Source of the DNA: an uncultured Rubrobacteraceae bacterium
GTDB lineage: Bacteria; Actinomycetota; Rubrobacteria; Rubrobacterales; Rubrobacteraceae
Assembly: GCA_902806095.1 (NCBI GenBank)
Contig: CADCVF010000079.1
Coordinates: 1-60,240, forward strand
DNA: 60,240 nucleotides
Direction of reading: 5' to 3'
In this document: positions 1-60,240 of the stretch, piece after piece
Layout: each line of letters begins with the position of its first letter
Numbering within the stretch: position 1 is the stretch's first letter
Notes under the pieces: generated by a model
Seen by the model: the letters and a program-made list of their open reading frames with translations, nothing else
Told to the model about the DNA's origin: nothing
Database searches by the model: none
Translations under genes and position numbers: made by a program

Positions 1-183
1 GACAATTCTACGGAGGACTACTACCCTTCCTATTCACCTTCCGGTAAGAGGATAGCCTATGTCAACGACGCCGGACCCGGAACCGACCCTGAGATCTATA
101 CGATCAATCCCGGCGGGGGTAGTAGGCAACCAGTCACCGACAACTCTGCTAACGACAGCGATCCTTACTGGGGCAGTAAATAG
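1..183 (+). CDS. C-terminal end of a TolB-like WD40/PD40 beta-propeller protein (partial)
   Basis: The window opens inside an open frame whose last 60 codons are visible and end at TAG 181-183. The residues include SPSGKRIAYVND and PEIYTINPGG followed by SDPYWGSK. This is the usual pattern of a TolB/PD40 propeller blade: a 'x-S-P-D-G-x-x-I-A-F' strand, then 'I-Y-x-I-N', then a closing 'D-P-x-W'. Such proteins are usually secreted or periplasm-side and act in protein-protein contact or peptide handling. The 5' part is missing, so signal peptide, blade number and partner domains cannot be judged. The family call is from the motif alone. Confidence 0.6.
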   Translation, partial: DNSTEDYYPSYSPSGKRIAYVNDAGPGTDPEIYTINPGGGSRQPVTDNSANDSDPYWGSK

Positions 184-242
184 CGATTGCTCCCTCCGGG
201 TAGCGCTGGGGAGAGAGTGAGTTTCACACAATAGAGAGTTCG

Positions 243-279
243 GGAGCCCGGAGGCGCCATCGCGCGTCATCCGGGCTCC
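243..279 (+). terminator. Terminator-like hairpin after the TolB-like gene
   Basis: Perfect 10-bp arms GGAGCCCGGA (243-252) and TCCGGGCTCC (270-279) enclose a 17-nt loop, 60 bp after the stop of the partial gene. The run after it (ACTTTGTTC) is only weakly T-rich. Nothing else in 184-481 looks coding. Confidence 0.55.
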
Positions 280-481
280 ACTTTGTTCGAGGTTGCTCTG
301 GGGCTATACATCGAGGCGATCAGGTAACGATGGATAAAAACACATAATACTTTCTTTCGATAAGCACCCGCTCCCAGCCTCGCCGGTCCTCTGGCACGAT
401 TATCTTGGCTGCGCGGGGCGGCAGCAGACTGGCGGCTCGGCTTGCTGACTTGATCCCTTTGAACCGCGTGGCTAATATTCG

Positions 482-2011
482 ATGAGCAGAGCAAGTACGC
501 CATCTCGAGATTCGGGGTTCAAGGGAGATTGTGAAGCTGAGGTCGTGCGCAGGGAAGACGCCGTGAGTACCGAGCGGATCGGGGGCTTCGAGGTCGAGCA
601 CCTCTGCGGTCCTGAGGAGATAGTTTACAGAGATGATGAGCTCGTCGTCGTCTGCCTCGTAAGGGACGGAGAGCCGTGGGTGAGGGCATTCGTCGAGCAT
701 TACATCTCCTTGGGTGCCAGGCACCTGGTCTTCCTGGACAACAACTCCAGCGATGGTACCGTGTCGGCTGCCTCCGAATTCGACGATGTGACGGTGCTAC
801 GGGTAGCTCTGCCCTTCGATGCCGACGTCGATGGCACACGTGGGCAGGTCGTCATGAGGAAGTATCTCATCGAGCGCTTCGGCAAGGGCAGGTGGTCACT
901 GTGCGTCGACATCGACGAGTTGTTCGACTACCCCTACTCGGATGTCATAGGTCTGGAGTCTTTGCTCGGCTACCTCAATAGCAAGTCCTACACTGCGGTT
1001 GTGGCGCAGATGCTGGATATGTTCCCGGAGAGACCATTGTTGGGCCTTGCGGACGGGCCCGACGAGCCCCTCAAGGAGGTGCACAGGTTCTATGACATTT
1101 CCGGGCTCGAAAGGGTGAGCAGGAAAGAGCGTTCCCGGAGATTGGCTACCGACAACATCACGCTCGAGAGTGATGAGATCGAGTGGTTCTCAGGCGGGCT
1201 TCGCAGGACCATTTTCGATTTGCCTGGTCCCTGGCTGACCAAGTACCCACTCGTGTTCTGCGATGGCAGCCTGGAGCCCGATCCTCCACACGGCGTTCGT
1301 AACGCCAGGATAGCCGATCTCAGCTGTGTATTGTTCCACTACAAGTTCCTCAAGAATTTTCGCGAGCAGGCCGTGCGGGCTGTAAAGGAGGAGCAATACT
1401 ATAGCAAATCTCGCGCATACAAGAGATACCTCGACACCCTGGAGCAGAACCCGGAATTGCGCCTTAGGCTAGAGAGCTCCAAGGAGATCGCAAGCGTGAA
1501 CGAATTGCTCGAGAGTCGATTCCTGGTCGCCTCCGAGGATTACGTCGGCTGGGTAGACGCCGAGGAGGAGAGGGGCTACTCGAACGCGAGTCTCAAGGCC
1601 GAGCTTGACGTATCGGCCGAGGCCGTTCTCCGATCCAGGCGTCAAGAGAGGGCGATGACACTCAGGGTAGGGAAGCTCGAGCACCGGCTCCTCGCGCGCG
1701 AGCGGCAAAGGGTCGCGAAGTCTCGGAGGATACGGACTCTCCAACGGAAGCTCGGCGACCAAGCTCAGGAGACAGAACAGCTAGAAGGTCAGATTCTCGA
1801 CCGGGAACAACGAATAACTATACTGAAACGGAGACTGCGAGATCGCGGGCGGAGGCTACAAGGCTTCAAACGAAGGGCGCAGAACCTCACGCAACAAAAC
1901 AACAGCCTCAAGCAACAGATCGAGAACTTCCAAACTTCCTGGGTGTGGAGAGTTATATCTATAATACATTCGATCAAGACCCACCTAAGCAGCCTAATAC
2001 GCAGACGATGA
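482..2011 (+). CDS. Glycosyltransferase family 2/92-like protein with C-terminal coiled coil
   Basis: A 509-residue protein. Residues about 50-330 look like a Glyco_tranf_2_4 (GT92-like) domain: VVCLVRDGEPWVRAFVEHY, FLDNNSSDGT and the acidic CVDIDELF motif, which would bind the metal and nucleotide sugar. From about residue 375 the protein becomes a long, Arg/Gln/Leu-rich coiled coil (LRVGKLEHRLLARERQR onward), ending in a short hydrophobic stretch (WVWRVISIIHSI). A cytoplasmic or membrane-associated sugar transferase acting on surface polysaccharide is the natural inference; donor and acceptor are unknown. The ATG at 482 has no good ribosome site. GTG 563, preceded by AGGGAAG, may be the true start. 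It stands alone and is followed by an octamer repeat. Confidence 0.75.
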   Translation: MSRASTPSRDSGFKGDCEAEVVRREDAVSTERIGGFEVEHLCGPEEIVYRDDELVVVCLVRDGEPWVRAFVEHYISLGARHLVFLDNNSSDGTVSAASEFDDVTVLRVALPFDADVDGTRGQVVMRKYLIERFGKGRWSLCVDIDELFDYPYSDVIGLESLLGYLNSKSYTAVVAQMLDMFPERPLLGLADGPDEPLKEVHRFYDISGLERVSRKERSRRLATDNITLESDEIEWFSGGLRRTIFDLPGPWLTKYPLVFCDGSLEPDPPHGVRNARIADLSCVLFHYKFLKNFREQAVRAVKEEQYYSKSRAYKRYLDTLEQNPELRLRLESSKEIASVNELLESRFLVASEDYVGWVDAEEERGYSNASLKAELDVSAEAVLRSRRQERAMTLRVGKLEHRLLARERQRVAKSRRIRTLQRKLGDQAQETEQLEGQILDREQRITILKRRLRDRGRRLQGFKRRAQNLTQQNNSLKQQIENFQTSWVWRVISIIHSIKTHLSSLIRRR

Positions 2012-2014
2012 TAA

Positions 2015-2044
2015 AGCATTTCAGCTAGTCAGCATTTCAGCCAG
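2015..2044. repeat. Octamer-ladder repeat, copy 1
   Basis: Four consecutive 8-bp steps read AGCATT, TCAGCTAG, TCAGCATT, TCAGCCAG. It starts 3 bp after the stop of the glycosyltransferase. It belongs to the dispersed family also seen at 11335, 36763, 38013, 39406, 45341, 49502 and 54846. Confidence 0.8.
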
Positions 2045-2400
2045 GGTTTCACTAAAGTAGGCGCTCTCGTGCCTACGCCTCGGGGCCCTCGTCGGTGCGA
2101 CGGGCCACGCCGATCTGGAGGGTGCCTACAACCATCGCTGCGTTGCCGACGCTCTTGGCATTGCTCGATGCACCCTAGTTCGCGAGTTTGCGACAGCAGT
2201 TCTCCTCTGTGTAGCAGAGAGTACTGGAAGGCTTTGTACGAACTTCCGAGAATTCCCGTTATGCGAAGTTCAGCCTGAATGGTGGGCACTCGCTCGCCTC
2301 AGGCCGAACTAGCGCAACGCCTCAGGCAACGGAGTGCTTGATCCCAGAGCTTCATCCCGACGACGATCGCGGGACTTCTGATTGTTAGCGTACCACTAAA

Positions 2401-2583
2401 TAGGTGCACAGAATGATTGAACAGTCGATCGTTTATATCGACAAACCTGTGTCCATTTATCTTGTGTACCTATCTAGCTTGTTGTCGGCAATGGTCTGCA
2501 ATGGTTGCGCGTTGCTTTCCCACTGCGCGAGATGACGTAACTCGTATCTTCTACAGGGTATTATACAGATTTCTGTGCACCTA
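2401..2583. repeat. 183-bp AT-richer element bounded by 13-bp perfect inverted repeats
   Basis: TAGGTGCACAGAA at 2401-2413 is matched exactly by its reverse complement at 2571-2583. The interior is richer in A/T than its surroundings and contains another related half (TGTGTACCTAT, about 2462-2472). It has no ORF of note. It could be a small MITE-like relic or a pair of regulator sites upstream of the MFS gene at 2746. The rest of 2045-2745 shows no gene I can support. Confidence 0.45.
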
Positions 2584-2745
2584 GGCTCCTTCCGGACTGG
2601 AGCGGTCACGTGAGGCTTGCTGCACGCAGGGGGCTCGCGTACCCTGGGGCTATGATCTTTGCGGCAGTTTCGATAGGCTGCTCCACATGGGTGTCCTTAC
2701 GAGGGCGAATGCGCTTTTGCGCATCCCAGCCGCGCGAACGATAGA

Positions 2746-3909
2746 GTGGGTTTGAAAAGCCCACTTCCGGGTCCCCTGCGGGTGCTTCGGGCAGCGGCCT
2801 TCGTGAGCACGTTCGACCGGTTCACCATCGCCCCGATGCTCGTGACCATAGCGGCGGCCCTCGGGGCATCTCTGGAGGAGGTAGCGGTTGCGGCGAGCCT
2901 GTACTTCTTACTATACGGCCTGATGCAACCCGTGTGGGGAATGCTCTCCGACAGACTCGGGCGGGTGCGAGTCATGCGGCTTGCGCTGCTCGCCGTCGTG
3001 GTACCAGGTCTGCTTTCGGCTCTGGCGCCGAACCTGGCGGTCCTTGTCGCAGCGAGGGCCCTAGCGGGCGGGCTGTTTGCGGCGGTGATACCGTCCGCCC
3101 TCGTCTACATCGGCGACGCTGTGCCGATCTCAAGCAGGCAGAAGGCACTCGCCGACCAGATGGCGGCGAGTGCGATGGCGACCGCAATTGCAACCGCTGC
3201 GGCGGGACTGGCAGCCTACCTGGGCCACTGGCGCCTCGCCTTCGCGGTACCAGCAATCGCCTCTGGGGTTCTTGGCCTGGGCCTCGCCAGCAGGCTGCCC
3301 GAACCGCCGAAGGAGAGCGCTAACGCTGGACCTCTGGCACAGATCGGCCTCGTGGTAAGGCGCCCCTGGGCGATTCTCGTGGTGCTGCTCGCGCTCGTCG
3401 AGGGTGGCGTCATCCTTGGCTTCCTGACCTATCTCGCCCCCTCACTCGAGGCACAAGGCTACGGCGCCGCCGTCGCCGGGCTCGCCGTCGGACTCTACGG
3501 GCTCGCCACGCTCGCCTGGACGTGGGTGTTGAAGAGGGCCACCGACGGTCTCGGTCGTCACGCCCTGATGTTGATCGGCGGCGCCATGCTTGCCTCGGGG
3601 TACGCCGCCGGAGCCCTGGACCGCCATCTTGGGGGTGCAGCGATCGCGGCCGTCCTCGTCGCCGGCGGTTTCGCCTTCATGCACTCGACGCTTCAGACCT
3701 GGGCCACCGAGGTCCTCCCCGAGGCGAGGGCCACCGTGGTCTCGTTCTTCGCCGGTGCCGTGTTCGCCGGCAGCGGCGTCGCAACCGCCGTGGCAGCGCC
3801 GCTCGCAGAGGCCGGTTCCTTCGGGACGCTCTTCGCCATCGCGGCGCTTACCGCCATCCCATTGGGGTTGGTCGGAGGTTTTGCGCGTCTACGCTACGAG
3901 CGGCGATAG
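2746..3909 (+). CDS. MFS transporter
   Basis: A 387-residue, very hydrophobic protein with about 12 predicted membrane segments in two six-helix halves. The loop after helix 2 carries a good MFS motif A (MLSDRLGRVRVM). The protein starts at GTG 2746 and has no signal peptide. It is probably a proton-coupled drug or metabolite exporter in the inner membrane; the substrate cannot be read from sequence. The gene is transcribed alone and is closed by an inverted repeat shared with the convergent DUF1622 gene. The promoter region contains ATTATACAG followed by TCTGTGCACC, which resembles the promoter of the TetR-controlled MFS gene near 31060. Confidence 0.85.
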   Translation: MGLKSPLPGPLRVLRAAAFVSTFDRFTIAPMLVTIAAALGASLEEVAVAASLYFLLYGLMQPVWGMLSDRLGRVRVMRLALLAVVVPGLLSALAPNLAVLVAARALAGGLFAAVIPSALVYIGDAVPISSRQKALADQMAASAMATAIATAAAGLAAYLGHWRLAFAVPAIASGVLGLGLASRLPEPPKESANAGPLAQIGLVVRRPWAILVVLLALVEGGVILGFLTYLAPSLEAQGYGAAVAGLAVGLYGLATLAWTWVLKRATDGLGRHALMLIGGAMLASGYAAGALDRHLGGAAIAAVLVAGGFAFMHSTLQTWATEVLPEARATVVSFFAGAVFAGSGVATAVAAPLAEAGSFGTLFAIAALTAIPLGLVGGFARLRYERR

Positions 3910-3911
3910 CC

Positions 3912-3927
3912 GCATTCGTTCGAATGC
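3912..3927. terminator. Convergent terminator-like inverted repeat
   Basis: GCATTCG and CGAATGC arms with a TT loop lie between the stop of the MFS gene (3909) and the stop of the convergent DUF1622 gene (3982). Its position suits a bidirectional terminator, although the arms are short. Confidence 0.4.
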
Positions 3928-3981
3928 TACCCTACTATATAGCGTCCAGGATTATATGAGGGCAAGAATTCTCTATGCAAG

Positions 3982-4353
3982 CTAGCGACCCTCCTCGTCC
4001 TCGCGCGGCTTCGCCTGCGTCGCTTCGAGTCCACGCTCTTCGTCCTTCGATAGGAAGTAGCTGAGCCCAGCCCGTACAACTGCGATCCCGGCCAAGACGC
4101 CCAGGTCTGTCAGGGTGGGGTTCACCGCCGTACTTAGTATATCCGCCCCCACCTGGATAGTCAGGCCGAACATCAGGTAATGTATCAAGTCAAGCTGGAT
4201 CTGCTCTATGCTGGGGTACTTCTTCGAGCCGAAAAGGAACATCGCGAAACGCAGAAGCGCCAACAGGACACCGAGCAAGACTATGAAGATTCCTATCAAC
4301 TCAAGCGTCGGCTTGAGGTAGTGCTCGGTCAATGATACCACAAACTCTTCCAT
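3982..4353 (-). CDS. DUF1622 family membrane protein
   Basis: A 123-residue protein from the ATG at 4353 (MEEFVVSLTEHY). The longer frame to 4437 has a non-hydrophobic, unlikely N-terminus. About three membrane helices are visible (LELIGIFIVLLGVLLALL, YLMFGLTIQVGADILST and VLAGIAVVRAGLSYFL), followed by a charged cytoplasmic tail (KDEERGLEATQAKPREDEEGR). The pattern 'LELIGIFIV...RFxLG...L.LGLEFLVAADI..T' is typical of DUF1622, a small membrane family of unknown function found in many bacteria. It is monocistronic and convergent with the MFS gene. No function should be assumed. Confidence 0.75.
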   Translation of the reverse strand: MEEFVVSLTEHYLKPTLELIGIFIVLLGVLLALLRFAMFLFGSKKYPSIEQIQLDLIHYLMFGLTIQVGADILSTAVNPTLTDLGVLAGIAVVRAGLSYFLSKDEERGLEATQAKPREDEEGR

Positions 4354-4550
4354 GACTAATGTTATAGGCCGCTGCGGCACAGAGTCAACGTATGGTCTCC
4401 CCCTGCCACAGATGGATCCAAGACCATCCTGGGGCAAACAGAGTACCTTTGCGAGTGGCGGCAGGATACAATAGTGGTTCTTGCAGGCAGCGATTACAAG
4501 GAGTTGCCGACGATTTCTGGCACACGACGGTTATCGAGGTTGGACGGGGC

Positions 4551-5696
4551 ATGATGCGGATCGAACGGCTTCGTGGCATCGAGGACGTGGACAGGCAGAC
4601 GTGGCGCACGCTCGAGCCGCCCGAGTTCCCTTTCTTCGACTTCGAGTTCTTGCGGGCGCTGGAGCGGTCCGGAAGCATCGGCCGACGCAGTGGATGGTCG
4701 CCGGCCTATCTCGTCTGTAAGGAAAGGGGACGCCTCCTCAGTGCGCTGTGTCTGTACTCGAAGACGGATTCTTATGGGGAGTACATCTTCGACTGGGAGT
4801 GGGCCCGGGCTTACCAGCAGTACGGGCTCGCTTACTACCCGAAGCTGGTCGCCGCTGTGCCTTTCACGCCGGCTACGGGGCCCAAGCTACTGGTGCACCC
4901 CGATGTGGATAACCCAACCCGAACGAGGGTCAAGAGAGCTCTGCTCGAGGCTGCTGAGGACGTCGGTACCGAGTACGGGGTGAGCTCTTCGCACGCGTTG
5001 TTCGTACCTGAGGATGAACTCGGCGAGTTTGCGGGGCGAGGCTTTGCAGTGAGACACTCGCTACAGTTTCACTGGCACAACCGAGGCTACGAGACCTTCT
5101 CGGACTTCCTTGGGGCGCTCTCGGGGAAGCGGCGGCGTCAGATCTCGCGCGAGCGACGCCAACTCGAGGATGAAGGGCTCGAGGTCCTACACCTCACAGG
5201 TGACGATCTCCTCCCCAAACATGCCGCATTGATGTACAGGTTCTACCTCTCGACGCTGGACGGCAAGTGGGGTGTACCTTACCTCAACAGGGCGTTCTTC
5301 GACGAGGTCTTCATGACCATGAAAGACCGGATACTCCTCGTCCTCGCGCACGATGGAGCCGGTCTCCCTGTGGCCGGCGCCCTCTTCTTTCTCAAAGATA
5401 GCTCGCTCTTCGGACGCTACTGGGGTAGCCTACAACACAGGCGTAACCTTCACTTCGAACTGTGCTATTACCAGGGTATCGACTTCGCTATCGAGAGGGG
5501 CTTCAAACTGTTCGAGGCCGGCGCCCAGGGCGAACACAAGCTCGCGCGTGGCTTCCTACCTTCTCTTACCTACAGCGCTCACAAGATAAGGGACCCGGCC
5601 TTCGGACGCGCTATCGGAGAGTACATAGAGTCGGAGAAAGAGATGCTCGCGTATTCCATGAAAGAGTACGCCTCCCACAATCCTTACAAACGCTGA
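4551..5696 (+). CDS. DUF482 / FemAB-like GNAT-fold N-acyltransferase
   Basis: About 381 residues from ATG 4551 (a second ATG follows at once). The protein matches the DUF482 'peptidogalycan biosynthesis' group: FFDFEFLRALERSGSIG near the start, LCLYSKTDSYGEYIFDWEWA, YYPKLVAAVPFTPATGPKLL, then a basic loop SGKRRRQISRERR and a C-terminal GNAT-like half (FELCYYQGIDFAIERGFKLF, AGAQGEHKLARGF). These are soluble acyltransferase-fold proteins related to FemAB, which adds amino acids to peptidoglycan. The true substrate is not established for this group. The frame is open upstream to 4392, but that stretch does not resemble the family. The stop lies 10 bp from the convergent recombinase gene. Confidence 0.75.
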   Translation: MMRIERLRGIEDVDRQTWRTLEPPEFPFFDFEFLRALERSGSIGRRSGWSPAYLVCKERGRLLSALCLYSKTDSYGEYIFDWEWARAYQQYGLAYYPKLVAAVPFTPATGPKLLVHPDVDNPTRTRVKRALLEAAEDVGTEYGVSSSHALFVPEDELGEFAGRGFAVRHSLQFHWHNRGYETFSDFLGALSGKRRRQISRERRQLEDEGLEVLHLTGDDLLPKHAALMYRFYLSTLDGKWGVPYLNRAFFDEVFMTMKDRILLVLAHDGAGLPVAGALFFLKDSSLFGRYWGSLQHRRNLHFELCYYQGIDFAIERGFKLFEAGAQGEHKLARGFLPSLTYSAHKIRDPAFGRAIGEYIESEKEMLAYSMKEYASHNPYKR

Positions 5697-5705
5697 GCCA
5701 TCAAG

Positions 5706-6662
5706 CTATATCGGCAAGGTATTATATTGATAAGCATGAGAAGCGAGTTCTTCTGCGCGGCGGATATAGCGCATGGTCGTCTTGGGGTCTGAGTGGCCGA
5801 GGAACTGTTGGATGACGAGGAGCGGCGCTTCGTTTACGGCCATATTGGTGCCTACGGTATGGCGGATGGAGTGGGGTGAGATGGCCTTTGTTATACCTGC
5901 GGCCAGCACATACTTCTTGACTATGTTCTGGACCGAGCGGGTAGTGAGGGGCTTGTCTTTGCCGACCCTTGAGGTGAAGATAGGTTTACGAGAATCGGGG
6001 TGAGAGGTGAAGCTACGTTCGGTAAGGAGGACGAAGCGTTGGATCAGGCGCCACAGTTCCGGGGAGATCGCCACGTTGCGGACCTTATCGCCCTTGCCCA
6101 GAACGCGCAGAAGCACCTGGTCTGCCGCCGCTTCGCGGAAGTCTCCGATCCTTAGTCCCACGACCTCGGCTTCCCGCAAGCCACACCCCGCCATCACGGC
6201 GAGCATGACGTAGTCGCGGTAGTTGGAGGCCCTGGCGGCGTTCAGCATGCGCGAGAGCTCTTCGTCGGTAAGCACGTTGTAGGCCGGGTCCTGGCGCACG
6301 CTCGGACTCTTGGCGAAAAAGCGTAACGACTCGGGATTGACCGTCGTAGCGCCTGCCATGTACGTGAAGATCAAAAACCGCCTTAGCACGGCAAGCTTCT
6401 TCGCCGCCGTAGCAGCCGCATACCTCCCTATCAAATGCTCCCTGTAAAGCGAGATGTCCTCCGCACTCAAATCCCCAAGCCTCTTCCCCATCTCATCCCC
6501 TAGAAAGGAGATGAATAGTGAAAGTTCTGTATTATAAGTTTTTATAGTCTGAGGGCTGGTGAGGGTACGGAGGTAGACTGCGATGAGGCGTTCGGGCTTA
6601 GGGAGGATGGCCTGAGGGGATGTATCGTCGAGCGGTGTTGGGAGGTTAGTCTTCTGGGTCAT
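5706..6662 (-). CDS. Tyrosine recombinase (XerC/XerD/phage-integrase family)
   Basis: 318 residues. An N-terminal SAM-like core-binding domain (about 25-120: YLRTLTSPQTIKTYNTELSLF) precedes the catalytic domain. The active-site set is complete: Arg in GCGLREAEVVGL, Lys in GKGDKVRNV, HSIRH, the GHSDPKTT box and the nucleophile Tyr in MRYIRRAEE. The enzyme should cut and rejoin DNA at a specific site through a 3'-phosphotyrosine. It is the last gene of the operon at 11209-5706 and its start overlaps apt by 17 bp. This argues for a resident Xer-like enzyme rather than a recent prophage integrase. No attachment site or prophage is visible beside it, so the target is unknown. Confidence 0.85.
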   Translation of the reverse strand: MTQKTNLPTPLDDTSPQAILPKPERLIAVYLRTLTSPQTIKTYNTELSLFISFLGDEMGKRLGDLSAEDISLYREHLIGRYAAATAAKKLAVLRRFLIFTYMAGATTVNPESLRFFAKSPSVRQDPAYNVLTDEELSRMLNAARASNYRDYVMLAVMAGCGLREAEVVGLRIGDFREAAADQVLLRVLGKGDKVRNVAISPELWRLIQRFVLLTERSFTSHPDSRKPIFTSRVGKDKPLTTRSVQNIVKKYVLAAGITKAISPHSIRHTVGTNMAVNEAPLLVIQQFLGHSDPKTTMRYIRRAEELASHAYQYNTLPI

Positions 6663-7209
6663 CGTAGGTTATGAGGGAGACGACGTCGTAGGGTTTTAGT
6701 TTATCGCGGCCGCGGAGGTAACCGAGTTCTATCAGGAAGGCTACGCCGGCGACCGTGCCTCCGGCGTTCTCGACGAGTTGGCACATGGCGCGGGCGGTGC
6801 CCCCTGTTGCGAGCAGGTCGTCGGCGACGAGGACGCGGGTGCCCTCGGGGATCGCGTCGGCGTGGGCTTCGAGGGCGTCGGTACCGTACTCGAGTTCGTA
6901 GGTGGCGGAGATGATCTCTCTCGGGAGTTTTTTCGGCTTGCGGGCGAGGATGAGGCCCTTTCTTGCGCGGTAGGCGAGGGCCGTACCGAACACGAAGCCG
7001 CGGGCTTCGGCCGAGAGTATGCGGTCGTAGGAGATACCATCGGTAGCCTCGGCCAGGGCGTCCACGGCCGTATGCAGGGCGCGGCCGTCCTCTATCAGGG
7101 GGGTTATGTCCTTGAAGGAGATGCCTTGGTGCGGGAAGTCTTGGACGGTGCGGATATGGTTCAGTAGAACTCTTGCGGCGTCTGCGGTGCCTCGCGCCTG
7201 GCCCGTCAC
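6646..7209 (-). CDS. apt: Adenine phosphoribosyltransferase
   Basis: 187 residues, the usual size. It converts adenine plus PRPP to AMP and pyrophosphate in purine salvage in the cytoplasm. The family signatures are all present: VQDFPHQGISFKDITPL at the N-terminus, the EARGFVFG loop, ARKPKKLPRE, and the PRPP-binding motif VLVADDLLATGGTA. Its start overlaps the MerR gene stop by 4 bp and its stop overlaps the recombinase start, so all are translationally coupled. In many bacteria apt sits beside relA; here it lies in a signalling and envelope operon instead. Confidence 0.93.
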   Translation of the reverse strand: MTGQARGTADAARVLLNHIRTVQDFPHQGISFKDITPLIEDGRALHTAVDALAEATDGISYDRILSAEARGFVFGTALAYRARKGLILARKPKKLPREIISATYELEYGTDALEAHADAIPEGTRVLVADDLLATGGTARAMCQLVENAGGTVAGVAFLIELGYLRGRDKLKPYDVVSLITYDDPED

Positions 7210-7940
7210 GGGGCGAAGGTATCTATCACGTTCGCCATCATAAGCTCCTTGATGCGCGAGTCGACGGCTGCGAGGTGGCGGGCCTTGTTCATGGCTTCGC
7301 CAACGCGGCCGTCGTCACCGCTGCGGAGCTCGGGGTTGAGGACCTGCTTGAACAGGGCAGCCTCGCGGTCGACGGCGGCCATGATACCGCGAAGGTGGCG
7401 GGGTTGAATCGAGTACTTCGCCATCTCCAGGGCCATGCGCGCTATCTCCGCGTCGCGCTGCGTCAGCTCGCCGCTGCGTCCGATCACGCCCACGCTGATC
7501 AGCTCTTCGACAAAGCGTATCTCCGTTTCGAGGGTATCGGCCAACTCTTCGCGCGTGTAGGTCCTCTCTTCGAGGACCCTGGAGAGGTCCCCCGCCGCGT
7601 CGCCTGCGGTGAACGCACCGCCTCCCTCTATACGCTTCTTTATGACCTTCAGCGGGAGATACTCCTTGTCCTGGAGCGTCAGGATGTAGCGGAGGAGCTC
7701 TATGTCCTGGGAGGAGAACAGCCTGTATCCGCCGCGCGTGCGGCTGAGGTTGATGAGTCGGCGGCGCTCGAGGTAGCGGATCTTGCTGACCGAAAGGGTC
7801 GGGAACTCTGGTCTCAGGCGCTCGACGACCTCACCGATGGTGAAACTGTCCTTGGTCGCGCTGTACCTCTCCGACGCTGGTGCGTAGCCTTCGTTGGTCT
7901 CTGCATCGATACCGTCGTTCTCCACCACGGTCACTCCCAT
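7206..7940 (-). CDS. ftsR: MerR-family regulator, FtsR-like
   Basis: About 244 residues from ATG 7940 (MGVTVVENDG). The open frame runs on to 8036, but that would overlap the FHA gene. A MerR winged helix-turn-helix lies at about 32-105: FTIGEVVERLRPEF, SKIRYLERRRLI, GGYRLFSSQDIELLRYI. The C-terminal part (ELADTLETEIRFVEELISVGVI and MAKYSIQPRHLRGIMAAVDRE) matches the actinobacterial MerR protein encoded next to the FHA protein GarA, called FtsR in corynebacteria, where it activates ftsZ. There are no metal-binding cysteines. The FHA-MerR order is conserved in actinobacteria, which supports the assignment. The regulatory target here is inferred only. Confidence 0.75.
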   Translation of the reverse strand: MGVTVVENDGIDAETNEGYAPASERYSATKDSFTIGEVVERLRPEFPTLSVSKIRYLERRRLINLSRTRGGYRLFSSQDIELLRYILTLQDKEYLPLKVIKKRIEGGGAFTAGDAAGDLSRVLEERTYTREELADTLETEIRFVEELISVGVIGRSGELTQRDAEIARMALEMAKYSIQPRHLRGIMAAVDREAALFKQVLNPELRSGDDGRVGEAMNKARHLAAVDSRIKELMMANVIDTFAP

Positions 7941-7965
7941 CCTCTCGACTACAATTCCTGCTGCT

Positions 7966-8415
7966 CTAGGAGAACACGAACCTGAACCGGTACTTGCCGA
8001 CCTGTATCTCATCCCCGTTGCGCAGGTCGACCGCATCGACCCTGACCCGGTTGACGTAAGTCCCGTTCAGGCTTCCGATGTCGCGTATTCTATACCCGCT
8101 TTCTCCGTGCACGATCTCCGCGTGTTTGCGTGAGACGGTGACATCGTCGAGGAAGATGCTGCTCTCCTGCCCACGCCCGACCGTGACGACATCATCCCCA
8201 AGGTCGTGCATCCTGCGTCCCGCCGTGCCCTCTACCTGATCCATCTCGATCAAAGCCGCACCCTCGGCGCCGCCTGAGGTGCCTGGCTCGACATCCTCGC
8301 CGAAACTCGGCGCGTAAGAGACGGTGCTCTGACCGAAGTCGACCTTAGTGCCGCACTCGGCGCAGAACCTCATCCCCACCGAGACATCGGCTCCACACTC
8401 AGGACACTCACTCAC
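7966..8415 (-). CDS. FHA-domain protein with N-terminal zinc ribbon (GarA-like)
   Basis: 149 residues. A zinc-ribbon knuckle uses Cys4, Cys7, Cys18 and Cys21 (CPECG and CAECG). After an acidic, low-complexity linker comes a canonical FHA domain at about 70-148: TVGRGQESSIFLDD, VSRKHAEI, DIGSLNGTYVNR, LRNGDEIQVGKYRF. FHA domains bind phosphothreonine, so this should be a cytoplasmic Ser/Thr-kinase signalling adaptor. Unlike GarA of mycobacteria, no clear ETT-type phosphorylation site is visible in the linker. Its start overlaps the rsiG stop by 4 bp (ATGA), and the MerR gene follows 25 bp downstream. Confidence 0.85.
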   Translation of the reverse strand: MSECPECGADVSVGMRFCAECGTKVDFGQSTVSYAPSFGEDVEPGTSGGAEGAALIEMDQVEGTAGRRMHDLGDDVVTVGRGQESSIFLDDVTVSRKHAEIVHGESGYRIRDIGSLNGTYVNRVRVDAVDLRNGDEIQVGKYRFRFVFS

Positions 8416-8660
8416 CTGATCTCCTGATCTCCGAGCAACACCCGCGCCAACTCCTCGGGGCCACGCGCGAGGGCGCCCCGCTGTAGGAGCTCGGCACGAA
8501 TCAGATCTATCCTCCCCTGGAGGATTCTCCGCCTGTAACTGATCCTACGCTCCTCCTCCGAGAGCGCCTCTAGAGTCTCTCTCAGATCCTCCTCAGAGAG
8601 GGCTGTGATGTCCCAGGCGTCCTCCCAGTCGAAACTCCCATGCACCCCTGAATCGTCCAT
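8412..8660 (-). CDS. rsiG: RsiG-like anti-sigma factor with c-di-GMP-binding signature
   Basis: 82 residues from ATG 8660 (the frame is open to 8696). It is predicted to be almost entirely helical. Residues 37-52 spell exactly E-X3-S-X2-R-X3-Q-X3-D (E37, S41, R44, Q48, D52). This is the signature by which Streptomyces RsiG binds c-di-GMP and then sequesters the sigma factor WhiG. Streptomyces RsiG carries two motif copies; this protein has one, as described for Rubrobacter, where the protein works as a homodimer. The gene sits between manC-like and FHA genes. No whiG is in the window. The motif is seen directly; function is by homology. Confidence 0.82.
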   Translation of the reverse strand: MDDSGVHGSFDWEDAWDITALSEEDLRETLEALSEEERRISYRRRILQGRIDLIRAELLQRGALARGPEELARVLLGDQEIR

Positions 8661-8698
8661 GGCACGAGTATAACCTACCCTGAACCTGAAGTGCAATC

Positions 8699-11209
8699 TC
8701 AGCTTGAAAGCAGAGCCTGGTCGTCGATCAGGGTCTTCACCAGGTCAACATACTCCTCCACTATCTCCGCTGGACTCCCGTAGCCTTCCTTGGACTCGGC
8801 GTAGACGTAGAACACGGGGCTGTCCGGATCAGGGAGCATAAGGACCCAGCCGTCTTCGACGCCAAGCAGCACGCCCTCGGCGAGGATGGCATCGGGGTCT
8901 CCGCCGAACTTCTCGGCGAGGCCGCGCATCACGCGTCCTTTGGCCGACCACGGGCACTCGATGCGTTCTCTGTGGACGTGGTCGAAGGACTCTCCGAACT
9001 TCTGGCGCACGCTGGAGAGAGACGTCTCGCGGAACACTTCCAGGGCGCTGGCCAGCGTCATAAAGCAGTCAGGAGCAGGCAGGAACGCAGGGAAGATGTA
9101 GCGGCCGTCGGCGAGAGAAGCGAGGTCAGCCCGGATACCTGCCGCCTTTATGGCGACGTTGGAGAGGCCTGTGCGGCTCATTTCGACGCTACCATCGCCT
9201 TCCTCGACGAGCTTGTGGTATCTGCGGCTGAGGTTTATCGGGAGCACGGCCCTTTGCGGATGCATCTGGTCGATGAGGCAGGCGAGCATGACGTCGGGTG
9301 GGACCCACTCGCCCGTATCGTCGACGAACTGCACGTACTCGGCTTCGGGACCGACGACGGCGCCGAAGGCCGCGTCCACTGTCGGCACGATGCGGGCGAC
9401 GCGCTCGATGCTCTCCTGTAGGTTCATCCTCCCCGCTTCACCGACGGCGTTGGCGTTGGCGAAGCCTTCCATGACGACGGCGCTCACGCCGAGACGGGAG
9501 AACACACGGCTCGCCACAAGGCCGGCGACGCCACCGCAGAAATCGACCACGATGGTGGCTCCCGACGTTTTTTCCCTGTCCACGGCGCGTTCGAGGCGCT
9601 CCACGAACTGCTCCACGACGCGGCCGGGGTAGATCAACTCCCCAATGTCCCTGCCGTAGGCCCTACGGTAATCCTCGCGCACGAAGGCCTTCTCTACGGA
9701 CCTCGCATCCCCCTCCGATATAGGGGTGGCGTCGGAGGAGAAGAAGAGGATCTCGACGTCGTCGGGGTCGCTGCCGGCGCGGACATGCGCCCCTGCCGAA
9801 GACTTGCCTGCGAGCACGTCGTGGCGGACGACCCCGGCGTGGGCGGCCCTGAGGTCCCTGATGTTGATCCCGGTTCCGAGCAGCGCGGCTGTCATCGCAC
9901 GCTTGGCGACCTGGGCCGAGAGCGAGGAGTCGCGTCCGAGGGTTACGACGGCCCCTGGGTCGTGCGTGGTGCCGAAGGATGAGGCCAGGCGGGTGACGAA
10001 CTCTGGCGTGAGGTCCACGTTGAACTTGCCGCTTACGATGCCGCGTTTGAACACCGTACGCAGGCCCATGGTCTCGTAGATCAGGGACTGCGTTACGTTG
10101 GCGCCGGTCTCTATCGTCTTGTGAGGGTACACTTTGACCTCTGGGGCTATGGTCGCACCTTCACCGACGATCACATCGTCACCGAGGGCGCTGCGTTCCA
10201 GGATGCGGGCCCGCGCCTGTACGTAGGAGTTGCGGCCGACGAGGGTGTCTACCAGCTCGGCACCCTCTCCTATGTAGGTCCCCTCAGCGATTACGCTACG
10301 CTCCACCGTGGCACCGGCCGAGACGACAACGTTGTCGGCGATGACCGAGTAGGCGCCTATTTTTGCGCCCTCATCGACGCGGACGTTCTCCCCGATCACG
10401 ACTGGCCCTTCGAGCTCGTCGTCGTCGACCAGCGCCCTGCGCCCGACGAAGATGTTCTCCCTCAGGCGCGTGCCAGGGGGCCTGATTCCCTGTACGCGGC
10501 CGTCGAGAACGTCGCGTTGGGCACCGGCGAACTGCTCCAGCGTACCTATGTCCTCCCAGTAATCCTCGGTGATGTAGCCGTAGAGCGGACGCCCGGCGTC
10601 GAGGAGTCTTGGGAAGAGGTCTTTGGAGAAGTCGTACTCACCGTCCTCGGGGATCTCGGCCGTCGCCGAAGGTTCGAGCAGGTAGATGCCGGTGTTTACG
10701 GTATCTGAGAAGACCTGCCCCCATGCCGGCTTCTCCAGAAAGCGCGAGATACGCCCGTCCTCCTCGGTTATGACGATGCCGAAATCCAGAGGGTTCTCGA
10801 CGCTCTTTAGGACCATGGTGGCCTCGGAGCCCTTCTCCCCGTGGAACTGGACCAGCCGGCTCAGATCGGCGTCGGTCAGGGCGTCGCCGCTTATGATGAG
10901 CAGCCGCTCGCCCCCGAGGCCGAGTTGCTGCTCGGCCATCTTCACGGAGCCTGCGGTCCCCGCCGGCGCGTCTTCGACGGAATAGCGCATGTTCACGCCC
11001 CACTCCGAACCGTTCCCAAAGTAGTCCCTTATCTCATCCGGCATGAACTGCAAGGTCACGGCGATGTCGGTGAAGCCGTGGCGCTCTAGTAGTCTCACGA
11101 TGTGCTCCATGCAGGGCGCGTTGACTATGGGGATCATCGGCTTGGGCTGATCGCTGGTAAGTGGCCTCAGGCGTGTGCCCTGCCCTCCGGCCATGATGAT
11201 CGCCTTCAT
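8699..11209 (-). CDS. Mannose-1-phosphate guanylyltransferase / phosphomannomutase-like fusion
   Basis: 836 residues in three parts. Residues 1-235 form a nucleotidyltransferase (GGQGTRLRPLTSDQPKPM, then SGDALTD and LEKPAWGQVFSD) that would make an NDP-sugar, probably GDP-mannose. Residues about 250-370 are a left-handed beta-helix hexapeptide-repeat section (VVIGENVRVDEGAKIGAYSV). Residues about 380-836 resemble an alpha-phosphohexomutase. In that domain the usual phosphoserine loop (TASHNP) and the metal loop (DGDGDR) are not recognisable: the corresponding segments read HVRAGSDPDDVE and VVGPEAEYVQF. The mutase half is therefore probably inactive or altered. It is the first gene of the operon with rsiG, 38 bp upstream of it. 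The product likely feeds cell-surface glycans or mannosylated solutes. Confidence 0.83.
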   Translation of the reverse strand: MKAIIMAGGQGTRLRPLTSDQPKPMIPIVNAPCMEHIVRLLERHGFTDIAVTLQFMPDEIRDYFGNGSEWGVNMRYSVEDAPAGTAGSVKMAEQQLGLGGERLLIISGDALTDADLSRLVQFHGEKGSEATMVLKSVENPLDFGIVITEEDGRISRFLEKPAWGQVFSDTVNTGIYLLEPSATAEIPEDGEYDFSKDLFPRLLDAGRPLYGYITEDYWEDIGTLEQFAGAQRDVLDGRVQGIRPPGTRLRENIFVGRRALVDDDELEGPVVIGENVRVDEGAKIGAYSVIADNVVVSAGATVERSVIAEGTYIGEGAELVDTLVGRNSYVQARARILERSALGDDVIVGEGATIAPEVKVYPHKTIETGANVTQSLIYETMGLRTVFKRGIVSGKFNVDLTPEFVTRLASSFGTTHDPGAVVTLGRDSSLSAQVAKRAMTAALLGTGINIRDLRAAHAGVVRHDVLAGKSSAGAHVRAGSDPDDVEILFFSSDATPISEGDARSVEKAFVREDYRRAYGRDIGELIYPGRVVEQFVERLERAVDREKTSGATIVVDFCGGVAGLVASRVFSRLGVSAVVMEGFANANAVGEAGRMNLQESIERVARIVPTVDAAFGAVVGPEAEYVQFVDDTGEWVPPDVMLACLIDQMHPQRAVLPINLSRRYHKLVEEGDGSVEMSRTGLSNVAIKAAGIRADLASLADGRYIFPAFLPAPDCFMTLASALEVFRETSLSSVRQKFGESFDHVHRERIECPWSAKGRVMRGLAEKFGGDPDAILAEGVLLGVEDGWVLMLPDPDSPVFYVYAESKEGYGSPAEIVEEYVDLVKTLIDDQALLSS

Positions 11210-11334
11210 CGAGCCTCACTCCACGCAGGGCCGCAGCTCATGCGAGGCGACCTCGCTGCCACATCGAACATAGTCTCTCCTCTTTCTCTAATGACCCTTC
11301 CCGCCGAAGGGATTGCTTTCCCGCCAAGAGTCTA

Positions 11335-11382
11335 CCAGCACGCTACGCCCTTCGGGCTTCGCTTTTCAGCATTTCAGCCAGG
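11335..11382. repeat. Octamer-ladder repeat, copy 2
   Basis: CAGCACGCT, then a small GC hairpin (GCCC TTC GGGC), then CGCT, TTTCAGCATT, TCAGCC. It lies 28 bp beyond the 3' end of der. It aligns along its whole length with the left half of the copy at 36763. Confidence 0.75.
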
Positions 11383-11409
11383 ACCTGAACATGCGAAAGC
11401 TGACGTGCC

Positions 11410-12714
11410 CTACCGGCTGCTCTTGACTCTAATTCTGACGCTGACGCCCCAGAGACCATACCTTTTGCGCAGCGCGTTCTCCAGATAGCGCAGGTAGCTC
11501 TCGGGCAGATCCTTCGGCCTGTTGGCGAAGAGCGTGAATCTCGGTGGTTCCGTGCCCGTCTGGGTAGCGTAGCGGATCTTGACTCCCTTCGGCGGCGCGC
11601 TGCGTTCTACCACATCACCAATGAACTCTGCTACCTCGTGCGTCGGCACCCGCAGCCGGTATGCTCGCCCTACTCCTGCCGCGAAAGGCAAGACCTCCTC
11701 GACCCCTGCGCCCGTGAGTGCGGAGACGTATACGGCCTGAGGCTTGAGGTCGGTGAGGCGGGACGACACGAGTCCCTCTATCTCCCGCAGACGTTCTGGG
11801 GCCACGAGATCTCGCTTGTTGACGACGACCCCGCACGAAGAGCCCGCCTCCTCTATCTCACGGGCGATCCTGAGGTCCCCCGCGACGATGCCGTCCGTGG
11901 CATCGACCAAGAGCAACGATACGTCGGAGATCCTTATCGCCTCGGAGGTCCGCAAGGATGAGTAATAAGGCACGCCGCTGGCCCGCCTGGCGCCCTTGCT
12001 CACCCCCGCGGTGTCGAGCAGGAGATAGCGTCCCGCCTCTCCCTCTACTTCAAGTGTAATTTCGGCCGCGACGGCGTCGGTCGTCGTGCCTGCTTTCTCC
12101 GAGACGACGGCGCGGTCGGTGCCGAGCAGACGATTGAGGAGCGTACTCTTTCCGACGTTCGGCCTGCCGACGATAGCGAGCTTTGGGGGCTCATCCTCCG
12201 TGTCCGGGTCGGACTGAGGCAGAAGGGAGACGACGACGTCGAGTAGGTCACCGATGCCAAGGCCGTGCAACGCCGAGATCGCATGCGGCTCGCCCTCGCC
12301 GAGGGTGTAGAAGCTGTGGCGTTCGGTATCGTCGGCTGGGTTATCCAGCTTGTTGACGGCGAGCACGGCCCTGGCCCGTGCCCGCCTGAGCTCGCCTGCG
12401 ATAACAGCGTCGGCCTCGGTGGGCCCGAGCCTGGCGTCCGTAAGGTGCACAACCACATCGGCCTCCTCGAGGGCCACCCTCGACTGCAGCGTCACGAGGG
12501 CCCCGAGGCCGACCTTCGCGCGCGGCTCCATCCCGCCGGTATCGACCAGCGTGAACTCCCTGCCCGCCCACTCCGCCCTGCTATACCCCCTGTCGCGGGT
12601 GGTACCCGGTCTCTCCGAGACGACCGCACCGCGGCGGCGCATGATCCTGTTCACGAGCGAGCTCTTCCCCACGTTGGGAGCCCCGACTACGGCGACCACG
12701 GGTAGACCTTTCAA
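11410..12714 (-). CDS. der: Ribosome biogenesis GTPase Der (EngA)
   Basis: 434 residues with the family's two tandem GTPase domains. Domain 1 shows GAPNVGKSSLVNRIM, DTGGMEP and NKLD. Domain 2 shows GRPNVGKSTLLNRLL, DTAGVSKG and NKRD. A KH-like RNA-binding domain ends the protein (PPRFTLFANRP, SYLRYLENALRKRYGLWGV). Der is an essential GTPase for 50S ribosomal subunit maturation in the cytoplasm. The start overlaps the plsC stop by 4 bp, and this is the last gene of the long pyrG-to-der operon. Length and motifs are normal, and nothing is missing. Confidence 0.96.
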   Translation of the reverse strand: MKGLPVVAVVGAPNVGKSSLVNRIMRRRGAVVSERPGTTRDRGYSRAEWAGREFTLVDTGGMEPRAKVGLGALVTLQSRVALEEADVVVHLTDARLGPTEADAVIAGELRRARARAVLAVNKLDNPADDTERHSFYTLGEGEPHAISALHGLGIGDLLDVVVSLLPQSDPDTEDEPPKLAIVGRPNVGKSTLLNRLLGTDRAVVSEKAGTTTDAVAAEITLEVEGEAGRYLLLDTAGVSKGARRASGVPYYSSLRTSEAIRISDVSLLLVDATDGIVAGDLRIAREIEEAGSSCGVVVNKRDLVAPERLREIEGLVSSRLTDLKPQAVYVSALTGAGVEEVLPFAAGVGRAYRLRVPTHEVAEFIGDVVERSAPPKGVKIRYATQTGTEPPRFTLFANRPKDLPESYLRYLENALRKRYGLWGVSVRIRVKSSR

Positions 12715-13358
12715 GTCGGCTCCCGTCGTTGTGGCAGGGCGTAGATGGTACGCATGATCTCATCGGCCGCCTCGCGGTAGGCCGAACCACCGCGGAGCGC
12801 CGGGTCCATTTGAATCGGTTCGCCCACGAAGATGCGGAGCCGCTGGCCGCGCAGGCGGGAGAGGGGTCCAGGCAGCCTTCCCACATGAACCGGCAGTACG
12901 GAGGCGCCGCTTCGGGCCGCGAGTACGATGACCCCGCTCTTCGCTTCCCTGGAGCTTCCTGCGCCCCTGTGGGTGCCTTCCGGGAAGATCCCCAACGCCC
13001 AACCTTCGGCCAGGAAGGCCAGGGCCGCGCGGATCGCACCCCTCCCACCGCCCTCGCGGTCGACGGGGAAAGAACCGATGAACTCGAAGAACTTCCTGAA
13101 AGGGAAGCCGAAGAGCTGCTTCTTGGCCATCCATTGCAGGCGCCTAGGGACGGCCACGCAGACAAGGACGGGGTCAGCATACTGGCTGTGGTTGGAAGCC
13201 ACTACCAGGGGTCCTTCCGAAGGCACCCTTTCTCCGCCGTGCAGGGTGTAACCGAACAGGAAGCGGCAGAGCAGGATCATCGCCCTTCGGAACAGGCGGT
13301 ACCTCGTTGACATCTCGCGCGGGGTACTTTTCCCCTCGAAGAGCACGGCCCCACTCAC
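12711..13358 (-). CDS. plsC: 1-acyl-sn-glycerol-3-phosphate acyltransferase (PlsC family)
   Basis: 215 residues. It should transfer an acyl chain to lysophosphatidic acid, giving phosphatidic acid at the membrane. The catalytic H-X4-D box is NHSQYADP, followed by the substrate-binding motifs FPVDREGGGRG and FPEGTHRG. The N-terminal region (LFRRAMILLCRFLFGYTL) can serve as a membrane anchor. The gene overlaps cmk and der by 4 bp each. The cmk-plsC-der order recurs in actinobacteria and related groups, which supports the assignment. The family also includes acyltransferases with other acceptors. Confidence 0.9.
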   Translation of the reverse strand: MSGAVLFEGKSTPREMSTRYRLFRRAMILLCRFLFGYTLHGGERVPSEGPLVVASNHSQYADPVLVCVAVPRRLQWMAKKQLFGFPFRKFFEFIGSFPVDREGGGRGAIRAALAFLAEGWALGIFPEGTHRGAGSSREAKSGVIVLAARSGASVLPVHVGRLPGPLSRLRGQRLRIFVGEPIQMDPALRGGSAYREAADEIMRTIYALPQRREPT

Positions 13359-14020
13359 GTTTGCCCGCGCAGTTCGTTGGCAAGGTCCAGGACCCTGGAG
13401 ATGACTTCTTCGAGGCTCAGCGACGTCGTATCGAGGACGAGGGCATCCGCGGCGGGCTTGAGCGGTGAGATCTCACGCTCCGAATCCTGGCGGTCACGCC
13501 TGGCTATGGCGGCCCTGATGCGATCCAACTCCCCCTCCCTGCCCGTCTGGTACGCCCGCCTGCGAGCCCGCTCCTCCGCGGCGGCGGATAGGTAGACCTT
13601 CAACTCAGCGTCAGGCAGGACGACGGTACCGATGTCCCTTCCCTCGACGACGGCCCCACCCCTGGCCCTAGCCTTCTCCGCCGCGGCCCGCTGCACAGGG
13701 AGCAGTACTTCTCTGAGGGGCGCATGGGCAGAGACCTTCGATGCCGCCGCAGAGACTTCGGGGGAGCGGAGCTCAGGCTCCGCCACCCTCGCCCCGTCGA
13801 TGCTCGCACCCTCCGGATCTAGCCAAACCCTGCGCGCGAGGGCCGCAAGCTCCTCCCCGTCAGCGAGGTCGACGTTCTCGCGCAGGGCCAGGAGTGCGGC
13901 GGCCCTGTAGGCGGCGCCCGTGTTGAGGTTGACGACCCCCAGGCGCCAGGCAACCGCCCGCGCGACCGAGCTCTTCCCACTCCCCGCGGGTCCGTCTATG
14001 GCTACTAGAATGCCTCCCAT
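13355..14020 (-). CDS. cmk: Cytidylate kinase
   Basis: 221 residues. It phosphorylates CMP and dCMP with ATP. The P-loop is IDGPAGSGKSSVA; the NMP-binding region includes NTGAAYRAAAL (many homologues have GAMYR), then VVEGRDIGTVVLPDAELKV and the LID region RRAYQTGREGELDRI. The last helix carries TTSLSLEEVISRVLDL. The length is typical. It lies 33 bp after aroA and overlaps plsC by 4 bp. With pyrG at the head of the same operon, two pyrimidine nucleotide steps are coordinated. Confidence 0.95.
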   Translation of the reverse strand: MGGILVAIDGPAGSGKSSVARAVAWRLGVVNLNTGAAYRAAALLALRENVDLADGEELAALARRVWLDPEGASIDGARVAEPELRSPEVSAAASKVSAHAPLREVLLPVQRAAAEKARARGGAVVEGRDIGTVVLPDAELKVYLSAAAEERARRRAYQTGREGELDRIRAAIARRDRQDSEREISPLKPAADALVLDTTSLSLEEVISRVLDLANELRGQT

Positions 14021-14053
14021 GGACCCGGAAGTATAGCCGAAAGCCCCTGCGCC

Positions 14054-15382
14054 TCACCGCAGGGATTCCAACAGCCCGAAGTAGCCCGGAAAGGTCTTGG
14101 TCACGCACCCAGGGTCCCCGATCCCGACTCCCGGCGTAGCGAGCCCCGTTACCGCAAATGCCATCGCCATCCTGTGGTCGCCGTAAGTTCGTACAACCCC
14201 AGGCCGTACTATTCCAGGTATTATGTGTATAGATGATGGAGAGGTTCGTATTTCGACACCGAGACGGCTGAGTTCGGTAGCGACGGCGGAGAGCCTATCG
14301 GACTCCTGGAGTCGGGTATGGGCTACGTTTTTGATAGTGGTAGGGCTTGTGGCGAAGGGAGCGATGGCTGAGAGTGTGATCATGGTGTCGGAGAACGCGT
14401 TCATGTCGACTTCGACGCCCCGCAGCCGGTCGGGTCCTTCTACCTCGACAGAATCAGAGGACATCTCGACCCTGCAGCCCATGTCGTGCAGAACCCCTAC
14501 GAAGCGGAGGTCGCCCTGCGTCGAAGTCGAGCCCAGACCGGGGATCCTCACGCGCCCTCCCGTTACGGCCGCGGCCGCCATAAAGTAGGACGCCCCCGAG
14601 GCGTCAGGCTCGACCTCGAAATTGCGCGCAGTGTAGACGGCGGGGTCGACAGAGTAGCGACCGTTTGATTGTTCTACCTCCACGCCGAAAGCCCGCATCA
14701 TGGAGACAGTTATACCGACGTAGGGCCAAACTTTTCGGCCCTCGGCGAGCAGCGTAGCGCGACGCCCGGCGTAGGGTGAAGCCATCAGCAGGCCGCTTAT
14801 GAACTGGCTGCTCTTGCTCCCCGACACACGAGCCTCTCCGCCGGGGATCCCGCCGCCGATCACGATCAAGGGGAACCTTCCGTATTCACCGGCGTACTCG
14901 ACCGCGGCACCGAGCTGCTTCATTGCATCTACGAGATCTGCGACCGGGCGCTCGCGCATCCTTGGAACCCCGTCCACGGTGTATGGTCCCCTGCCGAGGG
15001 CGAGCGCGGGCGGCAGGAAGCGGGCCACCGTGCCAGCGTTGCCGACGAAGAGGTCGACACCGGAGGCGTCGATCACACCGCACTGCCCGTTTACGTTGAT
15101 CTCTGCCCGCCCACTGTCGGCGCTGACGTCGATGCCGAGCCTGACGAGGGCGTGCATGAGCCAGTATGAGTCGTCTGCGAAGAGGGGGTTCGTGATCTTT
15201 GTATGCCCGTCCGCGAGCGCGGCGAGGATGAGCGCGCGGTTGGTGACGGACTTGGAACCAGGTACTCGAATCGTCGCGTCGGGTGGCCCTTCCAACGGCG
15301 TTACTTCGAGCTCCTCGGGGAACGTCGGGCGCACGTCTTCGACGGTGAAATCCACGCCCGGTACGCCCGTAACGGGGTTCAC
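14054..15382 (-). CDS. aroA: 3-phosphoshikimate 1-carboxyvinyltransferase (EPSP synthase)
   Basis: 442 residues. It joins PEP to shikimate-3-phosphate in the aromatic amino-acid pathway. Visible motifs are PGSKSVTNRALILAALA near residue 42, the PEP/inhibitor loop GNAGTVARFL, PRMRERPVADLVDAM, DMNAFSDTMITLSA with the catalytic Asp, RLQESDRLSAVATEL and YGDHRMAMAFAV. The loop that reads GNAGTAMRPL in E. coli has Phe in place of Pro and Val-Ala for Ala-Met, so it is not a textbook class I loop. There is an N-terminal extension of about 30 residues. It overlaps the pseudouridine synthase gene by 4 bp. Confidence 0.94.
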   Translation of the reverse strand: MNPVTGVPGVDFTVEDVRPTFPEELEVTPLEGPPDATIRVPGSKSVTNRALILAALADGHTKITNPLFADDSYWLMHALVRLGIDVSADSGRAEINVNGQCGVIDASGVDLFVGNAGTVARFLPPALALGRGPYTVDGVPRMRERPVADLVDAMKQLGAAVEYAGEYGRFPLIVIGGGIPGGEARVSGSKSSQFISGLLMASPYAGRRATLLAEGRKVWPYVGITVSMMRAFGVEVEQSNGRYSVDPAVYTARNFEVEPDASGASYFMAAAAVTGGRVRIPGLGSTSTQGDLRFVGVLHDMGCRVEMSSDSVEVEGPDRLRGVEVDMNAFSDTMITLSAIAPFATSPTTIKNVAHTRLQESDRLSAVATELSRLGVEIRTSPSSIHIIPGIVRPGVVRTYGDHRMAMAFAVTGLATPGVGIGDPGCVTKTFPGYFGLLESLR

Positions 15383-16074
15383 TGCAGGACCTCTAGCTCA
15401 TAAGGCGTGAGGACACGGTACTCGCCCTCGGGGAGGTCACCCAGGATTACAGGACCGACGCGCGTCCTGTGCAAAGAGATCAAACACAACCCTACGGCCA
15501 CACAAGCCCTGCGTATTATGCGGTTACGGCCTTCGTGGATCGTCAGGTCGAGGGTCGTTGTGTTTGCGGTGCAGCTCAGGTTGGCCAGTTTGGGGGCGTG
15601 CATCCTGCCGCCTTCGAGGGTGGGCCCCGCTGCAAGCGCCGCGAGGGCGGCGTCGGGGACGGGGTTTTGGAGGGTGAGGCTGTACTGTTTGTCGACCTTC
15701 GAAGAAGGGTGGGTGATGCGGTGGGCTAGCCTGCCATCGTTTGTGAGGATGAGCAGGCCCGTCGTGGAGGCGTCGAGACGGCCCGCCGGTACGAGTCCTG
15801 GCACGTCGGGCATAAGGTCGGCTACGGTCTTGCGGCCACGGTCGTCGTTCATGGTTGTCAAGTATCCCGCAGGTTTGTTCATGGCGAGGTAGACCCTGGT
15901 CTCTGGGAGGAGGACGGGGCGGCCGTCGAGTTCGACCTCATCCCCTGGTGTTACTGTGGCGCCAAGTATCGCTGTGTCGCCGTTGACCGTTACGCGGCCC
16001 GCCAGTATCGGAGTCTCGGCCTTGCGCCGCGAGGGGGCCGCGCCAGCCCTGGCGAGGAACGCTTGCAGGCGCAC
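15379..16074 (-). CDS. rluB: RsuA/RluB-family 23S (or 16S) rRNA pseudouridine synthase
   Basis: 231 residues. An S4 RNA-binding domain starts the protein (MRLQAFLARAGAAPSRRKAE). The catalytic domain follows with the active-site Asp in AGRLDASTTGLLILTNDG and the MNKPAGYLTT motif typical of the RsuA/RluB/E/F group. It isomerises a uridine in ribosomal RNA. The gene overlaps scpB by 1 bp and aroA by 4 bp. The scpA-scpB-rluB order is widespread in Gram-positives, which is why RluB is favoured over RsuA. The exact target base is not determinable here. Confidence 0.9.
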   Translation of the reverse strand: MRLQAFLARAGAAPSRRKAETPILAGRVTVNGDTAILGATVTPGDEVELDGRPVLLPETRVYLAMNKPAGYLTTMNDDRGRKTVADLMPDVPGLVPAGRLDASTTGLLILTNDGRLAHRITHPSSKVDKQYSLTLQNPVPDAALAALAAGPTLEGGRMHAPKLANLSCTANTTTLDLTIHEGRNRIIRRACVAVGLCLISLHRTRVGPVILGDLPEGEYRVLTPYELEVLQ

Positions 16075-16685
16075 TACGAAGACTCGCTTCCGGCGTCCGG
16101 CGGAGTCGTAACCGAGGACGCCAGACGTTCGCGAACACGGGCGAGCTCTTCCTGCGTCACGAGTGAATCTACAGGGGGAAAATCCTTCCTGGATGAGGCG
16201 CCGGTCGCCGCCAGAAATTCGTCGGTCACCCCGAGGAGCGCGGGTGAGCCTGGGGCGTCGTGATCAGCGCCGACCTCGACGAGCAGGTTGCGTTCGATCA
16301 GGCTGCGTATGACCGCGTCCGAGTTTACGCCCCGCACCCTGGAGACGGCTCCGCGCGTGAGCGGTCCGAGGTACAGCGCGCAGGCCAAAACCTCGTGGGC
16401 AGCGCCAGAGAGCGGCGCAGGACGGGCCTCTTGACGGAACCGCTCGATGGCAGGGGAGCAGGATGGATTCGTCGAGAGCAGATAGCCGCCGGCGACCTCT
16501 CGCAGTACGATTCCCGAAGCCTCGGGGTCGTAGCGCTCCCGCAAGTCCGTCAGGGCACCGACCAGATCCTGCTCAGAGAGGCCCGTCGCAGAGCGGAGGT
16601 CCGAGGCACCGATAGGGCTTGCACTGACCAGGAGGACCGCTTCGACCAGGTGCGCAGGCCTGGGCACCCTTTCCTGCCCGCTCAC
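16074..16685 (-). CDS. scpB: Segregation and condensation protein B
   Basis: 203 residues with the two winged-helix domains of ScpB: HLVEAVLLVSASPIGASDL and GYLLSTNPSCSPAIERF in the first, then LACALYLGPLTRGAVSRVRG and SLIERNLLVEVG in the second. ScpB dimers bind ScpA and so regulate the SMC condensin that compacts and separates chromosomes. The C-terminal 45 residues are acidic and low in complexity. The start overlaps scpA by 4 bp. No smc gene is in the window. Confidence 0.92.
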   Translation of the reverse strand: MSGQERVPRPAHLVEAVLLVSASPIGASDLRSATGLSEQDLVGALTDLRERYDPEASGIVLREVAGGYLLSTNPSCSPAIERFRQEARPAPLSGAAHEVLACALYLGPLTRGAVSRVRGVNSDAVIRSLIERNLLVEVGADHDAPGSPALLGVTDEFLAATGASSRKDFPPVDSLVTQEELARVRERLASSVTTPPDAGSESS

Positions 16686-17407
16686 CTTGCTGGTTCCAGT
16701 GTAAGCGGTCCCAGGGGTTCGGCCTGGGTGAGCGTGAGGCTGCCATCCTGGGCCAGGGAGAGCGCGGCGGCGAACGCGACCGCTCTATTCAGGCGGTCCA
16801 TATCGCTCGTGAGGCTCTCGTAGGAGATGGCTCCGCCGGCGATGGCCGTGAGGATGATCCCAGCGAGTTCCTGGAGGGTTACCGTGATCGGACCCAGGTG
16901 CCTCACCGGCGGCTCGATGAGACGAGAGAATGCCTGCCTCGCGGCCAGGGACACGCGGTCGGGCTCTATACCGAGGCTTCCCTGTCTCGGAGCTATGGTG
17001 TGGGCCGAAACGTAATGGCCCACGTTCTGGGCGAGGCGGTCCTTTAGGTGCTCGGCTGCGCGCCGGACCTTCAAGTATTCCGTGAGCCTCTCGGCAAGTT
17101 CTTCCGGAGAGAGGGGCTCGTCTTCGATGCCCTCAGTATCTGCGTCGATCGCCGGTGAGAGCGTGCGGCTTTTTAGCAGGATGAGGGCTGCGGCGGAACC
17201 AGCGAAATCCGTATCGCGCTCCAGGGCGTTCGCAGCGTCCGGATGCCGTGCCAGGAGGTAGGACTCGACCAGCTCGCGCAATGGGACCTCGAAGATCTCC
17301 AGTTCGTCCTTGAGGATCAGGGCGAGCAGCCACTCGTACGGCCCCGAGTACACGTCGAGCTCGACGGTAAAGTCCGAGAGCGAGCGTCCGAGGGGCTCGA
17401 AGGTCAT
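16682..17407 (-). CDS. scpA: Segregation and condensation protein A (kleisin)
   Basis: 241 residues. The kleisin N-terminal motif is FTVELDVYSGPYEWLLALI, followed by IFEVPLRELVESYLL, AASALILLKSRTL-type sequence (AAALILLKSRTLSPA) and the acidic EDEPLSPEELAERL linker. The C-terminal winged helix includes VTLQELAGIILTAI. The protein bridges the SMC heads and ScpB. It starts 4 bp inside the end of ald, so it is translationally coupled to it. Alanine dehydrogenase directly upstream of scpAB is a noted arrangement in this lineage but is not functionally obvious. Confidence 0.92.
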   Translation of the reverse strand: MTFEPLGRSLSDFTVELDVYSGPYEWLLALILKDELEIFEVPLRELVESYLLARHPDAANALERDTDFAGSAAALILLKSRTLSPAIDADTEGIEDEPLSPEELAERLTEYLKVRRAAEHLKDRLAQNVGHYVSAHTIAPRQGSLGIEPDRVSLAARQAFSRLIEPPVRHLGPITVTLQELAGIILTAIAGGAISYESLTSDMDRLNRAVAFAAALSLAQDGSLTLTQAEPLGPLTLEPAR

Positions 17408-18537
17408 CTGGCCTCCGAGTGGAGCGGCAACACTGAGGAGAGCTGGTTGTACTCCATGCCAGAGTCGCGGGCGAGGACGGGGTCGACGACCCGTCCCTCG
17501 GCGACGACGACGCCCCTTGCAAGCCCCTCGTCGGCCCCCAGCGCGTCGGAGAGACCGACACCGGCAAGCCTGCGCATGTAAGGCAAGAGGGCGTTGCTGA
17601 GGGCCCTCGTGGCCGTTACGGGCACTGATGCCGGCACGTTCTTGACGCAGTAGTGGGTAACCCCGTACTCGACGAAGGTGGGGTCTGCAAGAGTGGTCGG
17701 ACGGGAGGTCTCGACACAGCCCCCGTAGTCAACGTCGACGTCGACTATCACGCTCCCTTCTTTCATCTGCGAGACCGTCTCACGGTCAACGAGGGCCGGC
17801 GTGCGGGCGCCAACGACCTGTACCGCCCCTATAAGAAGGTCCGAGCGCAGCACGGCGTCCCTGATCCCGAGACTGCTCGCCGCAAGCGTCGTCGTGTTGG
17901 GAAGGCGGGCATCCTCGATAAGCCTGAGGCGGTCCAGATCCCTGTCTATGATGACCACCTCGGCCCCGAGACCGCTGGCCACCCTCGCGGCGCCGGCCCC
18001 GACGATCCCAGCACCGAGTACGACAACGCGTCCCGGCCTCACCCCCGTCGAACCACCGAGCAGTATACCGCGTCCTCCGAAAGGGCGTTGCAGGTAGTGG
18101 GCGCCTATCTGCGGGGTGAGGCGACCCGCGATCTCGCTCATCGGCGTGAGCACGGGCAGGCGGCCACGCGCGTCGCGGATCGTCTCCATGGCGAAAGCGA
18201 CACACCGGGAGTCGAGGAGGGCCCGCATCAGATCCCGGTTGACCGGCAATGAGAGGAAGGAGACAAGGATGAGACCCTCCCTCAGGTACCCGTACTCTTC
18301 CTCGACGGGCCCGTAGACCTTGACGACGATCTCGGAGTCAGTGTAGACCCGCTCGGGCTCCTCGAGGAGGCGCGCGCCGGCTTCCTCGTAGCTCTCGTCG
18401 GTGATGCTCGAGGCCTCCCCCGCCCCGGCCTCGACGAAGATCCTGTGTCCCGCGCGGGTCAACTCGTATACGGCGTGCGGGGCCAGCGCGACCCTGCTCT
18501 CCCCCTGGGTCCTCTCGGTTGGCACCCCGATCCTCAT
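17404..18537 (-). CDS. ald: Alanine dehydrogenase
   Basis: 377 residues, the usual length. It interconverts L-alanine and pyruvate plus ammonia with NAD. The N-terminal signature MRIGVPTERTQGESRVALAP contains the Arg that binds pyruvate. The conserved VKVYGPVEEEY gives the Lys, and the NAD-binding Rossmann motif is VVVLGAGIVGAGAARVASGL. Later ones are MKEGSVIVDVDVDYGGCVE and the CVKNVPASVPVTATRALSNA block. Its start lies 13 bp after the stop of the small hypothetical gene, and its stop overlaps scpA. Confidence 0.93.
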   Translation of the reverse strand: MRIGVPTERTQGESRVALAPHAVYELTRAGHRIFVEAGAGEASSITDESYEEAGARLLEEPERVYTDSEIVVKVYGPVEEEYGYLREGLILVSFLSLPVNRDLMRALLDSRCVAFAMETIRDARGRLPVLTPMSEIAGRLTPQIGAHYLQRPFGGRGILLGGSTGVRPGRVVVLGAGIVGAGAARVASGLGAEVVIIDRDLDRLRLIEDARLPNTTTLAASSLGIRDAVLRSDLLIGAVQVVGARTPALVDRETVSQMKEGSVIVDVDVDYGGCVETSRPTTLADPTFVEYGVTHYCVKNVPASVPVTATRALSNALLPYMRRLAGVGLSDALGADEGLARGVVVAEGRVVDPVLARDSGMEYNQLSSVLPLHSEAR

Positions 18538-18550
18538 CGTCGGCCCACTT

Positions 18551-19114
18551 TCAAGCCACGCTCCACGATGGATGGGCTTGTAAGAAGCCGTTCAGTTCCT
18601 GCTCGGCTCCGAGGACTCCGAGGCCGACTGCCCCTGCGGGCACCGGCGTCCACGATGGGGCGAACCTGACGCAGAAGCCGGCATCCCAGAGGTCGAGTGC
18701 GAGGGCCTGCAAAGTGGTCGCCGCTGCCGAGGTGGGGGGCGTCACGCGGGCTGCCCTTGTCTCGAGGACGGCCTCAGAGAGCGCTGCTGTGGTAGTCAGG
18801 GACCGTAATACGGTCTCCAGAGCCGAGCCGAGGTCGCGTTCCGAGAGAGCAAGGATCTCACCCAGGATCTCACGTTTTGGCATTGCAGGGTCGTCTGTCT
18901 CGAGGACCGAGGAGCGTGCGGTCCCGGGCAGGGCGGGAAGTGTGGGTGTTGGAGGAACATCTTCGAGTCTCTCCCAGGAGAGCGACGCCGAGAACTCGAT
19001 CAGGCCAGCAGTACTTGTGGCGATGGTACCAGCGGGGGCGCCGGTGGCGAGCACGGCCGTTAAGAGCCGGCTTTCGGTCCCGAGGACCTCACGCGTTGCG
19101 CCGGCCTCCCTCAG
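18551..19114 (-). CDS. Hypothetical protein between pyrG and ald
   Basis: A frame of about 187 residues that I do not recognise. It is alanine, leucine and threonine rich with no clear membrane segment. It has an N-terminal region [19 protein letters not shown] and a C-terminal region [20 protein letters not shown]. The frame is open far into pyrG, but there is no ATG near the junction. The best-placed start is a CTG at 19114 that overlaps the pyrG stop (CTGA); a GTG at 19054 is the first conventional choice. It fits into the operon with 4-bp-type coupling on one side and a 13-bp gap on the other, and third-position GC bias supports that it is real. Confidence 0.6.
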
Positions 19115-20754
19115 TGGGCCGCCCTTTGTTCCGGCCTGAGGGCTTCTCTGTCCAGGTCGGCCGTCTGCCCGCAGGCGTCCACAAAGCCGTAGAACAGCGG
19201 GTGGGGCCTCAGGGGGCGGCTCTTGAACTCGGGATGGAACTGGCTCCCGATATAGAACGGGTGGTCCCCTATCTCTGCTATCTCGACCAGCCTGCCGTCG
19301 GGTGATGTGCCCGAGAAAATCATCCCCGCATCGGCGAGGGCGTCCCTGTAAGCGTTGTTCACCTCGTAACGGTGGCGGTGGCGTTCGTGGACTAGGCCCG
19401 AGCCGTAGACCTCCTCGGCAAGGGTGCCTGGCACGATCTGGCACGGCCAGTGCCCGAGGCGCATCGTACCGCCCATCTCGACGCCGACCTGGTCGGGCAT
19501 GATGTCTATGACGGGGTGTGGTGTATCCTGCTCGAACTCGGTGGAGTTCGCGATCTCGAGGCCCGCGACGTTGCGGGCGAACTCGATGACCTCTATCTGC
19601 ATCCCGAGACAGAGCCCCAGGTAGGGCGTCCCGGTCTCCCGCGCGTAGCGGGCCGCCTCTATCTTGCCCTCGGCGCCCCTGTGGCCGAAGCCAGGTAGCA
19701 CGAGGACGCCATCGACGCCCGCGAGCCGCTCTTCCGTAGAAGCCCTGTCCACGAGCTGCTCGGAGTCGACCCAGTCGAGCTCGACCTTCAGGCCATGGGC
19801 GCCACCGGCGTGGGCAAGGGCCTCGACCACGGAGAGGTAAGCGTCCTGGAGCTTTATGTACTTACCGATGATCGCGACCCTTACCGTACGCCTGGCCCCG
19901 AGCATGCGGGAGACGAGGTGCCGCCACTCCCCGAGGTCGGCGTGGGGCGCGCTCAGCCCAAGCTTATCCAGCGCCAGGTCGTCGAGGCCCTCCTCGTGCA
20001 GATTCAAGGGTATCGCGTAGAGGTTGGGGGCGTCCTCGGCCGCGATAACAGAGTCGAGCTCCGTGTCAGCGAAGAGCGCGATCTTCTTCCTAATATCGTC
20101 GCTTATGGGCCTGTCCGCGCGGCAGATGAGCACATCGGGGGTTATGCCGATCTCACGCAGGCGCTGCGCCGAGTGCTGGGTCGGCTTGGTCTTGAGCTCG
20201 CCCGCCGCCTCTATGTAGGGGACGTAGGAGACGTGGACGTAGAGCACGTTTTTGCGTCCGACGTCGTTTCTGAACTGCCTTATGGCCTCGAGGAAAGGCA
20301 GGCTCTCGATATCTCCTACGGTGCCCCCGATCTCGGTTATGACGATGTCCTTGTCCTGGCCGAGGCGCCCTATCCTGTTCTTGATCTCATCGGTTATGTG
20401 CGGGATTACCTGCACGGTCGCCCCGAGGTAGTCGCCCCTCCTCTCGCGGGTTATGACCTCCCAGTAGACGCTGCCCGTGGTCACGTTGGAGAGTCTGCCG
20501 AGGTTCTCGTCGAGGAAGCGCTCGTAATGACCGAGGTCGAGGTCAGTCTCCGCCCCGTCCTCGGTGACGAAGACCTCGCCGTGCTGGTAAGGGTTCATCG
20601 TCCCAGGGTCCACGTTGATGTAAGGGTCGAACTTCTGAAGCACGACCCTGTATCCCCGGCTCTTGAGCAGCATCCCAAGCGCCGCAGCGCTAGTCCCTTT
20701 GCCTATGGACGACACTACGCCGCCCGTCACGAAGATATACTTGGTCTCGCTCAT
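19111..20754 (-). CDS. pyrG: CTP synthase
   Basis: 547 residues. It aminates UTP to CTP with glutamine and ATP. The N-terminal synthase domain opens with [20 protein letters not shown] and includes [20 protein letters not shown] and the allosteric/UTP region [19 protein letters not shown]. The glutaminase domain (about 290-530) has [19 protein letters not shown], the nucleophile Cys in LGLCLGMQ, and the catalytic His-Glu pair in [12 protein letters not shown]. It heads the ten-gene operon ending at der. About 210 bp separates it from the next gene upstream, where a leader hairpin is visible. Confidence 0.97.
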
Positions 20755-20840
20755 CTACACCCCCAAGGAAAGAACCAACGTGACGCCCCTACCTGCTCTA
20801 AGAGTCGGAATCGGGGAAGAGAATCCGGCGGCGGTGAGGC

Positions 20841-20860
20841 GCGGGATCACTACTTCCCGC
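20841..20860 (-). promoter_or_regulatory. Hairpin in the pyrG leader
   Basis: GCGGGA and TCCCGC arms with an 8-nt loop lie about 87 bp upstream of the pyrG start codon, flanked by further pairing GAGG/CCTC. It could be a leader regulatory hairpin. I could not place a convincing promoter; TATGAT at 20895-20900 (minus strand) is a possible -10. Confidence 0.3.
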
Positions 20861-20963
20861 AAACCTCTACTCAGGCACGCCTGCATGGATCTCTATCATA
20901 CGACTTCTTGCGCCAGAATGAAACAGTCAGATCGGTAGACGCTGTCCCACAGGGCCTGGGGCC

Positions 20964-22238
20964 TTAGTCTGCCAACTCGCCATTCGGGGGCGTATCGGGG
21001 CGCAGCCACAGCGAGACGTGTGCCGGTTGCAGCGTCTGCCCCACGACCGTTACCAGATCCGCATTCAAACTGTCCAGGTCCGCCTCGTCACGAAGCTTCG
21101 CGGAGAACGCTTCGAGAGTCTTTCTCGCATCGTACTTCCGTCTGTACAAACGGCGATCTATGAAGGACTGGATGCGCCGTCTCACAGGGTCGAACAGGGC
21201 GGCGATCACAAGAGTAGAAGCCACAACGGCGAGCTGCGGAAGATCATCCTGTCCGGTGAACGTTTGGAGGAGTGCTTGAGTTGCCGTCACGCCCCCGAAG
21301 TAGACCAGCACCAGTGAGGCGGTCAGAGCTCCGTAGACCAGGGCGCGGTTTATGACCACGTCTATGTCGTAGAGGCGGTACTTGAGAACGGCGAAGCCGA
21401 TGGCTACGGGGACTCCACCGAAGCTCAAGGTAATAGCGTCTTCCAGAAGGTTCCCCAACATGCCGGAAGCACTGCTCCCTGCATCCGAGGGGAAGAGCGT
21501 TCCGTAGATCACCGCCCCCGAAACCCCCAGGGCAACTATCGAGGCGGCGAAGGCCAGCCATTTGATCTGCTCCCGCACCTCTTCTCCAGAACGGAGGTAG
21601 CGTACGATCAGGCTCGACGCCGAGGCCAGAAGACATATGGGGAATAGTAGCCCGATGAGTTCGGTCGCATTCGCCAACCAGGGGGACCCTTCCAGCCCGA
21701 ACGGGTTGCGCACGTTCCTAAGCTCGGAGAGCGGACCAGGAGCGAGGATGGTCACGACGATATTTGTGGCGATCACCGCCCCGCACAACCAGGCCACAGG
21801 ACGCCACCTGCTCGAAGGGAGCCTCCCGTCCGGGAACAGCAGGATCAGGAAGGCCCCTAGTAGTAAAGCCGTCGGTGGCAGGAACTCGGCCAGTGAGCCG
21901 ACCGCAGCCGGGTAAGGAACCAAGCCGGGCACAGTCATCCGTACGCCGTAAAGCCCGTACGAGCCGGTAGCCATACCCATCATCCATGCGATGCCGACGG
22001 CCAGAGAGATCCAGCCTATGGGATTCGTGGGGCGCCTGAAGACGATAAGGGCTCCCACGATCGGGAAGGGGAGGAAGGGCAGTATCGCCCACAACGGCGT
22101 GCTTATGCCCCCCGTACCCCAGCTACTGGAAGGCCGGACGGGCAGGGTGAGGATATGCAGAGCGACGGCGGCCAGAAACAGGGTCACAGAGAGGGCGGCG
22201 AGCGACCAGGCCAGCCAGGGGGTGGTCCGGGTACTCAT
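20964..22238 (-). CDS. Multi-spanning sensor-like membrane protein lacking a kinase domain
   Basis: 424 residues. The N-terminal two thirds holds about 8-9 membrane helices (WSLAALSVTLFLAAVALHI, LPPTALLLGAFLILLFPDG and others). After the helices come VLKYRLYDIDVVINRALVYG, SFIDRRLYRRKYDARKTLEA and a short cytosolic piece ending at VSLWLRPDT. This is the sensory half found in front of HisKA_3/HATPase kinases, for example the paralogue at 40987-43278, but here the protein stops where a GAF/kinase would begin. A second kinase-less paralogue is at 39584. It may act as a stand-alone sensor or partner of a kinase. It points away from the LuxR remnant at 22335. Confidence 0.8.
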   Translation of the reverse strand: MSTRTTPWLAWSLAALSVTLFLAAVALHILTLPVRPSSSWGTGGISTPLWAILPFLPFPIVGALIVFRRPTNPIGWISLAVGIAWMMGMATGSYGLYGVRMTVPGLVPYPAAVGSLAEFLPPTALLLGAFLILLFPDGRLPSSRWRPVAWLCGAVIATNIVVTILAPGPLSELRNVRNPFGLEGSPWLANATELIGLLFPICLLASASSLIVRYLRSGEEVREQIKWLAFAASIVALGVSGAVIYGTLFPSDAGSSASGMLGNLLEDAITLSFGGVPVAIGFAVLKYRLYDIDVVINRALVYGALTASLVLVYFGGVTATQALLQTFTGQDDLPQLAVVASTLVIAALFDPVRRRIQSFIDRRLYRRKYDARKTLEAFSAKLRDEADLDSLNADLVTVVGQTLQPAHVSLWLRPDTPPNGELAD

Positions 22239-22334
22239 CCCATTGACTCCCTATCCCTGATCTCGTCGGTCACGACACTACTCTACAGTGCTACCGTCTC
22301 CCGAGCGTTACGAACTGCGTTACGAAGTCGAGGA

Positions 22335-23142
22335 ATGTGCGAAGGCGATCTTTACGGTGCTCTCGACCTGCTCCACGAAGCAGAGCGCCTGTACATGAGT
22401 GACTTTTCCCCCAATGTGCGTCCTATCGCGGCGTTGAAGACACGGGTGTGGGTCGCCCAGGGTAGGTTGGGTGAAGCCCTCGACTGGGCGCGTGAGCAGG
22501 GCCTGTCCGCCCATGACGACCTCAGCTACGTGCGCGAGTTCGAGCATGTCACCCTGGCCAGGGTGCTCATCGCCCGGTATCAGAGCGATCGGGAAGAACG
22601 CTCCATTCACGAGGCAACGGGACTTTCGGAGCGCCTCCTGAAAGCAGCGGAAGAAGGGGAGAGGACGGGAAGCGTGATCAAAATCCTGGTGCTGCAGGCG
22701 CTCGCTCACGAGACGCAAGGCGACATCCCTGCTGCGCATGTGCCGCTGGAACGTGCCCTGACGCTGGCCGAGCCGGAGGGCTACGTCCGAGTCTTTGTCG
22801 ACGAAGGTATGCCGATGTCTCGACTACTGTCCGAAGCAGCCGCTCATGGGATCATGCCGAACTACACAGGCAGGTTGCTGGCCGCATTCGAAGCCGAGGC
22901 GCAGGGGAGCGAAGACAGATCCTATTCGCTTCTTGCCGAGCCGTTGAGCCAACGCGAGTTAGAGGTGCTGCAGCTCATCGCCCAGGGACTCTCGAATCGT
23001 GAGATCAGCGAACGGCTCTTCCTCGCCCTGGACACGGTCAAGGGGCACAACCGCAGAATCCTATGGCAAGCTTTCGGTACAGAGGCGCACCGAAGCTGTA
23101 GGAAAAGCCAGATCCCTCGGTATCCTCCCTCGTTACAACTAG
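22335..23142 (+). pseudogene. MalT/LuxR-type transcriptional regulator, 5'-truncated and frameshifted
   Basis: Residues GALDLLHEAERLYMSDFSPN through AFEAEAQG match the TPR-like C-terminal half of large MalT-type ATP-dependent LuxR regulators. An HTH domain follows (LSQRELEVLQLIAQGLSNRE, ISERLFLALDTVKGHNRRI). The N-terminal NTPase half is absent. Within the HTH an extra base near 23060 (ATCCTATGGC) breaks the frame. The proper ending, GKLSVQRRTEAVGKARSLG then ILPRYN and TAG at 23140-23142, lies in another frame. So the gene is both truncated and frameshifted. It is flanked downstream by two copies of the small gene that usually follows such regulators. Confidence 0.8.
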
Positions 23143-23229
23143 AAACGACACCTCCAAACAACACTGAAGTATCGGTTGGCCAATACCGTGCCGTAACTAT
23201 GCCCCTGTACAAACGATCTCGATCAACCG

Positions 23230-23403
23230 ATGGTCTATCTGATCAGGGTCAAGGGCCACCTGGGTCCTCAATGGACAGACTGGTTCGGGGGCATGGCGAT
23301 CACGCTGGAAGAGGACGGCGACACGCTATTGACCGGCCAGGTGGCCGATCAGGCCGCGCTCATCCGTAGATGCTTCCCCGGTGCCCCACGCGGGTCACGG
23401 TGA
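23230..23403 (+). pseudogene. Truncated copy of the small gene at 24057
   Basis: From ATG 23230 the translation MVYLIRVKGHLGPQWTDWF follows the intact gene at 24057 closely for about 45 residues, up to the ADQAAL region near 23360. It then runs into unrelated codons that are the 3' end of the toxin gene on the other strand and stops at 23401-23403. The upstream non-coding bases (ACACC or ACCCC, CCAAAC, CCTGTACA) are also duplicated. This is a partial segmental duplication broken at the toxin-antitoxin module. Confidence 0.75.
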
Positions 23404-23647
23404 CCGTCATCTCGGCGTCGTCCACGTTGTAGAGGACTCGGTAGTCGCCGACCCGCATGCGGTAGCCCTCCCGACCGGACAGCCTTCGAGAGCCTGCGGG
23501 CCTGGGGTTTTCAGCGAGGGCGTCCATGGCCGGGTCGAGGCGCTCCTGGACTTCTCGGGGCAACTTCCCGAGAGCCTTGTCGGCCCTCGCCTCGATAAAG
23601 ACCGCGTAGGTCAAGCGTGTCGACGGCGGCGCTTGGACTCCTCCCAC
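23360..23647 (-). CDS. RelE/ParE-family toxin
   Basis: 95 residues. It matches the RelE/ParE fold: FIEARADKALGKLPREVQER in the first helix pair, then SRRLSGREGYRMRVGDYRVLY and the strand VTVTRVGHRGSIYG. The basic residues and terminal Tyr are those used by RelE-type ribosome-dependent mRNA interferases. Its start overlaps the antitoxin end by 37 bp, the normal antitoxin-first order. The ATG at 23647 gives a 10-residue non-conserved leader, so the real start may be slightly later. The 3' end abuts the broken duplicate gene on the other strand. Confidence 0.82.
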   Translation of the reverse strand: MGGVQAPPSTRLTYAVFIEARADKALGKLPREVQERLDPAMDALAENPRPAGSRRLSGREGYRMRVGDYRVLYNVDDAEMTVTVTRVGHRGSIYG

Positions 23648-23817
23648 GGGATGACGTCGGCCTCGCCGCGCTCGATCTTTGCCATATCTTCGTCGTAGGC
23701 TCCGATGGCCTCCAGATCCTCGACGGCCTCCATAAGCCGCTCGTACTCATCGACGCTCAGGATCACGCCGACCCTTGCGCCATCCTCGTTCGTCAGATAA
23801 CGGGCTTCCACCTTCAT
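23611..23817 (-). CDS. Phd/YefM-like antitoxin
   Basis: 68 residues from ATG 23817 (MKVEARYLTNEDGARVGVIL); the frame is open to 23892 but AAGGATGAAGG precedes the ATG well. The SVDEYERLMEAVEDLEAI segment is typical of the Phd/YefM group, with a charged disordered tail (GEADVIPWEESKRRRRHA) that would wrap the toxin. It should neutralise the RelE-type toxin and repress its own promoter. There is no clean palindrome just upstream. Confidence 0.8.
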   Translation of the reverse strand: MKVEARYLTNEDGARVGVILSVDEYERLMEAVEDLEAIGAYDEDMAKIERGEADVIPWEESKRRRRHA

Positions 23818-24056
23818 CCTTCCTCCTCGAATGATGCCGTCCTGGAGTTCGCCGCAACTCGAAGTGTACTGCAAACGTTGGATCGCTGGCACACTCCCTT
23901 ACTTCGGGAAGCTCCGACAACTCCACGGATGATCGAGTCAGTCGGCGCCAGAACCAAAAACAACACCCCCAAACGACACTTTGGTGTGTGTACGTCAACA
24001 CCGCATCGTAGCTATGCTCCTGTACATGGAACGATGGCTACGAAAGGTGGAGGGTA

Positions 24057-24284
24057 GTGTCAAGCGAACTCGATCAACCGATGGTCTACCAGATCAGGAT
24101 CAAGGGCCATCTGGGTCCTCAATGGACAGACTGGTTCGGGGGCATGACCATCACATTGGAAGACAATGGCGACACGCTTCTAACCGGCCAGGTGGTGGAT
24201 CAGGCCGCGCTCTATGGGTTGCTAAGGAAAGTGCGTAATCTGGGAATGCCCTTGATCTCGGCCATTCGCGTTAAACCCGGCTAG
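24057..24284 (+). CDS. Small conserved hypothetical protein accompanying MalT/LuxR regulators
   Basis: 75 residues from GTG 24057; ATG 24081 (MVYQIRIKGHLGPQWTDWF) is equally possible and matches the start of the duplicated copy. Sequences ending in TLLTGQVVDQAALYGLLRKV and RNLGMPLISAIRVKPG are recurrent small proteins that I associate with MalT-like LuxR regulators in Chloroflexi and actinobacteria. The function is unknown. Here the nearby regulator is broken while this copy is intact. It is followed 58 bp later by the DUF4386 gene. Confidence 0.7.
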   Translation: MSSELDQPMVYQIRIKGHLGPQWTDWFGGMTITLEDNGDTLLTGQVVDQAALYGLLRKVRNLGMPLISAIRVKPG

Positions 24285-24342
24285 GCAAATGCGTCCGACG
24301 TCAAACAGTAATCGAGACAAGCCGCCGATAAAGGAGAGGACA

Positions 24343-25056
24343 ATGACTTCAATCAAGAACACCGCAAGGCTTGCAGGGTTCCTGATACTATTGATCGCCA
24401 TACTGGCTCCCTTCAGCATTTTGTACCTTCCCTCCACTTTCATTGTGCCCGGAGATGCCGCGGCAACAGCTAGCAATGTCATGGCGTCTGACGGGTTGTT
24501 CCGCCTCGGCATTGTTGTCGACTCAGTCGTCATTTTGCTCGAGATCGTGGTGATCTCAGTCCTTTACGTACTGCTCAGGCCGGTAAACAGAACGCTTGCT
24601 CTGGTTGCGGCGTTTGCCAGGCTGGCGATGACCGTTGTTATGGCAGTCAATGTGTTTAACAGTCTTGGTGTCCTGCTACTTTCGAACGATGCCGAGTACT
24701 TGACAGTATTCGAGCCAGATCAGCTGCACGCTCTCGTGCTGCTATTTCTCAGTCTGCATGACAGTGGAGTTTATATTTGGCAGGTGATTTTTGGCTTCCA
24801 TTTTGCCCCCCTTGGGTACTTGGTCTTCAAGTCGGGCTACTTTCCCAGGATTCTGGGCGTCTTGTTGATGGTTGCATGCTTTGGCTATCTAATGGATAGC
24901 TTTGGAATTCTTTTTCCGAGTAGTGGAGCACTTTCCATGGTCTCCTCGGTTCTACTTGCGGCTGGGGTTATTGGCGAACTGTCGTTTACCTTGTGGCTTC
25001 TGATCAAGGGCGTAAACGTCGAACAGTGGGAAATACGTGCCCATAAATCTGCCTGA
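24343..25056 (+). CDS. DUF4386 family membrane protein
   Basis: 237 residues from ATG 24343, with AAGGAGAGG ideally spaced upstream. There are about six or seven membrane helices, starting with TARLAGFLILLIAILAPFSI, then GIVVDSVVILLEIVVISVLY and further. The conserved block LHDSGVYIWQVIFGFHFAPL and GYLVFKSGYFPRILGVLL is diagnostic of DUF4386. The function is unknown. The base composition looks clearly more AT-rich than the flanking genes, which fits recent acquisition with the neighbouring decayed regulator region. Confidence 0.85.
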   Translation: MTSIKNTARLAGFLILLIAILAPFSILYLPSTFIVPGDAAATASNVMASDGLFRLGIVVDSVVILLEIVVISVLYVLLRPVNRTLALVAAFARLAMTVVMAVNVFNSLGVLLLSNDAEYLTVFEPDQLHALVLLFLSLHDSGVYIWQVIFGFHFAPLGYLVFKSGYFPRILGVLLMVACFGYLMDSFGILFPSSGALSMVSSVLLAAGVIGELSFTLWLLIKGVNVEQWEIRAHKSA

Positions 25057-25153
25057 ACATAGTCCAAACCGAAGGGATAGGACCTTCGGTTTCGAACCAG
25101 CACCCCGCGAGGCACGCAGGGCTGCGCCAAACCAAACTTGGAGGAGGAAACTG

Positions 25154-26143
25154 ATGAAGGCAATCGTCCGGAACACCTACGGCCCACCCGATGTCCTGGA
25201 ACTCAGGGACATCGACAAGCCCCAGATAGGAGACGACCAGGTGCTGGTACGCGTTCACGCGGCTGGAGTGGGTCGAGACGTCTGGCACGTCATGACGGGT
25301 CTACCTTACCCGATACGCCTCGCGGGCTACGGGCTCCGCGCGCCCACGAACCCCGTCATCGGCTCGGACGTAGCCGGGGTCGTGGAGGAGGTAGGCAAGA
25401 ATGTGAGCAGGTTCCAACCTGGGGATGAGGTGTTCGGCATCGGAAAGGGCTCGTACGCCGAGTACGTGTGTGCTCGCGAGGACAAGCTCGCGCCCAAACC
25501 GGCGAACCTCACCTTCGAGCAGGCGGCGGTGGTCGCCATCTCCGGCATGACCGCCCTGCAAGGCCTACGCGATCACGGAAAGGTGCGCCAGGGGCAGAAC
25601 GTGTTGATTATCGGCGCGTCGGGCGGTGTGGGCACCTTTGCCGTGCAGATAGCCAAAGCGTTCGGCGCGCAGGTCACTGGCGTGTGCAGCACCACGAAGG
25701 TGGAGATGGTCAGATCCATCGGTGCGGATCATGTCATCGACTACAGGCGCGAGGACTTCGCCGAAGGAGAGCAGCGCTACGATCTGATCCTGGACATCGG
25801 TGGGAACTCGACGTTGGCACGTCTCCGGCGCGCCCTCACCCCCGAGGGAACCCTCATCATCACCGGAGGCGAAGGGGGAGGACGGTGGCTCGGAGGCACC
25901 GATCGCCAGATCCGCGCGCTCGTGCTGTCCCGGTTCGTGGGCCAGAAGCTGGGCACGTTCATCTCGTCGGAGAACCACGAGGACATGATCGTCCTCAAGG
26001 ACCTCATCGAAGCCGGCAAGGTCACGCCGGTCATCGACAGGACGTACCCACTGAGCGAGGTCCCCGGGGCAATTCGGTATCTCGAAGAAGGACACGCTAG
26101 AGGAAAAGTAGCAATTACCTTGGAAAACGACGACAGAGCCTGA
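25154..26143 (+). CDS. NAD(P)-dependent zinc-less alcohol dehydrogenase / quinone oxidoreductase
   Basis: About 329 residues from ATG 25154, preceded by GGAGGAGGAAA. It is an MDR-superfamily enzyme: the GroES-like N-terminal domain (MKAIVRNTYGPPDVLELRDI, NPVIGSDVAGVVEEVGKNVS) leads into a Rossmann domain with GASGGVGTFAVQIAKAFGA. The zinc-binding residues of true alcohol dehydrogenases are absent, which favours a quinone or enone reductase using NADPH. The C-terminal LIEAGKVTPVIDRTYPLSEV is typical. The longer frame from 25037 overlaps DUF4386 and is not supported. It may be co-transcribed with DUF4386 (97 bp apart). Confidence 0.88.
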   Translation: MKAIVRNTYGPPDVLELRDIDKPQIGDDQVLVRVHAAGVGRDVWHVMTGLPYPIRLAGYGLRAPTNPVIGSDVAGVVEEVGKNVSRFQPGDEVFGIGKGSYAEYVCAREDKLAPKPANLTFEQAAVVAISGMTALQGLRDHGKVRQGQNVLIIGASGGVGTFAVQIAKAFGAQVTGVCSTTKVEMVRSIGADHVIDYRREDFAEGEQRYDLILDIGGNSTLARLRRALTPEGTLIITGGEGGGRWLGGTDRQIRALVLSRFVGQKLGTFISSENHEDMIVLKDLIEAGKVTPVIDRTYPLSEVPGAIRYLEEGHARGKVAITLENDDRA

Positions 26144-26480
26144 CCAGGCGCACCCGCTGCTATTACGTTGCGCTTCGTGGCAGCGGGTGTCATCGTCTCG
26201 GAGCCCCTCGGCGACCTTCCCGGGGTATGGAACGAAGTGCCAGAATCGAGCTACGGCGTCGTACGAGAGGGAAAGGATGAGTTGCACCCGTTCCGGCCTC
26301 GATGAAAAATGCCAGGCTCGACCCGGGCCCGAGATAAAGCACCCTATTGCGAGAACATCCGCGATGTCAGCAAGTACGACGTCGCCGTCGTCGGAGCCAG
26401 GCGGGCTGATGTGTCCCCGACCTGTGTGTTGGGGCCCGTGCAAGGCGGACCAGGGCGCGAAGCCCTGGTCCGGGCTACAC

Positions 26481-27965
26481 TCAGGTTTCCTGGTTCGCTC
26501 CCATAGAGGAGTCCTGGTTGGCCAGTTTACTATGGCTCCTGCTGTAGCCGAAGTAGATCACGAGCCCTATGCCCATCCAGACCAGGAACCTCCCCCAGGT
26601 GCCGATGGTAAGAAAACCCATGAGGAAGAGGCACGAGATGACGGCGAGTATAGGCACAACAGGGTAGCCTGGCACCTTGAACGCCCGGGGGAGATCCGGC
26701 CGCGTCCGCCGGAGGACGATGACCCCGATGGAGACAAGCACGAAGGCGGCGAGCGTGCCGATGTTCACGAGCTCCCCGAGCGTCACCAGCGGGAGGAAGA
26801 ACGCGAGGAGCGCCGCGACGATGCCGGTTATGATCGTGATCCTGTACGGCGTGCGGAAGGTGGAATGGACCCGCGAGAACCAAAGCGGCAGCAGATTGTC
26901 CCTGCTCATGGCGAAGGCCACCCGACTCTGGCCGAGCACCAGGATCATCACTACCACCGTGAGTCCGATGAGGATCGCCAAAGAGACGATCAGCTGCGCT
27001 GCTGGGAAGGGCGTCGCTTCGAGGGCCGTAGCTGCTGGGGCCGCCGTAGCAAGCGTGTCGTAGGGCACGAGTCCCGTAAAGACGATGGAGGCCAGGACGT
27101 AGAAGACCGTGCAGATCGCCAGAGAGCCAAGGATGGCGATGGGCAGGTCTCTCTGCGGGTTGCGCGCCTCCTCTGAAGTGGTGGCCACGATGTCGAAACC
27201 TATGTAGGCGAAGAAGACCAGCGCCGCCGCCGTGAAGATGCCTGTCACGCCGTATATTGTGTCTATCCCCAAGAGGCTCGGTAGGAGGTAGACCTGGAGC
27301 TCCTCCCCACCCGGCTTCGCCGGCGGGATGAAGGGCGTGAGGTTGGCCGTCGATATGAAGAATATCCCGAAGCCAATGATGAAAATCGTGACGAGGATCT
27401 TGAGCGTTGTGATCACCGAGTTGAACTGAGAGCTTAGCTTTATCCCTATAACCAAGATGGTCGTCACGAGCGCTATCACGATCAGCGATATGAAATCGTG
27501 GGACGGTCCACCGCCAGGAGCGGCGTAGAGCCAGGTCGGCAGTGTTATACCGATGATCTCGAAGACGCTAACGAAGTACCCCGACCAGCCCTTCGCCACC
27601 GTTGCGGCACCCAGGGTGAACTCAAGGATAAGGTCCCACCCGATCAGCCACGCTATGAACTCCCCCAAGGAGGCATAGGAGAAAGTGTATGCGCTTCCGG
27701 CTACGGGCACGGTCGAGGCGAACTCCGCGTAGCAGAGGGCAGCCAGGGCGCAAACTATGCCGCCTACGACGTACGACAGCGCCACTGCAGGCCCAGCGTA
27801 GCCGGCTGCGGCCTCGCCGGTCAGAACGAAGAGCCCGGTGCCGATGATCACCCCGATACCGAACAGGGTTAGATCCAGTGGCCCCAGCGCCTTGCGTAGC
27901 TTGAACTCAGGATCCTCTGTATCCTGGATGGACTGCTCGATGGACTTGGTTCGCATGATCCCCAT
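26481..27965 (-). CDS. APC-family amino-acid permease
   Basis: 494 residues with about 12-14 membrane helices. The N-terminal signature LRKALGPLDLTLFGIGVIIG then GTGLFVLTGEAAAGYAGPAV is the APC-superfamily substrate loop of the cationic amino-acid transporter type (YfnA-like). FFAYIGFDIVATTSEEARNP and DLPIAILGSLAIC continue the family pattern. It imports amino acids with cations across the inner membrane. ATG 27965 has AAAGGGGA upstream; an in-frame ATG at 27956 is an alternative. It is monocistronic, 121 bp before the antiporter gene stop. Confidence 0.92.
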   Translation of the reverse strand: MGIMRTKSIEQSIQDTEDPEFKLRKALGPLDLTLFGIGVIIGTGLFVLTGEAAAGYAGPAVALSYVVGGIVCALAALCYAEFASTVPVAGSAYTFSYASLGEFIAWLIGWDLILEFTLGAATVAKGWSGYFVSVFEIIGITLPTWLYAAPGGGPSHDFISLIVIALVTTILVIGIKLSSQFNSVITTLKILVTIFIIGFGIFFISTANLTPFIPPAKPGGEELQVYLLPSLLGIDTIYGVTGIFTAAALVFFAYIGFDIVATTSEEARNPQRDLPIAILGSLAICTVFYVLASIVFTGLVPYDTLATAAPAATALEATPFPAAQLIVSLAILIGLTVVVMILVLGQSRVAFAMSRDNLLPLWFSRVHSTFRTPYRITIITGIVAALLAFFLPLVTLGELVNIGTLAAFVLVSIGVIVLRRTRPDLPRAFKVPGYPVVPILAVISCLFLMGFLTIGTWGRFLVWMGIGLVIYFGYSRSHSKLANQDSSMGANQET

Positions 27966-28086
27966 ATTCGTCCCCTTTCAGGTCCCGCGTACGATCCCTA
28001 AACCCTCGCTACGTGGACATTCTACAAGTTTCTACCTTCTTGTGCTGTACAGAGCAACTTGCACGAGGAAAAGCCGGCGTGGTCCC

Positions 28087-30144
28087 TCAGCGGTCCTGCG
28101 TTCCTCTGGCGACTTCGGGGCTATCATCGGCATTCGCTCCTGCGATGGTTCGGAAGGCCGCCCGCTGCTCCGGGGTACCGAGGACGCCGACCGCGTCGCC
28201 GGCCTGGAGTGCCAAATCCGCCCCTGGGTTCGGGATCACCTCGTCCCCACGCACGACAGCAAGGATAGACGCCCCGGTTTCGCTCCTCACACCGAGGTCC
28301 CCTATCGTGCGGCCGAGCTGGGTACTTCCTGTGAGGGTTTCGCTCTCATCTTCCTCAAGAGCTTGTCCCTCGGGCAGCCTTACCCACTCTACTTCGATCG
28401 CCTGCGAGGCCTGCCGCAGCCTCGCGTAGAGTCCGTCGCCGCCTTCGTTTGCGGTCCCCTCTCCGAAGATGGGCGCGTACAGCTCGCGCCTTACGCCGTC
28501 GGCGAAGTTCTGGGCCTCCTCCGCCGCGACCCCGAAGCGCGCGAGGGCCTGGCGCGCCAACTCCAGGCCGGCCTCTAGCTCCGGCTGTACCGCTTCGTAG
28601 ACGCCGAGGCGGCCTAGATCTTCCAGTTGGCCGGCGTTCTCGGCCCTGACCAGGAGGTCGACGTCTGGGGCGAGGCCCCGCACCCTTTCGACGGCGAGCC
28701 TGGCCGCTATGGCATCGGGGATGGTCAGCACCGTGATTCGAGCCCGAGAGATCCCCGCGGCCTCGAGGACGGGTACGGCCACAGCGTCGCCATAAACGGT
28801 GGGGAAGCCAGCCGCCTTCGCTTCGTCGGCGCGGTCGGGATTGGCCTCCACGACGACGAAAGGCTTGTCGAGCCTGTGGAGCAGCCTGGCTACGAAGGAT
28901 CCAACCCTACCGAACCCGGCGACGACGGCGTGGTCTGTGAGCCCTCCTTCAGGCAGGTTGAAGGTTTGTAGAGGCTCTCTTGGAAACCTCCGCCGGTAAC
29001 GGCCGTAGAGAACCGGCGCGAGCCGGGCTGCCAGGGGGGTGAGGCCCATCGTGACGGCTGCTGTGGCGAGCACGAGCGAGTAGGTCTCCTGGGAAATGGC
29101 GTCTGCGCTGATCCCCTCCCTGGCTAGCAAGAACGAGAACTCCCCGACCTGAAAGAGGCCCAATCCCACAGCGAATGGGACTATGTTGCCGTAGCCGAAG
29201 ACCCTGGTGAGACCCCCGAAGATAAGACCCTTCACAATGAGGACGAGCGCCACGACGAGCACGATGGTCCCGAACCTCGCCCACAGGAAGGAAGGGTCGA
29301 TCAGGAGCCCGACGGAGACGAAGAAGATCATGGCGAAGACATCGCGCAAGGGCTCGACCTCGGCCAATGCCTGGTGGCTGTAGTCCGATTGGGAGAGGAC
29401 CATCCCGGCCACGAATGCTCCGAAGGCGAAAGAGAGCCCGAAGAGGTATGTCGCGTACCCGACACCGACGCCTATGGCAACCACGGAGACCAGAAACAGC
29501 TCGCGTGAGCCCCAGGCCGCCAGCCTCGCCAAAAGCAACGGTAGGACCCTTGAGCCGAATAGCAGCATGGCGGCGATGAACGCCGCTGCCTTGAGGACCG
29601 CCAGGCCGAGTTCGGGAAGACCTTCCCTTATGTTCTCCAGAACAGGCAGAACGGTCAGTAGCGGTACGATGGCGAGGTCCTGGACGATGAGCATCCCGAC
29701 CATCACCCTCGCCGACAGGGTGCCAAGGACCCCCTGCTCGCCCAGGGTCTTGAGGACCACAGCGGTGCTCGAGAGCGAGAACAAGGCCCCGAGCCAAACC
29801 GACTCGACCCAACCCAGGTCCAGGAGGAGGCGGCCCACCCCGTACCCAAAGGTGATCGTAAGTACCAACTGCAATGGGGTGCCCAAAAGGGCGACGCGTC
29901 GCACGGGCGCGAGTTCCCGCAGGGAGAAGTGTAGACCGATTGTGAACAGGAGGAGCGCAACCCCGATCTCGGCCAATAACTCTATCTCGTGTACATTCCC
30001 GACCGTAGGGCCGAAGGTGTTGGGCCCGACGAGTACGCCAGCGGCGATGTAGCCGAGGATCAGGGGCAGCCTGAGCCAACGGGCCACTATTCCTCCCAGG
30101 AGGGCAGCCACCAGGATGAGCGCTATGTCGCCAGCGATCCCCAA
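28087..30144 (-). CDS. CPA2-family cation/proton antiporter with RCK (TrkA) domains
   Basis: 685 residues. Residues 1-375 are a 12-13-helix Na+/H+-exchanger fold ([55 protein letters not shown]). A TrkA-N/RCK domain follows with a NAD-type loop [19 protein letters not shown] and an acidic ligand in [14 protein letters not shown] TrkA-C domain ends it ([20 protein letters not shown]). This is the KefB/C or YbaL-like architecture: K+ or Na+ efflux coupled to proton entry, gated by nucleotide. It begins with TTG 30144 after AGGCAGGA. Confidence 0.92.
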
Positions 30145-30250
30145 ATCCTGCCTTCACTTTACCACCGTCGATGAGTGGCACCGTCACGGAGCCGCGACGC
30201 ACTCGTACCCGCATGCCCGCCAGACCGGAACCGCGCACAGGATCACACGT

Positions 30251-30265
30251 AGGTCAGCCTGACCT
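30251..30265. promoter_or_regulatory. Palindromic site upstream of the antiporter gene
   Basis: AGGTCAG and CTGACCT arms with a single central base lie about 107 bp upstream of the antiporter start and about 155 bp past the end of the tetR gene. This looks like a dimeric regulator site. There is no further gene in 30145-30419. Confidence 0.35.
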
Positions 30266-30419
30266 CGCTGGTCCCGGTAAAGGAGGGTGCTATATTGCGC
30301 TGTGGAAAGGCTAGCAAAGGGTTAGAGAAAGCTCCGAGCTCGGGACGAGTGTGGCTTGGCCTGAGCTCTTCCATCTGAGACGGCGAGGACCGCCTGGGCG
30401 GGGAAATCGGGGTGGGTCA

Positions 30420-31010
30420 CTAGCGCCACCGGGCGTCGATCAGTTCCAGTGCCAGGGATCTCGCCACACCGAGGGGCTCGCGGCTGCGGCGCATCGCCGC
30501 CGTCGCGGCGGCACCCTCGAGCAACAGCAGCAGCCGCTCCGCGAGAATCCTGGGCTCCTCGAACCCAGCCTCGTTCGCCAGGACGGCCAGGTGCTCCTCG
30601 ATCCCCTCCTTGTGCCCCCTGGCGACCACCCGAGCCGGGTGGTCGGGGTCGGGGATCTCGGCCACCGCGTTGGCGAACGCACAACCCCGAAAATCTTGCC
30701 CCACCAACCACTCCTCGTATGCTTCGAAGACCGCAAGGAGCTTCTCCCTGGGCTCGTCTACAGCTTCGGTTACGCCTTGCAAGTACGCCTTCCACCTCTC
30801 GTCGCGGCGACGGAGGTACTCGGCGACGAGCCCGTCCTTGCCCCCGAATCGGTTGTAGAGCGTCCTCTTGGAGACCCCCGCCCTCTCCGAGACTGTGTCC
30901 ACGCCCACTGCCCTTATGCCCTCCCTGTAGAAAAGGTCGGAAGCCGCTCCCAATAGCCGCTCCGCCCCAGGCCTCCTCCGCGTCGAACGTACTTCTTCTC
31001 CATCTGCCAT
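30420..31010 (-). CDS. TetR/AcrR-family transcriptional repressor
   Basis: 196 residues from ATG 31010 (GAAGGGGCAG just before it); GTG 31043 is a longer alternative. The N-terminal helix-turn-helix is clear: RLLGAASDLFYREGIRAVGV, DTVSERAGVSKRTLYNRFGG, KDGLVAEYLRRR. The ligand-binding half is helical, with QDFRGCAFANAVAEIPDPDH as in the YcdC/QacR-like 'C-terminal' subfamily. It is divergent from an MFS transporter with strong palindromic operators in between, so it most likely represses that transporter and itself. Confidence 0.9.
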   Translation of the reverse strand: MADGEEVRSTRRRPGAERLLGAASDLFYREGIRAVGVDTVSERAGVSKRTLYNRFGGKDGLVAEYLRRRDERWKAYLQGVTEAVDEPREKLLAVFEAYEEWLVGQDFRGCAFANAVAEIPDPDHPARVVARGHKEGIEEHLAVLANEAGFEEPRILAERLLLLLEGAAATAAMRRSREPLGVARSLALELIDARWR

Positions 31011-31054
31011 CTGCCCCTTCTCCCGATCCTCACAACTCTTCACGTTCCAACCCC

Positions 31055-31083
31055 TTGATTATACAGGTCTGTGTACCTATAAT
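31055..31083 (+). promoter_or_regulatory. Promoter for the MFS gene
   Basis: TTGATT (31055-31060), a 17-bp spacer and TATAAT (31078-31083) form a good vegetative-type promoter pointing towards the MFS gene. The spacer holds TACAGGTCTGTGTA, a near-copy of the palindrome just downstream, so repressor binding would block it. Confidence 0.65.
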
Positions 31084-31091
31084 CCTCTCCT

Positions 31092-31113
31092 AACTACACA
31101 GATCTGTGTAGTT
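31092..31113. promoter_or_regulatory. Perfect 22-bp palindromic operator (probable TetR site)
   Basis: The arms AACTACACAGA and TCTGTGTAGTT are exact reverse complements with no spacer. The site sits 8 bp downstream of the -10 box and between the divergent tetR and MFS genes. It is the expected size and symmetry for a TetR dimer pair. Confidence 0.75.
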
Positions 31114-31353
31114 GGCGTCGATAGACCGGAGAGGTGGTTGGGTGAACGGGGCGTTTGGGAAGCTCGTTAGGATCACGAGGAGGTTCGTCCGCTTCGTCGA
31201 AGAGGTGGACTGCGGCATCGCTGTGGGACGCGGCTACGCCTCGGTCGGGAAGAACACGCGGAGGGGGCGCGGGGCGTCACGAACTCGCGGGGCGTGGAGC
31301 GCGGACGGCGGGCGGGCGTGTACGGGCCCATCGGGCGGGAAGGCGGGGTAGCG

Positions 31354-32622
31354 GTGGGCGGGCCTGAGTCAGGTGCGGGGGGGCTGGTCCCACGTGGTGA
31401 GGAGGGGATTGCGTGGCTGGTGGCACCGGGGCTGGCTTTGATCGCCGTCACCTACGGCCTCGCCCGTTTCGCTTACGGTCTCTTCCTGCCGCAGATGCGC
31501 GAGGCTTTCGATCTTTCCCCTTCACTGCTGGGAGCGATCGGAGCAGGGTCTTATCTCGCTTACTGCGTCGCGGTCATCATCTCCTTGGTCTACACGTCGA
31601 GGACGGGGCCGCGATGGATGGCGGTCGGCGCGGGCGCGGTGGCGGTCGTGGGCATGGCCATCGTGGCAGGTGCGCCTGCCGCGTGGGTATTGGCGCTTGG
31701 GATAGTGGTTGGCGGCAGCAGCACGGGACTCGCCTCCCCGCCGATGGGGGAGGCTGTTGCGCGTTCGATCCGCAACGGCCTGCAGGACAGGGCCAACGCC
31801 CTCATAAACAGCGGCACCAGTGTGGGGGTGGCGCTCTCAGGGCCTGCGGCGCTGCTGTTGACCGGGCAGTGGAGGCTAGCGTGGGCCGCGTTCGCGCTCG
31901 TGGGACTCGCCGTCCTGGTGTGGAACGCCGTTGTGATGCCTCGCGAGACCATGGCAGAACAGGTCGAGGACGAAAAACGTGAACCGGACGAAGACGGTGC
32001 CGAGGCAGGCAATGGTTCGGGGAGAACTCGCGCGTCCTTCTCTTACCTGATGGGCGCCCGCGCGCGACCGCGTTCTGTGCCGCTTTTCATGGCCGCCTTC
32101 GGAGTGGGCTTCGCCAGCGCCGTGTACTGGACTTTTTCGCGCGACCTCGTGGTGCAGGTGGGGGGTCTCGGGCAGACGGGGTCCACGCTTTTCTGGACGG
32201 TGATCGGGATCTCCGGGCTTGCCGGTGGTGCTGCGGGAGATCTGGTGCGGCGCTTGGGGCTCACGGCCGTGTTGCGGGGCGCGCTCGTTTCGATGGCCGC
32301 CTCGATGGCTCTGCTCGGCGTCTCGCCCGGCGTGATTCCTCTGGCTTACACCAGCGCGGCACTCTTCGGTTCGACCTACATCCTGCTCACCGGCGTGGTC
32401 CTGGTGTGGTCGGTTAGTGTCTTTCGAGAAAGACCATCCGCCGGGCTAGGAGCCGGGTTTCTCCTGATCGCGGTGGGACAGGTGGTCGGTTCTCCCGTAG
32501 CCGGAGCCCTGGCGGGAACGACGAGCCCGACCACCGCGTTCTTCTCCTTCGCAGGCGTGGCCGTGCTCACCGCCTTGGTGAGGCCGCACCCCGACCTACA
32601 GGTCCTCCAGGTAAGAGAATAA
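31354..32622 (+). CDS. MFS transporter (YbfB/YjiJ-like), likely TetR-regulated
   Basis: About 422 residues with 12 membrane helices. The start AWLVAPGLALIAVTYGLARF then AYGLFLPQMREAFDLSPSLL is the 'YGLGRFAYGLLLP' pattern of the YbfB/YjiJ MFS family. A charged central loop (VEDEKREPDEDGAEAGNGS) separates the halves. The start is uncertain: GTG 31354 after GGAAGGCGGGG is preferred, but the frame is open to 31294. The 270 bp between promoter and gene are extremely GC-rich and contain a possible leader ORF at 31142. The substrate is unknown; efflux of the TetR ligand is the natural inference. Confidence 0.82.
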   Translation: MGGPESGAGGLVPRGEEGIAWLVAPGLALIAVTYGLARFAYGLFLPQMREAFDLSPSLLGAIGAGSYLAYCVAVIISLVYTSRTGPRWMAVGAGAVAVVGMAIVAGAPAAWVLALGIVVGGSSTGLASPPMGEAVARSIRNGLQDRANALINSGTSVGVALSGPAALLLTGQWRLAWAAFALVGLAVLVWNAVVMPRETMAEQVEDEKREPDEDGAEAGNGSGRTRASFSYLMGARARPRSVPLFMAAFGVGFASAVYWTFSRDLVVQVGGLGQTGSTLFWTVIGISGLAGGAAGDLVRRLGLTAVLRGALVSMAASMALLGVSPGVIPLAYTSAALFGSTYILLTGVVLVWSVSVFRERPSAGLGAGFLLIAVGQVVGSPVAGALAGTTSPTTAFFSFAGVAVLTALVRPHPDLQVLQVRE

Positions 32623-32693
32623 CCACGGCGGCTGCGAGGTGCCCATCGGCGCGTTTGCCATGTGCCGCGTGCTGAGCGAGAATGCGCGGGCGC

Positions 32694-33373
32694 ATGGGCG
32701 AGGCTGACACTATCAGGGGCGTGTGGCTGGCGGCCCTGGCGATGTTCTGGAGGTACCCTCTGGCGTGCTCGCGCCGGCCGTGGCGCTCGGTGCCCTCGGG
32801 GAAGTCCCGGCCTACCTCATCGATGGTCGACCCCTGCTGGACCAGGTTCTTACTCTGGTGTCCGCCTACATCGCCTACTACCTCTACCTGGCGTACGCTG
32901 AGGGGCTCGTCAGAAAGGCCCAAGGCGGAGAGCAGCGCCTCGGCTTTCGTGGGGTGCTCGACGACCTGATCGGGGCCGCGCCCTTCGTCCCGAGCGTCCT
33001 CGTTGCCGCGTTGATCTCACTCTCAGTCACCACCATTGCGACCGGCCTGCTTGTGATCCCGGGGATGTGGCTGTACACGCGCTGGGCGCTGGCCACACCT
33101 GTGATCCGTAAGGAAGGCATCGGGCCCCTCGCAGCGACCCGACGCAGCAACGAGCTCGTCCGCGGTCACTTCTGGTTCGTGTTCATGACGGCGACCGTAG
33201 CCTATTATCTGGAAGGAGTGGTGATCCACGAGGGCGCGCTGGCTGCCGGGTCGGTCACAGATTCGCAGACCTGGGGGGCATGGGTGGGAGGTTCTATCGC
33301 GGCGACGCTGGTCGTGCCCCTGGCCGCCTTCGCAACCTCGCTGGCCCACTCGAGCGTCGCGAGGGGTGCGTAA
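32694..33373 (+). CDS. YciC/GlpQ-membrane-domain-like integral membrane protein, probable frameshift
   Basis: From about 32770 to 33373 a clean frame encodes about five membrane helices (VLAPAVALGALGEVPAYLI, LTLVSAYIAYYLYLAYAEGL, VLVAALISLSVTTIATGLLV, then the RWALATPVIRKEGIGPLAATRRSNELVRG motif region). That last block, a loop before 'A-L-R-R-S-x-x-L-V-R-G', is typical of the YciC/DUF975/GlpQ-membrane-domain superfamily. The expected N-terminus (DTIRGVWLAALAMFWRYPLA) is in a different frame beginning at ATG 32682 or 32694. A single-base slip near 32760 would join them. An intact but shorter frame starts at GTG 32723. Confidence 0.65.
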
Positions 33374-33429
33374 ATCGAGGCTACAGGCACCAGGTCTCAG
33401 ATTTCGGGTAACGGGACGACCGGATCGGC

Positions 33430-33571
33430 CTATACGCGGTTTCTTGCCCGGGAGGTCTCGAGCAGACTCTCCTCCAGCCACGCTTTCGCCTCCGCGGCCT
33501 CCTCGCCTCTCCGGTCCGCCGCTAAGAACACGGGCATCGTGCCGAGATCGGGTGTGGCCTCCGGCTCGTAC
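33430..33571 (-). pseudogene. Possible remnant of a small acidic protein gene
   Basis: On the minus strand about 45 codons read EPEATPDLGTMPVFLAADRR then GEEAAEAKAWLEESLLETSR, ending at TAG 33430-33432. An in-frame stop precedes it. The codon bias is coding-like and both flanks are non-coding, so it looks like a gene fragment. It resembles nothing I can name. The rest of 33374-33778 shows nothing. Confidence 0.3.
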
Positions 33572-33778
33572 GAGATTTACTCATCTATTTCGGACTAGCG
33601 AATCCAGCCCTTGCCTGAGCTGAATATACGTTCATGTAACATGTCTCGGATGCCTTTCGTGTATCGTGCTCGCCATGACGGTTGGTGGAGGGCGATTGCC
33701 GGTAAAAGGCGTAGTTTGCAGGCGACGAAGCCGCGGTCGTTTTCGTCTGTTCGTCACGGGGACTGGCGGCCTTTCGTA

Positions 33779-34825
33779 ATGATGAACGGGTTCCGGCTTC
33801 GCCGCGGCGTACGCCGTGCCATGCTCACGTTTTTTCTAGCCGTTGTCTTGCTGAGTCTCATCCTACCCGCGCCGATGGCGCACGCTCTCCTCGACGAGCA
33901 GACGCGGGACGATGGTCCCGCGGACGCGACAGGCGCGAGCCCGACCACGCAAGAGATGGGCATCTACATCACCTCGTTGCGAGACTTCGATGTTGCGGAT
34001 GATTCGTTCGGGGTGGACTACTGGCTCTGGAGCGTCCACCCGCCCGAGACGGACCCGCTGGGCCACGTGGAGTTCGTGAACGCCAAGCAGGTCGACATCC
34101 GCCTCGATCGGGTGGCCGAGCGAGGCGAGGGGTCCTGGTCAAGGCAGAAGGTCAGGGCGACCGTGCTGCACGATTGGGACCTCAGCAATTTTCCCTTCGA
34201 CCGCCAGGCACTGCAGCTCGACTTGAGGCTCGCCGATTCGGGCGCGCTTGCTTACCGCCCGGACGAAGCCGAATCGGGCTACGGCGAGGACATCGCACCC
34301 GACGGGTGGCGCGTCACGGACTTCGAGATCCAGGAGCGCGCTGTCGAATACGCAACCACCTTCGGAGACCCCGACGCCTCCGGCGGCAGCAGCCAGGACC
34401 ATGTCATCGTCACGCTCCAGGTCGAACGCGAAAACGCGACCGGGTTCTTCAAGATGATCGCGGGGGTCTACGCCGCAATCGGGATCGGGTGCCTCTCTTT
34501 CCTGATGGTGCCCAATCAGCCGACGGTCTTCAGCGGGCGCATAACCTTGCTCGCGGCCTCCCTGTTCGCCATCGTCGTAAACCTGCAAGTCAGCGACGCG
34601 GTGCTTGGCTCCCTGGAAGAGGTAGCGTTGGTGCATAAGATACACATCCTGGCGATGGCCTACGTCTTCGTCGCGGCCCTGCTGGCTATAGTCTCGCGCA
34701 GTGGCTACGAGTCCGGACAGAAAGAGCTCGCAAAGCGCCGGGACCTGATCGGGCTCTTTGTGTTCGGCGTCTCCTTCGTGGTCTTCAACATAGCGCTGAT
34801 CGTCGCTGCAGCCGTCGCAGGCTGA
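33779..34825 (+). CDS. Prokaryotic pentameric ligand-gated ion channel (Cys-loop-type) homologue
   Basis: About 348 residues from ATG 33779 (the frame is open from 33611). A signal peptide (AMLTFFLAVVLLSLILPAP, cleavage after MAHA) leads to an extracellular beta-rich domain with DFDVADDSFGVDYWLWSV and the hallmark WDLSNFPFDRQALQLDLRL, equivalent to the YPFDSQ loop of GLIC. Four helices follow near residues 222-243, 255-271 (pore-lining, GRITLLAASLFAIVVNLQVS), 285-305 and 322-346. As in other bacterial members the two Cys of the animal Cys-loop are absent. It should form a cation or anion channel opened by a small ligand or protons. The gene is monocistronic. Confidence 0.75.
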   Translation: MMNGFRLRRGVRRAMLTFFLAVVLLSLILPAPMAHALLDEQTRDDGPADATGASPTTQEMGIYITSLRDFDVADDSFGVDYWLWSVHPPETDPLGHVEFVNAKQVDIRLDRVAERGEGSWSRQKVRATVLHDWDLSNFPFDRQALQLDLRLADSGALAYRPDEAESGYGEDIAPDGWRVTDFEIQERAVEYATTFGDPDASGGSSQDHVIVTLQVERENATGFFKMIAGVYAAIGIGCLSFLMVPNQPTVFSGRITLLAASLFAIVVNLQVSDAVLGSLEEVALVHKIHILAMAYVFVAALLAIVSRSGYESGQKELAKRRDLIGLFVFGVSFVVFNIALIVAAAVAG

Positions 34826-34964
34826 GACAAGGCACTTATGGTTCGAGCTCTGCGGCCCATCGCCGGATGGGCCGCTTCGTCTACGATCTCTACAGACTCA
34901 CCGACGAGGAGATCGGTATAGTAGAGGCAATGACGTAGCGAAGGACAAGAAGGAGGAGATCATC

Positions 34965-35474
34965 TTGCTTGGCAAAGCGGTCGAGGAAGCGATGAACGAG
35001 CAGATCAAGAACGAGCTCTTTTCGGCTTACCAGTATCTCTCGATGGCGGCGTACTGCGAGTCGGAGAACCTTCCAGGCTTCGCGCAGTGGATGCGCGCCC
35101 AGTCTCAGGAGGAGACGGGCCACGCGATGAAGATCTACGACTTCATCCTCGAGCGCAATGGCCGCGTCGTTCTGCGGGGGATAGACGGGCCCGTAGTCGA
35201 GTTCGGCTCCCCGCTTGAGGTCTTCGAGCGGGCCCTGGAGCACGAGCAGGAGGTCACGGCCATGATCAACGACCTCTACGGGCTGGCGGTCAGGGAGAAC
35301 GACTACGCGAGCCAGACTTTTCTGCAATGGTTCGTTACCGAGCAAGTCGAGGAGGAGAAGAACGCTGGTGACGTCGTCGAGACCCTGAAGATGGTAGGAG
35401 ACAAGAGCGAGGCGCTTTTCCTGCTCGATAGGGAACTGGGCCAGCGCCAGACAGAGGAGCAACCGGCTGGCTGA
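34965..35474 (+). CDS. ftnA: Ferritin
   Basis: 169 residues from TTG 34965, behind AAGGAGGAGAT. A non-haem ferritin: the ferroxidase centre residues lie in NELFSAYQYLSMAAYCESEN and SQEETGHAMKIYDFI, and the second four-helix half has LEHEQEVTAMINDLY and TEQVEEEKNAGDVVE. It oxidises Fe2+ and stores iron in a 24-mer. The length is typical of FtnA-like bacterial ferritin, and the absence of a conserved haem Met favours ferritin over bacterioferritin. The upstream neighbour is the channel homologue; no operon link is seen. Confidence 0.93.
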   Translation: MLGKAVEEAMNEQIKNELFSAYQYLSMAAYCESENLPGFAQWMRAQSQEETGHAMKIYDFILERNGRVVLRGIDGPVVEFGSPLEVFERALEHEQEVTAMINDLYGLAVRENDYASQTFLQWFVTEQVEEEKNAGDVVETLKMVGDKSEALFLLDRELGQRQTEEQPAG

Positions 35475-35488
35475 GGAACCGGGTCTCT

Positions 35489-36070
35489 TTAGGGCTGAAT
35501 CTCACCTCTGCCAAGCCACCCATCTCTGCGCTCCTTGAGCCAGGTAGTTCGCAACCTGTTCGCCGCGATCCTGGCCGGCATGTCCTCGGGAGCGAGGTCA
35601 TGTATGTCCTTGTAAAACGTCTTGCCGCCGCTCATTAGCGCCACAAGTCCGTGTTCGGCCTGTCTCTGGTCTTCTGAGACCAGTCTCTGTAGCATCGCAG
35701 GGAACTCTCCTGGCAGCGGTTCGCCGAGTAGCTTGGCAAGCTGGCCGTTCTTGCGCAGTTGGAGCTGACGCTGCTCCGTCTGCACGAAACGCTTCCAGGC
35801 GGCTGCTTCTTCTGCCAGCTTCCTATTTCTGGTCTGCTCTCGCTTGCGCGCGAGTTCTTCCTGCCTGATGGCTGCAGCCCAGGCCGCTGCGAACCTGATC
35901 CGGCTTCGCTCCCTGGCCCGCTCTCGCTCACGCCGCCGCGCACGATCGCCTTGCCGATTCCGTGCGCCTTCCCGCCAAGCGTCGTCTAACACCGGAAACT
36001 TCCTTCCTTCGCCTTGCCGCCCGGGTCCTGAAAGAGGAGCGCGCCAGGGCTGTCGTGTGCGCAGGCCCAC
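35489..36070 (-). CDS. Hypothetical Arg-rich coiled-coil protein
   Basis: 193 residues, not recognised. The first 110 residues are highly charged and Arg/Glu-rich (REGARNRQGDRARRRERERA, then EELARKREQTRNRKLAEEAA), predicting a long basic helix or coiled coil. The end has LRTTWLKERRDGWLGRGEI. It has no signal peptide and no membrane helix. The frame is convergent with ferritin and ends 14 bp from it. The low complexity leaves some doubt, but it is long and free of stops. Nucleic-acid binding is possible from composition only. Confidence 0.5.
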   Translation of the reverse strand: MGLRTRQPWRAPLSGPGRQGEGRKFPVLDDAWREGARNRQGDRARRRERERARERSRIRFAAAWAAAIRQEELARKREQTRNRKLAEEAAAWKRFVQTEQRQLQLRKNGQLAKLLGEPLPGEFPAMLQRLVSEDQRQAEHGLVALMSGGKTFYKDIHDLAPEDMPARIAANRLRTTWLKERRDGWLGRGEIQP

Positions 36071-36327
36071 AGAAGGCGACTTCGGCTCCAGTAAAGGTAT
36101 CCGGCTCTCCTATTAATGCTTATTGTATCATACTGTGACATCCTTGTGAGCCGTCTCGTTTCCCGGCGTTGGGCGTAGCCTGGGGCGCTTTCATCGCCTT
36201 TCACTTCGCGTCCTGCGGTCGCTTCCGCGCGATGCGATAGTATCGACGAAGCCAACGCAGCGGTAAAGTGTAACGTGGGGGGCACGTTCCGAGGCGGTGG
36301 GTAAAACGATTGTGGAGGTGCATCGAG

Positions 36328-36756
36328 GTGGCTCAACGGATGACGGATGCAGAATACAAGGAGTTCCTGCTCGGCCGCTCCCGAACGGCGGTCCTCGCCA
36401 CCGTACGCGCCGACGGCAGGCCTCATGTGGCCCCGATCTGGTTCGACCTGGACGGAGATACACTTGTCTTTATGACTGGCGAGAGCACCGTGAAGGGGCG
36501 CAATATGCGCCGAGATCCCCACGTCAGCCTTTGCATCGAGGAGGAAGAACCGCCCTTCCACTTTGCCATTATCGAAGGTATTTCGGAACTGACCAAAAGA
36601 GATCCAGACCTCCTCTACTGGGCGACGCGTATCGGAGGCCGCTACATGGGAGCCGACAGGGCCGACGAGTACGGCCGGCGCAACGCGGCTGAGGGTGAGT
36701 TATTGGTGCGTGTAACGCCGCAGAAAATCGTCGCCTACAAGAACATCTCCCACTGA
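36328..36756 (+). CDS. PPOX-class F420-dependent (or FMN) oxidoreductase
   Basis: 142 residues from GTG 36328 (VAQRMTDAEYKEFLLGRSRT), behind GGAGGTG. It has the split-barrel flavin/F420-binding fold: TAVLATVRADGRPHVAPIWF, DGDTLVFMTGESTVKGRNMR, RDPHVSLCIEEEEPPFHFAI. This matches the TIGR03618 group (Rv1155-like) found in actinobacteria that use coenzyme F420. The substrate is unknown; biliverdin- or quinone-type reduction is known for relatives. It stands alone and is followed 6 bp later by an octamer-ladder repeat. Confidence 0.85.
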   Translation: MAQRMTDAEYKEFLLGRSRTAVLATVRADGRPHVAPIWFDLDGDTLVFMTGESTVKGRNMRRDPHVSLCIEEEEPPFHFAIIEGISELTKRDPDLLYWATRIGGRYMGADRADEYGRRNAAEGELLVRVTPQKIVAYKNISH

Positions 36757-36762
36757 TGTAAC

Positions 36763-36895
36763 ATTTCAGCACGTCAGCACGCTCAGGCCTTGCGGCCTTC
36801 GCTCGTCAGCAATTCAGCACTTCCACTATTCGCGTGGGCGAGCCCTCGCTGACTGGCTGAGAGCCGCCGCAGGCGGCGTGCTGAAGCGCTGACAT
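36763..36895. repeat. Octamer-ladder repeat, copy 3 (two inverted halves)
   Basis: The left half runs ATTTCAGC, ACGTCAGCACG, a GGCC TTGC GGCC hairpin, then TCGTCAGCAATTCAGCAC. The right half is inverted: GCTGACTG, GCTGAGA, a GCCGCC GCA GGCGGC hairpin, then GTGCTGAAGC, GCTGACA. It lies between the PPOX gene and the NUDIX gene. Confidence 0.8.
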
Positions 36896-36900
36896 ACGCT

Positions 36901-37608
36901 ATGATCTCGATGATGAACAAACGCCGGGAGGACAAGGGCGAGAACCACGGCCGCTATGATCTCGCGGATCGGCTGCGTGAGGCGGTCTCCCGGCCGCTGG
37001 ACGATTGGAGCGAAGTCTACGAGGGCTTCTCGCCCGTTGACCTAAAGACCGGAGAGAGGCGTCCGCGGGTGCCGCCGCCGGGGTCTGATTCGCGGCGTGC
37101 GGCGGTTCTGGTGCCCGTCCTCGTAGAGGGCGAGGATGCGCGGGTTGTCTATACGGTGAGGAAGGATGATCTCGCCGATCACGCTGGCCAGATCTCCTTT
37201 CCCGGGGGCAGCATAGAGTCGGGTGACGGTTCGCTGATGGAGACGGCACTACGCGAGGCCGAGGAGGAGATCGACCTCAGCTCCGAACTGGTCGAGGTAG
37301 TCGGGGAGCTGGAGGAGATGTACATCCCGCCCTCGAACTTTCGCGTCAGTCCGTTTGTCGGGCTCCTGCCGCCCGAGGCAGAGATGGTACTTGCCCCTGA
37401 TGAGGTGGAGGAGATCTTCACGGTCTCTCTCGCGACACTGGCGGCCAACGAGACGTTCCGGAAGGTGCTCTGGCACCGCGACGGACGCGACTACGAAGTG
37501 CCTGTGTTCGCTATCGAGGATCCTGTCCCGCGAAACATCTGGGGTGCGACGGCTGCGATAACAGCGGCCTTGCTGGCACGCCTGGGCTGGCGGGAGTACA
37601 GGCGCTAG
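36901..37608 (+). CDS. NUDIX hydrolase, CoA pyrophosphatase-like
   Basis: 235 residues. The NUDIX box is GGSIESGDGSLMETALREAE followed by EEIDL, the metal-binding site that cleaves nucleoside diphosphate-X compounds. The preceding KDDLADHAGQISFPGG matches the extra motif of the NudL/CoA diphosphatase subgroup. VPPPGSDSRRAAVLVPVLVE starts the fold. The likely role is removal of oxidised CoA or a similar nucleotide. It is 9 bp upstream of the small membrane protein gene, so they are co-transcribed. Confidence 0.9.
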   Translation: MISMMNKRREDKGENHGRYDLADRLREAVSRPLDDWSEVYEGFSPVDLKTGERRPRVPPPGSDSRRAAVLVPVLVEGEDARVVYTVRKDDLADHAGQISFPGGSIESGDGSLMETALREAEEEIDLSSELVEVVGELEEMYIPPSNFRVSPFVGLLPPEAEMVLAPDEVEEIFTVSLATLAANETFRKVLWHRDGRDYEVPVFAIEDPVPRNIWGATAAITAALLARLGWREYRR

Positions 37609-37616
37609 GGGAACGC

Positions 37617-38012
37617 ATGCTGAGAGTGGTCGCCATGGTGCTCTTCGGCCTGATGTTCCTGGCCGAAGCCGGGGATCTCTACGGGCTTGTCCTTACGCTC
37701 GCCGACCCTGTGCCGACGGCCGACCGGTTCGGCATCACCGCCAGGGCCGAAGTGCTGCGCAGCACCGTACTCATGATCCTTGCCCTCGTCGTTTGCTTTG
37801 GCGCGCTCGCTTCCCTGGTCGGATTACTCCTCAGGAGGCCCGCACTCTTTCGAAAGAGCGCCCTGGCGTGCGCGCTCGGATACCTCGTGTACGGGCTGTA
37901 CCAGGTGGCTGACGGCACACTGCAGCTCGGCTCGGTCGTCGTTGTCCTTGCTGGTCTGATCTACGTGGTGCTCGGCGGTCTTGCGTACGCAATGTATCGG
38001 TCAGTGCATTAG
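37617..38012 (+). CDS. Small four-helix membrane protein, unknown
   Basis: 131 residues with four predicted membrane helices: VVAMVLFGLMFLAEAGDLYG, EVLRSTVLMILALVVCFGAL, KSALACALGYLVYGLYQVAD, and LGSVVVVLAGLIYVVLGGLA. No family is recognised. It starts at ATG 37617 with AGGGGAACGC before it, 9 bp after the NUDIX gene, with which it forms a two-gene unit. The stop is followed immediately (38013) by an octamer-ladder repeat. Confidence 0.75.
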   Translation: MLRVVAMVLFGLMFLAEAGDLYGLVLTLADPVPTADRFGITARAEVLRSTVLMILALVVCFGALASLVGLLLRRPALFRKSALACALGYLVYGLYQVADGTLQLGSVVVVLAGLIYVVLGGLAYAMYRSVH

Positions 38013-38156
38013 AGCACTTCAGCGTGTCAGCACGCGACCTGACGGGCGCTTGTCAGCATTTCAGCTAGTCAGCTTTCGCAGGGTCGGGTCCTGGCTGACT
38101 TGCTGACAAGGCGGCACAGCCGCCGTGCTGAAGTGCTGACAGGCTGAGGCCTCAGA
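38013..38156. repeat. Octamer-ladder repeat, copy 4 (two inverted halves)
   Basis: Left half: GCACTTCAGCGTGTCAGCACG, CGACCTGACGGGCG core, then TTGTCAGCATTTCAGCTAG and TCAGC. Right half, inverted: GCTGACTTGCTGACAA, GGCGGC ACA GCCGCC hairpin, GTGCTGAAGT, GCTGACAG, GCTGA. It begins one base after a stop codon. Confidence 0.8.
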
Positions 38157-38223
38157 CGCCGATGCGTGCTGAAAGTGTTCCTGAACCCACCGCCGAGCGC
38201 GTCACCTGATAGATTCTCTGACC

Positions 38224-39402
38224 GTGGCTACCGAGAGAGACGAGGGCGTTCGCCCGGTCTATAGAGACCACAATCTACACGTTCTTTGGGGCGTGACGCT
38301 GATGGCAGTCCTCGGGACTTCGAGCATAACACCTGCCTTCCCGACCATCGTACGGGAGCTCGGCGTCTCGAGCGGACAGGTCGGGCTCCTGATCACGGTC
38401 TTCACCCTACCAGGTATCGTGATGACACCGCTCCTCGGCATTCTCTCCGATCGTTACGGGAGGAAGAAGATCCTGGTCCCCGCCCTCCTCCTTTTCGGCC
38501 TCGCCGGTGGCGCCTGCGCCTTCGCCCGAAGCTTCGATTTGCTCCTCATACTGCGCTTTTTCCAGGGTATAGGAGCCGCTGCCCTCGGGACACTCAACGT
38601 GACGGTGATCGGCGACATCTACGACGGCCGCGAGCGCTCGAGTGCCCTCGGATACAACTCCAGCGTCCTCTCGGTCGGGACGGCGAGCTATCCCGCAATC
38701 GGCGGTCTGCTGGCGACCTTAGGATGGTACTACCCCTTCGCCCTTCCCTTTGCGGCGCTACCCATAGCCATTGTCGTCCTGTTCTCGTTGGACAATCCGG
38801 AGCCGCGCAACGATGATCGGCTGAGGGACTACTTCGGGAGCGTCTGGGAGAGCCTCCGCGACAGGGAGGTCTTCGGCCTGATCGGCTCTTCCCTGCTGAC
38901 GTTTATCGTACTCTTCGGGCCGCAGATATCGTACCTCCCGATCCTGATGAACGCACGCTTCGACGCCCCTTCCTACGTTATCGGGGCAATTCTCTCAGGC
39001 GCCTCCCTGACGACCGCGCTGACCTCGACCCAACTCGGCCGTCTGACCGACCGCTTCTCGGAAAGGAGCCTCCTGAAGGCGGCATTCATATTCTATGCGG
39101 TCGCCATGACCGCGGTCGCTTTCACTCCCAGCTTGCTACTGCTCGTGATCCCCGCCGCCATGTTCGGCGTGGCGCAGGGGATCAACCTCCCCAACGTCTT
39201 CTCGCTCCTCAATGCCCACGCCCCCACAGAGAATCGCGGAGCGTTCATGGCCACCAACGGTATGTCACTCCGCGCCGGCCAGACCATAGGCCCACTCTTT
39301 ATGGCCTCCGCCGCAGGAACACTCGGCCTGACAGGAGCCTACATTGCCGCCGCCGGCCTCGCCCTCGTCGCCTTCTTGCTAGTCCTCGTTCTCTTGCGTT
39401 GA
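38224..39402 (+). CDS. MFS transporter (multidrug-type)
   Basis: 392 residues with 12 membrane helices. It has the DHA1-like N-terminus (LWGVTLMAVLGTSSITPAFP) and motif A GILSDRYGRKKILVPALLL. The conserved GxaaaPxxgG-type helix 5 appears as GTASYPAIGGLLATLGWYY. It is an inner-membrane exporter driven by protons; the substrate is unknown. The start GTG 38224 is chosen because the motif spacing fits the family. There is no partner gene. An octamer repeat follows its stop. Confidence 0.88.
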   Translation: MATERDEGVRPVYRDHNLHVLWGVTLMAVLGTSSITPAFPTIVRELGVSSGQVGLLITVFTLPGIVMTPLLGILSDRYGRKKILVPALLLFGLAGGACAFARSFDLLLILRFFQGIGAAALGTLNVTVIGDIYDGRERSSALGYNSSVLSVGTASYPAIGGLLATLGWYYPFALPFAALPIAIVVLFSLDNPEPRNDDRLRDYFGSVWESLRDREVFGLIGSSLLTFIVLFGPQISYLPILMNARFDAPSYVIGAILSGASLTTALTSTQLGRLTDRFSERSLLKAAFIFYAVAMTAVAFTPSLLLLVIPAAMFGVAQGINLPNVFSLLNAHAPTENRGAFMATNGMSLRAGQTIGPLFMASAAGTLGLTGAYIAAAGLALVAFLLVLVLLR

Positions 39403-39405
39403 GGT

Positions 39406-39456
39406 AGCACTTCAGCAACCAAGGGGCTGACAGCTTAACGCTGACCTGCTGACAGC
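39406..39456. repeat. Octamer-ladder repeat, copy 5 (degenerate)
   Basis: AGCACTTCAGCAACC, then GGGGCTGACAG, CTTAACGCTGACCT, GCTGACAG. It is shorter and less regular than the other copies, 3 bp past the stop of the MFS gene. Confidence 0.65.
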
Positions 39457-39583
39457 CTACTCGAAATAGGCGGTCACTCTTCCTCACTTACCGTCCGCGC
39501 GGAAGATTCCAAGAAAGGCCTCCATGGCTCGACTTCGTAACGGTTGTCGTAACGTTTGGAAGACGATAGTACTGTAGAGTGGG

Positions 39584-40831
39584 GTGGTGGCAGAAGGAGT
39601 CAACAGGCGCTGGTTGCTTCTCGCGAGGGCGGCGTGGGTGGCGGTAGCCTTCGTTGCGCTGGGGACATTCGTAATCAGTGTTCCCGCTCGCTACGCCCAA
39701 CTTGCCAACCCTACCGTCGAGGTGCGCGCGGCCCTCGCGGAGATTGGGCTCTCTGCGGGTGGATACGCTCTCTATAACGTTACCCTTGACACCATCTTCG
39801 TCTCAGTCTTCGCCGTGGTCGCCAGCGTCATCTTCTGGCGCCGCTCCAATGACGCTATGGCGCTGCTCGTCGCCACGATGCTGGTGGTGTGGGGACCGCT
39901 GAACGGGCTGTTCGTCCTTACGCCGAGCGCGACCGAGAGAATGTACCCTGTCTTGCAGGCGGCGTTGGGTTTGACGCTGACGTACGTTGGCTACATGGCG
40001 TGGATGCTCTTCTTCTACCTCTTCCCCAGCGGACGCTTCGTGCCGCGCTGGACGCGCTGGCTGGCTTTACTCTACGGGGTTGGATTCTTTGGTTTATGGA
40101 CCTTCACGCCTTTCGGCCCACCCACCTGGCCGCCCCTCCTCTTCAATGCGGCCCTACTGGTGGTGTGGTGCAGCTTCCCGGTAGCCCAACTCTACCGCTA
40201 CGCGCGTGTCTCCGACCGGACCCAGCGCCAGCAGACCAAGTGGGTGGTTTTCGGGGTGGCCATCGCGATAGCGGGCTCCCTGACTACCATATTCACCGTG
40301 GGTGCGGCGGTAGACCTCCCGCCCGAGCAGGTGGGACCGAAGATGCTGAGCATGCTGCTGATGGACGCGTTCATGCTGTTCATCCCGCTCTCCATCGGGG
40401 TCGCGGTCCTTCGCGCACGGCTCTTCGACATAGACGTGGTCATAAATCGTACCCTCGTCTACGGTTCTCTCACCGCGATGCTGGCGCTCGTGTACATCGG
40501 TGGCGTGACGACTGCACAGGCGATCTTCCGCGCCCTCACCGGCCAGGCGCAGCAGCCACAACTCGCCATAGTCGTCTCCACCCTGGTGATAGCCGCGCTA
40601 TTCAACCCGCTGCGTCGTAGCAACCAGTCGTTCATAGACCGCCGTTTCTACAGGAGAAAGTACGACGCGAGAAAGACGCTCGAAGCCTTCTCCGCCAGGC
40701 TTCGCGATGAGACAGACCTGCAGGCGTTGAAGGACGACCTCGTAGGGGTGGCAAGAGAGACGATGCAACCGGCAAGCGTCTCACTGTGGTTGCGTCCCGA
40801 CACAACCCCGCACCGCGAGGACGCAGACTAG
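39584..40831 (+). CDS. Multi-spanning sensor-like membrane protein lacking a kinase domain (second copy)
   Basis: 415 residues from GTG 39584. About eight membrane helices lead into VLRARLFDIDVVINRTLVYG, a further helix, LAIVVSTLVIAALFNPLRR and RRFYRRKYDARKTLEAFSAR. It ends with a short cytosolic piece (QPASVSLWLRPDT). It is clearly a paralogue of the minus-strand protein at 20964-22238, with near-identical C-terminal 100 residues, and of the first half of the kinase 156 bp downstream. There is no HisKA or HATPase domain. Its position directly before a full sensor kinase suggests an accessory sensor in that pathway. Confidence 0.82.
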   Translation: MVAEGVNRRWLLLARAAWVAVAFVALGTFVISVPARYAQLANPTVEVRAALAEIGLSAGGYALYNVTLDTIFVSVFAVVASVIFWRRSNDAMALLVATMLVVWGPLNGLFVLTPSATERMYPVLQAALGLTLTYVGYMAWMLFFYLFPSGRFVPRWTRWLALLYGVGFFGLWTFTPFGPPTWPPLLFNAALLVVWCSFPVAQLYRYARVSDRTQRQQTKWVVFGVAIAIAGSLTTIFTVGAAVDLPPEQVGPKMLSMLLMDAFMLFIPLSIGVAVLRARLFDIDVVINRTLVYGSLTAMLALVYIGGVTTAQAIFRALTGQAQQPQLAIVVSTLVIAALFNPLRRSNQSFIDRRFYRRKYDARKTLEAFSARLRDETDLQALKDDLVGVARETMQPASVSLWLRPDTTPHREDAD

Positions 40832-40986
40832 CCCACTCCCACTAATGGCCACCTGGCATACAAAAATAGTCCATTTGGGGGATTTGCTGCACCTTATTTG
40901 GGAGTATGGTGCCAGTTGTCGAAAGGGAACGTTCGGGAGACGGGACTCCCGTATGGTGACGTTGTGACGCAAGGAACAAGAGGGCA

Positions 40987-43278
40987 ATGGTGAAGACTCC
41001 CTGGATCGAACAGTGGAGTGCTGCAAGGCTGGCCTGGTCGCTGTGGGTGGCATGCCTGGCGCTGAGCGGGCTTGCCCTCTTGCTCGATTTTCTCCACACG
41101 GAGGACATCCTCACATACCCCTGGCAAACACTGAAGAATTCCAGGCTCTTGTACCCAATCTACGCCGTACTGACGGGGATTCTGTCACTGGTGTACCCGA
41201 CGATCGGAGCGCTGATCATCTCGCGTCTTCCCAGAAACCCGATCGGCTGGATCTTCTGCGGCGTCGGCCTGCTCTACCAGCTACACCACTTCGCCCTGTC
41301 CTACTCTAACTACGCCGTGGCCGAAGATTTCGCTTTACGCTGGGGCGAGTATGCGGCCTGGTTCTCGGTGTGGGTAGGGTTCGCTGGACTCATCCTGGCA
41401 TTCGTGTTCCTGATGCTGCTCTTCCCCGACGGCCGTCTGCCGTCCAGTCGGTGGTGGATCGTGGCACTGGCGGTGGTGTTGGGGACTGCGCTGACGGCGC
41501 TCGCCGACGGCTTCTATCCGGGGCTTATGTTGACCCACGGCTACGTCGAAAACCCGCTCGGTGCCATGGGGATGATCGGCCAGGAGTTGACGACTTATGG
41601 CTCCCTCGCGGCCTCGAAGCTCCTCGCTTCGGCACTGCTGCTGGTGAGCACTCTGGTGGCGCTGTTCTCGCCCGTGGGTCGGCTTCGCCGTGCCTCCGGC
41701 GATGCACGCCAGCAGCTCAAGTGGTTCCTGTACGCCGCTGTCCCCGCGGTCGCCGGCCTATCCGCGTTCCTTATCGAGGTCATGATCAGCAACTACACGA
41801 TGAACTCGATGTTCGGTATGATGATGTCGTTCAGCATGTTCGAGTGGTTTGATGTCTTCGGGGGTTTCGACGTCTCGGCTACTAGCATCTTCACTGCTAC
41901 CTTTTACGTGCCCGCTTTCGCACTGCTCCTCCTCGCGGTCTTCGCTTGCATAGCTATCCTCCGCTACAAACTCTACGACATAGACCTCCTTATCAACCGC
42001 ACCCTCGTCTACGGCTCATTAAGCGCCTGTGTCATCGGGACCTACGTATTCGCGGTGGTAGCTTTGGGAGCCATCTTCCACGCACGGGGCAACCTGGTCG
42101 TCTCGCTGGTGGCCACCGGGGTCGTAGCCGTCCTGTTCCAGCCGCTACGGAGCCGGTTCCAGCGCGCTGTAAACAGGCTTATGTACGGAGATAGGGACGA
42201 TCCATCGACGGTGACCTCGCGCCTGGGTCAGCGCATCGAGGCGACCCTCGCCCCCGAAGCGGTGCTGCCCACGGTCGTAGAGACTATAGCCCAGGCCCTG
42301 AAGCTGCCCTACGTGGCAATCCTGCTGAAGGAAGGAGAGGGTTTTCGGAGTGCGGCGGCCTACGGCTCCCCCCAGGCAGAACCCGAATCCCTGCCGCTTG
42401 TTTACCAGAGGGAAGAGATCGGGCGCCTGGTGATCGCGCCCAGGGCGCCCGGCGAACAGTTCTCCGCTGCCGACAGGACCTTGCTGGAAGACCTTGCCCG
42501 ACAGGCTGAGGTGGCTGTACACGCCGTCAGGCTGACGGCTGACCTGCAAAATTCTCGCGAACGCCTGGTAAGTACACGCGAGGAGGAGCGCCGTCGCCTC
42601 AGGCGTGACCTCCACGACGGCATAGGGCCCACGCTTACGGGCCTGGCTCTGCAACTGAACGCGGCGCGCAAGCTGGTCGGGAGCAAGCCGGAGGACGCCG
42701 AAGAGTCGCTCGCTCGAATCGAACAGCGAACGGAGGAGACCATAGCCGAGATGAGGCGGCTGATCTACGGCTTGCGTCCGCCCGCCCTGGACGACCTTGG
42801 GCTCATCCCCTCCATCTACCAGCAGGCACAGAACCAGGGAATGGTCGAACTTTCCACGGGTACCGAGACGGACGAACGCTTGGAGCATAGAACGGTCTTC
42901 TCAATGAACGCTCCGGAGAAGTTGCCACCGCTGCCCGCCGCCGTGGAGGTGGCCTGCTACCGCATCGTCCAGGAAGCGCTCACCAACGTAGCGCGCCACG
43001 CGCACGCCAGAACCTGCCATGTCCGCCTCTTGGTCGACTGGGGGTCGGGTGTGCTGGAGGTGGAGATCACAGACGACGGCGTAGGAATATCCGGGGGCCG
43101 TGTAGCGGGCGTAGGCCTATCGTCGATGCGCGAGCGTGCGGAGGAGCTCGGCGGGACATTGACCGTCGAACGCCGGCCTGAGGGTGGCACGCGGGTGCTG
43201 GCGCGCCTTCCGTTGCCCGTCCCGAAGGGGCGTCCACGAAGAGAGACCCCTTCTCGGAGGGCACCATCCGCATCCTGA
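40987..43278 (+). CDS. NarL-type sensor histidine kinase with 7TM-like sensor and GAF domain
   Basis: 763 residues. Residues 1-345 hold eight or more membrane helices and end in YKLYDIDLLINRTLVYGSLS. A GAF-like domain lies at about 405-515 (VLPTVVETIAQALKLPYVAI). The HisKA_3 dimerisation domain has the phospho-accepting His in RRRLRRDLHDGIGPTLTGLA. The HATPase domain has the N-box YRIVQEALTNVARHAHA and G-box DDGVGISGGRVAGVGLSSM. It should autophosphorylate and pass phosphate to the response regulator that follows, whose frame begins inside the end of this gene. Confidence 0.94.
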   Translation: MVKTPWIEQWSAARLAWSLWVACLALSGLALLLDFLHTEDILTYPWQTLKNSRLLYPIYAVLTGILSLVYPTIGALIISRLPRNPIGWIFCGVGLLYQLHHFALSYSNYAVAEDFALRWGEYAAWFSVWVGFAGLILAFVFLMLLFPDGRLPSSRWWIVALAVVLGTALTALADGFYPGLMLTHGYVENPLGAMGMIGQELTTYGSLAASKLLASALLLVSTLVALFSPVGRLRRASGDARQQLKWFLYAAVPAVAGLSAFLIEVMISNYTMNSMFGMMMSFSMFEWFDVFGGFDVSATSIFTATFYVPAFALLLLAVFACIAILRYKLYDIDLLINRTLVYGSLSACVIGTYVFAVVALGAIFHARGNLVVSLVATGVVAVLFQPLRSRFQRAVNRLMYGDRDDPSTVTSRLGQRIEATLAPEAVLPTVVETIAQALKLPYVAILLKEGEGFRSAAAYGSPQAEPESLPLVYQREEIGRLVIAPRAPGEQFSAADRTLLEDLARQAEVAVHAVRLTADLQNSRERLVSTREEERRRLRRDLHDGIGPTLTGLALQLNAARKLVGSKPEDAEESLARIEQRTEETIAEMRRLIYGLRPPALDDLGLIPSIYQQAQNQGMVELSTGTETDERLEHRTVFSMNAPEKLPPLPAAVEVACYRIVQEALTNVARHAHARTCHVRLLVDWGSGVLEVEITDDGVGISGGRVAGVGLSSMRERAEELGGTLTVERRPEGGTRVLARLPLPVPKGRPRRETPSRRAPSAS

Positions 43279-43913
43279 TAGCAGACGACCACACCATCGT
43301 GCGGGAAGGACTGCGCGCCGTGCTGGGCTCGGAGCCTGACACGGAGGTCGTAGGCGAGGCTGCCACCGGAAAAGAGGCGGTCGAGCGGGCCACGGAGGTA
43401 AGTCCTGACGTGATCCTCATGGACATACAGATGCCGGATCTGAACGGCATAGAGGCGACTCGCCGTATCCTCGGGGTAGACCCGGAGGTGGGCGTCGTGG
43501 TCCTCACCATGTTCGAGGACGACGACTCCGTTTTCTCCGCCATGCGCGCAGGGGCGAGAGGCTACGTGCTAAAGGGGGCGCCTCCTTCCGAGATCCTGAA
43601 TGTAGTGCGCGCCGTCGCAGCCGGGGAAGCTCACTTCGGGCCCGAGATCGCCCGACGCCTCATGGATTTCTTCTCCGCGCCGAGACCAGCCTCCCCCGCC
43701 GAAGCATTGCCCGAGCTCACCGCCCGTGAGATCGAGATCCTCGACCTCATCGCCCAGGGCCACACCAACGCCAAGATCGCCGCCCGCCTCTATCTCAGTC
43801 CCAAGACCGTGGGCAATCACATCTCGCACATCTTCACCAAACTGCAGGTCGCCGACCGGGCACACGCCATCATCCGGGCCCGCGAAGCGGGACTGGGCAG
43901 GGAGGATACGTAG
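43266..43913 (+). CDS. NarL/LuxR-type response regulator, non-canonical start
   Basis: About 216 residues. The receiver domain begins IRILIADDHTIVREGLRAVL with the paired Asp of the active site. The phospho-acceptor Asp is in DVILMDIQMPDLNG, followed by the conserved Thr (VVLTMF) and Lys (YVLKGAP). A LuxR HTH ends it (LTAREIEILDLIAQGHTNAK, IAARLYLSPKTVGNHISHIF). No ATG, GTG or TTG lies in frame between the stop at 43179-43181 and GTG 43299, and GTG 43299 would delete strand 1 and both Asp. GGAGGG at 43256-43261 precedes ATC 43266, ATC 43272 and CTG 43275. One of these is probably used; CTG would overlap the kinase stop. Confidence 0.88.
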   Translation: MRILIADDHTIVREGLRAVLGSEPDTEVVGEAATGKEAVERATEVSPDVILMDIQMPDLNGIEATRRILGVDPEVGVVVLTMFEDDDSVFSAMRAGARGYVLKGAPPSEILNVVRAVAAGEAHFGPEIARRLMDFFSAPRPASPAEALPELTAREIEILDLIAQGHTNAKIAARLYLSPKTVGNHISHIFTKLQVADRAHAIIRAREAGLGREDT

Positions 43914-44006
43914 AGCAGTTCGCGTAGGGGCCCAGACCCTTTGCGAGCCATCCGCTAGAGGAAACGGACGCGTGGGGACCAGCCCCCACAGATATTCCCG
44001 ACCAAA

Positions 44007-44024
44007 ATGGGGGCATGCCCCCAT
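44007..44024. terminator. Perfect 18-bp palindrome after the response regulator
   Basis: ATGGGGGCA and TGCCCCCAT are exact complements. The site is 93 bp after the response-regulator stop and 116 bp before the RTX-like gene, so it is probably a terminator hairpin. The T-run after it is poor (GACTTTGGG). Confidence 0.45.
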
Positions 44025-44139
44025 GACTTTGGGATACCTCCTCCCTTATGGTGCTCTGTGGTACTGATAAAGGGGCGCCGTGAGCCCGGACTCACTACAC
44101 TACTCACCCCGCCCACTTACACGGAAGGCGGGCCTCTTC

Positions 44140-45297
44140 ATGAGACGCACAATCCTGCTACTGGCCACCATTGCCCTGACCCTCGTGGTGGCTGCCGGGG
44201 TGGCACTGGCGGTGAACAAGGTCGGTACCGATGGTCGCGACTTCCTGAAAGGAACTGACGGAGCCGACAACCTTGTGGGCAATGACGACAGCGACAGGAT
44301 CTTCGGTCTGGCCGGTAAAGATAATTTGATAGGCGGGCCGGGAAAGGATGCGGTTTTTGGCGGTAGTGAACGGCTCCCCTCGGGAGGTGACAAGAAGCTG
44401 GTCGGCGGTCCCGACAACGATGTCGTATTCGGCGGCAAAGGCTCAGACATTATCTTGGGCAATGAGGGTAACGACCTCGTGGCAAACGGGCCGAATCGCT
44501 CGACAGACAAGCTTTCCGCAGGAAACGGCAACGACGTGGTCGGCGTCTTCAACGATCCTGCGGGCAAGGACGTGATCGTATGCGGTGGCGGCTTCGACCG
44601 GGTGTTCGCCGATAAGAAGGATTTGGTCGCACCCGACTGCGAGAAGGCGGCCGACAGTGACTCTGAGTTTGGGCAATTGGATGCCTCCATCCCACAGAGC
44701 TTCTGGGATGGTCTGCCTGCTCCCTGGGGCCTTGATCAATACCCGAGCAGGCCTGGTGACTACGCCAGGGCCACGGGCCTGGCCAAAGCTTTCAAGAAGG
44801 CGAATGTCGACCCGCTCGTAGGGGACTGGCGCAGAAACCTAAGGTGCGAGGAGTACGTGCGCAGGATGAAGCAAGCAGGACTTGCCGATATGCTTCCCGA
44901 CAATCCTTGTCAGGGAAAGAAAGTCCGCCAGCACGACCACATCTTCTACGGGGACGGCCGATTCGCTTCGGTGAACGGAAAGGGCGAGTTCGTCGACAAC
45001 GACCACTACATTCTCCCCAACGACCACACCATCGTCTTCCCTGGAAGTGGCTCCGAGTCTTTTCCGCCCGTTACCGCCCACTTCCGCTTCAGCGATCATC
45101 TAAACACCGGGACGTTCGACCTCGTGCTGCCGAAGAACCTGGACGAATGCTCCGAAGGCTGCCAGGGGGCCTATGAGTGGGCCATCTCCGTGTTCTATTC
45201 GGGATTGCCCTGGCATCGGGTGTGCCAAGGGGACCATAGGGACAACAACGTCAACGGCCGCACCGACGAACTCGGCGAGCCGTGCTGGATCTCCTGA
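44140..45297 (+). CDS. Secreted RTX-like calcium-binding protein with unknown C-terminal domain
   Basis: 385 residues from ATG 44140. The signal peptide MRRTILLLATIALTLVVAAG ends at VALA. Residues about 30-190 contain hemolysin-type nonapeptide repeats (GTDGADNLVGNDDSDRIFGL, GGPDNDVVFGGKGSDIILGN, GNGNDVVGVF) that fold as a calcium-bound parallel beta-roll. The remaining 200 residues have no family I know; they carry six Cys, HDHIFYGDGRFASVNGKGEF and HYILPNDHTIVFPGSGSES. The region ends in DNNVNGRTDELGEPCWIS. It is exported and probably surface-associated. A terminator and an octamer repeat follow. Confidence 0.75.
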   Translation: MRRTILLLATIALTLVVAAGVALAVNKVGTDGRDFLKGTDGADNLVGNDDSDRIFGLAGKDNLIGGPGKDAVFGGSERLPSGGDKKLVGGPDNDVVFGGKGSDIILGNEGNDLVANGPNRSTDKLSAGNGNDVVGVFNDPAGKDVIVCGGGFDRVFADKKDLVAPDCEKAADSDSEFGQLDASIPQSFWDGLPAPWGLDQYPSRPGDYARATGLAKAFKKANVDPLVGDWRRNLRCEEYVRRMKQAGLADMLPDNPCQGKKVRQHDHIFYGDGRFASVNGKGEFVDNDHYILPNDHTIVFPGSGSESFPPVTAHFRFSDHLNTGTFDLVLPKNLDECSEGCQGAYEWAISVFYSGLPWHRVCQGDHRDNNVNGRTDELGEPCWIS

Positions 45298-45306
45298 TTC
45301 TTTACA

Positions 45307-45338
45307 CCGTGCCTGAGGCTCGAGTGCCTCAGGCACGG
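45307..45338 (+). terminator. Strong hairpin terminator-like structure
   Basis: Perfect 13-bp arms CCGTGCCTGAGGC and GCCTCAGGCACGG with a 6-nt loop begin 9 bp after the RTX-like gene stop. There is no U-tract, so the termination mode is uncertain. Confidence 0.6.
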
Positions 45339-45340
45339 CG

Positions 45341-45376
45341 AGCATCTCAGCATTTCAGCCAGTCAGCATTTCAGCA
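45341..45376. repeat. Octamer-ladder repeat, copy 6
   Basis: AGCATC, TCAGCATT, TCAGCCAG, TCAGCATT, TCAGCAAG in perfect 8-bp register. It directly follows the hairpin after the RTX-like gene. Confidence 0.8.
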
Positions 45377-45475
45377 AGAACAAGAAACTGACCAACTGGT
45401 GCGACTTGGCTGTGGCCCTCGTACCTTGTAAGCTACTGGGAGGTCAGGCGTTCGGCTAGACAAGGGAGAGGTGCG

Positions 45476-45700
45476 ATGGACAAAAAGTCAGACAGGGACA
45501 TCGAGAAGGTCTACTCGACCTCGGAGTTCGTGGCGAAGCTTAGAAGGCTCGCCGACGCGCTGGAGGCGGGCGAGCGATTCGAGATACAGGTTGCCGGGGA
45601 GAGGGTCTACGTGCCCGCCCGTGCCGAGTTCAACGTCGAGCACGAGCGGGAGGGTGATGAGGAGGAGATCGAGTTCCAACTCAAGTGGTCCCACTCGTAA
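45476..45700 (+). CDS. Amphi-Trp domain protein
   Basis: 74 residues from ATG 45476 behind GGGAGAGGTGCG. The sequence STSEFVAKLRRLADALEAGE then RFEIQVAGERVYVPARAEFN and the end EEEIEFQLKWSHS match the amphi-Trp domain (TIGR04354), small proteins whose name comes from the C-terminal 'E-L-E-I-K-W' strand. They are cytoplasmic with unknown biochemical function, often next to similar short genes. The gene is monocistronic and convergent with the toxin gene. Confidence 0.85.
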   Translation: MDKKSDRDIEKVYSTSEFVAKLRRLADALEAGERFEIQVAGERVYVPARAEFNVEHEREGDEEEIEFQLKWSHS

Positions 45701-45745
45701 GTTCTTCCGTGCCGATCACCGCACCATCGAGGGCCCAGGGGTTTC

Positions 45746-46075
45746 TCAGAGACCGGGAAGTCCGAACAGTCTGGCGAACTCGGCGTAGGCGTCGCCCTCG
45801 TCTCCTGCTGACCTGATACCCACGTACACCACCTCGGCTACCTGCTCACCGTTCTCCAGCGTGAGCAGCCTCCAGATGATCCTGTAACGCCCACTGTGGA
45901 TACCACGGAAACTCTGTAGGGGTCGCCGGAGCGGATACCCCGCGCTCGAAGGCGCGGCCTCGATGGTCGCCATCTTGCGCACCGCCTGCTTCTGGATCTT
46001 GGCCGGGAGTTCTAGCAGGCTCTCAACCCCCGTCCTGCTGACTACAAGCTTCCGTCTAGGGTTCGTACCCTTCAA
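45746..46075 (-). CDS. RelE/ParE-family toxin (second module)
   Basis: 109 residues. The core KLVVSRTGVESLLELPAKIQKQAV, then YPLRRPLQSFRGIHSGRYRI and IWRLLTLENGEQVAEVVYVG, is the RelE/ParE fold with the conserved Arg-Tyr-Arg-I strand. It has a longer C-terminal tail (IRSAGDEGDAYAEFARLFGL) than the first module's toxin. It starts 20 bp inside the end of its antitoxin gene, which is upstream on the same strand. It is probably an mRNA interferase or gyrase-type poison held in check by the antitoxin. Confidence 0.82.
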   Translation of the reverse strand: MKGTNPRRKLVVSRTGVESLLELPAKIQKQAVRKMATIEAAPSSAGYPLRRPLQSFRGIHSGRYRIIWRLLTLENGEQVAEVVYVGIRSAGDEGDAYAEFARLFGLPGL

Positions 46076-46385
46076 CGTCGTCTACCTCCGGGATCATACC
46101 CTCGACCTCGGAGATCGAGTAGGTTCGCGCCTGATCCCCGCCGGACGATGTCCTCAAGGCATCCATCGCCCGCTCGTCGTCCAGGATCTTCATGGTCTCA
46201 GCCTCCCCGACCAGTTCGAGGTAGGCATCCTGAAGCCGGCGGAACGCGTCGGCGTTGATCACGAGGGCCTCACGGCCCTTCGTTCCCTTGATGATGAACG
46301 TGCGCCCCTTCTCGACCTCCTCGAGGACGTGGGCCATCTCGCTCCTAGCCTCGGCCACGCCGAGCACCTTAGGGAGCTTCAACAT
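46056..46385 (-). CDS. Phd/YefM-family antitoxin (second module)
   Basis: 109 residues. The N-terminal DNA-binding part is VLGVAEARSEMAHVLEEVEK, GRTFIIKGTKGREALVINAD, typical of Phd/YefM. The C-terminal tail is acidic and disordered (ARTYSISEVEGMIPEVDDVE) and would cover the toxin. It starts at ATG 46385 and overlaps the toxin gene by 20 bp. A 16-bp perfect palindrome 134 bp upstream is a good autoregulatory site. Confidence 0.85.
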   Translation of the reverse strand: MLKLPKVLGVAEARSEMAHVLEEVEKGRTFIIKGTKGREALVINADAFRRLQDAYLELVGEAETMKILDDERAMDALRTSSGGDQARTYSISEVEGMIPEVDDVEGYEP

Positions 46386-46518
46386 ATGCGGCTCCTTTCC
46401 GCGCCGATGCCTCGATTGACCGCCGAGTGAGCGTAGCCCCGATCAAACCCCCGGGTTGGGTAGTGCGCTCGGCTAGACGCACGTCTCGGTTAACCGTTCG
46501 AGTAGACGTACTTATATT

Positions 46519-46534
46519 GTACATAATTATGTAC
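46519..46534. promoter_or_regulatory. 16-bp palindrome, probable antitoxin operator
   Basis: GTACATAA followed by TTATGTAC is perfectly symmetrical in an otherwise GC-rich region. On the minus strand a TATAAG-like -10 lies beside it (within 46508-46518), pointing at the antitoxin gene. The 46386-46790 stretch otherwise holds no gene that I can support. Confidence 0.5.
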
Positions 46535-46790
46535 GTACTGCAAGGCGCACCCGAAATCATAACTTCCGTGAACATCTGGTACAGCAAGCACAAGGACCCC
46601 AGAAGGGAACAACTTCTCTTGGCTTGTGGCGACATCCGTGGTGCCTGCCTGGAGGAGTTCGGCGGTAACGGCTCGTTATCTTCGGGACGAGGAGCTTAGG
46701 AAAGGTTAGCCCTTCTTAACCGGCCGTTGCCCGATCTGTTACGCCCGTCCGCTACAGTGCCCTCCAGGCTACGGACGGGAGGTATCTTCT

Positions 46791-48404
46791 GTGGGAGAGA
46801 GGACGAGGCTTGGACTCGGGGTAATCGGGGTCGCGTTGGCGCTTGGTGGGTTGGGAGACCTCCTGCTGCGCGCTACGCCGTGGGGGATCAACTTCCTCAT
46901 GTGGGTAACGGCCCTTGTCGGCCTGGGCGTCTTGCTCGCGAAGTGGGGGCGCGTGGGTAGCGGAGGAGAGGGAAAGTGGCTGGTCTTCGTTGCGGTCGTC
47001 TTCGCCGCCGGGGTCGTTCTGCGTGATTCTCCCGTGGTTGTGCTCCTCGATGTTCTAGGGGTTCTGATCTCGCTCTCCCTTGCCGTGTGGCTTGGACGAA
47101 GCGGAAGTCTGCGGCGCGCCGGTATCTGGGACTACATTCTGGGTGGGGTCTACACCGGCGCCCTCACCTCCGCTGGACCGCTACCTGTGAGCATAGTCGA
47201 CATAGAATGGCGCGAAGCAGTGCGCGGACGGCGGAAGGGGCAGGCGTTGGCGGTGTCGCGGGGCGTCTTACTCGCTGCCCCGCTCTTGCTACTTTTCGGC
47301 ACGCTCCTTGTGGCTGCCGACGCCATCTTCGAAAGGCTCGTGCTCGACATCTTCGGCTTCGACCTCGCCGAGGTCTTCTCGCACCTCTTCCTCACTTGTT
47401 TTTTCGCCTGGATCACGGCTGGCCTGCTCTGGGCCGGGCTGATGGCGCGCGTCCCCGAGAACTTCGCGATCCCACGTCCTAGAGTACTCTCGCTCGGCAT
47501 CGTCGAGGTAGGGATAGTGCTCGGTCTCCTCGACCTCATGTTCCTTACCTTCGTGGTGATCCAGGTCCGCTACCTGTTCGGCGGCGCGGGACGCGTGGCC
47601 GCCACCGCTGTCCTGACCTACGCCGAGTACGCCCGCCGCGGATTCTTCGAGCTGGTCACCGTAACCGCACTCGCGCTCCCCCTCTTGCTCATCGCCCACT
47701 GGTTGCTCAGGACCGAGAACCGCGCCCACGAGCGACTGTTCAAGGCGCTGGCCGGGATCATGGTCGGCCTGCTCTTCATCGTGGTCGCCTCCGCGCTGCA
47801 GCGGATGTACCTCTACCAACAAGAGTTCGGCCTGACCGAGTTGCGCCTCTACACTTCTGTGTTCATGCTCTGGATCTCCACCGTCCTCATCTGGTTCATC
47901 CTTACCGTACTGCGCGACAGACGCGACCGCTTCGCGTTCGGAGCCCTCGTCGCCGGCTTCGCCGCCATCTTCGCGATCAACGCCATGAACCCCGATGCCT
48001 TCATAGCAAGCACCAACATAGAGCGCATGGAAGAAGGAAAACGTTTCGACGCCTACTATCTGATCACCCTGAGCGCCGACGCCGTGCCCGTGCTCGTCGA
48101 ATCTCTCCCCGAGATAGGCGATAACCGCCTGTGGAAAGACCACACTGTAGAGCAGGAGCTTGTATATCGCTGGGACACGAGAAAGGCAGACTGGCGCACG
48201 TGGAACCTGGGCCGATCGAGAGCCCGCCAGTCGGTCAAGAGCTACCTCGAAGAGCAGTCCGGACGAGCACTAGTGATGTCCGGCGCTGCCGCGCAGCACC
48301 CAGATAGGGCGTTTATGCACCCTCCCGACCGAGTTATCCACAAGATGTTGTGGATAAGATACCCAAATCGGGGGATAAGTGAATCAAGTGTAACAAGCGG
48401 TTAA
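46791..48404 (+). CDS. DUF4173 family membrane protein
   Basis: 537 residues from GTG 46791 with GGGAGG upstream. About 11-12 membrane helices: LGVIGVALALGGLGDLLLRA, FLMWVTALVGLGVLLAKWG, FAAGVVLRDSPVVVLLDVLG, then GVLLAAPLLLLFGTLLVAAD, DAIFERLVLDIFGFDL, and later LTYAEYARRGFFELVTVTAL and MYLYQQEFGLTELRLYTSVF. The last two blocks are diagnostic of DUF4173. The C-terminal 100 residues after NAMNPDAFIASTNIERMEEG form a globular tail. The function is unknown. Two consensus DnaA boxes lie inside its last codons. Confidence 0.85.
   Translation: MGERTRLGLGVIGVALALGGLGDLLLRATPWGINFLMWVTALVGLGVLLAKWGRVGSGGEGKWLVFVAVVFAAGVVLRDSPVVVLLDVLGVLISLSLAVWLGRSGSLRRAGIWDYILGGVYTGALTSAGPLPVSIVDIEWREAVRGRRKGQALAVSRGVLLAAPLLLLFGTLLVAADAIFERLVLDIFGFDLAEVFSHLFLTCFFAWITAGLLWAGLMARVPENFAIPRPRVLSLGIVEVGIVLGLLDLMFLTFVVIQVRYLFGGAGRVAATAVLTYAEYARRGFFELVTVTALALPLLLIAHWLLRTENRAHERLFKALAGIMVGLLFIVVASALQRMYLYQQEFGLTELRLYTSVFMLWISTVLIWFILTVLRDRRDRFAFGALVAGFAAIFAINAMNPDAFIASTNIERMEEGKRFDAYYLITLSADAVPVLVESLPEIGDNRLWKDHTVEQELVYRWDTRKADWRTWNLGRSRARQSVKSYLEEQSGRALVMSGAAAQHPDRAFMHPPDRVIHKMLWIRYPNRGISESSVTSG
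48334..48357. promoter_or_regulatory. Pair of inverted DnaA-box consensus sites
   Basis: TTATCCACA (48334-48342) and TGTGGATAA (48349-48357) are both perfect matches to the DnaA box TTATNCACA, in inverted orientation 6 bp apart, and could also form a 9-bp hairpin. A near-match TTATGCACC is at 48313-48321. They sit inside the C-terminal codons of the DUF4173 gene. Confidence 0.5.
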
Positions 48405-48532
48405 CTCGAGGCATCAGGTTTCAGGGGTCGGGATTTTTCGGAGTTGAAGTGCTGCCGTGCTACGCATGTGGAAAAGAGTCGTCCAGACTATACAATTAGT
48501 CCGTCTAAGGGATGCCGACAAGAGGTGAAAGA

Positions 48533-48835
48533 GTGATAACCGAGGAGCGCGTACAGGACCAGTTGCGGAACGTTATAGACCCTGAGATCGGGATGGACCT
48601 CGTGGAGCTAGGCCTGATCTACGACGTCGGCGTGCATGATGAGGGCCGCCACGTCGATGTCACCTTCAGCCTCACCAGCCCCATGTGCCCTGTTGGGGAT
48701 ATGATCCAGGAGCAGGTCGAGACCGAGGCGCTCTCCATAGAGGGGGTCGAGACCGTGAACGCCCAGCTCACGTTCGATCCAATGTGGAGCCCGGAGATGA
48801 TGAGCCCCGCCGCCAAGCTGTTCTTCGGCCGGTAA
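48533..48835 (+). CDS. MIP18/SufT-like metal-sulfur cluster assembly factor
   Basis: 100 residues from GTG 48533 (VITEERVQDQLRNVIDPEIG) behind AGAGGTG; ATG 48512 is seven codons longer. The DUF59/MIP18 fold is clear: DPEIGMDLVELGLIYDVGVH, then VDVTFSLTSPMCPVGDMIQ with the conserved Cys, and FDPMWSPEMMSPAAKLFFG. These proteins help mature Fe-S proteins. The 'PMWSP..MSPAAK' ending is typical of the stand-alone actinobacterial and archaeal SufT type. No suf genes are nearby. Confidence 0.9.
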   Translation: MITEERVQDQLRNVIDPEIGMDLVELGLIYDVGVHDEGRHVDVTFSLTSPMCPVGDMIQEQVETEALSIEGVETVNAQLTFDPMWSPEMMSPAAKLFFGR

Positions 48836-48858
48836 GCACGGTAGCCTGGCCGACTACA

Positions 48859-48901
48859 CAGTCCCGGTGAAACCCGAGAGGGAGGATACAGGCCGGGACT
48901 G
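48859..48901 (+). other. Unassigned structured element downstream of sufT-like gene
   Basis: CAGTCCCGG (48859-48867) pairs perfectly with CCGGGACTG (48893-48901), and inside is a small CCC-GAGA-GGG hairpin with a GNRA tetraloop and the unpaired AGGATACAGG. It could be a terminator or a small structured RNA. I could not match it to a known riboswitch class. Confidence 0.4.
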
Positions 48902-48945
48902 CCCAGCGTCTCGGCTCAACTCCCGGTAAGGGACCATCTCCGAGG

Positions 48946-49212
48946 TCAAGTAGGCTGCAACCCCGTTAGAGGGTTCCGGTCTCGCTGTAGCTCATCGGTC
49001 ATATACAGAAGATCCTCCCAAGCCTCACGTTCGATGGCCTCCTCGGTCATGCCCCTGGCGCTGAAGCGCGCCACAATGGTATCGTCAGAGCGCCGGAGCG
49101 CGGGCGCGTCAGGGTCGCTACTAAGATCCAAGCGGTAGCCTTCGGGCGGCTTCGGTGGTCTCCATGTTCCTCCCACACAATTGCCTACGTAGCCAGAGGG
49201 CGTCCGGAGCAC
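48946..49212 (-). CDS. Small hypothetical protein
   Basis: 88 residues, not recognised. The central part, WRPPKPPEGYRLDLSSDPDA, PALRRSDDTIVARFSARGMT and EEAIEREAWEDLLYM, is compositionally a real protein with an acidic helical end. It has no signal, membrane segment or Cys motif. The start at 49212 is uncertain because the N-terminal residues (MLRTPSGYVGNCVGG) look less protein-like; a later start is possible. It is isolated on the minus strand. Confidence 0.5.
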   Translation of the reverse strand: MLRTPSGYVGNCVGGTWRPPKPPEGYRLDLSSDPDAPALRRSDDTIVARFSARGMTEEAIEREAWEDLLYMTDELQRDRNPLTGLQPT

Positions 49213-49388
49213 CCCGAGCAGACATCAGCCTTTCTTCATACGCTGTAAATTTACAACGTAAAGACAGGGGTCTGCAGTTTAGCTGCTCAAGGGTTTCACA
49301 GCGGTTTTTCGGTAGCGTTGTAGGACAAGTCTGCAACCTGGCAGGTCGCTACTGGTAAGCGATTCGAAGCTCCCGCCGCGTAGAGGAT

Positions 49389-49404
49389 TCCCGCTTGCGC
49401 GGGA
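49389..49404. repeat. Short REP-like palindrome
   Basis: TCCCGC and GCGGGA arms with TTGC loop, preceded by GGAT and followed by GTAACA. It is of the 'GGATTCCCGC...GCGGGAATGACA' type of small interspersed palindromes common in many bacterial genomes. Confidence 0.4.
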
Positions 49405-49435
49405 GTAACAAAGTCCCATCATGCCGGAAGCAAGT

Positions 49436-49467
49436 GGGTAGGAGCCGCGCTCGCGCGGCTCCTACCC
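49436..49467. terminator. Very strong hairpin in the 49213-49530 gap
   Basis: 14-bp perfect arms GGGTAGGAGCCGCG and CGCGGCTCCTACCC with a CTCG loop. It lies 64 bp beyond the end of the DUF4239 gene on its 3' side. It may be a terminator or an interspersed repeat; the loop and arms carry no U-tract. Confidence 0.5.
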
Positions 49468-49501
49468 TGCGGAAGGGATTCTCCGGAATTCGCAATGACA
49501 A

Positions 49502-49535
49502 GCTGAAGTGCTGACTTGCTGAAATGCTGACTAGC
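49502..49535. repeat. Octamer-ladder repeat, copy 7
   Basis: GCTGAAGT, GCTGACTT, GCTGAAAT, GCTGACTA in exact 8-bp register. The TAG stop codon of the DUF4239 gene (49531-49533 on the minus strand) lies within the last unit. Confidence 0.85.
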
Positions 49536-50340
49536 TATGCTTGAGGTCGCTAAGGTCGCTGGTTTCGAATCTCTCCAGTACTAGCTCGAAGGCTTCTGTG
49601 CCGATGCGGGCACCGCCGGAGAAGGGATATTCTATGGCGCCGATGGTAAACAGTACCAGCCCGATCACCGCTGCCAGGGTGAGGACCATCAGCCTGTGCG
49701 CCCACGTGTTCTCCAGGCCGAACAGGTAGGTGAAGCTCACCGCCGCTATCCCCCCGAAGATCAGGACGGCCCAGAGGACCGCGGGGATGCCCTCTTCGGC
49801 TGCGACCAGGCGCATCCTCCTTGCGTCGGCGAGTCTCTGGACCTGATCCAGTCCTTCTGCGTAGAGTTGCTCATCAGCCTTGGTGTGTGGCTCGATCTCC
49901 TGCACGCTCGCCCGGATATCATCGATGAGGCCCCACCCACGTGAAGTCTCTTGAGAACTCTTCAGGGAAGGCGTTCGCCCCTGCTGCATTAGGGGCCACC
50001 CTACGTTGACCACCTCTTCTACGTAGGATCGGCACAACTCCTGGAGCTCTCGCCCTTCGGGTTCAGGGAGCTGATGAGCGAGCCAGAAGATCTCGGCCAC
50101 GGCGTTGGCCTCTTGCTCGACCGTTTCACTAGCCGCCCTGTACTCCTCCCACACGGCGATGACCACGAGCGCCAGCAGCACGGCGTAGATCACCCCCAGC
50201 GCCGCGTAGATGAAGCCGGCCACGTCGTTGTGTGGCTGGCGCGAGTCGGCGGGCACGAGGCGCTGCACCAACTCGAGCCCGGCGAGCGCGACGAGGCATA
50301 TCCCGCCGATCACAAGTACGCCAAAAACTACAGTGAGCAG
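49531..50340 (-). CDS. DUF4239 (bestrophin-like) membrane protein
   Basis: About 269 residues. Two N-terminal helices (LTVVFGVLVIGGICLVALAG and AGFIYAALGVIYAVLLALVV) and a long helical cytoplasmic or extracytoplasmic middle (AASETVEQEANAVAEIFWLA, HQLPEPEGRELQELCRSYVE) precede two more helices (VLWAVLIFGGIAAVSFTYLF, LMVLTLAAVIGLVLFTIGAI). This is the DUF4239 pattern, function unknown. The first helix extends upstream of GTG 50313, and GGGGGAGG at the right distance points to a CTG start at 50340. The stop codon is inside an octamer repeat. Confidence 0.78.
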   Translation of the reverse strand: MLTVVFGVLVIGGICLVALAGLELVQRLVPADSRQPHNDVAGFIYAALGVIYAVLLALVVIAVWEEYRAASETVEQEANAVAEIFWLAHQLPEPEGRELQELCRSYVEEVVNVGWPLMQQGRTPSLKSSQETSRGWGLIDDIRASVQEIEPHTKADEQLYAEGLDQVQRLADARRMRLVAAEEGIPAVLWAVLIFGGIAAVSFTYLFGLENTWAHRLMVLTLAAVIGLVLFTIGAIEYPFSGGARIGTEAFELVLERFETSDLSDLKHS

Positions 50341-50611
50341 TAGAGGACCTCCCCCTTCGTGTCATGAGCGGAACAAGGATGATACCTACAGGCGCAACCT
50401 GAGTCCAGTAACTTCACAGGTGCCAGTCTGGGGCCATACGGACTTCCGGCGGCATTCTTTCTTCCAAGGTCCTGTGCCTCGTCCCGCGTCCAGGTGTCTG
50501 ACCTGCTGCGTTGGAGGCTCGGCTTACTCTGATGGCAGGTCTGACTGTGTTTTGCGAACGTTTGCGTCTGCACGTGTGGCCCCACGTGATGTGCGGCTCT
50601 ATGATGCGTGC

Positions 50612-51367
50612 ATGGGTATCAGGGGCATTATGTTGGATCTCGACGGAACCCTATTCGTTGGAGGAGAGCCCGTAGCCGGAGCGAGGGAGGCGGTGGAGGC
50701 TCTGAAGGCTTCGGGGCTTGTGGTCCGGTACGTGACGAACACGACCAGGATGCCGCGCCGCGCGGTGGTCGAGAGGATGAAGGCACTCGGGTTCGTGACC
50801 GAGGAGGGCGAGGTCTTCACACCGGCGTGGATGGCCTCGCGCCTGATCGGGGGCAGAAGCTGTCTCGCCCTGGTGGACGAGTCCCTACACGAGGACCTCG
50901 GTGGCGCGCGGCTCACCGAAGATTCCCCCGAGTTCGTCCTCGTCGGAGACCTGGGAGAAGGCTTTACCTACGCGCGTCTCGACGCCGCATTTCGATGCAT
51001 CATGGAAGGGGCTGATCTCGTGGCGCTGCAGAAGAACCGCTACTGGCAGAATAGGGGCGGGCTCTCTCTGGATGCCGGGCCTTTCGTCGCGGCCCTCGAG
51101 TATGCGAGTGGGAAAAAGGCCGTAGTCGTCGGCAAACCAGAGGAGAGCTTCTTCCGGATCGCGCTGGAAGATATGGGCCTTCAGGCCGACGAAGTAGCCA
51201 TGGTCGGTGACGATGCGGAGGCGGATGTGGCAGGCGCGAAGAAGGCCGGGCTCTCGGGAATACAGGTCAGGACTGGAAAATGGCGACCCGGTGGCGATGT
51301 GGGCGAAGCGGATATCGTACTCGACAGTGTCGCTGCTCTACCCAGGGCTCTGGAAGGAGAGAGATGA
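50612..51367 (+). CDS. HAD-superfamily IIA hydrolase (phosphatase)
   Basis: 251 residues from ATG 50612 (MGIRGIMLDLDGTLFVGGEP). The HAD motifs are complete: the nucleophile Asp in LDLDGTLF, motif II VTNTTRMPRR, the Lys in VVGKPEESFFRIAL, and the acidic motif IV MVGDDAEADVAGAKKAGLSG. The IIA cap sits in the middle. The group includes phospholysine/PPi phosphatase (LHPP-like) and NagD-like enzymes. The substrate here is unknown. The stop overlaps the yjbQ start by 4 bp, so they are coupled. A CTG start is not needed here. Confidence 0.9.
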   Translation: MGIRGIMLDLDGTLFVGGEPVAGAREAVEALKASGLVVRYVTNTTRMPRRAVVERMKALGFVTEEGEVFTPAWMASRLIGGRSCLALVDESLHEDLGGARLTEDSPEFVLVGDLGEGFTYARLDAAFRCIMEGADLVALQKNRYWQNRGGLSLDAGPFVAALEYASGKKAVVVGKPEESFFRIALEDMGLQADEVAMVGDDAEADVAGAKKAGLSGIQVRTGKWRPGGDVGEADIVLDSVAALPRALEGER

Positions 51368-51762
51368 AGATCATCGACATACCGGTCGAGACCGGCGAGC
51401 GTTACGAGCTGGTCTCGATCACGGACGAGGTCAAGCGGGCCGCAAAGGATGCCGGCGTTGCCGAGGGCATTTGCGTCATCTCATCGACGCACACGACCGC
51501 GGCCGTGACGGTCAACGAGGACTATGATAGGGATGTGCCCAGGGACCTGGCCTCCGCCTGCAGGGCATTCCTCGATGCCCTGGACGTGCGCTTCGAGCAT
51601 GCCGAGGGCAACAGCGACTCCCACTTCCTGACCAGTCTTTTCGGGCAGTCGCAGACTCTGTTGGTAAGAGACGGAGAGCTGGATCTCGGTCGCTGGCAGG
51701 GCGTTTTCCTTGCCGAGTTCGACGGGCCGAGGAGCAGAACCGTCACGGTGGCGGTCTCGTAG
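51364..51762 (+). CDS. yjbQ: YjbQ/UPF0047 family protein
   Basis: 132 residues from ATG 51364, overlapping the HAD gene stop (ATGA). The family core is complete: GICVISSTHTTAAVTVNEDY, EGNSDSHFLTSLFGQSQTLL and GRWQGVFLAEFDGPRSRTV. YjbQ proteins have weak thiamine-phosphate synthase activity in vitro, but their real role is unsettled. The length is typical. Confidence 0.93.
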   Translation: MKIIDIPVETGERYELVSITDEVKRAAKDAGVAEGICVISSTHTTAAVTVNEDYDRDVPRDLASACRAFLDALDVRFEHAEGNSDSHFLTSLFGQSQTLLVRDGELDLGRWQGVFLAEFDGPRSRTVTVAVS

Positions 51763-51875
51763 CCGACTTCCCGAGGCTGCTGTTTAGTTAGGACCCAACT
51801 TTCGGTAAGATGGGTCTGCGGGCCACGGGCTCGGAGGCCGTGGCCGGTCGTTACTAGTCTTTGTGGGAGGCTTGT

Positions 51876-53267
51876 ATGAACCGATTGGTGAAGGGCGGGC
51901 TGGTGCTGGGCGGGCTGGTCTTGGGGCTCGGTGCCTTGCGGCGGACGCTCAACCCTACGCCCCGTTACGCCCCGTGGGAGAAGCCTCCCTACGGCGAGTT
52001 CGAGAAGAAAGTCTTGATCCTCGGCGGGGGGTTCGGAGGGTATACGGCTGCTACGGACCTGTGCAGGCTCACCAGGAGCCGCGATGACGTTGGGGTCCTG
52101 GTCATAGCGCGCGACAACTTCTTCACCTTCTGGCCGATGGTACCCGGGATCGTCAGCAGCGACATCGACTCGCGCAACGTCGCCCAGCCCTTGAGGCGCG
52201 CACTCATCCTCGCCGGCGCTAGCTTCAGGAGGGCCAGGGTCACGGGTGTAGACCCGGACCGAAGAGTCGTCCAGGCCGCCGGCGGTCTCGAGTTCCCTTA
52301 CGATCAGCTCGTAATCTCTTTGGGCGGGCAGCCGAACTTTTTCGGCATCCCCGGCGTCGAGGAGCACAGCTTGACAATGAGGGGGGTCGAAGACGCCGAA
52401 CGCGTCCGCAACCGCGTCATAGAGCGCTTCGAGGAAGTCTCCCTGATCCGGGACGATGTGCCCGAGTCCAAGCTGACTTTCGTGGTCATCGGTGGTGGGG
52501 CGACAGGGGTCGAGGTGGCGTCCGAGATCCACACCCTCGTCCACGAGAACCTAGCCCCCGACTACCCGAATATAGATCCTTACCGCGTAAGGATCTACCT
52601 CATAGAGGCACTTCCCAACATACTGCCCGAGCTCGACCCCGCCCTGCGGCGCGCAGCCCGTATCAGGCTCCTCAACGAGCGTATCGAAGTGCTCACCGGC
52701 GCTATGGCGGAGGAGATTACAGGCGATTGCGTCAAGCTGAAGGGCGGCAAGGAGATAGATACGGAGAACGTGATCTGGACCGCTGGGAACCGCCCGAACC
52801 AGACGGTCCACGACCTCGGGCTGCCCTACGACCAGCGAACAGGCATAAAGGTAGACCTCACCCTCAGGGTTGAGGATCACAGCGACATCTGGGCAATAGG
52901 TGATTGTGCCGCCGTGCAGGACGTGCACCGGGAAGATGGCGGTATAGTGCCGCCAACCGCCCAGGCTGCGATCCAGCAGGGTCACCTGGCCGCCCGCAAC
53001 GTGCTCAAGACCATAGACGGTAATGGGGATCTCGGAGAGTTCGAGTACAAGCCGCTTGGGCAGCTCGTCGAGCTCGGGAGCGACTTCGCCGTCAACGAGG
53101 TGATGGGCGTAAGGTTCACGGGAGCCCTCGCGGCCGTTTTCTGGCGTATGGCCTACCTGGTGCGCCTCAACAGCCCCCAGAGCAAGGTGCGGGTCGCCGC
53201 GGATTGGATTGTGGGCATCTTCCTGCGGCCTGCCGTCACCCAGATTCGGAGCACCTCCGACGAATAG
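51876..53267 (+). CDS. FAD-dependent pyridine nucleotide oxidoreductase, NDH-2-like
   Basis: 463 residues from ATG 51876. An N-terminal hydrophobic segment (GGLVLGGLVLGLGALR) probably anchors the protein to the membrane. The FAD motif is VLILGGGFGGYTAATDL, the NAD(P) motif is FVVIGGGATGVEVASEIHTL, and the second FAD contact is SDIWAIGDCAAVQDV. ANALOGUES of type II NADH:quinone dehydrogenase end, as here, in an amphipathic C-terminal region (FWRMAYLVRLNSPQSKVRVA). It likely passes electrons from NADH to quinone without pumping protons. The gene stands alone. Confidence 0.88.
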   Translation: MNRLVKGGLVLGGLVLGLGALRRTLNPTPRYAPWEKPPYGEFEKKVLILGGGFGGYTAATDLCRLTRSRDDVGVLVIARDNFFTFWPMVPGIVSSDIDSRNVAQPLRRALILAGASFRRARVTGVDPDRRVVQAAGGLEFPYDQLVISLGGQPNFFGIPGVEEHSLTMRGVEDAERVRNRVIERFEEVSLIRDDVPESKLTFVVIGGGATGVEVASEIHTLVHENLAPDYPNIDPYRVRIYLIEALPNILPELDPALRRAARIRLLNERIEVLTGAMAEEITGDCVKLKGGKEIDTENVIWTAGNRPNQTVHDLGLPYDQRTGIKVDLTLRVEDHSDIWAIGDCAAVQDVHREDGGIVPPTAQAAIQQGHLAARNVLKTIDGNGDLGEFEYKPLGQLVELGSDFAVNEVMGVRFTGALAAVFWRMAYLVRLNSPQSKVRVAADWIVGIFLRPAVTQIRSTSDE

Positions 53268-53371
53268 GAGGACTTCATAAAGGGACCTTGAGGCGTGGCC
53301 GCAAAGGTGCTAGTTTGACCTTGACTGAAAGAGGAGCAGATGCAACGGGACAGCATGACAGGTGATCAGAG

Positions 53372-53953
53372 ATGGGGGTTCGCTTGAGTCTCGCCAACCA
53401 GCTCACCCTGATCCGGCTAGTAGCTGTCGTGCCCGTGATGGGCGCGCTGTACCTGCCTTTCGAGTGGGCACGTCCCGTCGCCCTCGTTCTGTACGCAGCT
53501 GCGATCCTCACCGACTACCTCGACGGGATCATCGCCCGTCGCAACAACGAGGTTACTGGTTTCGGCAAGCTGATGGATTCCATAGCCGACAAGGCTCTCA
53601 TTGTCTCCCTGTTCTTCGCGCTCGTCGGGGAGGGCTCGATGGCGGCTTGGATGGCCGCTATCATGGTTATTCGGGAGTTCGCCGTGACAGGACTAAGGAT
53701 GGTCGCCCTCGAGGCCGGGGAGGTCATCGCCGCGAACCGGTGGGGTAAGGCCAAGATGAACGCCCAGAGCCTCGCCGTCTTCATACTACTGCTTGGCAAG
53801 CCAGGGGCGGACGGGTGGCAGGGGGTCGTCTCCCAGATCGGGTGGTGGGTGATGCTCGTCGCCGTGGTGCTTACCGTGCTCTCGGGCTGGTCCTATCTCA
53901 AGGACACGCCGCGGATTCTGTCTATTACCTCCAAGCGAGATCAGAGACTCTAA
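53372..53953 (+). CDS. pgsA: CDP-diacylglycerol-glycerol-3-phosphate 3-phosphatidyltransferase
   Basis: 193 residues. The CDP-alcohol phosphotransferase motif D-X2-D-G-X2-A-R-X8-G-X3-D-X3-D is exact in YLDGIIARRNNEVTGFGKLM with DSIADK after it. About five membrane helices surround it. The N-terminal SLANQLTLIRLVAVVPVMGA is the usual PgsA start. It makes phosphatidylglycerol-phosphate at the inner membrane. A homologue using another alcohol cannot be fully excluded, but this N-terminal sequence favours PgsA. The next gene starts 22 bp downstream. Confidence 0.92.
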   Translation: MGVRLSLANQLTLIRLVAVVPVMGALYLPFEWARPVALVLYAAAILTDYLDGIIARRNNEVTGFGKLMDSIADKALIVSLFFALVGEGSMAAWMAAIMVIREFAVTGLRMVALEAGEVIAANRWGKAKMNAQSLAVFILLLGKPGADGWQGVVSQIGWWVMLVAVVLTVLSGWSYLKDTPRILSITSKRDQRL

Positions 53954-53975
53954 AAGCTGTAGAATCACGCCCCAT

Positions 53976-54818
53976 ATGGAGGGCAGCAACGACAAACGCC
54001 TGAGGCCGGACGAGGTCGAAATGATCTTGCGTCACGCCTCGGAGTTGAACTCTCGCCGGTGGACGCGTGGCTCCTACGACACCTCGTCGGTCTCTCCTGA
54101 GGTCCTCGTGCAGGTGGCCGCTGCGGCCGGCATCCCCGAGCAAGACGTACGCCGAGCCATGTGGGATATGGCATCGGAGAAGACGGCCGAACCGCGCTCG
54201 TTCGCCCGCAAGTTATACGGCCCTGCCCGTCTGCGCGTCGTGCGGGAAGTCGGGCGCCCCGCAGAGAGTATCCGAGATTATCTCGAAGGGCTCTTGCGCC
54301 TCCAACAGGGCCTCAAGCTCAGGCGCAAGACGGAGGTCGGCTCTTTGTGGGACCCTGGCGACGAGCTCGGGGTCGTCCGAAGGACGCTGGACTTCTCTGG
54401 GGAAAGGACCCTGCTCAAGGCCAGGTTGGTCGAACTGCGCGTGGAGGGTTTCGGCGAAGAGCGATGCGAGGCCAACCTGACTGCCGACCTCTCAAACCAA
54501 CGCGGTGAGTACCTCTCGGTCGCCGGCATCCTCGGGGCCACGCTGGCCGCCCTGTTTATTCTCGCCGGGATGCAGAGCCCGCCCTTCTTTCTCGGCGTCC
54601 TGCCCGCGCTCGCGGCGCCGGCCCTCGGGTTCAGGTTCGCCTACGGCAGGGCTTCCCTGGAACTGAGACGCGCCCTCGAGGACCTCCTCGACGCCGCCGA
54701 AGAAAGCCAGCCTCAGGAGGAGCCTCCTGAACGCGGCGACCGTCCTCCCGGCCAGATACAGGGCCTGAAACCCATTCCAAGATTCGCCCCTGACAGGAGC
54801 AAGCGGGCAAAGCCCTAG
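53976..54818 (+). CDS. Hypothetical membrane-anchored protein
   Basis: 280 residues, family not recognised. Residues 1-70 form a helical N-terminus (RLRPDEVEMILRHASELNSR then VSPEVLVQVAAAAGIPEQDV and RRAMWDM). The middle (GPARLRVVREVGRPAESIRD to RTLLKARLVELRVEGFGEER) is a beta-rich domain. Two helices near 180-220 (YLSVAGILGATLAALFILAG and FFLGVLPALAAPALGFRFAY) suggest membrane insertion, followed by a proline- and charge-rich tail. It is probably co-transcribed with pgsA and ends just before an octamer repeat. Confidence 0.65.
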   Translation: MEGSNDKRLRPDEVEMILRHASELNSRRWTRGSYDTSSVSPEVLVQVAAAAGIPEQDVRRAMWDMASEKTAEPRSFARKLYGPARLRVVREVGRPAESIRDYLEGLLRLQQGLKLRRKTEVGSLWDPGDELGVVRRTLDFSGERTLLKARLVELRVEGFGEERCEANLTADLSNQRGEYLSVAGILGATLAALFILAGMQSPPFFLGVLPALAAPALGFRFAYGRASLELRRALEDLLDAAEESQPQEEPPERGDRPPGQIQGLKPIPRFAPDRSKRAKP

Positions 54819-54845
54819 TTTGCAAAGAGGTCAAAACCTCTTTGC

Positions 54846-54982
54846 AAGCATTTCAGCCAGTCAGCACTTCAGCATTTCAGCATCGTCTTCCGAAGAGTCT
54901 CGCCCCGTCGCTCGGGCGACGCCAGCAGCAAGGCTGAAGTGCTGAGAGCCGCGAAGCGGCGTGCTGACTGGCTGAAGTGCTG
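54846..54982. repeat. Octamer-ladder repeat, copy 8 (two inverted halves)
   Basis: Left: AGCATTTCAGCCAG, TCAGCACT, TCAGCATT, TCAGCATC. Right, inverted: GCTGAAGT, GCTGAGA, GCCGC GAA GCGGC hairpin, GTGCTGACTG, GCTGAAGT, GCTG. The two halves can base-pair extensively. It lies between the hypothetical gene and recQ. Confidence 0.85.
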
Positions 54983-55027
54983 GTTTGACCCTTCCTGAAA
55001 GCACTGTCAGGCTTTATATTTAGCCTC

Positions 55028-57184
55028 GTGCCTCTCAACGTTCTAAAGGAGATCTTCGGCTTCGATTCGTTCAGGCCGGGCCAGGAGGAGGTCATAAGGG
55101 CCGTCCTCGAAGGCAGGGACACGCTCGCCGTGATGCCGACGGGGGGTGGCAAGAGCCTTTGTTACCAGGTGCCTGCGCTGATGCAAGAGAGCCTTACGGT
55201 GATCGTCTCGCCCTTGATCTCACTGATGAAGGACCAGGTCGACTCCTTGCTGCAGAGCTCTGTCTCCGACGCCGCCACGCTCCACTCGGGGCTCTCGTCC
55301 GAGGAGCGCTGGGAGGTCGAGCGGAGGGTGCGCACGGGGGAGGTAAAGATGCTCTACGTCGCCCCGGAGCGACTCAGGTCCCTCGAGTTCGTCCTCGCGC
55401 TTCGGCGTGCTGGCGTCGGCCTCTTCGTCGTAGATGAGGCCCACTGTATCTCGGAGTGGGGCCACAACTTTCGCCCCGACTATCTGTTCTTGCCGCGTGC
55501 CGTAAGGGACCTCGGTAACCCTCCCGTCCTCGCCCTCACAGCCACCGCGACTCCGCGTGTACGCCAGGACATCCTGATCTCCCTCAAGATGCGCTCGCCT
55601 GAGGTGGTCGTGACGAGCTTCAATCGCCCGAACCTGACCTACAGGGTCGTCCCTACCAAGGAGAAGAAGCACAAGCTGTCGCGCATACTCGACGTCATCC
55701 GCAGCTCTCCGCCGCCGGGGATCGTGTATGCAACGACGCGCAAGGAGTGCGAGGAGCTCGCCGCCGGCCTGCGCCGCTCCGGGGTGGACGCCGCCGCGTA
55801 CCACGCCGGGATGGGCTCGGCCGATAGGTCCAACATTCAGGAGCGGTTCATGACCGACGAGCTCGGCGTGGTCGTCGCGACTATCGCGTTCGGGATGGGG
55901 GTGGACAAACCGAACGTCCGGTTCGTCGTCCATTCGAGTGTCCCAGGGAGCCTCCCCGCCTACATCCAGGAGTCGGGGCGCGCGGGCAGGGACGGCGAGG
56001 GATCCGAATGCGTCGTGCTGTACCGAGGCGCCGACCTCGGCCGGCGCAAGCGGCTGGTTACGCTTGGCACGGCCGGCGAGCGCGAGGTCTCCTCGTTCTT
56101 TTCGGCGCTCGCCGGGGTGGAGAGCGGTGGAAGGGTCAACGTGCCGCCGGGCTCGCTCTCGGCGCTGGGAGGTGTCGACCCGGAGTCGGCAGGCATCGTC
56201 ATGGGTAGCCTCGAAGAGTCAGGCCTTATCTCCCGCGGCTACGATCTCTGGGCCGAGGTCGAGGTGCGCCGAATCGAGGAAGAGCCGAACGGCCTGCGTG
56301 AGGAGGTGGCCGCGGTTCACGCCGCGCTGCCAGGTTCAGGTTCAGTCGGGCTGCCCGCGCTGGCGCGCAAGGCGGGGTTGCGCCCTGCTGTAGTCCAGGG
56401 CGCCATCTACAGGATGATGGTCGACGGAGTGGTGGAGATCATCCCCCGCGGCTCTCTGGTCGATGTTAGGCTCAAGACCTTCTCGCTTGACGACGACAGG
56501 CGCAGGAACATCGCTGGCAGGCTCAAGAACCGGGCGAACACGGCCTACGCCCAGATCCGGGACGTAGAGTCGTTCGCCAACCTGAGGACCTGCCGCCGCG
56601 AGCGCCTCCTGAGGCATTTCGGCGACATGGAGGAGGTCGCACCCTGCGCCGGCTGCGACGTCTGCCTCGGCGAGACGGAAGAGCAGGTGAGGACCCTCGG
56701 ACCAGGAACGAGCGTGCCCCGCGGGACGCCCCTCGTGTCCGCGTTCGCCGGGTTGTCACCGGCTGACGAGGACATTCCAGACGTGGATACTGATCTCTTC
56801 GAGCGACTGAGGAGCTGGAGAGGTGAGCAGGCAAAGAAGCAGCGGGTGCCTGCCTACGTCGTGCTCCACAACTCGCACCTCGAGGAGATCTCCGCCCGCA
56901 AACCCAGTACCATCCATGAACTGGGCGCCATAAAGGGAGTAGGCCTGCGCCGCGCGGCCCGCTACGGGGATGAACTACTCGCCCTGATCCACGGGGAGGA
57001 GGCGCCTGAGACCGAGTCCGCTGTGGAGAACGGCTTCAGAGAGCACCTCGAGGCCGCCCACACGCTGCTCCGGTCCGGACGTGGTGCCGACGCCGTACCC
57101 GCCCTGGCCCGTGCTCTCGAGCTCGGCGGCGAGGAGGCGCGGCGCGAAGTAGACGAGCTTCTAGGGTCGATGACGGGCGAGTGA
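55028..57184 (+). CDS. recQ: RecQ-family ATP-dependent DNA helicase
   Basis: 718 residues from GTG 55028. Helicase motifs: GFDSFRPGQEEVIRAVLEGR (0), VMPTGGGKSLCYQVPAL (I), VVDEAHCISEWGHNFRPDY (II), VLALTATATPRVRQDI (III), then IAFGMGVDKPNVRFVVHSSV and QESGRAGRDGEGSECVVLY (V and VI). The RecQ-Ct zinc site uses the four Cys in RTCRRERLLRHF and APCAGCDVCLGE. An HRDC domain lies at about 575-665 (RVPAYVVLHNSHLEEISARK, GAIKGVGLRRAARYGDELL). The last 60 residues are an extra helical tail. It unwinds DNA in recombination repair and may be linked to pfpI downstream. Confidence 0.94.
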   Translation: MPLNVLKEIFGFDSFRPGQEEVIRAVLEGRDTLAVMPTGGGKSLCYQVPALMQESLTVIVSPLISLMKDQVDSLLQSSVSDAATLHSGLSSEERWEVERRVRTGEVKMLYVAPERLRSLEFVLALRRAGVGLFVVDEAHCISEWGHNFRPDYLFLPRAVRDLGNPPVLALTATATPRVRQDILISLKMRSPEVVVTSFNRPNLTYRVVPTKEKKHKLSRILDVIRSSPPPGIVYATTRKECEELAAGLRRSGVDAAAYHAGMGSADRSNIQERFMTDELGVVVATIAFGMGVDKPNVRFVVHSSVPGSLPAYIQESGRAGRDGEGSECVVLYRGADLGRRKRLVTLGTAGEREVSSFFSALAGVESGGRVNVPPGSLSALGGVDPESAGIVMGSLEESGLISRGYDLWAEVEVRRIEEEPNGLREEVAAVHAALPGSGSVGLPALARKAGLRPAVVQGAIYRMMVDGVVEIIPRGSLVDVRLKTFSLDDDRRRNIAGRLKNRANTAYAQIRDVESFANLRTCRRERLLRHFGDMEEVAPCAGCDVCLGETEEQVRTLGPGTSVPRGTPLVSAFAGLSPADEDIPDVDTDLFERLRSWRGEQAKKQRVPAYVVLHNSHLEEISARKPSTIHELGAIKGVGLRRAARYGDELLALIHGEEAPETESAVENGFREHLEAAHTLLRSGRGADAVPALARALELGGEEARREVDELLGSMTGE

Positions 57185-57206
57185 AGGCTATACGAGGGGA
57201 GTCGCT

Positions 57207-57728
57207 GTGAGGTTGGAAGGGAAGAAGATCGCGGTTCTCGTGGCCGAGGGTTTCGAGGACCTGGAGTACTGGGTCACGGTGATGCGTCTTCAGGAGGAGG
57301 GGGCGGAGGTCATCTCCGTCGGCCCCGACACCGAACCGGTCAACGGTAAGAATGCCCTGGGGGCGCAGGCCGACACGACGGCGGAGGGCGTGGACGCCTC
57401 GGAGTTGGATGGCGTCGTGGTGCCAGGTGGCTGGGCTCCTGACAAGCTGAGGCGCTATCCCGGGATAACCGATCTCGTCAGGACCGTTCACGAAAGGAAC
57501 AAGACCGTAGGTATCATCTGCCACGGCGGGCTCGTTGCGATCTCGGCCGGAATTGTCGATGGGGTCAGCGCGACGGGGTCGCTCGGGATCAAAGACGATC
57601 TGGAGAACGCCGGTGCTACCTGGGTGGACAAGGCGGCGTTCCGCGAGGGCAACCTGGTCTGGGGCCGCGTGGTTCCCGACATCCCCGACTTCTGCCGCGA
57701 ACTCGTCGCCGCCCTGGCCGAGGACTAG
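57207..57728 (+). CDS. DJ-1/PfpI-family protein (type 1 glutamine amidotransferase fold)
   Basis: 173 residues from GTG 57207, 22 bp after recQ. The start KKIAVLVAEGFEDLEYWVTV and the nucleophile elbow VGIICHGGLVAISAG contain the conserved Glu and Cys of the PfpI group. VVPGGWAPDKLRRYPGITDL is the third motif. Family members are chaperone/deglycase or protease-like enzymes of uncertain true substrate. The length is standard. Confidence 0.9.
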   Translation: MRLEGKKIAVLVAEGFEDLEYWVTVMRLQEEGAEVISVGPDTEPVNGKNALGAQADTTAEGVDASELDGVVVPGGWAPDKLRRYPGITDLVRTVHERNKTVGIICHGGLVAISAGIVDGVSATGSLGIKDDLENAGATWVDKAAFREGNLVWGRVVPDIPDFCRELVAALAED

Positions 57729-57898
57729 GGAAGCAGGACGCACACCAGTGGACACACCACTATAGCGGTGCGGTACAGGCCGCTACGGTGTGATGGGGTG
57801 GACTGCGTGCCATTTAGCGTGTCCAATATACACATTGCCGATCGCCGTTCTCGGTAATACATCGCCTGCTCATTGGCATCTAATCTCATGAGATAACG

Positions 57899-58285
57899 GA
57901 GGCGGAGAACAAGACCGAAGCCAAGAAGGCCGTCAAGGAGTTCGTAGAAGAGTTCGAGGTGAAATGGTCCAAGGCGATCGAGAAGATAGTCTCCGATGAG
58001 TAGGCTCTGCTAGCCTACTACGACTACCCGGCAGCGCACTGGCGGCACTTACGGACGACCAACCCGATAGAGTCGCTATTTGCCACCGTGAGGGCGAGAA
58101 CGGATAAAACGAAGGGGCCAGGCTCGAGGGAGGCTGGGGTGGCGAAGATCTTCAAACTATCGGAGACAGCCGAAGGGAGGTGGAGGAAGCTAAACGGCTA
58201 CCGGCTGGTCCCTTTGGTGAGGGCCGGGACTAGGTTCGTTAACGGAGAGCTGGCGAAAAGAAGCGAGGAGAAGGTCGCTGCGTGA
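57899..58285 (+). pseudogene. IS256-family (Mutator) transposase remnant
   Basis: In one frame about 128 codons read AENKTEAKKAVKEFVEEFEV, a TAG at about 58001-58003, then YDYPAAHWRHLRTTNPIESL, FATVRARTDKTKGPGSREAG, VAKIFKLSETAEGRWRKLNG. The 'AHWRHLRTTNPIESxFATVRxRT' block is diagnostic of IS256/Mutator transposases, including the last acidic residue of the DDE triad. The N-terminal two thirds is missing and an in-frame stop is present, so it is inactive. The right terminal repeat is at 58288-58320. Confidence 0.85.
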
Positions 58286-58287
58286 TC

Positions 58288-58320
58288 GGGACCAAATCCA
58301 AGACTTTTGACAATACCTCC
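58288..58320. mobile_element. Right terminal inverted repeat of the IS256-type remnant
   Basis: GGGACCAAATCCAAGAC followed by TTTTGACAATACCTCC just after the transposase stop is the typical IS256-family end (ACTTTTGACAATA). No left end was found in 57729-57898, which holds nothing else recognisable, so the element is truncated. 58321-58490 also looks empty. Confidence 0.55.
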
Positions 58321-58490
58321 AATGCGGAACTGCAGCGCCGTTGTCGTGATCGGCGTTGACCGACACGGAGACAGTAGCGGCAGCGGGCCTCCCGCCGGAG
58401 CTTCGCCTACGCGGCCGAGTCCCAGATCGAGGGTGGGTAAGCCTACCAGGCGGTAGAGCGCATCCTTCAGTAGTCTGGGGTTATATTCCC

Positions 58491-58913
58491 CTAACCGGCA
58501 TCGCTTCCGCTGTTGTTGTGTAGGAGTGGTGAGTAAGGGGGTATGGGCAACCGCACACCGCCTGATTCTGACGTGACCTCTACAACCACGGGTATGTAGC
58601 CAAGGTCGGCACCGTGGCGTACCGTCGGCTCGATCCCGATCTCCGTGGCGATCCCGCAGATCGCGAACGAATTTACGCCCAGGTCACGCAGGGCCACGTC
58701 GAGGAAGGTTCCCTCGAAGGCGCTCATGGCGATCTTGTCGGAGACCGCTTCGCTCGGCAATGGGGAGAGCTCTGGCACGATCTGGGTTTGAGGGGCCTCA
58801 GGGGGGAAAGGAGAAACCACCTCCTCTACCTTATCGACGCGCTGCCAGGCCATGGCTTGCCTGAGCTGCGAGACGCCCATCAACTCTTTGGGAAGCGTCC
58901 TGACTAGCAACAC
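58491..58913 (-). pseudogene. Isochorismatase-like cysteine hydrolase, degraded
   Basis: 140 residues in frame. The middle (MSAFEGTFLDVALRDLGVNS, FAICGIATEIGIEPTVRHGA, DLGYIPVVVEV) matches the core of an isochorismatase-family subgroup with the 'GIATEIGIEPT' motif. The N-terminal part with the catalytic Asp is absent, and after PVVV the expected DACGxGH turn is lost (EVTSESGGVRLPI). The gene is therefore truncated at both ends, and the upstream codons do not continue the family. It lies in the decayed end of the window. Confidence 0.6.
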
Positions 58914-59059
58914 TTCACGGGTAGCCGGTAGTCGTCCGCACGCCCCGACGGCAACTTGCTCGATCCGCGCCAGGATTCTAGCAACCTACTGTGACCCGCG
59001 GGTGACTTCCGAGAACCAGGTATAGGCGGCACCTCACCGATCGTGCTAGCCTCCCAGAG

Positions 59060-59446
59060 ATGGGCAACGAAGAGGAGATATTGGTCGCGCACGGTACATA
59101 CTCGCTACCGGAGGAGCTGGCTCGCCGCGCCCCCAGAAAGCAGTTCGCCCCCGACGAGTTGCGCGGGGCCTGCCACGAGGCGGGAGAGGAACTCGGGTGG
59201 GAAGATGCGAGGAAGGCCAGGTTCCGCACTGCGGCACAGATGGTAGAGATGTGGCGCGGGTTGGACCTACCAGCCTGGGAAGCGCCCTATGTCCTGCGCG
59301 ACGCACGCCTCGGCTACTTGAACGGCTACGAAGGTGCCCTGAGCTCCGGCGAAATGTCTGAACAACAGATCAGTAACGCTGCCGAGTCGCGCTGGGGCGA
59401 AAGGTGGCGAGAAAGGCTCAGGGCCGCACGCGAGAGGTCCGGGTAA
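59060..59446 (+). CDS. Hypothetical protein
   Basis: 128 residues, not recognised. It is charged and helical: EEILVAHGTYSLPEELARRA then PDELRGACHEAGEELGWEDA and YEGALSSGEMSEQQISNAAE. It has no signal or membrane segment. The start ATG 59060 is the only one available and follows a weak ribosome site (CAGAG). It is isolated; its neighbours are remnants. Confidence 0.55.
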   Translation: MGNEEEILVAHGTYSLPEELARRAPRKQFAPDELRGACHEAGEELGWEDARKARFRTAAQMVEMWRGLDLPAWEAPYVLRDARLGYLNGYEGALSSGEMSEQQISNAAESRWGERWRERLRAARERSG

Positions 59447-59622
59447 CCGCCGCTGATCGGCTCAGGGCCCATGTCCTGATCCACTATAGTGGCTAGGCTA
59501 GTGCGTGAAAGGGTGCCTTCACCTCTAGTCGCCGTCCCGGACACGTTGCCCTCCGCCTCCTTGGGGGTCCATCGAGATCTTCTCCCCCGCCGATATTCTC
59601 TCCCGCGCGGCCGAGCCGTCTA

Positions 59623-59826
59623 TCAGGCCCCGCTGATGGGACGGGCATTGTAACCGTCGAATTCTTTCAGCTGGGCGGAGACGTTCTCGCGGACCCTCTC
59701 GCGTGGCATTTCCAGGGCGTGCTCATCGTAGAGGTGCGCCTGTAGGACGTTCACCAAGCCGCTTTCGTCGGCGGCCTGTATATCGCTCTGGCAGGACGGG
59801 CACTTGACGGTTGGCTGCTCTAGCAT
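59623..59826 (-). CDS. Small Cys/His zinc-binding-like protein
   Basis: 67 residues from ATG 59826 (MLEQPTVKCPSCQSDIQAAD), behind AAAGGGAGA. The C-x2-C pair and the LQAHLYDEHALEM pair of His suggest a C2H2-type zinc knuckle, similar in arrangement to DUF1059-like small proteins. The rest (RERVRENVSAQ) is helical. No function can be given. On the same strand, about 59525-59616 contains a coding-like remnant ending at TAG 59525-59527. Confidence 0.6.
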   Translation of the reverse strand: MLEQPTVKCPSCQSDIQAADESGLVNVLQAHLYDEHALEMPRERVRENVSAQLKEFDGYNARPISGA

Positions 59827-59985
59827 ATCGTCTCCCTTTTGTGGTCCCCCTCCTATTACCCAGCTGGGCAAGCCATCAAGCGGCTACCTTCGGAAGGTGG
59901 GTGTAGTGGCGGTCCATTCGACGCCCTAACTCCTACCACGACAACCACCCCGCGCCGGCGCCTCTCCTACGCACCTCACGTTGAA

Positions 59986-60240
59986 CTACTCGATCTCAGC
60001 TAGCCCTTTGCTAGTGAGCCGAACGTCGTCGCCTATGACCGTCATGTTCTCTTCACGTCCGACGACCCGGCTGATGCTACCCGGCATCGCGCCCCCTGCC
60101 CTATAGGCACGACCCGGATCGACGAAGCCATCATCCACGAGATGCCCGAACAACTCGTAGGATTGGTCTTCACTCAAGCCGATCTCGTTGCCTATGCGGG
60201 CGACCTCGGTGTCGGGGTCTACCTCGTCCCATCTGCCCTC
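59986..60240 (-). CDS. Hypothetical protein, 3' part only (runs off the window)
   Basis: 84 codons are open from the window edge to the stop at 59986. Internally it reads RIGNEIGLSEDQSYELFGHL, VDDGFVDPGRAYRAGGAMPG and VIGDDVRLTSKGLAEIE. The end 'L-T-x-K-G-L-x-E-I' resembles the wing and last helix of a small winged-helix domain, but that is only a guess. An internal TTG at 60177 is not needed as a start, since the frame continues upstream. Confidence 0.5.
   Translation of the reverse strand, partial: EGRWDEVDPDTEVARIGNEIGLSEDQSYELFGHLVDDGFVDPGRAYRAGGAMPGSISRVVGREENMTVIGDDVRLTSKGLAEIE

Follow-up and report, generated by a model that had tools for sequence, protein, structure and literature searches.

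STRR sequences of cyanobacteria are heptamer arrays that lie mostly in non-coding DNA. Intergenic heptamer repeats of the sequence TAACTGA are described from Beggiatoaceae, cyanobacteria and Bacteroidetes (PMC4679880). The BOX elements of Streptococcus pneumoniae, together with RUP and SPRITE, are characterised as modular, palindromic and intergenic, with an inner module that varies in number, and BOX as over-represented between convergent genes and thought to be mobile (PMC3049150). REPINs and BIMEs, in the features covered by PMC3116915 and PMC3733652, share with the repeats reported here short REP-like hairpins, inverted pairs round a variable spacer, compensatory base change, an extragenic location and high copy number.

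The window considered in this study, a stretch of 60,240 nucleotides from a Rubrobacteraceae bacterium, carries eight loci built on ladders of the pentamer TCAGC. It is suggested here, with a probability of about 0.6, that these loci are copies of short, non-autonomous, palindromic and modular mobile repeats, similar in kind to BOX elements and REPINs, which have lodged at stop codons.

Results

The ladder family

The window contains 25 matches to TCAGCN3TCAGC where 0.25 are expected, a number reached in none of 100 shuffles, and all 25 sit within the eight loci that the initial annotation had recognised as 8-bp ladder repeats. Its further statement that each follows the stop of one or more genes is also correct, the distance from the end of the ORF being 0-43 nt. 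The 8-bp register was confirmed by the first sample of contigs from the same genome taken with the window, in which a spacing of 8 bp occurs 99 times and one of 7 bp five times, and the proposal of a dispersed family by the genome as a whole, which has 859 matches as against 9 for the reversed control. A density of 39 clusters in 432 kb was taken from that first batch and the window only, because other contigs, namely some of those from the relative G008 and part of the second batch from the own genome, were selected for ladder or synteny hits. The own genome bin seems to contain a second strain. Rfam models at gathering score gave no match in the window.

From the outside in, an element consists of an edge AGC and a ladder of oriented TCAGC pentamers separated by 3-nt spacers (2-nt in one relative, where the register is mostly 7 bp), followed by a centre, on the far side of which the same ladder is inverted. 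Hairpin spacers are optional and REP-like, most of them starting with ACG or CCG. Centres comprise 20 nt of one type, a short A/T-rich sequence, or 40-130 nt, some forming small families. One-armed copies also occur, and elements measure about 30-270 bp. The pentamer is constant in sequence and direction, with TCAGC pointing inward in every one of the 85 close pairs (within 200 bp); a single pair of the opposite order, 200-400 bp apart, was seen in G008. The spacers vary from one neighbour to the next, with a tendency for T-ending and G-ending ones to take turns (45 of 60 neighbour pairs in the own genome). Certain centres, one outer hairpin and a tail recur among copies. The halves of the hairpins covary, and the earlier view that bases change while pairing is kept was thus upheld. 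The idea of a GNA/GNA internal loop was dropped, being true of only 23 of 132 hairpins. Several features of MITEs are present, as the elements are dispersed, have inverted ends, are shorter than a few hundred bp and have no coding capacity, but in place of a single fixed terminal repeat they carry ladders at their ends.

Loci of the window

Three loci are one-armed ladders. That at 2015..2041 on the plus strand reads AGC-ATT-TCAGC-TAG-TCAGC-ATT-TCAGC and lies 3 nt past the TGA (2009-2011) of ORF 482-2011. The ladder at 45341..45375, also on the plus strand, is separated from the stop of ORF 44080-45297 by an outer perfect hairpin (45307..45338). On the minus strand, the ladder at 49496..49536 is in the GCTGA orientation, and its spacer CTA (49531-49533) is itself the TAG stop of a minus-strand bestrophin-like ORF (49531-50313). 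Four simple ladders had been counted previously, a description which does not fit the loci at 11335 and 39406. The former comprises a hairpin of the usual type (about 11339-11365) and, at 11366..11403 on the plus strand, a ladder of two TCAGC units, a 20-nt centre of the recurring type (11379-11398) and a single inverted GCTGA, 6 nt from the end of a minus-strand GTPase (EngA-like) ORF at 11410-12714. The latter (39406..39452) is a very short two-armed copy with AGC-ACT-TCAGC, a 9-nt centre and three GCTGA, beginning 3 nt past the TGA at 39400-39402.

The remaining loci are larger two-armed elements. At 36760..36898 a left hairpin spacer (36779-36805), a centre (36819-36847) and a right hairpin spacer (36861-36879) can be distinguished. 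The element at 38013..38172, immediately past the TAG at 38010-38012, has a hairpin spacer at 38032-38052, a 20-nt centre at 38074-38093 and two hairpin spacers in its right half (38107-38126 and 38148-38167). The element at 54847..54981 is made up of a left arm (54847-54881), a centre (54882-54932) and a right arm with a hairpin spacer (54946-54962). Two inverted halves, each enclosing a hairpin, had been claimed for all three; this holds for 36763 and 38013 and does not for 54846, where only the right half has one. Outer perfect hairpins precede the ladders at 45341 and 54846; the second, TTTGCAAAGAGGT..ACCTCTTTGCA (54819..54846), lies immediately past the TAG at 54816-54818 and is also found ahead of other ladders.

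Placement relative to genes

In samples of the own genome, G008 and G006, with genes called by an in-house hexamer caller, only 1 of 215 clusters lies inside a gene. Clusters are enriched between convergent gene pairs and depleted between divergent ones, the latter holding 12 of 85 classified clusters in the own genome, 7 of 63 in G008 and 2 of 43 in G006. Placement at gene 3' ends, as initially proposed, is therefore a strong bias across genomes and not a rule, since 21 of 191 classified clusters fall between divergent genes. At 5 nt or less from a stop codon there are 85 element sides against 37.9 expected from uniform placement within the room left by the element, whereas gene starts have 6 against 9.6; overall, edges in the three samples are two to three times commoner at stop codons than uniform placement predicts. 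Of 81 clean edges that face a gene end, 54 fall between positions -6 and +5 relative to the stop.

Folding and termination

The two-armed copies of the window fold on both strands, with z from -4.4 to -8.3, whereas z lies between +0.74 and -0.83, no improvement on shuffles, for all three one-armed ladders and for the hairpin and ladder of 11335. A consensus scan of 36000-55999, which sees the T-tract type only, does not support the earlier option of a terminator: it found 9 sites against 12.5 in shuffles, none of them overlapping a ladder. One terminator-like site lies 13 nt past the element at 54846.

Comparison among relatives and other phyla

Within the genus the number of TCAGCN3TCAGC-type matches ranges from 1 to 859, with up to several hundred copies per genome, and two genomes, G007 (1 match) and G003 (4), are nearly empty of the 8-bp pattern. 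Comparison with G008, which is about 92% identical, revealed two clean presence/absence sites, many same-site remodellings, and orthologous gene pairs with no element or a quite different one. The syntenic place in G008 is without the ladder 45341..45375, the adjoining stretch there also being replaced; at the site of 54847..54981 the outer flanks are kept and the centre (about 120 nt) and units are different. Conserved orthologous elements exist as well (L345/L323 and L334/L366), with units differing by steps of 8. The flanks share TAG/TA-like letters, 3.0 versus 2.39 (n=19, with the same ortholog pair entering twice). This value was reached by 2 permutations in 1000, by which a target-site duplication is weakly supported.

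Oriented ladders are also present in Chloroflexota. A scan across phyla found at least 115 stretches; among the 80 listed, 40 have a single spacer type and are plain microsatellites, and 40 have several. Outside Rubrobacter, the plus-then-minus order was seen among the listed stretches in L054, L075, L101, L107 and L130 (Chloroflexota, three MAGs) and in Granulicella (L119). The order is reversed in an Opitutae (L057) and a Limisphaerales (L122) stretch, so that the polarity is not universal.

Search for a mover

A RAYT-like partner, sought with the RAYT model in ten genomes, was not found above the curated cut-off in the six Rubrobacteraceae among them (G000, G002, G006, G008, G014 and G020), although two of the four ladder-bearing Chloroflexota genomes tested (G062 and G063) have one. 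A Y1_Tnp search of the own genome and 60 relatives placed Y1 transposases within the genus only in the own genome and G008, the two richest in 8-bp ladders; G006, which is 97% complete and carries more ladders than any other, gave no match to Y1. By NCBIfam, the three Y1 proteins of the own genome and G008 (L051 and L168 among them) are IS200/IS605 TnpA, scoring 127-136 bits (cut-off 55), and TnpB adjoins two of them; against the RAYT model they score 25-30 bits where the cut-off is 80. On the genomes searched, RAYT was rejected as the mover in Rubrobacteraceae. Terminal tags are rare in the hairpin spacers, with GTAG in 13 and CGTC in 21 of 224 (within 12 nt of the end, either strand, TCAGC flanks included). 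No autonomous copy was seen in the sampled contigs, where the two gene-sized plus/minus intervals both hold ORFs which read as housekeeping-type. An IS630/Tc1 helper was also set aside: DDE_3 (IS630-type) counts (G000 10, G001 9, G008 8, G002 4, G004 2, G005 1, G006 1, G003 0, G007 0) track ladder counts only loosely, with one in the ladder-richest G006, and the link is suggestive at most.

Discussion

Of the four options offered initially, a non-autonomous element fits best, in view of the differences in count, the presence/absence sites and the remodelling. The non-random ladders, the polarity of 85 to 0, the covariation, the recurring centres and outer hairpin, and the fit to stop codons also speak for mobility. 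Against it stand the failure to find a helper, the weakness of the target duplication, the conserved orthologs, the clusters between divergent genes and the fact that only two sites are cleanly empty. A trans-acting enzyme would recognise the oriented pentamers or a folded strand and insert the element at a TAG/TA-like target; in this GC-rich genome stop codons would supply most such targets. Selection may purge insertions close to promoters, and slippage and recombination among ladders might lead to the gain, loss or exchange of units, hairpins and centres.

It is unlikely, in our opinion, that the element was instead selected by the host as a 3'-UTR structure, a long interrupted hairpin past the stop that protects the mRNA 3' end or helps to end transcription, mainly between convergent genes. 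The tight fit to stop codons, the convergent enrichment, the folding of two-armed copies and the hairpin covariation would all suit such a role; however, the one-armed ladders fold no better than shuffles, terminator-like sites are not in excess, orthologous gene pairs do without the element or have another, and G007 and G003, with 1 and 4 matches of the 8-bp pattern, are of the same genus. A constant pentamer amid variable spacers in a register of 7 or 8 would also be expected if it were the putative site of a host DNA- or RNA-binding protein with a nucleoid, replication or post-transcriptional function. This appears less probable still, as a fixed host system is not expected to differ so extremely in count among close relatives, nor to have recurring non-ladder centres, hairpins and presence/absence, and the pentamer is equally explained by a mobile element's own binding sites.

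As tested, the elements of Rubrobacteraceae are not REPINs, and a REPIN system whose RAYT was missed or lost, already weakened there by the TnpA identity of the Y1 proteins, the absence of a Y1 match in G006 and the rarity of both tags, is a very doubtful explanation, even with REP-like hairpins in inverted pairs round a variable centre, RAYTs in two Chloroflexota genomes and Y1 transposases confined within the genus to the own genome and G008. Hardly credible is simple polymerase slippage of the STRR/LSSR type. Plain 7-8-bp arrays do occur in many genomes and the conserved orthologs differ by steps of 8, but slippage does not yield inverted arms, hairpins, recurring centres or empty sites, is contradicted by the polarity, and would not make neighbouring spacers differ and alternate.

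If mobile repeats are the correct reading, the family might further represent a class of small mobile DNA in its own right, found in no fewer than two phyla and, in Rubrobacteraceae, not dependent on RAYT, for which a putative dedicated enzyme reads oriented TCAGC ladders, whether the register is 7 or 8 bp, and uses stop codons as insertion sites, centres being swapped between the same two flanks; this we propose only tentatively, as possible rather than probable. The polarity would allow a bolder form, in which the enzyme extends the two 3' ends of a break unit by unit and the ladders grow inward round filler. If the reading as mobile repeats is true, these genomes have a copy-rich bacterial family outside the RAYT/REPIN scheme, whose recognition code (pentamer sequence and direction fixed, spacing 7 or 8) and near-exact target, the stop codon, are legible from sequence, and by which hundreds of genes can be re-dressed at their 3' ends within a genus with coding sequence untouched. 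The closely related genomes offer a place to ask which enzyme moves the elements.

None of the outcomes that the initial annotation named as refuting it was seen: the placement is non-random, the hairpins covary and no matching repeat family appeared in the literature searched. STRR was rejected as the same architecture: in a Trichormus plasmid, of which 50 kb were covered, too small a sample for a general statement, three short STRR-type arrays were seen, none with an inverted partner, and STRR/LSSR units are identical and head-to-tail where ours have variable spacers and inverted partners. TAACTGA, which is TCAGTTA on the other strand, comes near to the 7-bp TCAGC ladder, and both form short intergenic ladders in scattered phyla; as far as they are described in PMC4679880, however, the TAACTGA repeats are direct (one inverted set is reported), have identical units without hairpins or centres, and lie mostly just upstream of start codons. 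REPINs and BIMEs have a RAYT, for which none above cut-off was found in the six Rubrobacteraceae genomes searched, and GTAG/CGTC tags, which are rare in the ladder family; pentamer ladders form no part of the scheme set out in PMC3116915 and PMC3733652. In behaviour the family is likened to BOX, which is likewise modular, palindromic, intergenic, biased to convergent genes and thought mobile; duplications are described for BOX and RUP (PMC3049150), whereas the signal in the ladder family is weak. Compared with BOX as presented there (PMC3049150), the ladder family is distinguished by its own sequence and modules, its oriented 7-8-bp ladder, its exchangeable centres and its near-exact fit to the stop codon.

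Ladder architecture and abundance

The ladders are built of TCAGC pentamers with 3-nt spacers, giving an 8-bp register; a second arm, where present, carries the pentamer inverted (GCTGA) beyond a centre. The window contains 25 matches to TCAGCN3TCAGC, where shuffled sequence has 0.25, and all of them fall inside the eight loci (2015, 11335, 36763, 38013, 39406, 45341, 49502 and 54846). The source genome as a whole (3.83 Mb, 85 contigs) holds 859 matches against 9 for the backwards pattern, and in a first sample of it, together with the window, successive pentamers lay 8 bp apart in 99 cases and 7 bp apart in 5. Abundance is specific to lineage, eight relatives of the same genus having 1, 4, 4, 14, 16, 147, 406 and 525 matches. 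One of these, G006, keeps the pentamer but takes 7-bp steps more often than 8-bp steps (963 seven-bp matches, with 4 in the control, and 406 eight-bp matches) and is the richest in ladders when both registers are summed. The architecture is shared by the Rubrobacteraceae MAGs JACCSM01, JACCTS01 and JADDPV01, among the matches listed from a four-unit-ladder scan of named genomes.

Among 229 spacers from 795 kb of the source genome the commonest were ATT (60), ACT (48), TAG (21), CAG (18), TTG (14) and ATG (13). The last base was T or G in 216, and T-ending and G-ending spacers alternated in 45 of 60 neighbouring pairs; 20 contigs of the close relative G008 gave the same spacer picture. Successive TCAGC were separated by a longer gap, of 15-30 nt, in 139 cases in the source genome, 101 in 60 contigs of G008 and 47 in G006, and 104, 84 and 36 of these gaps, respectively, begin with ACG or CCG, the start of the hairpin type. 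The window has six such hairpin spacers spread over three elements. The initial annotation placed hairpins in both halves of all three, which is true of 36763 (two) and 38013 (three), whereas 54846 has one, in its right half. Locus 11335 is more than a simple ladder, as it also contains a hairpin, a recurring 20-nt centre and one inverted pentamer.

We catalogued 37 centres from the source genome, 25 from G008 and 24 from G006. Exactly 20 nt was the length of 17 of the 62 from the first two genomes and of none of the 24 from G006, and all 17 agree with one consensus, read in one direction or the other, at a minimum of 12 of its 20 positions; once further G008 DNA was included there were 27 gaps of this length, of which 21 fit the consensus and 6 do not. 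The remaining centres either are short stretches rich in A and T or measure 40-130 nt, some in groups of 2-5 similar sequences. Centres of about 90-110 nt form small families with paired ends (e.g. L036 5514-5758, L313 2930-3118 and L335 7173-7348) and are possibly structured RNAs or what is left of mobile ends. A recurrent subfamily shares a fixed outer hairpin, in many cases along with a similar tail; the pattern for it matched 22 times, some of the matches being ordinary hairpin ladders.

Hairpin covariation and polarity

The suggestion that pairing is kept while the hairpin bases change was borne out by permutation. Across the source genome and G008 (127 of 132 distinct hairpins, 5 of rare length being dropped, with swaps made within equal length), own halves formed 5.14 pairs against 4.43 for swapped partners (sd 0.07; maximum of 1000 permutations 4.65). 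The G006 result of 5.16 against 4.67 (sd 0.13; 19 of 30 hairpins) is weaker, since the highest permuted value was also 5.16. On both strands, folding of the three large window elements gave z-scores of -4.4 to -8.3; no gain over shuffles was seen for three one-armed ladders or for the part of 11335 made up of hairpin and ladder.

A TCAGC array is followed within 200 bp by a GCTGA array 37 times in the source genome, 25 times in 20 contigs of G008 and 23 times in G006. The reverse order was found in none of these samples within 200 bp, and once, in G008, at 200-400 bp. As a hairpin with GCTGA facing inward would function equally well, we infer that something reads both the sequence and the direction of the pentamer.

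Placement at stop codons

As first noted, all eight window loci lie beyond stop codons; the distances are 0-43 nt. In a wider sample (795 kb of the source genome, 60 contigs of G008 and 400 kb of G006, with 90, 81 and 44 clusters), one of 215 cluster midpoints fell inside a called gene. The 191 classifiable clusters, in the same order of genomes, were convergent in 33, 18 and 22 cases (13.8, 10.6 and 6.8 expected from intergenic bases), divergent in 12, 7 and 2 (23.3, 21.6 and 9.5) and tandem in 40, 38 and 19 (47.9, 30.8 and 26.7). Sides facing a gene end lay within 5 nt of it in 34/106, 33/74 and 18/63 cases, against 17.1, 12.1 and 8.7 under a uniform expectation, and sides facing a gene start in 4/64, 1/52 and 1/23, against 5.8, 1.5 and 2.3.

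Clean outer edges in the source genome and G008 face a gene end in 81 of 128 cases; measured from the stop codon's end, 54 of these 81 lie at -6 to +5 nt. Another 18, many of them separated from the stop by an outer hairpin, lie at 12-44 nt, and the other 9 are more distant. Perfect outer hairpins of mostly unrelated sequence stand between stop codon and ladder at 45307-45338 and 54819-54846 in the window, near 13460 in L035, near 10750 in L037 and near 820 in L309. In some copies the stop codon comes wholly or partly from the element itself (AGC-TAG-TCAGC, or T + AGC). TAG makes up 54 of the 85 stops touched, compared with 627 of 1373 over all called genes, an excess that is partly the element's own TAG. 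In the samples of both genomes TAG outnumbers each of the other stop codons (310 TAG, 279 TGA and 100 TAA in called genes over 600 bp of L031-L050, L308-L386 and the window), which is unusual for bacteria.

Probable mobility and the search for a mover

G008 is about 92% identical to the source genome, and two sites differ cleanly by presence and absence: L035 13378-13502 of the source genome is filled and its G008 counterpart empty, and L353 about 3818-3951 (reverse strand) of G008 is filled where L031 of the source genome is empty. The L035 outer hairpin belongs to the inserted unit. At many other sites, such as 54846, the flanks are kept while units, hairpins and centre are replaced; a few conserved orthologs gain or lose 8-bp units (L345/L323, L334/L366). 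Between the gene pair flanking 54846, a ladder is absent from G003 and G005, where the gap is 70 bp, and from G002; G006 has a 7-bp ladder, G004 scattered pentamers and G007 a run of N. Shared short flanks averaged 3.0 against 2.39 when permuted (2/1000; n=19, one ortholog pair being counted twice), which suggests that a target duplication may accompany insertion.

A second ladder family, of CAGGC in 7-bp units with inverted arms, was seen at L353 4193-4345 (reverse strand) and L036 7351-7391, where the other genome carries TCAGC pieces or a TCAGC element. Two contigs of the source genome (L036 and L047) overlap over several kb at 86-90% identity, so this assembly probably holds a second strain.

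No RAYT above the cut-off was found in six Rubrobacteraceae genomes, and no Y1 match in G006, which is 97% complete, despite its wealth of ladders. Two Y1 proteins of the source genome and one of G008 were considered as RAYTs and rejected, being TnpA of IS200/IS605; two of the three adjoin TnpB, and the 3.3-kb loci of the two from the source genome contain no 8-bp ladder. Two points tell against dismissing RAYTs altogether: within the genus, Y1 proteins occur only in these two genomes, which are also the two richest in 8-bp ladders, and RAYTs above the cut-off occur in two of four Chloroflexota genomes tested. We therefore claim independence from RAYTs for the ladders of Rubrobacteraceae only. 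A link between DDE_3 counts and ladders is suggestive at most.

Distribution and relationship to known repeats

Genomes outside Rubrobacteraceae were chosen because the four-unit-ladder scan matched them. Six Chloroflexota MAGs have 343, 104, 285, 225, 77 and 57 matches (control 9, 8, 13, 2, 15 and 5). Counts elsewhere are 92 in Granulicella (control 8), 142 in a Limisphaerales MAG (control 9) and 274 in a Bacteroidota MAG, whose control is high at 104. In the Granulicella genome (L119), arrays of TCAGC(G/A)AG reach about 12 units, and some are arranged as inverted pairs. Among the matches listed, polarity resembles that of Rubrobacteraceae in five Chloroflexota stretches from three MAGs. L057 and L122, both from Verrucomicrobiota, show the opposite order, so these two stretches are another arrangement. 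In an uncontrolled count of eight Chloroflexota arrays, an open frame of at least 240 bases ends 3-16 nt before five of them and 40 nt before a sixth; the other two have no such frame.

With the anatomy, polarity, placement, covariation, abundance, empty sites and remodelling described here, the ladders of Rubrobacteraceae fit a description as modular, palindromic, non-autonomous mobile repeats. Such repeats would be moved in trans by a putative enzyme, perhaps with a preference for TAG or TA at stops; purifying selection may act upon them, and exchange could take place through the ladders. Searches of open-licence PMC papers turned up no description of a TCAGC-ladder family. We liken the family to known systems and do not assign it to them: pneumococcal BOX elements (PMC3049150) are nearest in behaviour, and REPINs (PMC3116915, PMC3733652) are nearest in shape.

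Follow-up and report, generated by a model that had tools for sequence, protein, structure and literature searches.

Two questions are raised by this locus: whether a short protein carrying a c-di-GMP signature acts as a c-di-GMP-gated anti-sigma factor, and whether the genes around it, which encode an FHA protein, a MerR-family regulator and a sugar-nucleotide enzyme, belong to the same circuit. The window is the whole stretch of DNA that was analysed, 60,240 nucleotides of a contig from an uncultured Rubrobacteraceae bacterium. An earlier note had read these genes as one transcript joining c-di-GMP, Ser/Thr phosphorylation, division control and surface sugar supply. The features concerned are as follows.

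5706..6662, minus strand: tyrosine recombinase (Xer-like), PF00589 E 1e-32, below the XerC/XerD cut-offs; ends the tight row
6646..7209, minus strand: apt, adenine phosphoribosyltransferase, NCBIfam 219.8 bits against a cut-off of 125; 4-nt overlap with ftsR
7206..7934, minus strand: ftsR, MerR-family regulator, NCBIfam NF050798 170.9 bits against a cut-off of 150; Rv1828 C-terminal domain E 1.4e-9
7966..8415, minus strand: garA/odhI-like gene; zinc ribbon, QSTVSY stretch (T31) and FHA domain; its GTG start overlaps the rsiG stop
8412..8660, minus strand: rsiG, ATG at 8660, stop at 8414-8412, 82 aa; by homology a single-motif c-di-GMP-dependent anti-sigma factor
8505..8552, minus strand: c-di-GMP signature E37-X3-S41-X2-R44-X3-Q48-X3-D52, read from the sequence
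8667..8672, minus strand: TATACT, a -10-like box 6 nt before the rsiG ATG
8685..8702, minus strand: CTGA-N8-TTCAGG element over the -35 region, within the conserved block TGTACTTCAGGTTnAGGGGA; candidate FtsR-type operator
8699..11209, minus strand: sugar-1-phosphate nucleotidylyltransferase fused to hexapeptide and PGM/PMM-like domains (Pfam)

RsiG and its predicted sigma partner

The signature E-X3-S-X2-R-X3-Q-X3-D is matched exactly at E37, S41, R44, Q48 and D52, and the claim that the protein is a one-motif RsiG is borne out by profile and homology searches. The Pfam model of RsiG (PF22802) scores 66.6 bits against a cut-off of 27, which excludes a chance origin of the motif, and phmmer searches with the window RsiG match the RsiG of R. 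radiotolerans (7LQ2/7LQ3/7LQ4) over residues 12-78 (E 4.7e-20) and the twin-motif RsiG of 6PFJ (3.5e-7). One RsiG is found in the window genome, whose closest named kin are MAGs of the Rubrobacteraceae and species of Rubrobacter; it has one exact motif and a length inside the single-motif size range of ~80-95 aa. Judged by its sequence, the window protein is a canonical single-motif RsiG and belongs with the one crystallised from R. radiotolerans (7LQ2, 7LQ3, 7LQ4; PMC8325347), which is 58% identical to it, resembles it in size, exact motif and WhiG partner, and stands in the same gene row at locus L079; locus G012 encodes the crystallised sequence and has this row. The twin-motif RsiG of Streptomyces (PDB 6PFJ, 6PFV) shares the signature and the type of sigma partner but differs in being a monomer with two motifs and a long loop, encoded away from garA-ftsR.

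The earlier note had made its reading depend on a WhiG-type sigma factor and c-di-GMP enzymes elsewhere in the genome, and both are present. WhiG (G000:C81:92034-92705) scores 224.3 bits against a cut-off of 189.6 and retains intact K53, G57 and R58, the residues that contact c-di-GMP. Nine GGDEF domains exceed the profile cut-off, seven of them strongly, from which it is predicted that c-di-GMP is made in the same cell; seven Ser/Thr kinases are also over their cut-off. Contacts in WhiG sigma4 are conservatively changed (R239K, K243R), as they are in other pocket-intact species. In several relatives (e.g. G004, G006, G012, G016, G024, G027, G030) WhiG lies ~36-58 kb from rsiG, and G002 carries a second RsiG and a second WhiG (C204, C144) with intact c-di-GMP residues, which may be a paralogous pair or draft-genome contamination.

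A c-di-GMP-dependent hold on WhiG has been established for R. radiotolerans RsiG, and RsiG-WhiG is described as the only sigma/anti-sigma pair known to be gated by c-di-GMP (PMC8325347). Homology and the intact pocket in both partners suggest the same mechanism here. Two copies of RsiG would pair into an antiparallel coiled coil, the two signature motifs of the pair would hold a c-di-GMP dimer, and the loaded RsiG dimer would clamp sigma2 and sigma4 of WhiG, with the result that high c-di-GMP would keep WhiG off RNA polymerase. The window genome differs from R. radiotolerans in its two conservative sigma4-contact changes. A scan of ~20 kb around pilMNO found no credible WhiG-type promoter, so that this stretch does not reproduce the pilus output known for R. 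radiotolerans; the corresponding region of G012 gave none as well, and the relative G024 has an exact match. A genome-wide promoter search for the WhiG regulon (up to 2 mismatches) returned 113 matches against 68 for the reversed pattern and was set aside as too noisy. An operator common to rsiG and the pilus genes was likewise rejected, the two weight-matrix matches (one near pilM in the window genome, one in G003) being unconserved and beside or inside coding regions.

Paired changes in RsiG and WhiG of relatives

All five signature positions are kept in 24 RsiGs of the family (with Q or H at position 48), and the full motif is missing from the RsiG at the same place in seven relatives: G001, G003, G004, G005, G006 and G007 of the same genus and G014 of a neighbouring genus (loci L066-L071 and L097). 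Loss of the motif in close relatives had been named in advance as grounds for rejecting the RsiG reading; it is indeed lost in six of the eight same-genus genomes, although kept in the window sub-clade. This loss does not refute the window RsiG and instead exposes a loss of the ligand pocket that is paired with WhiG. Five of the pocket-lost RsiGs have S41A and R44H in common, with Q48 changed too, G007 has S41G, R44L and D52E, and G014 has R44L only. The conserved columns that change (41, 44, 45, 48, 51 and 52) lie on the ligand-binding helix, and conserved columns off the ligand face are unaltered, except that some of these RsiGs differ at V59 and P68. The seven genomes yielded no second RsiG.

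WhiG was detected in five of the seven, with none from the drafts G003 and G005 (82% and 88%), and K53 is replaced in all five (four times by R, once by N). Every one of the 39 WhiGs taken to partner an intact RsiG has K there, a count which sets aside extra WhiG-like paralogues, a fragment in G010 and a below-cut-off match in G047; because the species are related, the comparison of 5/5 with 0/39 overstates the evidence. Among 57 invariant WhiG columns, K53 is the only one altered in all five pocket-lost genomes, in which K243 is also replaced, by G or C. The RsiG-WhiG contacts mapped in PMC8325347 are nevertheless kept in the pocket-lost pairs (D17, R50 and R55 of RsiG; R43, N47 and E240 of WhiG). 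Purifying selection on rsiG persists, with dN/dS of 0.15-0.54 within the pocket-lost clade against 0.07-0.49 for intact pairs, and GGDEF genes are still present in the pocket-lost genomes.

On a FastTree species tree, in which most relatives are draft MAGs, the pocket-lost genomes form one clade of five and two single lineages, the placement of G007 having low support (0.60). Either two or three losses took place, or the pocket was lost early and regained in the window clade, a less likely course since both partners would have had to revert. As the pocket is lost in both proteins while the protein-protein contacts stay, the sister pairs most likely work without c-di-GMP, and the pattern suggests a repeated uncoupling of RsiG-WhiG from this ligand. 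Such paired loss of the pocket in RsiG and WhiG appears to be undescribed.

The altered pairs might instead recognise another ligand. The residues A41, H44 and E45 are common to five species, which does not look like drift, and rsiG in these genomes is still under purifying selection. However, the replacements differ in G007 and G014, no known ligand fits, and the common residues may descend from a single change, and for these reasons the exchange of one ligand for another is considered unlikely. A related concern is that the window lineage may itself be drifting from c-di-GMP control, given that its sister lineages on both sides in the tree have lost the pocket and that its WhiG carries R239K and K243R. 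Against this, the five signature residues of RsiG and K53, G57 and R58 of WhiG are intact in the window genome as well as in G002, a genome near to it, the RsiG of G008, a genome in which no WhiG was found, is intact too, and rsiG evolves with a dN/dS of 0.17-0.26 in the window sub-clade. Drift in the window lineage is thus judged very improbable, and a gated RsiG-WhiG pair is the preferred reading for the window genome.

The rsiG promoter and the gene upstream

Whether rsiG depends on the sugar-nucleotide gene before it bears directly on the proposal of a single transcript. This gene lies on the same strand, 38 nt from rsiG, and stands ahead of rsiG in most Rubrobacteraceae, as it does in some Thermoleophilia, an arrangement in which c-di-GMP and division could be tied to sugar supply; read-through into rsiG may occur. 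A conserved block,.cTgAGA.TGtACTTcAGGTT.AGGggA.GtTATACT, nevertheless stands before rsiG throughout the family, within the 38-nt gap in the window, and TATACT or TATAAT is found 6-7 nt ahead of the rsiG start in 29 of 31 Rubrobacteraceae. At the starts of garA, ftsR, apt, der, plsC and GTPMM in the Rubrobacteraceae loci no start-adjacent TATA box was found, and in other classes TATACT next to the rsiG start is absent (0/72), which makes the leaderless promoter a trait of the Rubrobacteraceae. It follows from the conserved promoter that rsiG need not depend on the upstream gene. Moreover, the enzyme gene is absent just upstream in L058, L078, L081 and L091, where rsiG-garA-ftsR stays, and is absent upstream in most other classes. 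The rsiG mRNA is therefore probably leaderless and made from its own conserved promoter, the sugar-nucleotide gene probably not being needed for its transcription, and the tie to surface sugar supply through one transcript, proposed earlier, is left unsupported and seems quite unlikely. Among cmk starts, 9/27 also have a TATA box 4-9 nt upstream, possibly another leaderless promoter.

For the upstream enzyme, named a GDP-mannose-type enzyme in the earlier note, the mannose-1-P guanylyltransferase model scores 258 bits, below its cut-off of 440. Its PMM-like half (window 8699-11209) has no obvious TASHNP catalytic motif by eye, the matching stretch being GAHVRAGSDPDD, and the mutase part may for that reason be inactive.

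The pattern CTnA-N8-TTsAGG, also present in the promoter block, has the outline of the FtsR site known from the literature, which at ftsZ of C. glutamicum and M. tuberculosis reads CTAA-N8-TTGAGG (quoted in PMC6683498). This pattern occurs in 18 of 25 rsiG upstream regions of the family and in 0/476 random windows, and in other classes an FtsR-like inverted repeat (at least 12/17 positions) precedes rsiG in 35/71 loci against 1/331 control windows. It may thus be proposed, with weak to moderate confidence, that FtsR controls the row that encodes it. This autoregulation is a lead rather than a result, because the sequences share descent, in the window the CTGA end of the element lies over the stop codon of the sugar-nucleotide gene, and no strict FtsR box was found upstream of ftsZ in 16 genomes. 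Relaxed matches at ftsZ in 10/16 genomes were rejected, since they correspond to conserved ftsA coding sequence and the background in random windows is 8%.

The rsiG-garA-ftsR row across classes

Downstream of rsiG, the proposed coupling of translation holds only in part. The garA GTG at 8415 overlaps the rsiG TGA by 4 nt (GTGA), but the best ftsR start, GTG at 7934, lies 31 nt past the garA stop and does not overlap garA; a ribosome site, GAGAGGA, can be read in the sequence before this GTG. With the overlaps of 4 nt between ftsR and apt and 17 nt between apt and the tyrosine recombinase, the tight row comprises five genes and not three, and rsiG would head the row rsiG-garA-ftsR-apt-xer. Nearly all Rubrobacteraceae loci have a tyrosine recombinase gene after apt. 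The FtsR-like regulator was correctly recognised, as its NCBIfam score indicates. The FHA phosphothreonine reader does have an FHA domain and is better described as a switch of the GarA/OdhI type (PDB 2KFU, GarA, E 2.5e-22), named GarA/OdhI-like only, given that the OdhI equivalog model (NCBIfam) reaches 106 bits against a cut-off of 200. Its N-terminal QSTVSY is kept in the family members checked, with T31 at the place that matches the ETTS phosphothreonine stretch.

Conservation of garA/odhI together with ftsR is already known from Actinobacteria, with a varying gene upstream (PMC6683498). The window resembles the Mycobacterium/Corynebacterium cluster in that the FtsR gene comes after the FHA gene, both on the same strand, but has rsiG, which goes unmentioned in that work, in the variable position upstream of odhI, and has apt and xer downstream in place of a nuclease gene and a second merR. 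Its GarA-like protein differs in an N-terminal zinc ribbon and in STVSY where the Mycobacterium/Corynebacterium GarA/OdhI has ETTSV.

Conservation across the lineage, which the earlier note had wanted checked, was examined by scanning contigs of GTDB genomes with an RsiG alignment as query. Relatives of RsiG number at least 550, and the scan yielded 80 loci whose records are named, in Rubrobacteria, Thermoleophilia, Coriobacteriia/Anaerosomatales, Aquicultor, Solincola and further groups. Genes for a GarA-like protein and FtsR follow rsiG on the same strand in 79/80, often with gaps of 0-30 nt, and the remaining contig ends just past rsiG. This count includes L168 and L238, in which the rsiG reading frame runs past the garA start, and one member, L170, has lost the pocket and is missed by a strict motif search. 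All 31 Rubrobacteraceae loci show the row as far as their contigs extend. Neither garA nor ftsR was found near the Streptomyces-type twin-motif rsiG (12 loci). The rsiG-garA-ftsR order is an old, near-universal row for RsiG of the non-Streptomyces type. In L174, L175, L177, L183, L203, L224 and L228, several of them Coriobacteriia and Aquicultor, the rsiG-garA gap is ~335-490 nt, which is room for one more small gene. The linkage appears to be undescribed: a literature search found no paper linking rsiG to garA, and PMC8325347, which names five single-motif RsiGs from Rubrobacter and Thermoleophilia, mentions neither synteny nor FHA in its main text.

The gene order could be purely historical, kept by shared expression needs or slow rearrangement without any regulatory link among the products. 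The garA-ftsR cluster is already old in Actinobacteria (PMC6683498), RsiG is not known to contact GarA or FtsR, and in Streptomyces the twin-motif RsiG works without the linkage. Against a purely historical order stand the preservation of order and strand in 79/80 loci over several classes, frequently with very short gaps, and the enrichment of the FtsR-like element before rsiG. A historical order is accordingly seen as a real possibility, placed somewhat below even odds.

Three Thermoleophilia-type MAGs have two whole RsiG units in one reading frame beside garA-ftsR (L197:7097-7781, L204:7670-8264, L222:7652-8249). The units are ~55% alike within each fused protein, and each has closer counterparts among single-motif RsiGs of Thermoleophilia than in the other unit. 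In L197 and L222 the second unit still has an apparent ribosome site and an ATG of its own, the ATG being lost in L204. From these sequences the fusion looks like an event separate from the one behind Streptomyces RsiG, and would repeat the proposed origin of the twin-motif form in a way that appears to be undescribed.

Taken together, the reading of the locus as a canonical RsiG that gates WhiG by c-di-GMP, with its own promoter, in an old rsiG-garA-ftsR row and with loss of the pocket in sister species, is given a probability of about 0.8. The wider proposal, that RsiG-WhiG has been uncoupled in at least two to three lineages of this genus and its neighbour with the interface kept, that the old row is under FtsR control and that twin-motif proteins have arisen by renewed fusion elsewhere, is more tentative and is put just short of even odds.

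The window stands amid a natural experiment: among its close relatives the ligand pocket is either kept or lost in RsiG and WhiG alike, and a comparison of these natural variants can tell c-di-GMP gating apart from anti-sigma function. The link to garA and ftsR gives the RsiG switch an unexpected neighbourhood, that of 2-oxoglutarate metabolism and cell division, together with a possible controller, and the fused RsiG units would repeat the duplication that has been proposed for the RsiG of Streptomyces.
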